From positions 1 through 24,316 of IMG/VR virus record IMGVR_UViG_3300042569_000270: a stretch of DNA of 24,316 nt, one strand, 5' to 3'. Shown in pieces: positions 1 through 24,316 of the stretch. The notes below the pieces were generated by a model. It had not been told where the DNA came from. It searched no databases and worked only from the letters and a program-made list of their open reading frames with translations. Each line of letters begins with the position of its first letter. Position 1 is the stretch's first letter. The position numbers and the translations under genes were made by a program. The stretch comes from a virus.

Positions 1-123
1 GAAAAGCGTATCACATCCATCACCTTTGAAAGAGATAAGGAGATAGAGATACAGATGGCTGAAAGGCTTATCTTGGCTACTGAGTTCTATAAGGAAGTAT
101 TAACCCAATTAAAGAACAAATGA
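1..123 (+). CDS. C-terminal end of a hypothetical phage protein (5' truncated)
   Basis: An open frame enters from the left edge and runs 40 codons to a TGA at 121-123. The fragment is rich in Glu, Lys and Leu and looks like one or two helices (it ends EVLTQLKNK). The stop overlaps the next start as ATGA, the arrangement used repeatedly in this operon, which supports it being a real gene. Too little is visible to name a function. Confidence 0.6.
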   Translation, partial: EKRITSITFERDKEIEIQMAERLILATEFYKEVLTQLKNK

Positions 124-335
124 ACATAACACACGACCAAGACCCCATCAAGCAGCAGGATAGCATTCTACTGGCAGTCATGGCTAAGTACTATGAGAGG
201 AGTAAGAGGGGGCAGGCTAAGTATGGTACTAACCTGGATAGGAAGGATGTTGACCTGGAGGGATGGTTAAACCATCTGCAGGAGGAGCTGATGGATGCTA
301 CTTTATACATTGAAAAATTAAAAAAAGAGATATGA
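120..335 (+). CDS. small MazG-like / all-alpha phage protein
   Basis: A 71-residue protein with the pattern seen in many small phage proteins related to the all-alpha NTP pyrophosphatase (MazG-like) group: a KYGTNLDR segment near residue 36, then GWLNHLQEELMDATLYIEKL at residues 48-67, where the EE..D acidic helix recalls the metal-binding helix of that fold. If active, it would hydrolyse nucleotides and adjust the dNTP pool during infection. It is shorter than typical MazG proteins, so it may be a reduced or inactive member. It overlaps both neighbours by 4 nt (ATGA). The family assignment is from memory of the motif and is not certain. Confidence 0.6.
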   Translation: MNITHDQDPIKQQDSILLAVMAKYYERSKRGQAKYGTNLDRKDVDLEGWLNHLQEELMDATLYIEKLKKEI

Positions 336-547
336 AAGCAAAACTAACATTTAACCTGCCTGAGGACCAGGAGGATTTCAAGCTGGCTTGTCAAGCTGTA
401 GATCTAAAACAGGCACTTATTGAGATAGCCATGGAGCTAAGGTCACTGCACAAGTACGGAGAGCTCCCAGTGAACCAATGGGAACTAATCGGAGAGGTTA
501 GGGATATATACCACAGAATATTAACTGATTATAACATCGAAATATGA
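332..547 (+). CDS. conserved small phage protein, unknown function
   Basis: A 71-residue acidic protein opening with KAKLTFNLPEDQEDFKLA, a start seen in a group of small phage proteins of unknown role (FxLPEDxxxF), followed by a helix (LKQALIEIAMELRSL). No enzymatic motif or membrane segment is visible. It starts at an ATGA overlap with the MazG-like gene, and its own TGA overlaps the next ATG at 544, so translation of the three is probably coupled. Function unknown; the position points to early or middle nucleic-acid metabolism. Confidence 0.6.
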   Translation: MKAKLTFNLPEDQEDFKLACQAVDLKQALIEIAMELRSLHKYGELPVNQWELIGEVRDIYHRILTDYNIEI

Positions 548-636
548 TAATAGCACTTTCAATTTTACTAGCCCCTGCGATAGTGTGGGGTTGGATTTCA
601 ACTATAAACTATATCAAATACATAAACCATGAGTAA
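544..636 (+). CDS. 30-residue single-pass membrane peptide
   Basis: This short frame begins at an ATGA overlap with the previous gene and ends at TAA 634-636, eight bases into the DUF3127 gene. Residues 1-20 (IIALSILLAPAIVWGWIS region) are hydrophobic enough for one transmembrane helix, followed by a short tail with Lys and His. Exact stop-start coupling on both sides supports it being translated. Function unknown; phages often carry such small inner-membrane peptides in early operons. Confidence 0.5.
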   Translation: MIIALSILLAPAIVWGWISTINYIKYINHE

Positions 637-985
637 ATTCAAAGGAGAGGTAGTGTTTATCACACCAACAACGTCAGTTAATGACAAATTCAAGAAAAGA
701 GAAGTAACCCTGAAGTCACAGGATGAGTATCCTCAGTACGTTACGTTCCAATTAACCCAGGACAAATGCGATTTAGCTAATAACCTTAAAACAGGTGAAG
801 TAGTAGAGGTTAGTTATAACCTACGAGGCCGTAGATGGGAAGCACAAGACGGTACAATCAAGTACTTCAACTCGATTGAAGCTTGGACCATGAGCTTGAG
901 CTCACGTACTGAGAACAGTGCTGTTGATAAATTACGCAAAACTTTTGACACTACAGATGAGAGCAGTGACGATCTACCTTTCTGA
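629..985 (+). CDS. DUF3127 family protein, single-stranded-DNA-binding-like
   Basis: A 118-residue protein matching the DUF3127 family of Bacteroidota and their phages. It starts with a KGEVVFITPTTSV beta-strand motif, has KKREVTLKSQDEYPQYVTFQL at about residues 22-42, and a turn GEVVEVSYNLRGRRWE at 56-71, a layout like an OB fold. The C-terminus is a Ser/Asp-rich linker ending in DDLPF, very like the acidic tip (DDDIPF) with which bacterial SSB recruits repair and replication proteins. I infer that it coats ssDNA or acts as an SSB substitute in phage replication or recombination. The family match is strong; the ssDNA-binding role is an inference. Confidence 0.85.
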   Translation: MSKFKGEVVFITPTTSVNDKFKKREVTLKSQDEYPQYVTFQLTQDKCDLANNLKTGEVVEVSYNLRGRRWEAQDGTIKYFNSIEAWTMSLSSRTENSAVDKLRKTFDTTDESSDDLPF

Positions 986-1193
986 GGAACAACAACTATC
1001 TGAATGGATGCGGAAAGAGATTAAACTCAAGCTATCCAAGAGATATAAGCTGACCCATCTATCTGAGGACATGGGGGTCAATTATGCTAAGCTATACCGG
1101 TTCATGCAGGGGCGTAATGTGACCACTGAGATCTATGATAGCTTTTTTAGAGTATATTTGAATCAATGGAACTCTTACTACTCATACCTATAG
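957..1193 (+). CDS. small helix-turn-helix-like protein
   Basis: A basic protein of 78 residues from ATG 957. The core, KLSKRYKLTHLSEDMGVNYA followed by KLYRFMQGRNVTTE, reads as a Cro/XRE-like helix-turn-helix: a first helix, a 'D.GV' turn, a recognition helix and a closing helix. It probably binds DNA as a small regulator. The start is uncertain: ATG 957 overlaps the end of the DUF3127 gene by 29 nt, whereas ATG 1008 would leave a 22-nt gap and remove the acidic first helix. I prefer 957 because the extra residues look like normal coding sequence. The 3' end overlaps the next gene by 28 nt. Confidence 0.6.
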   Translation: MRAVTIYLSEEQQLSEWMRKEIKLKLSKRYKLTHLSEDMGVNYAKLYRFMQGRNVTTEIYDSFFRVYLNQWNSYYSYL

Positions 1194-1414
1194 CATGGTG
1201 GTGGTGCAATTTTGAGCCACTGCAAGCAACTTTGACTAGGATATATATGTCCTTAAAACCAGGCACATGGGCCATACCCTTACTAGATGCATTGAGTTGC
1301 AGTAAGTGTGTGGCCTTTTGGCTTACATTGGCATGGCACCAGGACTTTATCCTAGCCTGTCAGGCAGCACTGGGTGCCTATATACTCGAATTATGTTTGA
1401 ACAAACTGACATAG
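1166..1414 (+). CDS. DUF1360-like small membrane protein
   Basis: An 82-residue membrane protein with a hydrophobic N-terminal helix (ELLLLIPIAWWW), then LLDALSCSKCVAFWLTLAW at about 39-57 and a last hydrophobic stretch near the C-terminus. The CxxC-x2-FW signature immediately before a transmembrane helix is characteristic of DUF1360-like proteins, found in Bacillus and many phages, whose function is not established. The two cysteines could bind a metal or form a disulfide. It overlaps the genes on both sides, consistent with one polycistronic mRNA. Confidence 0.6.
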   Translation: MELLLLIPIAWWWCNFEPLQATLTRIYMSLKPGTWAIPLLDALSCSKCVAFWLTLAWHQDFILACQAALGAYILELCLNKLT

Positions 1415-1611
1415 AGGTAATAGATAAGATAGATGCACAGCCTGAAGCAGTGAAGTACTCTAAGCACTCATGCGTTCAGCTGTACAAAATACGGGTCAAG
1501 TACGATGGTCCACAGCCTAGGGAGTGTTTTTGTGCTTCAGTTAGGCGGAAAGTATGGTACAAGGACTTTATGGTATGGTATGAAAAGACTCTTAGACAAG
1601 TACATCAATAG
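1393..1611 (+). CDS. conserved hypothetical phage protein
   Basis: Starting at ATG 1393, a protein of 72 residues (MFEQTDIEVIDKIDAQPEAV...). I chose this ATG rather than the upstream in-frame ATG at 1306 because the upstream part lies inside the DUF1360-like gene and reads as out-of-frame sequence. The C-terminal half carries RECFCASVRRKVWYKDF and then a WYEKTL helix; a CxC followed by a basic/aromatic segment is recurrent in small hypothetical proteins of Bacteroidota phages. No catalytic motif is recognised. It overlaps the sigma-like gene by 32 nt. Confidence 0.55.
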   Translation: MFEQTDIEVIDKIDAQPEAVKYSKHSCVQLYKIRVKYDGPQPRECFCASVRRKVWYKDFMVWYEKTLRQVHQ

Positions 1612-2125
1612 TAATTACCATGAGGTAAGAGCTTACACGCTGTACTTTCTCACTAAGATGGGGAGTAAGATAGAGGCAGATACCGTAATTAACAATAGTT
1701 ACCTGCATGTGCTGACCATTAATGAGGATGCCAATAGTGAAGACCAGGTAAAAAGTTACCTTCTCAACACAATCAAGTATCAAATCCTATGGAACACATC
1801 GCTAAGCCATAGAGATGATAGGGTCACATCCATGGAGTATGAGCCCAGTGAGCAGGAGGATGACGAGCAGGACCTGCAAGCTAAGCTACTTGAGGATAAG
1901 ATATACAGCACTCACAAAGGGCTGATAGAGATCTATAGAGCAGGGATAAGTGACAATGTGCACAGGATAGTTTTTGAGGCGTATATCGATAAAGGTTACA
2001 CCACAGCTCGAGGGATGGCTAAGTACTTCGGGATACCGGTTACTTCAGCTCATTACCTGATAACTGAAATTAAACAAAATCTTAGAAAATTACAATATAG
2101 GTATGAGACTATCTCAAATAATTAG
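1580..2125 (+). CDS. diverged RNA polymerase sigma-factor-like protein
   Basis: From ATG 1580 the protein has 181 residues, typical of ECF-size sigma factors. Residues ~18-75 (YTLYFLTKMGSKIEADTVIN and on to VKSYLLNTIKYQILWNTS) read like sigma region 2: a helix, an acidic 'ADTVINNSYLHVL' segment and the 'yL.nti.y.il' helix that follows in ECF factors. An acidic linker (EPSEQEDDEQD) separates this from a C-terminal helix-turn-helix (TTARGMAKYFGIPVTSAHYL, then ITEIKQNLRKL), matching region 4, which contacts the -35 element. I infer that it redirects host RNA polymerase to phage late promoters. It overlaps the first copy of a conserved late motif at 2072-2102. The upstream TTG/ATG frames lie inside the previous gene and are unlikely starts. 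Confidence 0.65.
   Translation: MKRLLDKYINSNYHEVRAYTLYFLTKMGSKIEADTVINNSYLHVLTINEDANSEDQVKSYLLNTIKYQILWNTSLSHRDDRVTSMEYEPSEQEDDEQDLQAKLLEDKIYSTHKGLIEIYRAGISDNVHRIVFEAYIDKGYTTARGMAKYFGIPVTSAHYLITEIKQNLRKLQYRYETISNN
2072..2102 (+). promoter_or_regulatory. putative phage late promoter, copy 1 (packaging operon)
   Basis: AAACA at 2072-2076, 17 bases, then AATATAGGT at 2094-2102, followed immediately by ATG 2103. It lies inside the last codons of the sigma-like gene. Both half-sites and the 17-nt spacing equal those at 4596 and 11637. It would drive the operon for the small membrane protein, terminase small subunit and terminase large subunit. No Bacteroidota -7 box lies here. Confidence 0.65.
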
Positions 2126-2267
2126 CATACTAGCTACATTTTGTGCCTTGACCGGTGCGTTCTTTCTTATTAGAAATAACTACTTTTATGGTAGTAGAGC
2201 CTTTGGTATTTGGGTAGTACTTTATTATTCATGGCTATTTTTAGAACAATATGAGCAAGAAAATTAA
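2103..2267 (+). CDS. 54-residue membrane protein
   Basis: A short frame starting directly after the AATATAGGT motif and ending at TAA 2265-2267, 17 nt inside the next gene. Residues ~5-24 (QIISILATFCALTGAFFLI) and ~34-47 (FGIWVVLYYSWLFL) form two hydrophobic helices separated by a RNNYFYGSR loop; the C-terminus is acidic. As first gene of the packaging operon it might be a membrane-acting late protein, but no family is recognised. The motif right at the start codon supports the start choice and its reality. Confidence 0.55.
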   Translation: MRLSQIISILATFCALTGAFFLIRNNYFYGSRAFGIWVVLYYSWLFLEQYEQEN

Positions 2268-2451
2268 AAGCGAGTACATGGGGCAGTATGTTACTGTGTA
2301 CCTAAACGGGAGAGAGGTATCTTTCAACATTTCTGAAGAGACAGCAAACGAAGCTGATTTCTGGACTAACAACGGATTAGGACATATCTTTGAGGAAGTA
2401 GTAGTTAAAAAAATTAAAACAGATGCCAACACCCCGCCCGCAGGAGAGTAA
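2251..2451 (+). CDS. small hypothetical protein of the packaging operon
   Basis: A 66-residue protein (MSKKIKSEYMGQYVTVYLNG...) that looks beta-rich in its first half, with a KSEYMGQYVTVYLNGREVSF hairpin, then an acidic segment and a Lys-rich 'VVVKKIKTD' stretch. It overlaps the previous gene by 17 nt and the next by 29 nt. The sequence is reminiscent of small head- or packaging-associated proteins, but I do not recognise the family and assign no function. Confidence 0.5.
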   Translation: MSKKIKSEYMGQYVTVYLNGREVSFNISEETANEADFWTNNGLGHIFEEVVVKKIKTDANTPPAGE

Positions 2452-2884
2452 AGACGAGTACCTGGAGCGATGCATGGGTGATGAGGAAACTCTAGCCAAG
2501 TATCCGGAGAATGAACAGCGGTATGCTGTATGCAATTCTCTTTGGGATGCTGAAGCATTGAGCAGGTATCGTAGAGCATTTGCAGACTCTTACAATGACT
2601 ATCCTAAACAAGCCACTGAGAATGCTAAGATAGCAATCAGATGGGCTGAGGATAATGGATGGGGTGATTGTGGTACTGCAGTAGGTAAAGCTCGTGCTAG
2701 TCAGTTAGCTAATGGGGAAAATATCACACGTGATACCATTGCTCGAATGGCAGGCTTTGAACGTCACCGGCAGAACTCACAGAAAGAGCTTGGAGATGGA
2801 TGCGGTAGATTGATGTGGTTAGCCTGGGGAGGTGATGAGGGTATTGAATGGGCACAACGTAAACTTAAAGAAATAGATAAATGA
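2423..2884 (+). CDS. conserved phage protein with two modules often found near head protease/XkdF genes
   Basis: A 153-residue protein made of two recognisable modules. Residues 1-41 (PTPRPQESKDEYLERCMGD ... RYAVCNSLW) resemble the short Cys-containing leader seen in front of head-maturation proteins. Residues ~58-153 (YPKQATENAKIAIRWAEDNG, GDCGTAVGKARASQLANGE, TIARMAGFERHRQNSQ, DGCGRLMWLAWGGDEGI) match a conserved block that I recall mostly as a domain inside capsid-protease or XkdF-like polypeptides. Here it stands alone and is located 12 kb away from the XkdF-like gene. Four cysteines are spaced through it. Function unknown; probably linked to head assembly or packaging. It overlaps the terminase small subunit by 4 nt (ATGA). 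Confidence 0.6.
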   Translation: MPTPRPQESKDEYLERCMGDEETLAKYPENEQRYAVCNSLWDAEALSRYRRAFADSYNDYPKQATENAKIAIRWAEDNGWGDCGTAVGKARASQLANGENITRDTIARMAGFERHRQNSQKELGDGCGRLMWLAWGGDEGIEWAQRKLKEIDK

Positions 2885-3315
2885 GACCAAAACATATAGA
2901 AACACCTGAGGCAATGTGGGATCTATTTGAGGCCTATAAGAGATGGTGCAAAGAAAATCCTAGATATAGCTATTCCCTATCTAACAAGACAGGTGAAGCT
3001 ACAGCAGTGCCATTAGAGAGACCACTTACTCAAGTGGGTTTTAGGACTTTTGCTGCAGATAGAGGGCAGACTGTCAATGATTATTTCGCTAACACTGGGG
3101 GTAGATATTCCGACTATGCTACAATCTGCTCACGCATAGAGGAAGCAATCCGCATGGACCAAATCGAAGGGGGCATGGTGGGGCAGTACAATGCATCGAT
3201 CACCCAACGACTAAACAACCTAACCGAGAGAGTTGACACTACTACCAATGGAGAGACCATCAATGACATCCAGGTGAAGATCATACTACCAACAGATGAG
3301 TCCTCAACAGATTGA
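2881..3315 (+). CDS. terS: terminase small subunit
   Basis: A 144-residue protein of the terminase small subunit (DNA-packaging gp3-like) type common in Bacteroidota phages. Recognisable features: MWDLFEAYKRWCKENPRY near the start, VPLERPLTQVGFRTFAADRG at ~43-62 (the helix-turn-helix-like region), YATICSRIEEAIRMDQIEGG at ~99-118 and YNASITQRLNNLTER at ~123-137. The last is the oligomerisation helix followed by a variable tail. It recognises the packaging site and loads the large subunit onto concatemeric DNA. The large subunit follows after one small gene, as expected. Confidence 0.88.
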   Translation: MRPKHIETPEAMWDLFEAYKRWCKENPRYSYSLSNKTGEATAVPLERPLTQVGFRTFAADRGQTVNDYFANTGGRYSDYATICSRIEEAIRMDQIEGGMVGQYNASITQRLNNLTERVDTTTNGETINDIQVKIILPTDESSTD

Positions 3316-3484
3316 GTTCATGTGTAGACTTGTAGAGGACTATATCTACAGAAAGAAAGGGAAGCAGGTAAAGATAGATAGAAGGGAAGTGATGAGTGAT
3401 GGGAGGCAACTCGCTATGTTAATGAATGCCTATCAGATAGTACATGGAGATAAAGAGCACAGTAATTTTTCAAAAGAACCATGA
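3296..3484 (+). CDS. small hypothetical protein between the terminase subunits
   Basis: A 62-residue basic protein (MSPQQIEFMCRLVEDYIYRK..., then VKIDRREVMSDGRQLAMLMNAYQIV). It overlaps the small subunit by 20 nt and the large subunit by 41 nt. Composition is balanced and helical, and the frame is not a reading artefact of terL except in the last 13 codons. No family recognised; the position suggests a packaging accessory protein, but that is inference. Confidence 0.5.
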   Translation: MSPQQIEFMCRLVEDYIYRKKGKQVKIDRREVMSDGRQLAMLMNAYQIVHGDKEHSNFSKEP

Positions 3485-4595
3485 GGCCCTTAATGATAAG
3501 GCTATAAGGTTTGTCATTAATGAGGGAGGGTCAAGGTCCTCTAAGACCTATAGCTTATGTCAGCTAATTATAGTCTACTGCCTACAAAATAAAGGTAAGG
3601 TAGTTAGTATCATTAGAAAGACGTTCCCTGCTCTAAGGGCAACGGTCATGCGTGACTTCATTGAGATACTCAAGGACCTCAACCTGTATAGCCTGGAGGC
3701 ACACAACAAGAGTGAGCACATCTACACCTTCCCTAATGGGTCCATCGTGGAGTTCTTCTCAGTGGATGATGAGCAAAAGATAAGGGGTAGGAAAAGAGAC
3801 ATAGCTTGGTGTAACGAAGCCAATGAGCTATACTTCGATGACTTCACTCAGCTCAACATGCGTACCGAGTACAAGTTAATCTTTGACTACAACCCCAGTG
3901 AGTCAAGCTCATGGCTGTATGAGTTACCACAGGAGGAAAGCATCCTAATCAAGTCAACGTATAAAGACAACCCATTTTTACCTAAGAGCATTAGATCCCA
4001 AATCGAGGACCTCAAGAGAACGGATGAGGCACTCTACCAAATCTATGCACTGGGTGAAAAGGCAATCAGTAAGAGTAACATCTACAGCAACTGGAGCTTC
4101 ATACCTCATCGGCCTGCTAGATTTGTCAACTACGTCTATGGTCTTGACTTCGGATACAATCACCCCACTGCACTCATGCGAGTCTATTGGTGTGATGCTG
4201 ACATCTACATTGAGCCAGTCATCTATGAGAGCTATCTCACTACACCGATGCTGATAGACAAGATGCAAGGTGCCAACATTGAAAAGACAGTGACCATAGT
4301 AGCCGACTATGCAAGACCCGAAATCATAGCCGAACTAAACAACGCAGGGTACGATGTGCAGAACGCAAACAAGGTAGTCAAGAAAGGGATAGATAACATC
4401 AAGACCTTCGGGGTGTTCTGCCAGGATGACAAGGCCCTCAAGAAAGAGTATGAGAATTACAAGTGGAAAAAAGTAGGAGACATGATCACTGACGAACCAG
4501 TCAAGATGTTTGATGATGCCATGGATGCAATCAGGTATGCGACCACTCACATCAGACAGGAGTACTATACGGATGACAGCTACCTGGCGTTTTAG
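3444..4595 (+). CDS. terL: terminase large subunit (PBSX-type)
   Basis: A 383-residue packaging motor. The Walker A loop is GGSRSSKT at residues 28-35; the Walker B region is DIAWCNEAN at 119-127 with catalytic E125. The RNase H-like nuclease domain shows LDFGYNHPTAL with D235, VADYARPE with D288 and MFDDAMDAIRYA with D357/D358/D361. Both ATPase and nuclease are complete. It pumps DNA into proheads and cuts the concatemer. The length fits the short PBSX/Bacteroidota branch (about 380-430 residues). It ends at 4595 and the second late-promoter motif begins one base later. Confidence 0.95.
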   Translation: MEIKSTVIFQKNHEALNDKAIRFVINEGGSRSSKTYSLCQLIIVYCLQNKGKVVSIIRKTFPALRATVMRDFIEILKDLNLYSLEAHNKSEHIYTFPNGSIVEFFSVDDEQKIRGRKRDIAWCNEANELYFDDFTQLNMRTEYKLIFDYNPSESSSWLYELPQEESILIKSTYKDNPFLPKSIRSQIEDLKRTDEALYQIYALGEKAISKSNIYSNWSFIPHRPARFVNYVYGLDFGYNHPTALMRVYWCDADIYIEPVIYESYLTTPMLIDKMQGANIEKTVTIVADYARPEIIAELNNAGYDVQNANKVVKKGIDNIKTFGVFCQDDKALKKEYENYKWKKVGDMITDEPVKMFDDAMDAIRYATTHIRQEYYTDDSYLAF

Positions 4596-4626
4596 AAACA
4601 CATTAACTGCTTAGAATAATATAGGT
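4596..4626 (+). promoter_or_regulatory. putative phage late promoter, copy 2 (tail operon)
   Basis: AAACA at 4596-4600, a 17-nt spacer, AATATAGGT at 4618-4626, then ATG 4627. This fills exactly the gap between terL and the next gene. The 21 bases ending at the ATG are identical to those before 11668. It would start the unit covering both large tail proteins and the tape measure. Confidence 0.68.
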
Positions 4627-6093
4627 ATGGCAATGACATTAAAGGCTGCACCTCAGCGACTCACTCCGGCATACAACCCAGTCAAGTATATCTATGACTC
4701 GACCAACAAAAACCTAGGAGGCTTCAAGTATATCTTTGAGGTATACGAGTCAGGCACAGCTAATCAGATAGCTGAGTACAGGGTGCTACCTGTTTACTCT
4801 ACGGGGTACGGTGAGATTGACCTAACTAAGTTACTGCAGTCTAAGGTAAGCTTTGACCTAGAGCCAAACAATACCACAGTATACGATGCAACCAACAGCC
4901 ATTACAAGTATGACCTTAAGGTAGGTGAGGAGTATCTTACTACGACCTCATTTACATCTGCCATGACTCAGTACACTACTGCTCCCTATGTTGGTAGAGT
5001 TCGTCTTAATGGGACCAATACATTTGTGGTAGGTGATCAGATAGTCTTAACTCAGACAGGACTAGGTGGGGTGAATGCCAACCTTAATGGATTGTACACT
5101 GTGCTTGTGGCAACTCCTACCTATATTGTGATTAACTTCCTTTGGTCAGGTATCACCAACGCTAACAAGGATGTTGAGATAACCTATGCCGATGGTAGGA
5201 GGACCACTACCTACAACATCATCAATGATTTGAATAACTATGTATTCAATGGTGCACTGCCTTGGACTGAGTGGCCGTCATGGGATGAGACTAACTATGA
5301 CTTGAGTGGTAACACTGACAAGTTCCTAACATCCATACCTGCTACCAACTTCTACGCTACACTATCTCAAGACTTGTGGATGAATGCAGTGTATGGCTTC
5401 ATACCTGGAGGGACTCACAAGATAGTATTCACCAATGATGCTGGTGAGATATTTGAGAAATCAGTAGGTGCCACTGACCACATCACAGGTAACGCAGTAG
5501 GCCCTAACAACCTTGGAACACTTACTCCTGTATCAGGACCATTGCCATTGATTAAGCCTACCACTCAATACTATGAGTACTACTATGAGCACAATGGCTC
5601 ACAGGTTACACAAGCCTATCGAGTGAACATAGATCGTAGAACACAAAGCAAAGAGTACAGCATTATATTCTTAGACCGTTATGGTTCATGGGGTAGCTTT
5701 GCGTTCACCGGTAGAGCATACGAAACGGGAAGCGTACAGCGTGAGCAGTACAACATGGATGTGCAAGGTAAGATAGCAAGCAGTGAGTGGACTTATGACT
5801 TAACTGAAAGAGGATATACCAACAGCTATGTAACGGTAGAGAATACCATTGACCTCAACACTAACTGGATGACTGAGGACATGGCTACCTATTTCACTGA
5901 GCTCATCAGTTCACCATACACTTACTTCAAGGTAAGCAACTACGATGAGAACTGTGACATACCGGAAAGCACTGAGTACATCAGCTGTAATGTAGTGACA
6001 TCCAACTACGAGTACTACAAGCAACGAAACAAAAATCTAATCAAGCAAAGCATTACTATCAAGCTTGCTAACAACGACATGGTCAATGGTTAG
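4627..6093 (+). CDS. putative tail/virion protein
   Basis: A 488-residue protein rich in Tyr, Thr and Asn, predicted mostly beta. It begins TLKAAPQRLTPAYNPVKYIY and has VLPVYSTGYGEIDLTKLLQS near residue 57. Its end, NYDENCDIPESTEYISCNVV followed by EYYKQRNKNLIKQSITIKLA, is an ending I associate with large structural proteins of Bacteroidota siphoviruses. No enzyme motif is visible. It lies between terL and another large beta-rich protein upstream of the tape measure, so a distal-tail or baseplate role is likely, but this is inferred from position. The 3' end overlaps the next gene by 8 nt. Confidence 0.65.
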   Translation: MAMTLKAAPQRLTPAYNPVKYIYDSTNKNLGGFKYIFEVYESGTANQIAEYRVLPVYSTGYGEIDLTKLLQSKVSFDLEPNNTTVYDATNSHYKYDLKVGEEYLTTTSFTSAMTQYTTAPYVGRVRLNGTNTFVVGDQIVLTQTGLGGVNANLNGLYTVLVATPTYIVINFLWSGITNANKDVEITYADGRRTTTYNIINDLNNYVFNGALPWTEWPSWDETNYDLSGNTDKFLTSIPATNFYATLSQDLWMNAVYGFIPGGTHKIVFTNDAGEIFEKSVGATDHITGNAVGPNNLGTLTPVSGPLPLIKPTTQYYEYYYEHNGSQVTQAYRVNIDRRTQSKEYSIIFLDRYGSWGSFAFTGRAYETGSVQREQYNMDVQGKIASSEWTYDLTERGYTNSYVTVENTIDLNTNWMTEDMATYFTELISSPYTYFKVSNYDENCDIPESTEYISCNVVTSNYEYYKQRNKNLIKQSITIKLANNDMVNG

Positions 6094-8914
6094 GATACAA
6101 CTAGCAACAGGCTACCTAGATGTTAAGGAAGGTACTTCATTCCCTCTGACATTTCAGGTAGGGGACATCAGAGATATAAGTCAAAGGAAAGGTAACTTCT
6201 CTAAGACCATTGTATTGGTAGGCAGTAAGAATAACAATGACCTACTGAACCACTACTACGATGTGAACATTGTAGCCGGTACCTTTGACATTAATGCAGT
6301 AACTAATTGCTCAGTTATCCAGGACGGCATACCTGTCATGGAGGATGCAAGCATGCAGCTCACAGCCATTAAGAAGGTACAGCTCACTGAACAGTATGAA
6401 GAGCATGTTGAGTATGAGGTATTGATTAAGGAAAGCAAAGCCGATTTCTTTACAGCCATCAATAACAAGGAGCTAACTGATATTGACTTCAGTGACCTCA
6501 ACCACACATACGATGCATTCAATGTGGTTAACCGATTTAACAACTCGGTAACTGATGGCTTCAAGTACTTCCTACCTGGAAGCGGTGACGCGTTCTACAG
6601 CACTCAAGAGTTTAAGCCTGCCATCTTTGCCAAGACTTACTTTGACCGTATCTTTCAAGATGCAGGATTCACATACAATTGGCCAGACCTAGTTGATGAT
6701 AAGTTTGACCGGCTAGTCATTCCATACAATGGGGATACGGATAACTTCGACTATGCAGATTATACAGTCAAGGCTAACGCAGGACCAACCACTTACACAG
6801 GTACCTTCTTTGCAGGTGTAGCTGAATTTCAGAACCCTCAAACAATAGCAGGATGGACTGAGACCGAAGACCCTCAGAACATTTACAATCCTGTCACTGG
6901 AGTATACAGTACTCCATTTAATATCAGTAGTAACAACTCACAGCAGTATGACTACAGCGTTCAGATACAATACGAGATTAGACTAGTGAACTCTTCAGGT
7001 GTTACATTGTATTCGGGTCAAGCCGGTACAGCTGCACCTGTTTTCTTTCAGCCTCAGTTAGTACTAACTCGAAATGGTGTAGTGTCATTCACTACCAACC
7101 TATACACTAACCCTGCACCACTTAACAACAGTGCAACGGTTACCTATGGAGTTCAAAGTCCAGGTTCAGTACCTAATGGTACCACAACTATCTTGAGTCA
7201 GACAGTAGTAACTACCATGGCATTGACAGCTCAGAACTTACCACAGCTATCTCAAGGTAGGTTAGCTGTTAAGGTTCCAAGGATAGCAACCCCAGTGACT
7301 GGAGCTAATGCACCAATATGGCGGACAGGTTCTGCAGCAGGTCCTGCTTGTGCATCCGGTCAGATAAAGGTACAGGCAGTGATCACTAGCATAGATGTTA
7401 CTATTACACCTAGCAACAACATTGTAGCTATCGGTGGTACCATTGATGTGAATGACTACGTGCCTCAGAAGATAAAGCAAAATGATTTCGTTAAGGCTAT
7501 CTTCAACATGTACAATCTGTACGCTGATGTAGATAAGACCCAACCTAATCAGCTCAACCTCATCCATAGGGATGACTACTACGATGCAGGTAAAGAGGTA
7601 GACTGGACTTACAAGCTAGCCAAGGACCAGGAGCAGTCACTGTCATTCTTGCCGGAACTGACTAGTAAGAAAGTAATACTCACCTATTCACCTGATACGG
7701 ATAGCCCTAATGCTACATACACTACAGCTACCAACCAAATCTACGGACAGGTAGAGGTAGTCTTTGATAACGAGTATGTCAAGGATGTGGACACTAAGCC
7801 TATCTTGTTTGGACCTACACCAATTATTAAAACTCCATTCGGTGCATACGTGCCAATGATAGCAGGACAAGCTCCTAAGACTAACCTGCGTATCCTGTAC
7901 GATGGCACAAGTAGATCATGTAGTCCGTATCACATCTATGACTACGGTACTACCGGTATGACAGGTGTAACAAGCTACCCGTATGTTGGTCACTTCGATG
8001 ACCCACTTAACCCTACATGGGATTTGAATTACTCGGTGTGTTCATTCTACTACTACCAACCATTAAGCCTAACAGATAACAATCTATACAACAGATACTG
8101 GAGGCGAACACTAGGGCAGATTAACAACGGTAAGATGTTGACTGCTATGTTCAATCTTAAGGATAGTGACATCCAGGCTATGGAGCTCAATGACAAGATA
8201 CGCATTGACAATAGTTGGTGGAACATTAACCGAGTTATTGACTACGATGCCAATGCTAACAAGCTTACACAAGTAGAGCTTATCAGTGTAGACAATGAGG
8301 TGAACTTCATGCCATTCGTTAACCCGTTCGGAACACCAGGTGTTGGCCTTCCAAATATATCAGCTATTCAGCAGGTAGCTAACAGCAGTGTGGTCAACAC
8401 TAAGAGCATGAACAGTAATGTGCTTACCGGTGGTGGCATGATAGGTGAGGTAGTCAACCGAGGTAACATTGTACCTGGAGGGCTCAGAGTAATGGTAGCT
8501 ACTGAAGGGTACTCAGTAGAGAATGATGGTATAGTCACTGACAACTTAGTGGTAAGAGGTAGCATGAATGGTATACCTGTTGACCCTGCATACTATAAGT
8601 ACACAGCATTGCTATCTCAATCAGGTACAGCTGACCCTGTTGCCGATGTGAAAGAGGGTAGCTTTGGTGAGATAGTATGGACTAGACAAAATCAAGGTGA
8701 GTATCAGGGAGCCATACAAAATTGGGAGATAGGAACTATACTAGGCAGTGAGCTTACCGTAATGATTAACAACGTAAACTTTGACGGGGTGATCAGTGCT
8801 CAGTATGTACCATCAAATAACACTATAGATATATTCACAACTCAGATAGGTGTGGGCTTTGTAGATAACTACCTTGTCAACACTACTATTGAAATAAGAT
8901 ATTACAAGCCATAA
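6086..8914 (+). CDS. large tail/baseplate protein
   Basis: From ATG 6086 the product has 942 residues (MVRIQLATGYLDVKEGTSFP...). I prefer this ATG to the upstream TTG at 6065. The N-terminal segment FPLTFQVGDIRDISQRKGNF and then SKTIVL.GSKNNNDLLNHYY is a pattern I recall in large tail proteins of Bacteroidota phages. The middle is Thr/Ser/Asn-rich beta sequence, and DYVPQKIKQNDFVKAIFNMY with YADVDKTQPNQLNLIHRDDY (~465-505) resembles tail-hub proteins. The C-terminal ~130 residues (after NLVVRGSMNG) look like a separate module, possibly host contact. Placed directly before the tape measure; I infer a tail-tip component. Confidence 0.68.
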   Translation: MVRIQLATGYLDVKEGTSFPLTFQVGDIRDISQRKGNFSKTIVLVGSKNNNDLLNHYYDVNIVAGTFDINAVTNCSVIQDGIPVMEDASMQLTAIKKVQLTEQYEEHVEYEVLIKESKADFFTAINNKELTDIDFSDLNHTYDAFNVVNRFNNSVTDGFKYFLPGSGDAFYSTQEFKPAIFAKTYFDRIFQDAGFTYNWPDLVDDKFDRLVIPYNGDTDNFDYADYTVKANAGPTTYTGTFFAGVAEFQNPQTIAGWTETEDPQNIYNPVTGVYSTPFNISSNNSQQYDYSVQIQYEIRLVNSSGVTLYSGQAGTAAPVFFQPQLVLTRNGVVSFTTNLYTNPAPLNNSATVTYGVQSPGSVPNGTTTILSQTVVTTMALTAQNLPQLSQGRLAVKVPRIATPVTGANAPIWRTGSAAGPACASGQIKVQAVITSIDVTITPSNNIVAIGGTIDVNDYVPQKIKQNDFVKAIFNMYNLYADVDKTQPNQLNLIHRDDYYDAGKEVDWTYKLAKDQEQSLSFLPELTSKKVILTYSPDTDSPNATYTTATNQIYGQVEVVFDNEYVKDVDTKPILFGPTPIIKTPFGAYVPMIAGQAPKTNLRILYDGTSRSCSPYHIYDYGTTGMTGVTSYPYVGHFDDPLNPTWDLNYSVCSFYYYQPLSLTDNNLYNRYWRRTLGQINNGKMLTAMFNLKDSDIQAMELNDKIRIDNSWWNINRVIDYDANANKLTQVELISVDNEVNFMPFVNPFGTPGVGLPNISAIQQVANSSVVNTKSMNSNVLTGGGMIGEVVNRGNIVPGGLRVMVATEGYSVENDGIVTDNLVVRGSMNGIPVDPAYYKYTALLSQSGTADPVADVKEGSFGEIVWTRQNQGEYQGAIQNWEIGTILGSELTVMINNVNFDGVISAQYVPSNNTIDIFTTQIGVGFVDNYLVNTTIEIRYYKP

Positions 8915-8915
8915 C

Positions 8916-11195
8916 ATGAATGAAGTAGAAATACCATTAAAGCTCGGTGGCATTGCCGAAATAAAAGCAGAACTTAGAGACCTCAAAGGTCAAATAGCTA
9001 ATGCTGCGGATGCTGATACAATGACTGAATTAGCTCAAAGAGCAGGACAGTTAAAAGACCAATTAAAGGATGCCAATGAGCAGGTAGCTATCTTTACCAC
9101 AGGCTCAAAGTTTGAAGCTGTATCTAATAGCTTCGGTGCCATCAAGGGTGACTTAATGAGTCTTGACTTTGAGGGTGCATCTGAGAAGGCTAAGGTGTTT
9201 GCTAAGAACATGGCAAGCATTAAGCCTGATGATATCGGCAAGGCGTTTAAAGGATTGACAAGTACTATCGGTTCTATCGGTAAGGCATTCATGTCATTAG
9301 GTCAAACCTTACTAGCCAACCCTATATATTTAATTGCTGCGGTGATAGCTGGAGTCATTGCTGCTACGATTTACTTAGCCGATAAGTTAGGCTATCTTGA
9401 CCAGGTAACTGAGGCAGCAGGTATGGTGTTTGATGCCTTGATTGAAACACTCAAAGAACTTGGTGAAAGTATGGGCATAGCTGCTGCTCAAAGTGAGGAG
9501 TACATAGCTATGCAGGAGGCTAACACTAAAGCTAATGAAGAGGCAGAGAAAAGTACAGCAGGTGTTATTGAAGTAACCAATGAAGTAGGCACTGCATTCG
9601 AGTTAGCTAAGGAAGGGGTAATCTCAAAAGAGGAAGCACTTGCTACCTACAACTCAAAGCTAGGTGATACATTTGGTGCAGCAACTACATTGGCTGAAGC
9701 GGAAAAATTATATGTAGCTAAAACTGATGCATACATTGCAGCTACCATGGCAAGAGCTCGAGCTGAAGTCTTTGCTAAGAAAGCAGCGGAAGCAGATGCC
9801 AAGGCAATCATGGCTAAGAGTAAAGACCAAACCACAGCACTAGATAAGGTTACTACCTGGGTAGATAAGAATAAGACTCTAGCGTATGTTGTAGGTGCCA
9901 CTACCTTGGGTACAGGTCTAGCAGTAGTAGGTACTCTTGATGCCATGGATAAATCAGGTAAGAGCCTAGCCGATAAGCAAAAGATGAGAGTTGGAGAGGA
10001 GCAGAAAAGGCAAGGCAAGATATCCAATATGTATCAAGAGGAGGCAAAGAAGGCATTGAAGAATGCTATTGAATTAGAGAAATCTAATGACATAAATATC
10101 AAAGGTAATAAGGCAAAGACTGCAAGCAATAAAAAACAAAGCGACCAACGTATCAAGGATGCTGAGAAAGAGGCAGAGAAGCTACGTCAAATTGCTATTA
10201 AGGAAAATGAGGATAGAATCAAAAGAGAGGATGAGCAGTTTGACTTACTCAATAAGCTAACCCTTACACAACGTGAGCAGGATATCCTAGCATTGACTCA
10301 AGACTATGATAAAAAGTATGAGCTCGCTAATGGCAATGCTGAACTTGAGAAGCTACTAGCTGAACAGCAGAAAAAAGATATCGCAGAAATCAATAAGAAA
10401 TATGCTGACGAGGCAGAAAAGAAAGCAAAAGAGGAAGCAGATAAATTAGCAGCAGCTAAGAAAGCAGCAGATGATCTAATCTTCAACTTGAATGCTACCC
10501 AACAAGAGAAAGATATTCGAGCACTGGAGGAGCAACTTGAAGCAGATAGAAAAGTGTTAGGTGATAACGCAGCTGCACAGCTCCAGCTTACTGCAAAGTT
10601 TGAGGAGGATAAAAAAGCCATTGAGAATAAGTATGCACTTGAAAGGATAGAGAATGCTAAGAAAGAAAGAGATGCTAAGATAGCTTTAGCTGAAGATATA
10701 TTCAATGGAGTATCTGCAGTAGGTAGTGCATTGATCAAGGACCAAAAGAAACTAGAGAAATTTAACAAGGCGAATGCGTTGATTCAAATTGGTATTGATA
10801 CAGCCAAGGCAATATCTTCATTAGTTGCTGCGTCTCAAGCTAACCCATTCAACGGATTGACAGCAGGTGCTGCAGGTATTGCTCAGTTTGCTAGCGGTAT
10901 CATTCAGATAGTTACTAACATAGCCAAGGCTAAGCAGATATTAACATCAGGAGGTACGCCATCACCAGGTGGTGGAGGAGGTACAGCTGAAGCAACAGGT
11001 GGAAGCAATACCAATGTAGCACAGCAGGTACCGGCATCAGCTCAGTTATTTGGTGCAGCCAATAGCGGTAACGTAGTGAGTGCAGGAGGAGGTACATCTA
11101 ACAGTTCCATGACTGTCACAGCTGTAGTATCTGAGACACAAATAACCAACGTACAAAACAAGATAACTAAGATTAATAAAAACGCTGAATTATAA
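8916..11195 (+). CDS. tape measure protein
   Basis: A 759-residue, Ala/Lys/Glu-rich, largely helical protein. After an N-terminal coiled segment (ELRDLKGQIANAADADTMTE) there is a hydrophobic stretch at ~133-155 (NPIYLIAAVIAGVIAATIYL). Long charged coiled coils follow at ~380-590 with repeated 'QREQDI.AL..DYD' and 'QQEKDIRALEEQLE' units, then a second hydrophobic region at ~622-685 and a Gly/Ser/Thr low-complexity end. This is the standard profile of a siphovirus tape measure, which sets tail length and is ejected through the envelope. At the usual ~0.15 nm per residue the tail would be about 110 nm. No lytic transglycosylase motif was seen. Confidence 0.88.
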   Translation: MNEVEIPLKLGGIAEIKAELRDLKGQIANAADADTMTELAQRAGQLKDQLKDANEQVAIFTTGSKFEAVSNSFGAIKGDLMSLDFEGASEKAKVFAKNMASIKPDDIGKAFKGLTSTIGSIGKAFMSLGQTLLANPIYLIAAVIAGVIAATIYLADKLGYLDQVTEAAGMVFDALIETLKELGESMGIAAAQSEEYIAMQEANTKANEEAEKSTAGVIEVTNEVGTAFELAKEGVISKEEALATYNSKLGDTFGAATTLAEAEKLYVAKTDAYIAATMARARAEVFAKKAAEADAKAIMAKSKDQTTALDKVTTWVDKNKTLAYVVGATTLGTGLAVVGTLDAMDKSGKSLADKQKMRVGEEQKRQGKISNMYQEEAKKALKNAIELEKSNDINIKGNKAKTASNKKQSDQRIKDAEKEAEKLRQIAIKENEDRIKREDEQFDLLNKLTLTQREQDILALTQDYDKKYELANGNAELEKLLAEQQKKDIAEINKKYADEAEKKAKEEADKLAAAKKAADDLIFNLNATQQEKDIRALEEQLEADRKVLGDNAAAQLQLTAKFEEDKKAIENKYALERIENAKKERDAKIALAEDIFNGVSAVGSALIKDQKKLEKFNKANALIQIGIDTAKAISSLVAASQANPFNGLTAGAAGIAQFASGIIQIVTNIAKAKQILTSGGTPSPGGGGGTAEATGGSNTNVAQQVPASAQLFGAANSGNVVSAGGGTSNSSMTVTAVVSETQITNVQNKITKINKNAEL

Positions 11196-11638
11196 TGAAC
11201 TCACTACAAGCAATCACCAACCACATTGAGCAGTTCTACAACAATCACCTGCAGGTAAAGAAAGTAGGTAGCGACTTCAAGGAACAGCTATACAACTTCG
11301 CTACCCAGGATGAGAAGTATCCTATTGTTTTCATTGTGCCGGTAAGCGTTAACCCTACCGAGAATACCTCAGAGTTTAACTTTGACATCTACTGCTTTGA
11401 TATCATCCAAAAAGATAGGGCTAATATCATTACAATACTAAGCGATACACAGCAGATATTGAATGACCTATTTGTGTACTTTACTTACAGCAATGACTAC
11501 AGCTTTGATGTCATAGGACTGCCTAGCTTCCAGGCTATAAACAATGATCTACTTGACTACGCTGCAGGGTATGTTATGAACATCACTCTTACCGTCAATG
11601 ACTGGACTGATTGTGCTGTGCCTCTATCAGGGAACTAA
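11195..11638 (+). CDS. putative tail completion/terminator protein
   Basis: A 147-residue protein beginning MNSLQAITNHIEQFYNNHLQ, with EKYPIVFIVPVSVNPTENTS near residue 50, FNFDIYCFDIIQKDRANIIT at ~66-85, and the ending YVMNITLTVNDWTDCAVPL. This pattern recurs in structural proteins of Bacteroidota phages, where it is placed as a tail-completion or tail-terminator-like protein. The role is inferred from size, fold pattern and position right after the tape measure. It shares one base with the tape measure stop (TAATG) and ends where the third late-promoter motif begins. Confidence 0.55.
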   Translation: MNSLQAITNHIEQFYNNHLQVKKVGSDFKEQLYNFATQDEKYPIVFIVPVSVNPTENTSEFNFDIYCFDIIQKDRANIITILSDTQQILNDLFVYFTYSNDYSFDVIGLPSFQAINNDLLDYAAGYVMNITLTVNDWTDCAVPLSGN

Positions 11639-11667
11639 ACATTTCGGAGGCTTAGAATAATATAGGT
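11637..11667 (+). promoter_or_regulatory. putative phage late promoter, copy 3 (fibre operon)
   Basis: AAACA at 11637-11641 (its first bases overlap the preceding TAA), a 17-nt spacer, AATATAGGT at 11659-11667, then ATG 11668. The last 21 bases including the ATG match copy 2 exactly. It would drive the tail fibre and the genes after it. Confidence 0.68.
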
Positions 11668-12729
11668 ATGAGTGCACCAAATTGGTGGGGAGACTGGAGA
11701 CCTATCCTCACACCTCACACCGGAAACCTTCAACCTACTGACTTACTAGAATGTACTTCTATAGTGGGTGGCTTACCTGTTAACACAGCCATTACAGGTG
11801 CTCAGATAATAGCAGCTGCATCGGGTGGTAGTGGGTTGACTATAGGAACAACAGGTATCACTTCAGGTACTATTGGTAGGGTATTATTCCAAGGCACAGG
11901 CAATGTATTACAGCAGAGTGCTAACTTGTTTTGGGACAACACAAATAACAGACTAGGGATAGGGACAAGTAGTCCATCTTTTTCTTTGGATGTTAATGGT
12001 GGTTTAAGAACACTTGGTGTATCCCAACTAAGAGGTCCATCAAACAGTATATTAGGAAGTAATTTACAAACAACATCAGCTGCTCTTATTTTTAATAATA
12101 CATTCAATGGTGCTCTTGGTATAGGTAGTTATTCTAATTCAGGCGCAGAAATTCAAAGTGCCCAAAATGGTGGTGTATCAGTTGGAGGTATTTTAATTTT
12201 ACAAAGACAAGCTGGAAATACATTAATTGGCACAGCTACAGACGCAGGATTTAAGTTAGATGTGAATGGTACTGCTAGGGTGCAGGGTACAATGACTATA
12301 CCATCAACAGGTAATTTTGGTATTACTGTTTCAAGAACAGGAACATCAGGTATAGCTCAACAGATTTTTAATTCTTCAGCCACAACTTATTTAGGTGCAG
12401 ATAGTTCAGGTGGTGGCTTTTTATTTACAGGTGGATTGCCTTATGCTTCATTTTTTGGTAATGGTGCAAATAGGCCTACACAATTTGGTACAAATGGTGC
12501 AATAAGAATGACTATTTTTGCAGGTGGTAATGTGGCAATAGGTACTACAACTGATGTAGCTAGTGCAATTTTACAAGCAAGTTCAACAACTCAAGGCTTC
12601 CTACCTCCACGAATGACCAATGCACAGATGCTAGCAATAGCTGCACCTGCTGCAGGATTGGTAGTATATGACACAACTAACAACAAGCACTGCGGATACA
12701 ACGGTACTGCTTGGCAAAACTTCTACTAA
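11668..12729 (+). CDS. tail fibre / receptor-binding protein candidate
   Basis: A 353-residue Gly/Ser/Thr/Asn-rich fibre-like protein. It has two copies of a fibre repeat (RLGIGTSSPSFSLDVNGGLR at ~92-111 and TLIGTATDAGFKLDVNGTAR at ~188-207), a third partial copy (NVAIGTTTDVASAILQASST), and a conserved C-terminal tip starting GFLPPRMTNAQMLAIAAPA and ending NGTAWQNFY. Such repeats are typical of trimeric appendages in Bacteroidota phages. The N-terminus (APNWWGDWRP) is probably the virion anchor. The section between about 11,930 and 12,595 is visibly more A+T-rich than the ends, suggesting module exchange. A role in host adsorption is inferred. Confidence 0.75.
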   Translation: MSAPNWWGDWRPILTPHTGNLQPTDLLECTSIVGGLPVNTAITGAQIIAAASGGSGLTIGTTGITSGTIGRVLFQGTGNVLQQSANLFWDNTNNRLGIGTSSPSFSLDVNGGLRTLGVSQLRGPSNSILGSNLQTTSAALIFNNTFNGALGIGSYSNSGAEIQSAQNGGVSVGGILILQRQAGNTLIGTATDAGFKLDVNGTARVQGTMTIPSTGNFGITVSRTGTSGIAQQIFNSSATTYLGADSSGGGFLFTGGLPYASFFGNGANRPTQFGTNGAIRMTIFAGGNVAIGTTTDVASAILQASSTTQGFLPPRMTNAQMLAIAAPAAGLVVYDTTNNKHCGYNGTAWQNFY

Positions 12730-12977
12730 TGATACAGATAGAACCACTTAACATACCAACTAAAGGCACAGCATCTCAGATGTCAGTGCTTGTACTTAAC
12801 TTTGCTACCAATGCTACCACAGCTCAGACCTATTGGCAACTATATGATCAGGAGGGAACACCCCTATTGGATGGTAACTACACCATGACTGAGGAACAGT
12901 TCGCCACATGGGGTACTGACAATAATGTAGTTAATGAATATGTAGCAGATGCTATAGGAGTAACAATAATATCATGA
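12729..12977 (+). CDS. small virion-associated protein candidate
   Basis: From ATG 12729, which shares its A with the fibre stop (TAATG), the product has 82 residues. It is beta-rich: IEPLNIPTKGTASQMSVLVL, then TTAQTYWQLYDQEGTPLLDG and EEQFATWGTDNNVVNEYVAD. It resembles short proteins encoded next to fibres in Bacteroidota phages, which could be fibre partners or assembly factors; this is positional inference. An in-frame TTG/ATG six codons upstream lies in the fibre gene and is less likely. The TGA overlaps the next ATG (ATGA). Confidence 0.6.
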   Translation: MIQIEPLNIPTKGTASQMSVLVLNFATNATTAQTYWQLYDQEGTPLLDGNYTMTEEQFATWGTDNNVVNEYVADAIGVTIIS

Positions 12978-13096
12978 TAGAATTAGACGAAAAACAACTA
13001 GAAGAGATTAAAGCATACTTGGCTGAGCTACCAATGAAGTACGCCTTACCTCTATTGCAGTACTTAGAGAAATTAAAAGAAGAGCAGAATGGCTAG
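12974..13096 (+). CDS. 40-residue helical hypothetical protein
   Basis: A short frame with stop-start coupling on both sides: ATGA with the preceding gene and an 8-nt overlap with the next. The product is a charged amphipathic helix pair (DEKQLEEIKAYLAELPMKYA, then LPLLQYLEKLKEEQ). It could be a small assembly factor for the fibre or tail; no family recognised. Confidence 0.5.
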   Translation: MIELDEKQLEEIKAYLAELPMKYALPLLQYLEKLKEEQNG

Positions 13097-13559
13097 ATAC
13101 GCAAACACAGGTGAGTTCAATGTGCTATATCCTACCCGTAGGAAAATGGCTACTATACTCAAGAGAATAATTAGACAGGAAGTAGCAGATGGTGAGGGTA
13201 CACTTGTAGAAAGTGTGCGTATCAATGCCAAGGTAACAGGCTTCCAAAAACTAGAGATACAAATAGTAGCTATGTACTACTTTATATTTCTAAACAATGG
13301 GGTGCCACAAACTGCTAACGCCTATGGCCCCAATGGTGGGTCTATAGCTCCACGAGATTTCGTTGCACAATTTACTGATGCGTTAATGGCAGCAGGTCTT
13401 GTTGCTGAGATATATCGGCAGTATACTGAATGGATAACTAAAAAGTATCCTTTGGTACAAGCTGTTGAAGTGCTTGAGAAACAATATAAATTAGTGTATA
13501 CATTTGAGGCACTTGACCCTCCTGCAACTTTTACTCCTGGGTTCCCGTTAGATGTCTAA
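13089..13559 (+). CDS. putative structural protein
   Basis: A 156-residue protein. Features: basic N-terminal region (TRRKMATILKRIIRQEVADG), a strand-rich centre (GFQKLEIQIVAMYYFIFLNN), GGSIAPRDFVAQFTDAL at ~84-100, and a long C-terminal helix. The 'FLNNG ... APRDF' order is loosely like the HK97 gp10 tail-component group ('Y..FVE.G ... .RPF'), but the match is weak. It ends in a 12-nt tail-to-tail overlap with the minus-strand gene, so this operon and the minus-strand one converge here with no visible terminator hairpin between them. Confidence 0.55.
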   Translation: MARYANTGEFNVLYPTRRKMATILKRIIRQEVADGEGTLVESVRINAKVTGFQKLEIQIVAMYYFIFLNNGVPQTANAYGPNGGSIAPRDFVAQFTDALMAAGLVAEIYRQYTEWITKKYPLVQAVEVLEKQYKLVYTFEALDPPATFTPGFPLDV

Positions 13560-14288
13560 CTCTTTTTTCATACCCAGAACATTAAACACATAAACGAGTG
13601 GTAGGGCACCTATCTTATCACTCTTAGTTATGTCACCTTTTGATAGGCTATAGATCATTAGCTCCCATGACCACTTGGCACTCTGTTGTTCTTTCTCTAT
13701 TTCTTTGATTTCTTCAGGGTCAAGTTCTGCCTTTTCTTCATTGGTCAATGGCTCATCTGCTTCACCCATAAATAGGTTCTCATACTTTTTAAGGAAGTCA
13801 TCCCTAAACTTTAAGAACTCATGTATCAATCCATACACATCTGTGATGGGTAGGTCAAGGAACTTATCAGCCCTAATGGTGCAGTCAAAGTCATAAGGTT
13901 CCATTACCTCATCACCCCATTCATTCAGCTTAGTGTTCCGGTATAAGATAGCACATACATTAGCTAGGTTCTCTATATAGTTCTGACCAAAATAAAAGTC
14001 CAGGTCAATGTACTCATATAGGCATAGCTTGTTGAATGGCTTGAGCTTCAACCCAAGTAGCTCATGTTTATATCTTTTGGATGGTTCAGATTTACACCAC
14101 TTATTCTCTTTGATTAATTGCCGCATCTCATCAACATCGAGCTCTTCAATATCCTCAATTGGTAAGTCTGACAAGATAGAAAGTGCCTCACTATTGTAGT
14201 GATACGAACCCTGTGAGGCATCTATCTTATTAAACTCAATGAACTGCTCAACAGTTACATCACTCCACTGCTTCGGTAGGTGTATCAT
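13548..14288 (-). CDS. putative tail assembly chaperone-like protein (second of a related pair)
   Basis: A 246-residue acidic protein read right to left. It opens MIHLPKQWSDVTVEQFIEF, closely parallel to NREIPNQIDELTIEQFETI at the start of its upstream neighbour: both have a Pro, a spacer and [LV]T[VI]EQF. This suggests tandem paralogues. The rest is helical, with a Glu-rich stretch near 175-195 (NEEKAELDPEEIKEIEKEQQ). Acidic helical pairs are typical of tail assembly chaperones that wrap the tape measure, and no other candidate occurs in this window. It overlaps its partner by 29 nt in a different frame. The assignment is inferred. Confidence 0.5.
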   Translation of the reverse strand: MIHLPKQWSDVTVEQFIEFNKIDASQGSYHYNSEALSILSDLPIEDIEELDVDEMRQLIKENKWCKSEPSKRYKHELLGLKLKPFNKLCLYEYIDLDFYFGQNYIENLANVCAILYRNTKLNEWGDEVMEPYDFDCTIRADKFLDLPITDVYGLIHEFLKFRDDFLKKYENLFMGEADEPLTNEEKAELDPEEIKEIEKEQQSAKWSWELMIYSLSKGDITKSDKIGALPLVYVFNVLGMKKELDI

Positions 14289-14799
14289 TTCTTAATTGTT
14301 GGCCTATCTTTTGAGCTATGAACATGATATAAGGGATGGCAATGTTAGCATCTAGCTTCCGTAACAGCTTAGCCTTTTGTTTGATGTGAGCATCAGCATA
14401 GTGTTCGGTGGGTGTAAGGTCCTCACGTTTGAACATGACAGCTAACATCTCAGATATGTATCCTTTGTTCTTATGTAGTGCTACCTTCTCAATAATCTTT
14501 GTATCACGTACAGTTAACTTCATTTGAGCCTTATACAAGTAGCCTTCAATCTCAAGCTCCTCCACTACAGGAAAATCTTTTTGCTCCATTGTGTTGAAGC
14601 TTTTAACAATCTCTACAAAGTCAGCAACATCCGTATCCCAAAATTCATTCTCAGGTATCCCCAGGTAAGCGAATACTTTAAGGTGTTTGTCAATGGGGTC
14701 AAGGCTAGTATCATTGTTGATATCAGTAATAGTTTCAAACTGCTCAATGGTCAGCTCATCGATTTGGTTGGGAATCTCCCTGTTTAAGATAGTTATCAT
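14260..14799 (-). CDS. putative tail assembly chaperone-like protein (first of a related pair)
   Basis: A 179-residue acidic protein with the ELTIEQFETI motif near residue 14, a helical core including NEFWDTDVADFVEIVKSF and YKAQMKLTVRDTKIIEKVAL, and an ending KAKLLRKLDANIAIPYIMFI. It starts on the minus strand, back to back with the XkdF-like gene across a 43-bp gap. A Bacteroidota-like -7 box (TATATTTG) is readable on this strand at 14822-14815. A chaperone role is inferred from acidity, pairing and the absence of another candidate. It is unusual for tail genes to oppose the tape measure strand. Confidence 0.5.
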   Translation of the reverse strand: MITILNREIPNQIDELTIEQFETITDINNDTSLDPIDKHLKVFAYLGIPENEFWDTDVADFVEIVKSFNTMEQKDFPVVEELEIEGYLYKAQMKLTVRDTKIIEKVALHKNKGYISEMLAVMFKREDLTPTEHYADAHIKQKAKLLRKLDANIAIPYIMFIAQKIGQQLRNDTPTEAVE

Positions 14800-14811
14800 G
14801 TTTTAAAATTT

Positions 14812-14842
14812 GAACAAATATAGGAAATTTATAATATAGGTA
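14812..14842 (+). promoter_or_regulatory. putative phage late promoter, copy 4 (head operon)
   Basis: GAACA at 14812-14816, a 16-nt spacer, AATATAGGT at 14833-14841, one base, then ATG 14843. Because the gene on the left is divergent, the promoter of the head operon must lie in this 43-bp gap. This makes the copy the strongest argument that the motif is a promoter. TATAAT overlaps the motif start (14831-14836). A second AATATAGG at 14817-14824 lacks an upstream RAACA. Confidence 0.7.
14815..14822 (-). promoter_or_regulatory. possible host-type -7 box for the minus-strand operon
   Basis: TATATTTG on the minus strand fits the Bacteroidota TAnnTTTG element and lies 15 bp before the minus-strand ATG at 14799. 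A matching -33 TTTG at the usual ~19-nt spacing is not evident, so this is tentative. It overlaps the left half of late-promoter copy 4 on the other strand. Confidence 0.4.
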
Positions 14843-15823
14843 ATGGCAAAAGATAAACTACCAGTTTACAAAATTACTATTGACCCTGAGTACTCCGAGA
14901 ATGGTCAAGACTTAGGTATTGAGCAGATAGCATTCACAAGCACTCCAGCCATCAAAGTCATGGGTATGGCATTCAGTGCTCAGACAAAGCCTATGAGATT
15001 TAACGATGAGATAAAGTACCGTATCACTGCACCTGCTTTGATACCTATGGAGATCTATCGCTTTGATGAGGATACAGATGAGGAGTACTATGTTAAATTC
15101 ACTGCTGAAGAGATAGAGAAAATTCATGCTAAGTTCATGAAAGACATGTTGAATAAGGACCTATTCAACTTGGAACATGATACTGAAAAGACTGTACCTG
15201 CCTATGTACTTGAGGCATGGATAGTAGACACTCCAAAAGAGGACAAAGCTTACTCATCATTTGGTATTGAAGTACCGGAGGGTACACTTATGGTTACTGC
15301 CCAGGTAACTGATAAAGAGTACTATGCTGAACTTGTAGCTCAAGAGCAAATAGGCTTCAGTATAGAAGGGTACTTAGGCATGAAACTAAAAGAGCAAAAC
15401 AAATCCCAAATAAATACACAAATGAATGAGTTAATGTTGCCGGATGGCGAACACATCATCAACGAAAAAATCTACATCGTAAAAGATGGTAAAGTAGTTG
15501 AAGTAAAAGATGTTGAAAAAGTAGAGGCTTCTGAGGAAGTAGCCCTAGAGGAAACTGTTATCGAAGAGGAAGTAACAGAAATCCCTGCAGAGGAAGAGAC
15601 AATGGCGGTAGATCCTGTGCTTGACGCAGAAGCTATCTTAGCTATTGTTAAGCCTGCAATGGATGAGCAAATCAATGCCCTTGTAGCTATGATTGCTGAC
15701 CTTAAGAACCAACTTGAGGAAGTGATGAGCTCAGAGGTAGAAGAGGAAGTGATTGAAGAGGCTGTGGCTATGAGTGCACAGCATAGATTTTCTAGTGTAA
15801 ACAAATTCATAAATAACAAATAA
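14843..15823 (+). CDS. XkdF-like prohead protease fused to scaffold-like domain
   Basis: A 326-residue protein. Residues ~1-185 match XkdF-type head-maturation proteases: FNLEHDTEKTVPAYVLEAWI with likely catalytic H112, then DKAYSSFGIEVPEGTLMVTA and QEQIGFSIEGYLGMK with likely S173. The C-terminal part, from about residue 194 (MNELMLPDGEHIINEKIYIV), is a Glu/Val-rich segment with a predicted coiled coil (VKPAMDEQINALVAMIADLK), typical of a scaffold. The fused layout resembles protease-scaffold fusions that digest themselves after prohead assembly. An internal ATG at 15422 could give a separate scaffold. The major capsid gene follows 1 nt later, as expected. The late motif ends one base before the start. 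Confidence 0.82.
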   Translation: MAKDKLPVYKITIDPEYSENGQDLGIEQIAFTSTPAIKVMGMAFSAQTKPMRFNDEIKYRITAPALIPMEIYRFDEDTDEEYYVKFTAEEIEKIHAKFMKDMLNKDLFNLEHDTEKTVPAYVLEAWIVDTPKEDKAYSSFGIEVPEGTLMVTAQVTDKEYYAELVAQEQIGFSIEGYLGMKLKEQNKSQINTQMNELMLPDGEHIINEKIYIVKDGKVVEVKDVEKVEASEEVALEETVIEEEVTEIPAEEETMAVDPVLDAEAILAIVKPAMDEQINALVAMIADLKNQLEEVMSSEVEEEVIEEAVAMSAQHRFSSVNKFINNK

Positions 15824-15824
15824 A

Positions 15825-16760
15825 ATGCGTAAATTAAAATTCGACTTACAAGTTGACCCAACTGCTTTATTAGCAGCGAACCCAGAGGCATTCTATTCTC
15901 AAGCTTACTTGTCTGAGGATACTGCTGACAACTATCGTTCTTTACCAGGTGTAAAGTACAAAACTAAATTAGCGACTGTTACTTTCGGTAACATCTTGCA
16001 AGCATCTAGCTGTTCTTTCTCAGCTCCTAATGATGATTTGAACGCTAAAGAAATTGACGTATGTGCTCTTTCTGCAATGGCTCAAATTTGTCAGTTTGAC
16101 TTAGAGCAATCTTTCCTTTCTTTGCAAATGTCAAAAGGATCTAACGGAGATTTCTCTGTTGCATCTTTCATGTCATTCTACTGGGGTGAGATGGCTAACA
16201 AAATTAACGGAGATATCGAGTTAATCAGATGGCAAGGTGATACAACTGCTATTGCTAACCCTACATTAGCTTTATGTGATGGTTATGAGAAAAAATTAAC
16301 TGCAGGTTTAACTGACCCAACTGATACAGTTATCAACGGTGGTACAGGTGCAATTGCTAACTTCACTACATTGGAGACTAAATTAGCTGCAGCATTTGCT
16401 TTACTTCCTGCATCTATTGCTACACGTACAGCTGACCTACGTTTGTACATGCCAACTCAATTGGTTAACATCTACCGATTAGGAGTTGCTGCAGGTAACA
16501 CTAACGCTTACATTACTCAAGATTTGTCTTTGACTTTCTTAGGAGTTAAAATCGTAGTTTGTCCAGGTATGTCTAACAACACTTTTGTTTGGACATTGAA
16601 AGATAACCTTATCTATGCATTCGATGCTGAGGGTGACTCTTCTGACCTACGTGCAGTTAACTTAGCTGATACTGTAGCTGAGCCTTATATCCGTACACGT
16701 GCTAACATGAAAGTTGGTTTCGAATATGTGAATGGTTCTGACATCGTTTTCTATCAATAA
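15825..16760 (+). CDS. major capsid protein
   Basis: A 311-residue protein directly after the protease/scaffold, which is the normal place for the major capsid gene. The sequence (MRKLKFDLQVDPTALLAANP, YWGEMANKINGDIELIRWQG, TADLRLYMPTQLVNIYRLGV, LTFLGVKIVVCPGMSNN, a C-terminal 'R..M..GF.YVNGSDIVFY') fits an HK97-like capsid pattern: long N-terminal region, then an 'E-loop/P-domain'-like alternation with a strand-rich end. Codon choice shifts to TTA/TTG Leu, TCT Ser, GCT/GCA Ala and CGT Arg, unlike flanking genes, consistent with very high expression. The fold is inferred, not matched to a database. Confidence 0.82.
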   Translation: MRKLKFDLQVDPTALLAANPEAFYSQAYLSEDTADNYRSLPGVKYKTKLATVTFGNILQASSCSFSAPNDDLNAKEIDVCALSAMAQICQFDLEQSFLSLQMSKGSNGDFSVASFMSFYWGEMANKINGDIELIRWQGDTTAIANPTLALCDGYEKKLTAGLTDPTDTVINGGTGAIANFTTLETKLAAAFALLPASIATRTADLRLYMPTQLVNIYRLGVAAGNTNAYITQDLSLTFLGVKIVVCPGMSNNTFVWTLKDNLIYAFDAEGDSSDLRAVNLADTVAEPYIRTRANMKVGFEYVNGSDIVFYQ

Positions 16761-16767
16761 TAATCAT

Positions 16768-16793
16768 GAGCCCTCTACCAAGGGGGCTCTTTA
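16768..16793 (+). terminator. terminator-like hairpin after the capsid gene
   Basis: GAGCCCTCT pairs with AGGGGGCTC (9 bp with one T-G wobble) around an ACCA loop, followed by a short T run (TTT then AATACTTT). The weak T tract suggests partial termination, so that some transcripts continue into the next gene and the capsid mRNA is more abundant. Confidence 0.7.
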
Positions 16794-16806
16794 ATACTTT
16801 AATATC

Positions 16807-17349
16807 ATGGCTTGTCAAGCATTAGAAGCAATCGTAAAATCATGCGACAACAACAGTGGTGGTATCTATGGTATCTGGATTAACCAACAAGATGAGATCG
16901 CATCTATCACACCAACCGACCCATCAGCGGGTTCAGGATGGGAGATAACAGGTATCACTCTTGCAGGTACTCCTCCAGTACTATTTGAAAACTACTACGT
17001 TCGTCGTAACACATCTAACTTTACTGAGGACAGTACTATTGACCTAGTTAATGGTAGCTCATTTGTCACTCAAACAATTAACTTAATGTTCCACCGAAGA
17101 GATAAAGATAAGTCTCGTGCTATCAAAATCTTAGGAGCAGGACAGCAATACTTAACAGCTATCGTATTAGATGCTAATGGTAAGTATTGGTACTTCCCTT
17201 ACTTGCAGGTTTCTGCTACAGGTGAAGGTTCAGGAACAGCTCGAGCTGATGGTTCTAAATATTCAGTTACTTTGGTAGCTGAAAATGAGTACCTAGCTTA
17301 TGAGGTAGACATGCTACCTGCTGCATTAGCTGCAATCGGAGTACTATAA
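16807..17349 (+). CDS. major tail (tube) protein candidate
   Basis: A 180-residue protein (MACQALEAIVKSCDNNSGGIYGIWI ...) with alternating strands and a conserved-looking FHRRDKDKSRAIKILGAGQQ stretch at ~99-118, followed by a Gly/Ala loop and NEYLAYEVDMLPAAL at the end. Size, beta-rich pattern, location after the major capsid gene and flanking by two terminator hairpins all suit an abundant tube protein. It shares the codon preference of the capsid gene in part. A different abundant virion protein (decoration or minor head) is the alternative. The start is preceded by AATATC directly before ATG but has no RAACA partner. Confidence 0.65.
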   Translation: MACQALEAIVKSCDNNSGGIYGIWINQQDEIASITPTDPSAGSGWEITGITLAGTPPVLFENYYVRRNTSNFTEDSTIDLVNGSSFVTQTINLMFHRRDKDKSRAIKILGAGQQYLTAIVLDANGKYWYFPYLQVSATGEGSGTARADGSKYSVTLVAENEYLAYEVDMLPAALAAIGVL

Positions 17350-17372
17350 GTTCTTTATTTCTCTACATAGCG

Positions 17373-17403
17373 AAAGGGCCTACCGTAATGGTGGGCCTTT
17401 TTT
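17373..17403 (+). terminator. Rho-independent terminator
   Basis: AAAGGGCCTACC pairs with GGTGGGCCTTTT (about 12 bp including G-T pairs) around a GTAAT loop and runs into a T tract ending TTTTTT. It closes the head/tube unit; the fifth late-promoter motif begins 3 nt downstream. Confidence 0.85.
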
Positions 17404-17405
17404 GT

Positions 17406-17436
17406 GAACATTTGTAAAGTCTAATTTAATATAGGT
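17406..17436 (+). promoter_or_regulatory. putative phage late promoter, copy 5 (portal-lysis operon)
   Basis: GAACA at 17406-17410, a 17-nt spacer, AATATAGGT at 17428-17436, then a GTG start at 17437. It lies just after a strong terminator, so transcription of the downstream portal and lysis genes needs a new promoter here. The upstream half reads GAACATTTG. Confidence 0.7.
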
Positions 17437-17787
17437 GTGATATACTTAGATCAAGGTGTTATTAATCAATTCGTGTTAACTCTTAGTGAGGTAACTACGG
17501 TTAGTACACCACACTATTTGTTTGTGTTCACCAATGAAATGAATACTACTAGCACACCACAGCTATTTACATCTGCTGATACAAGTGCATACCCTGAAAG
17601 ATACAACCTGTTTACTCTTGATGAGCCAACGGATATATCACTACTTAAAGGGCAGTACACGTATGAAGTATATGAGAGCTCAACACCATTCGTTCTACCT
17701 CTTTCAATAGCACAAACTACAGGCGTAGTAATTGAGGAAGGTAGAATGGTAGTAAGTGGTCCAGTAGGTAACTCAATATACGATTAA
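17437..17787 (+). CDS. putative structural protein
   Basis: A 116-residue beta-rich protein with GTG start: MIYLDQGVINQFVLTLSEVT, then STPHYLFVFTNEMNTTSTPQ, DISLLKGQYTYEVYESSTPF, EEGRMVVSGPVGNSIYD. I recall similar short proteins encoded beside portal or capsid genes in Bacteroidota phages, where they are left without function. The strand pattern could suit a head-surface or neck component. The GTG is supported by the position of the AATATAGGT motif right before it and by the absence of another start for many codons. One base separates it from the portal gene. Confidence 0.6.
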   Translation: MIYLDQGVINQFVLTLSEVTTVSTPHYLFVFTNEMNTTSTPQLFTSADTSAYPERYNLFTLDEPTDISLLKGQYTYEVYESSTPFVLPLSIAQTTGVVIEEGRMVVSGPVGNSIYD

Positions 17788-17788
17788 T

Positions 17789-19117
17789 ATGGCATGGTAC
17801 GATAGATTTATTAACAGCAAACCCAAAGGGCCCGAAGTAGTAGAGGGCTATCAATCTTTTAGCACTCCATTCTTACCGGTAGGTAGAGGCAATTTAACTT
17901 TACCCTATGTCAATGGTAGATACGTACAAGAGTCTTGGGTTCGTTTCGGTGAGGGTAACCTATATCCGGAACTGCTTAACCAAATGTACTACAGCTCACC
18001 ACTACATGGTGCCATTGTAGATTTTAAGACCAATGCTGTTATTGGTGGAGGGTTTAATATCATAACTGACAAGCTAACTCCCCAGGAGAAACTTGACATG
18101 TACTCTTTTGAAAAGAAAGTCAACCTTAAACACACCGTTAAGGCTGTTACTAGACAGTTAATCCTGCATAATCGAGTATATTTTAAGCTATATTTTGGTG
18201 AAAAAAGAAAGCTAATCAAGGTAGAGAACGTATCACCGGAGAAAGTACGTATATCACCATGCAGAAAATACTACTATTTGTCTGATGACTGGAGCACTCG
18301 TATAGATACTGAGAAAATTAAGCCTTATCACATTGCATGTAGTGACGAAATACAGCTATATTGCTATGAGGTCAAGTCAGTAGGTCAAGACTATTACCCA
18401 TTACCAACCTATACAAGTGCATTAAACTTTGCTTTTTTAAGTGGTGAGCTATCTTACTTCGCAAAAAGCAACATTCAAAATAGTGTGTTCCCATCCTTTG
18501 CTATGATGTTCCCTAAGAGACCACAGTCTGAGGAAGAAAAACACATGATCAAGGAAACTATTGACCGTCTTAAAGGTGCAGCCAATGCAGGTAAGGCAGT
18601 TGCATTCTTTGCTAACAGTGCGGACCAATTACCTAAAATTGAAAGCTTACCAACTAATGACAATGATAAGCTATTTCATGAGGCATCTGCATTGAATACT
18701 GAGCAAATATGTTTTGCTCATACCATTGACCCTATCTTGTTAGGGGTGCGTACATCCGGTAGCCTGGGTAATGGCAGTGACATCAAGCAGGCCTATGTGA
18801 TATTTGAAAAGAACGTAGTAATGGAGCTACGTATGCAAATCACTACGATATTTAATGAGCTATTGACTATTGCTAAAATCCCTGCAGATTTCACAATCAA
18901 TAACTTCCAAATAATTAATGAGACTATTGTGGAGCTTGAGGGTGAAAGCTCTAAGACTAACGATGCATTAAACACATTGAGTCCATTGGTAGCTACCAAA
19001 GTACTTGAGACTATGACCATCAATGAAATTAGAGCACTTGCTTCATTAGCACCTGTAGAGGGTGGAGATGTTACACAAGCAGCTGCAACTGCAGCAGCAC
19101 AAACACCTGCAATCTGA
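17789..19117 (+). CDS. portal protein
   Basis: A 442-residue portal of the short phage type. Signals are YSSPLHGAIVDFKTNAVIGG (residues ~65-85), a hallmark of portal N-termini; KVENVSPEKVRISPCRKYYY; a stem-like region with EEEKHMIKETIDRLKGAANA, KAVAFFANSADQLPKIESLP and TEQICFAHTIDPILLGVRTS (~296-315); then an Ala-rich C-terminus. The dodecameric ring is the DNA gate to which terminase docks. The gene sits downstream of the capsid gene, not upstream as in most phages. It overlaps the next gene by one base (TGATG). Confidence 0.9.
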   Translation: MAWYDRFINSKPKGPEVVEGYQSFSTPFLPVGRGNLTLPYVNGRYVQESWVRFGEGNLYPELLNQMYYSSPLHGAIVDFKTNAVIGGGFNIITDKLTPQEKLDMYSFEKKVNLKHTVKAVTRQLILHNRVYFKLYFGEKRKLIKVENVSPEKVRISPCRKYYYLSDDWSTRIDTEKIKPYHIACSDEIQLYCYEVKSVGQDYYPLPTYTSALNFAFLSGELSYFAKSNIQNSVFPSFAMMFPKRPQSEEEKHMIKETIDRLKGAANAGKAVAFFANSADQLPKIESLPTNDNDKLFHEASALNTEQICFAHTIDPILLGVRTSGSLGNGSDIKQAYVIFEKNVVMELRMQITTIFNELLTIAKIPADFTINNFQIINETIVELEGESSKTNDALNTLSPLVATKVLETMTINEIRALASLAPVEGGDVTQAAATAAAQTPAI

Positions 19118-19683
19118 TGTTATACTTTATCACTGAAACCTACCTTAAGACTAACACACCCATCACAGCCAATGTGGATGTGACTGATGTGACCCCATAC
19201 ATAGCAACTCAGAGTGCATTGAGGATACAGCCTATCCTAGGCACAGTGTTCTATAATCACATGTTGAATGCGTACAATACTCAGACACTTACACCTGATG
19301 AGATTGACCTAGTAGAGTTTATTCAACCGGTCATTGCCTGGAGGTCAGCTGAGGATGCGGTATTTGGATTGACGTATCAGCTAAAAAACAAAGGACTTCA
19401 AACTCAGAATGGTGATTATTCTGCAAGCGTATCACGTAATGAGGTAGCATTTGGTATGGAACACTATGCACAAAAGGCTAGTTTTTTTGAGCAACGTCTA
19501 ATTAGATGGCTATTAGCTAACAGAAATCTGTTCCCGATATTTATTAGTACCACTAACATGGATACTGATCTAAGACCAATGTTTAACCACTGCTCTTGTA
19601 TCAATCAGTATCAAACAACTTGCACAGGTATGTGTGGTAACCTACGAGAAAACGGATACAATAACAGCATCCTTATCTTATAA
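19117..19683 (+). CDS. putative head-tail connector/neck protein (DUF6712-like)
   Basis: A 188-residue protein: MLYFITETYLKTNTPITANV, ATQSALRIQPILGTVFYNHM, EFIQPVIAWRSAEDAVFGLT (~69-88), then QLKNKGLQTQNGDYSASVSR and a Cys-rich tail (CSCINQYQTTCTGMC). The helical body fits an adaptor protein bound to the portal, and I associate this pattern with DUF6712 (from memory). The four or five clustered cysteines at the C-terminus might bind metal. It follows the portal directly, as connector genes do, and precedes the holin. Confidence 0.6.
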   Translation: MLYFITETYLKTNTPITANVDVTDVTPYIATQSALRIQPILGTVFYNHMLNAYNTQTLTPDEIDLVEFIQPVIAWRSAEDAVFGLTYQLKNKGLQTQNGDYSASVSRNEVAFGMEHYAQKASFFEQRLIRWLLANRNLFPIFISTTNMDTDLRPMFNHCSCINQYQTTCTGMCGNLRENGYNNSILIL

Positions 19684-20174
19684 TGGAGTCACAGGTAGCT
19701 ATCTTACTAAAAACAATGCAGGCTAACTGGATTAAATTGTTAGCTACTATAAGTGCATTCTTAATGCCTATCTCAGGACTGCTATTTTTGGTAGGGTTTG
19801 TTATCGTACTTGATACTGTTACTGGTATTTGGAAGTCAATAAAAAACAAAACAAAGATAACTAGTAGAGGCCTCAGTGCTATCATTAGCAAAATGCTACT
19901 TTATGAGGTAACGGTTATCCTGTTCTATATGATAGATCACTTTATCCTTAACAATATCATACTTCAGTTCTTTTCAGTACAGCTGTTACTAACTAAGGTA
20001 CTTGCACTCATCCTGGTTAGCATTGAAGTCATGAGCATTAACGAGAACTACAAAGCAGTGAAAGGGCTTGACCTATGGCAGGCTATGAAAAATCTTTTCG
20101 CTAGAGCTAAGGATATTAAAAAAGAGGTAGATGAAATTAGACACGACCAAAATATTACAGGAACGCCTATCTAA
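19683..20174 (+). CDS. phage holin family protein
   Basis: A 163-residue membrane protein with three likely transmembrane segments: ~18-46 (LLATISAFLMPISGLLFLVG), ~72-92 (LLYEVTVILFYMIDHFIL) and ~94-118 (IILQFFSVQLLLTKVLALIL). A conserved-type LDTVTGIWKSIKNK segment follows TM1 and SINENYKAVKG follows TM3, as in the phage holin 4-like family. It would make the holes that trigger lysis. The C-terminal tail is charged (ARAKDIKKEVDEIRHD). It overlaps the amidase start by 44 nt. Confidence 0.85.
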   Translation: MESQVAILLKTMQANWIKLLATISAFLMPISGLLFLVGFVIVLDTVTGIWKSIKNKTKITSRGLSAIISKMLLYEVTVILFYMIDHFILNNIILQFFSVQLLLTKVLALILVSIEVMSINENYKAVKGLDLWQAMKNLFARAKDIKKEVDEIRHDQNITGTPI

Positions 20175-20778
20175 TGCTCAGTACTTCCATGAGGAGTCTG
20201 AAAAAACACAGATCTATTTACACCATACAGCAGGCAACGGGAACCCAGTAGCTGTATCACGTTGGTGGAATAGCAATTCAGACAGGATAGCTACTGCATT
20301 TGTGGTAGGTGAAAAAGGAACTATTGTACAATGCTTCAGCTCTAGGCACTGGGCTTATCACCTGGGCATAGATAGTCAAGATTTCTCAGTACATGGACTC
20401 AAGTACCAAAACTTAAACAAGCTAAGTGTAGGTATTGAGGTGTGTAACTGGGGTCCATTGAAGCTAAGAGATGGAAAGTACTACAACTATATTAAAAGTA
20501 TTGTAGATCCATCCATGGTAACTACATTAGATGCACCATACAAGGGTAACATTCACTGGTATAAATATACGGATGCACAAATCGAAAGCACTCGTCAGTT
20601 GGTAGAGTACTTATGTGAGACCTATGACATTCCAAAGGCTTACCGGTCAGAGATATTTAGCATTGATAAGGAAGCATTCAAAGGTACTCCTGGGATTTAT
20701 ACACATAACAGTGTTCGTAAAGACAAGGCGGATATTTACCCATGCCCCCGAATGATTAAGATGTTACAAAGCCTATAG
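20131..20778 (+). CDS. N-acetylmuramoyl-L-alanine amidase (endolysin)
   Basis: A 215-residue Amidase_2/PGRP-type endolysin that cuts the bond between muramic acid and the stem peptide. Visible: IYLHHTAGNG with H31/H32 (zinc ligand at the first or second His), SRWWNSNSDRIATAFVVGEK, SRHWAYHLG at ~71-79, LSVGIEVCNWGP, and a late 'H' segment GIYTHNSVRKDKADIYPCPR that supplies the remaining His and Lys/Asp. There is no signal peptide, so it depends on the holin. The start at 20131 gives a short N-terminal arm (LDTTKILQERL) before the catalytic core. Confidence 0.9.
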   Translation: MKLDTTKILQERLSNAQYFHEESEKTQIYLHHTAGNGNPVAVSRWWNSNSDRIATAFVVGEKGTIVQCFSSRHWAYHLGIDSQDFSVHGLKYQNLNKLSVGIEVCNWGPLKLRDGKYYNYIKSIVDPSMVTTLDAPYKGNIHWYKYTDAQIESTRQLVEYLCETYDIPKAYRSEIFSIDKEAFKGTPGIYTHNSVRKDKADIYPCPRMIKMLQSL

Positions 20779-20781
20779 CAC

Positions 20782-21246
20782 ATGAGACTTTCAATAATTA
20801 TTTTGTCGCTAGTTTCTACTATATTTGCGACATCCTGTTCAGCTCCTAAGCGTGCTCAATGGCACTATAAGAAAGCGTTAAAAAATGGCCTTCAGTTAGT
20901 ACAGGATAGTGATACTATCCGGATAACTACTATTGACAGCATCCCAGTGATCATGAATGATACTATCGTATGGCAGAAGTATATAACAACCAAGGATACT
21001 ATCATTAAATATAACAACATCTACGTGCCAAAGACTAGATGGCAAACACGAATAGAGTATAAGGAAAGGGTCAAGACACTACGCATCAAAGGTGATACAC
21101 AATGGAAAACAGCCAAGGCAAAACAGGTAGTTAAATACAGATGGGCGTGGTGGCCTATTGTTATTTCGTTCTTTATTGGTATCTTGCTTCGGTTTTTAAT
21201 ACAAAGAGGGCTACTGGATAGGATAGCTCTACTATTTAAGCTATGA
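20782..21246 (+). CDS. u-spanin-like lipoprotein (outer-membrane disruption)
   Basis: A 154-residue protein with an N-terminal lipoprotein signal (MRLSIIILSLVSTIFATSC, lipobox ATSC, Cys19) and a C-terminal transmembrane helix at ~121-139 (WAWWPIVISFFIGILLRFLI). Between them is a beta-like, Thr/Ile-rich domain with repeated 'DTI' elements (QDSDTIRITT, MNDTIVWQ, TKDTIIKYNN). A lipid anchor in the outer membrane joined to an inner-membrane helix is the architecture of unimolecular spanins such as phage T1 gp11, which fuse the two membranes in the last step of lysis. Its position after holin and endolysin supports this. The sequence itself was not recognised as a known spanin. Confidence 0.7.
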   Translation: MRLSIIILSLVSTIFATSCSAPKRAQWHYKKALKNGLQLVQDSDTIRITTIDSIPVIMNDTIVWQKYITTKDTIIKYNNIYVPKTRWQTRIEYKERVKTLRIKGDTQWKTAKAKQVVKYRWAWWPIVISFFIGILLRFLIQRGLLDRIALLFKL

Positions 21247-22016
21247 GAAAACGACTATTTTACGACATTGAAACATCCTTTAATGTCGGTGTGTTCTGGA
21301 GGACAGGATACAACCTAACAATTAACCCAGGTGATATCATTCATGAGCGTGCTATCATCTGCATCTGCTATAAATGGGAGGGTGAAGATGAGATTCACAG
21401 CCTAACATGGTCCAAAAATCAGAGTGATAAGCAAATGATTGAGAAGTTTGTCAAGGTTTTAGCTCAAGCCGATGAGATTGTAGCTCACAATGGGGATAGG
21501 TTTGACCTCAAATGGATACGTACAAGGGCTTTATTCCATGGTATTGGTGTTATGCCATCCCCAAAGACTATAGACACGCTTAAATGGGCTAAAAGGTACT
21601 TTAATTTTAATAGCAATAAGCTTGACTACATAGCTAAGCTACTTAAGGTAGGGGCTAAGATGGAAACAGGAGGATTAGATTTATGGAAAGACATCGTATT
21701 TCGCAAAGACCAGGAAGCCCTGGATAAAATGGTAGCCTATTGTAAGATGGATGTTGAAGTACTTGAGTCAGTATTCAATAAACTAAACAGCTATACCCTT
21801 GCAAATCATAACTATGCAGTACAGCATGGAGGTGATAAGTATGAATGTCCTGAATGTGGAGCTGCTAACTTCCGATATAATAAAAAAGTAGTCACTGCTG
21901 CCGGTACTGTACATCATTGGCTTAAATGTAAAGAATGCAATAAGCATCATAAAATTAATCACCTGGTGTTCACTAAATATCAGGAATATATCTACAAGCG
22001 TAAGTCTATAGCCTGA
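21243..22016 (+). CDS. DEDD 3'-5' exonuclease / RNase H-like protein with zinc ribbon
   Basis: A 257-residue nuclease. The exonuclease motifs are FYDIET (D8, E10), VAHNGDRFDLKW (D85/D88), SNKLDYIAKLL and YCKMDVEVLE (D170), matching the DnaQ/DEDD superfamily that uses two metals. After residue 195 there is a zinc ribbon, YECPECGAAN (C202, C205) and WLKCKECNKH (C229, C232). It probably processes DNA or RNA 3' ends in replication or recombination. It begins at an ATGA overlap with the spanin-like gene, so it is co-transcribed with lysis genes unless there is an internal start. No terminator hairpin was found after it. Confidence 0.8.
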   Translation: MRKRLFYDIETSFNVGVFWRTGYNLTINPGDIIHERAIICICYKWEGEDEIHSLTWSKNQSDKQMIEKFVKVLAQADEIVAHNGDRFDLKWIRTRALFHGIGVMPSPKTIDTLKWAKRYFNFNSNKLDYIAKLLKVGAKMETGGLDLWKDIVFRKDQEALDKMVAYCKMDVEVLESVFNKLNSYTLANHNYAVQHGGDKYECPECGAANFRYNKKVVTAAGTVHHWLKCKECNKHHKINHLVFTKYQEYIYKRKSIA

Positions 22017-22118
22017 TTTTTGCGGAGATTATTTAAGCTTTTACCCTGATTTTAATACATGTTTTTTAAGTTTTTAGGCTGACTCCTTATTTAGAATGAT
22101 TATAAATTGTGGAAAATT

Positions 22119-22136
22119 ATGCAAAATTGTTTGCAT
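22119..22136. promoter_or_regulatory. inverted repeat overlapping the -33 region (operator candidate)
   Basis: ATGCAAA at 22119-22125 and TTTGCAT at 22130-22136 are perfect inverted arms separated by ATTG. The right arm contains the TTTG of the promoter at 22130. A repressor dimer bound here would block the promoter. Confidence 0.6.
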
Positions 22137-22159
22137 ATATGAAACTATTTGTATCTTTG
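22130..22159 (+). promoter_or_regulatory. Bacteroidota-type promoter of the early/replication operon
   Basis: TTTG at 22130-22133 and TATCTTTG at 22152-22159 are separated by 18 nt, matching the Bacteroidota primary sigma consensus (TTTG, about 19 nt, TAnnTTTG). Transcription should begin near 22165, about 22 nt before the ATG at 22188. The rest of the 170-nt gap after the exonuclease holds A+T-rich sequence, two copies of CCTGATTTT and no other feature. Confidence 0.8.
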
Positions 22160-22187
22160 TCAGGTATTAACACTTAAAAATTTAGTT

Positions 22188-22349
22188 ATGATAGAGCAAA
22201 TCAAAGCGTATGAGCAGGAACTTAAGTTCCAATATGAGGAGCTGATGGATGCATTTGGACCATTTGACTCAGCTACTCAAAGAGCATTCTTAGAATGGAA
22301 TGTGATGGATGAATTACTAACCCGTTTAAAATTACAAGATGAAAAATAA
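22188..22349 (+). CDS. 53-residue hypothetical protein (first gene of early operon)
   Basis: Starting at ATG 22188, an acidic helical protein (MIEQIKAYEQELKFQYEELM, then DAFGPFDSATQRAFLEWNVM). An upstream in-frame start at 22149 would lie before the predicted transcription start, so 22188 is preferred. No family recognised. The end overlaps the next short gene (ATG 22339) by 11 nt. Confidence 0.6.
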   Translation: MIEQIKAYEQELKFQYEELMDAFGPFDSATQRAFLEWNVMDELLTRLKLQDEK

Positions 22350-22434
22350 AATACTAAACGATATTTTTTCTGCCCTGTTTGTGGCAGTGTTCCCTATCCT
22401 ATTGTATAACCTTTTAATCTTTTTAATATGCTAG
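22339..22434 (+). CDS. 31-residue membrane peptide
   Basis: A short frame overlapping both neighbours (11 nt and 7 nt). Sequence: a basic start (MKNKILNDIF) followed by one transmembrane helix (SALFVAVFPILLYNLLIFLI) ending in Cys. Overlaps on both sides suggest translational coupling. Function unknown. Confidence 0.45.
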   Translation: MKNKILNDIFSALFVAVFPILLYNLLIFLIC

Positions 22435-22718
22435 TAACAGAAGTAACAAACGACACAGCCTACTTTGAGAGAGCATTCATGCATGGAAGCTGTAGTTATA
22501 TCATCAGAGATCTACATGGAGATTGGTATATTGAGGTAAGTGACTTCAATGCCTTAGAGCATCCTGGAGAAGTGGAGCTTGACTATGAGCTAACCGATGA
22601 GGAAAAATATGAAGTTCAGTACCTAATTGAACAGCACCTAATGGAGTATAATATCATTGATGAGTTAACTGACCCAGCTAACTACTACGATGAGGATGAG
22701 TGGAGGTACACATGTTAA
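22428..22718 (+). CDS. hypothetical acidic protein
   Basis: A 96-residue acidic protein: MLVTEVTNDTAYFERAFMHG, then CSYIIRDLHGDWYIEVSDFN (a beta hairpin), then Glu/Asp-rich helices (LTDEEKYEVQYLIEQHLMEY) and a DEDEW end. No motif is recognised. Strong acidity in a small early protein could fit DNA mimicry or inhibitor roles, but there is no specific evidence. Overlaps the next gene by 7 nt. Confidence 0.55.
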   Translation: MLVTEVTNDTAYFERAFMHGSCSYIIRDLHGDWYIEVSDFNALEHPGEVELDYELTDEEKYEVQYLIEQHLMEYNIIDELTDPANYYDEDEWRYTC

Positions 22719-22963
22719 TCGGTAGAGATTTATACAGCATGGCTGAATGGTGGATACGTCAGTCAATGGCAGGAGATAAAGGGGGCTCCTTCAACATCCC
22801 CCATTATATTGAATATTTAAAAGCTAGAAACTCATGTTTAGATTATTGTACTACTACGAAAGCAGACTTGCAGAAAGTTACGAATTCACAAGTGAAGCAC
22901 TTTGTTATTGGAAGCTCAACGAATTTAGAAAAGCAGGAACCCACATCTACGGACACTTTGTAA
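22712..22963 (+). CDS. hypothetical protein, C-terminal part doubtful
   Basis: From ATG 22712 the frame has 83 codons. I prefer this start to the GTG at 22700. The first ~40 residues (MLIGRDLYSMAEWWIRQSMA, GDKGGSFNIPHYIEYLKARN) read as a genuine helical protein. From about residue 41 the frame becomes Thr/Ser/Gln-rich and coding signal appears to move to the frame of the 22834 gene. Either the two genes overlap by 130 nt, or a frameshift (biological or sequence error) joins them. The stop at 22963 leaves a gap to the next gene, unlike other junctions here. Confidence 0.45.
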   Translation: MLIGRDLYSMAEWWIRQSMAGDKGGSFNIPHYIEYLKARNSCLDYCTTTKADLQKVTNSQVKHFVIGSSTNLEKQEPTSTDTL

Positions 22964-22977
22964 TACAGAAGCCATGA
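22834..22977 (+). CDS. 47-residue protein overlapping the previous frame
   Basis: ATG 22834 to TGA 22975-22977. The product (MFRLLYYYESRLAESYEFTS, EALCYWKLNEFRKAGTHIYG, HFVIQKP) is aromatic and charged like a normal small phage protein and reads better than the overlapping frame. Its TGA overlaps the ATG of the next gene at 22974 (ATGA), the junction type favoured throughout this phage. A TAG at 22825 in this frame excludes a longer upstream extension. It could also be the displaced C-terminus of the 22712 gene. Confidence 0.5.
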   Translation: MFRLLYYYESRLAESYEFTSEALCYWKLNEFRKAGTHIYGHFVIQKP

Positions 22978-23231
22978 AGATACCACAATTAAAGAGATGT
23001 TATATCATTGTAGAAATGTTGAATGACATGAAGATACATACCCACAAAGAGATCAGGGAGAAAGTCAATGATAAGATGGGTCAAAACTACTGCAAGAGTC
23101 AAATTGAAAAGGACTTGAGCTGGATAAAATGGAACCTAGACCTAGATGAGTATTACTCATCCGGCTTTGGCATTAAATTATATGAGCCTCTTGACTTTTG
23201 GAAGGCATTAAAAAACTATTTAGAGGTATGA
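22974..23231 (+). CDS. winged-helix DNA-binding protein
   Basis: An 85-residue protein resembling the HTH part found at the N-terminus of WYL-type regulators: KRCYIIVEMLNDMKIHTHKE, IREKVNDKMGQNYCKSQIEK (helix-turn-helix), DLSWIKWNLDLDEYYSSGFG (wing), ending in a 'EPLDFWKALKNYL' helix. The WYL domain is absent, so it is a stand-alone DNA-binding module, probably a repressor or activator of early genes. It could be the protein that binds the dyad at 22119-22136, though that is only a suggestion. Confidence 0.65.
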   Translation: MKIPQLKRCYIIVEMLNDMKIHTHKEIREKVNDKMGQNYCKSQIEKDLSWIKWNLDLDEYYSSGFGIKLYEPLDFWKALKNYLEV

Positions 23232-23422
23232 ATCAGCACAAAATATATAGGGTTCTTAGACTCTTACAGCTCCTACAGGAAAAACCGAGAACAGTGATGG
23301 CAATATCCAGGTACTTAGGCACCAGTGAAAGAACAGTTTACCGATACTTTAAGCTATTTGAAAAGCTAGAGTACACTGTAAAACGAGATATTTATTACAA
23401 GTATTATATTGAGAAATTATGA
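23228..23422 (+). CDS. small HTH protein (DeoR/HTH_11-like)
   Basis: From ATG 23228 (ATGA overlap with the previous gene) the product has 64 residues. KIYRVLRLLQLLQEKPRTVM, then AISRYLGTSERTVYRYFKLF forms a classical helix-turn-helix (LGTSERTVYRYF as turn and recognition helix), followed by a short wing (YTVKRDIYYKYYIEKL). It is strongly basic. I chose this start over an upstream in-frame ATG at 23198 inside the previous gene. Probably a transcription regulator or origin-binding partner of the adjacent DnaA-like protein. Confidence 0.65.
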   Translation: MNQHKIYRVLRLLQLLQEKPRTVMAISRYLGTSERTVYRYFKLFEKLEYTVKRDIYYKYYIEKL

Positions 23423-23871
23423 ACGAGGAACTATTTGAACTGAGCAAAGTGCTTAACCAGGATATCATTGATATCATTAAAACGTACAAATTAGATAGCT
23501 CCAGTAGGAAGCAGGACCTAGTTAGCAAGAGATACTACCTGTACAACTACATGAGTAAGCACAGGCACATGACTACTACCATGATAGGAAGGTACTTCAA
23601 TAGAGATCATAGTACTGTAGTTCATGGGATATATGAGCATGAGTATTGGTATAAGAATAAGGATGCTAATTACCTTAAGTTTATCCATCCGGTACCTGAA
23701 CTAATCAGAGCTAAGAGGTCAGATATAAATATCTTTGATGTGGATGTCATGCCACTGGATGATGAGGAAGCCAGGATAACTATCACCGGTAACTTTTCCC
23801 CAAAGTTATTAAGAAACTTCCAAGAACAGATGACTAAAGAGGAATTATGTACTACATTTGAACTATCATAA
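23419..23871 (+). CDS. DnaA domain-IV-like DNA-binding protein
   Basis: A 150-residue protein. Residues ~30-71 (KQDLVSKRYYLYNYMSKHRH, MTTTMIGRYFNRDHSTVVHG) reproduce the DnaA C-terminal domain: 'R...MYL.R...' helix followed by the signature G-x2-F-x-RDHSTV-x-HG. There is no AAA+ ATPase domain, so it binds DnaA-box-like DNA but cannot be a full initiator. Residues 85-150 are unrelated, with an ITGNFSPKLLRNFQEQMTKE end. A perfect TTATNCACA box lies 12 nt after the stop codon. I infer a role as origin-binding factor, or competitor of host DnaA, for the phage origin. It starts at an ATGA overlap. Confidence 0.8.
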   Translation: MNEELFELSKVLNQDIIDIIKTYKLDSSSRKQDLVSKRYYLYNYMSKHRHMTTTMIGRYFNRDHSTVVHGIYEHEYWYKNKDANYLKFIHPVPELIRAKRSDINIFDVDVMPLDDEEARITITGNFSPKLLRNFQEQMTKEELCTTFELS

Positions 23872-23882
23872 TTTTTTAAGGG

Positions 23883-23891
23883 TTATACACA
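23883..23891 (+). promoter_or_regulatory. DnaA box
   Basis: TTATACACA fits the relaxed DnaA box TTATNCACA exactly and is placed between the DnaA-like gene and the terminator. A second site with one mismatch (CTATGCACA) is at 23975-23983. Confidence 0.55.
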
Positions 23892-23919
23892 GAGGAGGGG
23901 CTTCGGCTCCTCTTTTTTT
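23891..23919 (+). terminator. Rho-independent terminator with TTCG loop
   Basis: AGAGGAGGGGC pairs with GCTCCTCTTTT-type bases (11 bp, with G-T pairs) around a TTCG tetraloop, followed by TTTTTTT. It ends the early operon. Confidence 0.88.
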
Positions 23920-24124
23920 GTCTAATCCATGACGCTGTGTCAATTCTCTATATATACCACTATGTAATTTTACACTATGCACACTCTAAAATTTTTGTTT
24001 TTTTATCGTCATATCGTCATGAAATCGCTGAAACGTAAGCCTGCATTGGTTTATATCCATGACGCAAAACTTTTTTTATCGTCATTTACTGTCTATTCAC
24101 TGTCATTTATTATATTTGTCCGCT
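23920..24124. repeat. repeat-rich intergenic region, putative origin/operator
   Basis: A 205-bp A+T-rich gap without a gene. The hexamer CGTCAT occurs five times in both orientations: 24007-24012, 24015-24020 and 24080-24085 on the + strand, 23929-23934 and 24059-24064 as ATGACG. Two copies are in ATCCATGACGC (23925-23935, 24055-24065), and ATCGTCAT is tandem at 24005-24020 and again at 24078-24085. Poly-T tracts adjoin two of them. Iteron-like boxes next to a DnaA-like gene and upstream of a replication gene suggest an origin or a repressor-binding region. Confidence 0.6.
24111..24118 (+). promoter_or_regulatory. Bacteroidota-type -7 box before the primase-like gene
   Basis: TATATTTG fits TAnnTTTG and lies 6 nt before ATG 24125, so the mRNA would be leaderless or nearly so. 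A clear -33 TTTG is not present at the usual distance. Confidence 0.5.
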
Positions 24125-24316
24125 ATGTATAACCCAACAATATCAGTATTCAGGTCCCTTTACAATTCTAAAGAGACTCCATTCAAGCTAACAGCTATAG
24201 AAGTTTATAACAGGATTAAGAATGGTAATCCCGATGTAATTAACAAAATTAACCTCATCCGAGATGGTGAAAGTGAGCATAAAAATAAGCTCATGGCGAT
24301 CATGTTTAATGGTACC
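24125..24316 (+). CDS. BT4734/VirE N-terminal-like replication protein (3' truncated)
   Basis: The first 64 codons of a gene cut by the window edge. ISVFRSLYNSKETPFKLTAI, then EVYNRIKNGNPDVINKINLI and KNKLMAIMFNGT match the N-terminal domain of the BT4734/'VirE N' group. Its members are large phage and mobile-element proteins of Bacteroidota that combine this domain with primase or helicase-like parts, with the usual pattern 'vsif......tp....l..v...I..g......i..iR.........K..LP.i.fnG'. I infer a primase/helicase-type replication protein, consistent with the repeat-rich region upstream. Confidence 0.75.
   Translation, partial: MYNPTISVFRSLYNSKETPFKLTAIEVYNRIKNGNPDVINKINLIRDGESEHKNKLMAIMFNGT

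Follow-up and report, generated by a model that had tools for sequence, protein, structure and literature searches.

Organization of the structural region

The window analysed here, the whole 24,316-nt stretch of virus record IMGVR_UViG_3300042569_000270, carries the sequence AATATAGGT on the plus strand at positions 2094, 4618, 11659, 14833 and 17428, exactly where a preliminary description of this DNA had placed it. All five sites have the form RAACA-N17(16)-AATATAGGT, lie on the plus strand and end 0-1 nt upstream of a start codon; the spacers of 17, 17, 17, 16 and 17 nt and the adjoining codons (ATG at 2103, 4627, 11668 and 14843, GTG at 17437) were likewise recovered as described. This bipartite motif of fixed spacing stands upstream of operons that, judging from their gene content, are probably expressed late. 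The sites are named P1 to P5 as candidate promoters in the following list of features:

1580-2125, plus strand: sigma-like gene, 181 aa, directly preceding the late genes; its predicted two-domain layout is ECF-type
2072-2102, plus strand: P1, with RAACA at 2072-2076, N17 and AATATAGGT at 2094-2102; within the 3' end of the sigma-like gene
From 2103, plus strand: P1 operon, packaging genes (gp3-like packaging protein, large terminase)
4596-4626, plus strand: P2, with RAACA at 4596-4600, N17 and AATATAGGT at 4618-4626; immediately 3' of the terminase stop
From 4627, plus strand: P2 operon, tail genes, with a tape-measure-like gene at 8916-11195
11637-11667, plus strand: P3, with RAACA at 11637-11641, N17 and AATATAGGT at 11659-11667; upstream of 11668-13559
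14812-14841, plus strand: P4, with RAACA at 14812-14816, N16 and AATATAGGT at 14833-14841; in a divergent gap
14815-14822, minus strand: TATATTTG, a -7 box of host type that overlaps the RAACA side of P4 and points toward two paired genes, 14260-14799 and 13548-14288
From 14843, plus strand: P4 operon, head genes
17372-17404, plus strand: intrinsic-terminator-like hairpin with a T run, upstream of P5
17406-17436, plus strand: P5, with RAACA at 17406-17410, N17 and AATATAGGT at 17428-17436; start codon GTG at 17437
From 17437, plus strand: P5 operon, portal, holin and amidase genes
22130-22159, plus strand: host-type early promoter, TTTG-N18-TATCTTTG; the first early ATG is at 22188

The operon contents agree broadly with the packaging, tail, head and portal/lysis units proposed earlier, but the label "fibre" given to the unit starting at 11668 is only putative. 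Two further remarks on placement proved accurate: P5 follows a terminator-like hairpin (the segment 17366-17408 folds with an MFE of -22 kcal/mol, z -5.24), and P4 occupies a divergent gap opposite the minus-strand gene pair. TTTG/TAnnTTTG promoters are those of the primary sigma factor of Bacteroidota, according to the available text of PMC6847099. Promoters of this type precede the early genes in these phages, whereas the TAnnTTTG box is absent from the five late sites on their own strand, as had been claimed; TATATTTG sits on the minus strand within the promoter at 14833. By position and consensus, early genes thus stand behind host-type promoters, and the sigma-like gene belongs to the early region, which also holds two HTH-type genes, an HTH protein (23198-23422) and a DnaA-C-like protein (23419-23871).

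Statistics of the two-box motif

Counted on both strands of the window, AATATAGGT occurs six times against 0.50 expected, and none of 100 shuffles reached six. The sixth match (5119-5127, minus strand) is intragenic and without RAACA at the proper distance. When up to one mismatch was allowed, the single box gave 14 matches against 10.4 expected, which is chance level, so that it is the paired boxes that carry the signal. A two-box position matrix built from 79 sites of relatives ranked the five sites first on both strands of the window with scores of 20.9-31.1, followed by the next independent site at 0.7. In 40 sequences of the window's length simulated with a first-order Markov model, of which one strand was scanned, the maximum was 12.8. 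Such a scan had been suggested in the preliminary description, and the window returned matches only at late-operon starts; abundant intragenic matches, which would speak against a promoter class, were looked for in the same scan, and it showed otherwise. The shuffle and Markov controls led us to reject chance repeats as a reading of the motif.

Conservation of the motif in relatives

AACA-N14-20-AATATARGT is matched in 35 of 45 near-complete related records. Counting this motif or its AATATAAGT form, 143 of 144 matches lie on one strand per record, and on that strand 17 records have five matches, 9 have four, 4 have three, 5 have two and 10 have none; in one of the 17 (G016) two matches sit close to either end of the contig and are perhaps a single site. 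A reversed-pattern control on the 45 records gave 4 matches. Eight of the ten records without a match keep the RAACA/AATATA frame but end differently (AATATATAT, AATATAGTA/GTT).

The spacing is similarly conserved. With x varied from 8 to 29, unique sites of the form AACA-Nx-AATATAGGT in the relatives number 138 at x = 17, 21 at x = 16 and 4 at x = 18, with minor spacings at x = 12 (12 sites), x = 11 (5) and x = 13 and x = 26 (1 each), and one on the reverse strand; here and below, loci that overlap on the same contig are counted separately except where counts are given as unique. Among 226 unique sites, 149 directly touch an ATG and 25 a GTG. In a subgroup found among 80 tail loci, however, 13 of the 56 tail genes listed have intact boxes 11 nt upstream of the ATG, which argues for a promoter and not a ribosome site. 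In L244, a relative whose sequence spans the early region, a plus-strand scan with the matrix returned P1-P3 alone; the next independent site, not an early one, scored 7.4. In two distant relatives that carry a relative of the sigma-like gene (L242 and L243), a clear motif was not found.

The sigma-like protein encoded at 1580-2125

The gene with P1 in its 3' end has an upstream alternative start at 1505, which is not kept in relatives. Its protein found no sigma match in Pfam or PHROGs, a profile search of PDB sequences with it found no sigma, and tblastn against 50,697 phage records returned nothing at E 0.1, and thus no cultured relative. In NCBIfam, the window protein matched six models, every one of them for sigma factors, at E values from 6.3e-4 to 0.067 and each below its cut-off, with TIGR02937 reaching 14.7 bits against a curated cut-off of 42.9. 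Across 24 members, 11 of the 20 NCBIfam families listed are sigma families and the other 9 were each matched by one member. A profile match to 22 ECF-sigma-like proteins was collinear and scored 28.0 over 154 columns, compared with 18.7 for the best of 100 column shuffles.

Predicted structures were of moderate confidence (pLDDT 77.9 and pTM 0.70 for the first model; 77.7 and 0.39 for the model from the wider alignment); alignment A1 comprised 27 chosen sequences and A3 24, with L339 and L337 left out of A3 because their coordinates ran into a stop. The first AlphaFold model, from 27 close sequences, gave mixed matches, TFIIB and cyclins included. For the wider-alignment model, the best 50 of 175 Foldseek matches (E up to 10) are all sigma subunits, with a best E of 2.3e-3, the matched PDB chain in some rows being presumably the sigma. 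In a second structural list, at least 3 of the best 50 rows are non-sigma (DesR, a PhyR and SP_1288). The predicted model comprises helices at residues 2-83, a linker and helices at 95-180; each half resembles sigma domains, residues 2-84 matching for example 5uxx (Z 7.9, rmsd 3.1) and residues 103-181 matching 3mzy (Z 8.4, rmsd 2.4), a Z of 8 not being decisive for helical proteins. The best fold match, chain C of PDB 9n9q (an RNA-guided transcription complex; E 2.3e-3), which is presumably the sigma subunit of that complex, aligned with the wider model at Z 8.3 over 158 residues with an rmsd of 14.0 and indicates likeness of fold only.

The predicted models show likeness to sigma factors at the level of the fold. 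Taking ECF-type to mean regions 2 and 4 without regions 1.1 and 3 in about 160-200 aa, the protein has this layout in the predicted model; by sequence it passes no curated sigma family cut-off, and we therefore call it sigma-like and do not file it as an ECF sigma member. ECF sigma factors (NCBIfam TIGR02937, TIGR02985) share the two-domain layout and match weakly over most of the protein, whereas the window protein scores far under their curated cut-offs and is encoded in a phage early region.

Linkage of the sigma-like gene and the motif

Of the 187 loci that carry the sigma gene (overlapping ones included), 183 have AACA-N17-AATATA within 90 nt of the gene's end. With the site defined as whichever AACA-N17-AATATA comes first in the 1300 nt after the terminase, the base after AATATA tracks sigma residue 67 in 140/140 loci, G occurring with Y, and A or T with K or R. 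For the site right after the terminase stop, 110 of 211 loci were comparable (74 with G and Y, 36 with A/T and K or R), the others being without a readable sigma residue (54) or without a site after the stop (47). On the tree, residue and base changed jointly only twice, with one independent pair on the starred branches; these are too few independent changes for the covariation to reach significance, and it is no proof of recognition. In the K/R clades, an element that follows the sigma gene and lies within a coding frame retains G. The sigma-like protein is the likely reader of the RAACA/AATATA motif.

Proposed late transcription and rival explanations

A phage-specific late promoter class, as put forward in the preliminary description, is the best reading of a motif that is conserved, confined to one strand, fixed in box spacing and kept where the start codon is distant. 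Probably, the five sites are late promoters read by the host core polymerase together with the phage ECF-like sigma. The host primary sigma would start the early genes at TTTG/TAnnTTTG promoters, with the sigma-like protein made from the final gene of the early region; it would then guide the polymerase to RAACA (-35) and (T/C)AATATA (-10), 17 (or 16) bp apart, and the packaging, tail, head and portal/lysis operons would be switched on. On this reading, a small uncultured bacterial virus seems to encode a factor of its own that recognises promoters, along with five late switches fitted to it at the start codons of structural genes, and could in this way redirect the RNA polymerase of its host after infection has begun.

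As the -10 box ends 3-4 nt before the start codon at all five window sites, RNA would start on the codon or about 3 nt from it at most, making the late mRNAs leaderless or nearly so, which is workable where translation is independent of Shine-Dalgarno sites. In phages phiEco32 and 7-11, RNA starts 6-9 nt past the promoter element (available text of PMC8948821); this ordinary geometry would put the start at or past the codon, so either the start is unusually near the -10 box or something is missing from this account.

The motif might instead be a late promoter read by the host sigma and a phage activator bound at RAACA, for example one of the two HTH-type proteins (23198-23422 or 23419-23871). 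Both genes are placed in the early region, and activator-dependent promoters often lack a good -35 box; AATATA, however, is incompatible with the TAnnTTTG that the same phages have before their early genes, a 16-17 nt box spacing corresponds to one sigma contacting both boxes, and the motif recurs at the end of the sigma-like gene in nearly all loci, so we consider an activator unlikely. Single-subunit phage RNA polymerase promoters, of which TATAGG adjoining the expected RNA start and the one-strand distribution are reminiscent, seem hardly credible and were rejected, since no polymerase was found among the scanned early proteins of the window and L244 (some small ORFs left out); nor is that class known to have a second box at 17 nt.

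That most copies touch a start codon would also suit a translation or mRNA element, with AAUAUAGGU bound by the ribosome or by a translation regulator of the phage. The boxes stay intact 11 nt upstream of the ATG in the tail-gene subgroup and the upstream partner keeps a fixed distance, on which grounds a ribosome site was rejected; in addition, the final three motif letters vary between clades, replacing A at -3 by G cut reporter expression in F. johnsoniae by 70% (available text of PMC6847099), and Bacteroidetes appear independent of Shine-Dalgarno pairing (available text of PMC3155529). A translation element is accordingly very improbable, though less so than a single-subunit polymerase.

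Under the preferred reading, recognition by a phage sigma, late genes would be turned on much as in phage 7-11, whose late switch is also sigma-driven; the window system would add an unrecognised sigma and promoters close enough to start codons to make late mRNAs leaderless or nearly so. According to the available text of PMC8948821, 7-11 encodes the sigma SaPh711_gp47 with region 4, has bipartite late promoters GTAAtg-16-aCTA before its late genes, keeps its early genes on host-sigma promoters and uses the host core polymerase. A phage sigma with region 4 (predicted here), bipartite late promoters, host-type early promoters and use of the host core polymerase (proposed here) are common to both, but 7-11 is a Salmonella phage of about 90 kb with another consensus and the more distant RNA start. 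In phiEco32, the sigma gp36 directs middle/late transcription from tAATGTAtA promoters (available text of PMC4331800 and PMC8948821), so that a phage sigma and an AT-rich -10-like core similar to TAATATA are shared; its promoters are single-element and gp36 is without region 4 (available text of PMC8948821), whereas the window sites pair two boxes at a constant spacing, and the model of the sigma-like protein includes a domain resembling region 4.

Significance, relatives and probable host

What emerges is a specific sigma/promoter pair, open to experimental test, in phages whose hosts are probably Bacteroidota, a phylum with promoters strongly unlike those of E. coli. The results also point to a sigma family missed by Pfam and PHROGs. 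Leaderless late translation becomes directly testable in a group without Shine-Dalgarno sites, and with few sites per genome the motif could mark late operons in unannotated viral contigs. More broadly, we give roughly even chances to a common group of uncultured small phages, probably of Bacteroidota, that combines leaderless mRNAs for most structural proteins, an unrecognised sigma family, promoters fused to start codons (RNA beginning 0-3 nt ahead of AUG) and joint change of sigma and promoter between clades. Among the open-licence PubMed Central papers listed, judged by titles and abstract starts, none reported the motif or the sigma; those matching AATATAGGT were unrelated by title, and the match for leaderless phage late promoters concerned mycobacteria.

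Megablast of the whole window found no phage record. The portal is 25% identical to those of Nonlabens phages, and the terminase shows 32-36% identity among the matches listed, many in Bacteroidota phages; because of these matches and the host-type promoters, the host is probably a member of Bacteroidota. A profile search of genome contigs with the sigma alignment found no relative, and the corresponding search with terminases gave a single hit, a 29.6 kb contig in a pond MAG; we interpret this contig as a free phage that ended up in the bin.

Late motif and its distribution

The preliminary description had reported five two-box sites abutting start codons and read them as a phage-specific late promoter class. 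The sites, spacers and start codons were all borne out on the window sequence; the observation itself holds, and that reading is supported.

Probable late promoters, the sigma-like gene and the probable early promoter in the window
1580-2125, plus strand: sigma-like gene (181 aa)
2072-2102, plus strand: P1, start codon at 2103
4596-4626, plus strand: P2, start codon at 4627
11637-11667, plus strand: P3, start codon at 11668
14812-14841, plus strand: P4, start codon at 14843
17406-17436, plus strand: P5, start codon at 17437
22130-22159: host-type promoter TTTG-N18-TATCTTTG, ahead of early genes

Scanning both strands of the window with a two-box matrix built from 79 sites in relatives returned P1-P5 as the exact top five (20.9-31.1), compared with 0.7 for the best independent site elsewhere in the window and a highest score of 12.8 in simulated sequences (n = 40, one strand scanned). 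Across 243 oriented loci, a set including overlaps and three window pieces, AATATAGGT occurred 383 times on the plus strand versus 17 times on the other. Among unique sites the box-to-box spacing formed a sharp peak, with 138 at 17 nt, 21 at 16 and 4 at 18, while most of the minor spacings (12 sites at 12 nt, 5 at 11, one each at 13 and 26) were read as a second AACA within the spacer. AACA-N14-20-AATATARGT was found in 35 of 45 near-complete records, with 143 of its 144 matches confined to one strand per record; eight of the ten remaining records carried RAACA and AATATA boxes with a different tail, and the last two, the distant relatives L242 and L243, showed no clear copy. A solitary AATATAGGT within a tail gene (5119-5127, minus strand), lacking RAACA, was taken as chance.

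Promoter function and distance to the start codon

A ribosome site was rejected as an explanation, since some tail orthologues (13 of 56 among those listed, e.g. L195, L199-L203, L226 and L228) have 11 nt between the motif and the ATG downstream of it, both boxes and their spacing being preserved; the fixed G at -3 is also the opposite of what is described as aiding translation in F. johnsoniae (PMC6847099). At unique sites the first ATG followed AATATA by 3 nt in 195 cases, 4 in 15, 5 in 23 and 14 in 23, and by 6, 9, 10 or 17-22 nt in 11. A distance of 1 nt was seen at 19 sites, all 12 of those listed being the coding element past the sigma gene, and 20 had no ATG in range, all 12 of those listed having GTG at 3 nt.

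Late mRNA is predicted to be leaderless or nearly so, because the start codon at the window's late sites begins 3-4 nt past AATATA; for it to lie inside the RNA, transcription would have to start no more than about 3 nt from the box. Transcripts of the phages phiEco32 and 7-11, by contrast, are reported to begin 6-9 nt from the promoter element (PMC8948821). For probable promoters of F. johnsoniae the distance used was 4-5 nt from the -7 box, and 87% of predicted transcripts of that species have leaders longer than 10 nt, in contrast to the late mRNA proposed here (PMC6847099).

A sigma-like protein as the likely reader

The product of ORF 1580-2125 is the likely reader of the motif. The listed ORF spans 1505-2125, but its upstream extension is interrupted by stops in several relatives, and all relatives aligned retain the start at 1580. 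The gene ends 23 bases past the AATATAGGT of P1. In a fold search with the wider model, all 50 PDB matches listed of 175 were sigma subunits, and the six NCBIfam models matching the window protein were all sigma, all under cut-off. Profile comparison with 22 ECF-sigma-like proteins, gathered by means of TIGR02985 and PF04542 in the genomes of a single phylum, gave a collinear match scoring 28.0; column shuffles (n = 100) reached at most 18.7, and the reversed profile reached 18.5. The moderate confidence of the predicted models counts against sigma identity; Pfam and PHROG gave no sigma match, and a profile search of PDB sequences found no sigma.

AACA-N17-AATATA lay at most 90 nt from the sigma gene's end in 183 of 187 sigma-bearing loci (overlapping loci included); 153 of these elements fell inside the 3' end of the gene, and the other 30 lay 50-62 nt downstream. 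At the nearest AACA-N17-AATATA beyond the terminase, compared in 140 loci, all 104 loci with Y at sigma residue 67 had G after AATATA, and all 36 with K or R had A or T. On the terminase tree residue and base each change twice, together, a joint change that is suggestive only. In the K/R clades the element 50-62 nt past the sigma gene (L117, L118, L125, L140 and others) sits in reading frame and keeps G, and would, if a promoter, be an exception to this rule. Across its nine unique forms (13 loci) the AAC, AAT and ATA codons are invariant while neighbouring codons vary silently, which suggests a promoter maintained within a gene.

A proposed early-to-late relay

Variants of TTTG-N18-TATCTTTG make up 18 of the 30 plus-strand host-type forms among those listed (104 unique forms found), and a further host-type promoter precedes the ERF gene (L244:7335). 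As the sigma-like gene is the last before P1, a relay from host-type promoters through this gene to the late promoters would follow naturally. Together with the sigma-like gene, the late motif would become part of a complete early-to-late relay of the general kind known from phage 7-11, which has a phage sigma and bipartite late promoters, whereas here the sigma would be an unrecognised one and the promoter-to-start-codon geometry is unusual.

The composite site P4

P4 is the only late promoter in the window with a 16-nt spacer. AACAAATATA stands at the start of 12 of 13 unique 16-spaced sites versus 0 of 150 17-spaced ones, and reads on the minus strand as TATATTTG, a host-type box facing two minus-strand genes (13548-14799). 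These genes lie between the P3 and P4 units, against the late direction, and had no Pfam or PHROG match. In 46 unique minus-strand forms, chosen for containing the box, the first ATG always followed TATATTTG by 12-17 nt (46/46). It is doubtful that this box has the upstream half of a host-type promoter, because TTG occurred 15-24 nt before the box in just 8 of the 46; in the 25 forms listed there was none at 15-23 nt, those found all lying at 24 nt, and no clear -33 box was seen at the usual distance. Because P4 and this box overlap, one sigma may block the other from binding, and the site could thereby act as a switch for the minus-strand gene pair.

Gene content of the window and its relatives

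The whole virus contig (24,316 bases, 40.4% G+C) carries genes for packaging, tail, head, portal and lysis; the contigs of its near-complete relatives measure 27-33 kb. The P5-to-P1 distance in one of these relatives, G001, suggests that about 3.7 kb of early region is missing from the window, provided the contigs are circularly permuted; in L244, which is a part of G001, the corresponding stretch encodes, among others, an ERF protein and a protein resembling a primase. A terminator-like hairpin (16772-16807) stands ahead of gene 16807, and since no late motif follows the hairpin, this gene must rely on read-through or an unseen start. Candidate regulators or replication initiators in the early region are an HTH protein and a protein resembling the DnaA C-terminus, both encoded within 23198-23871.
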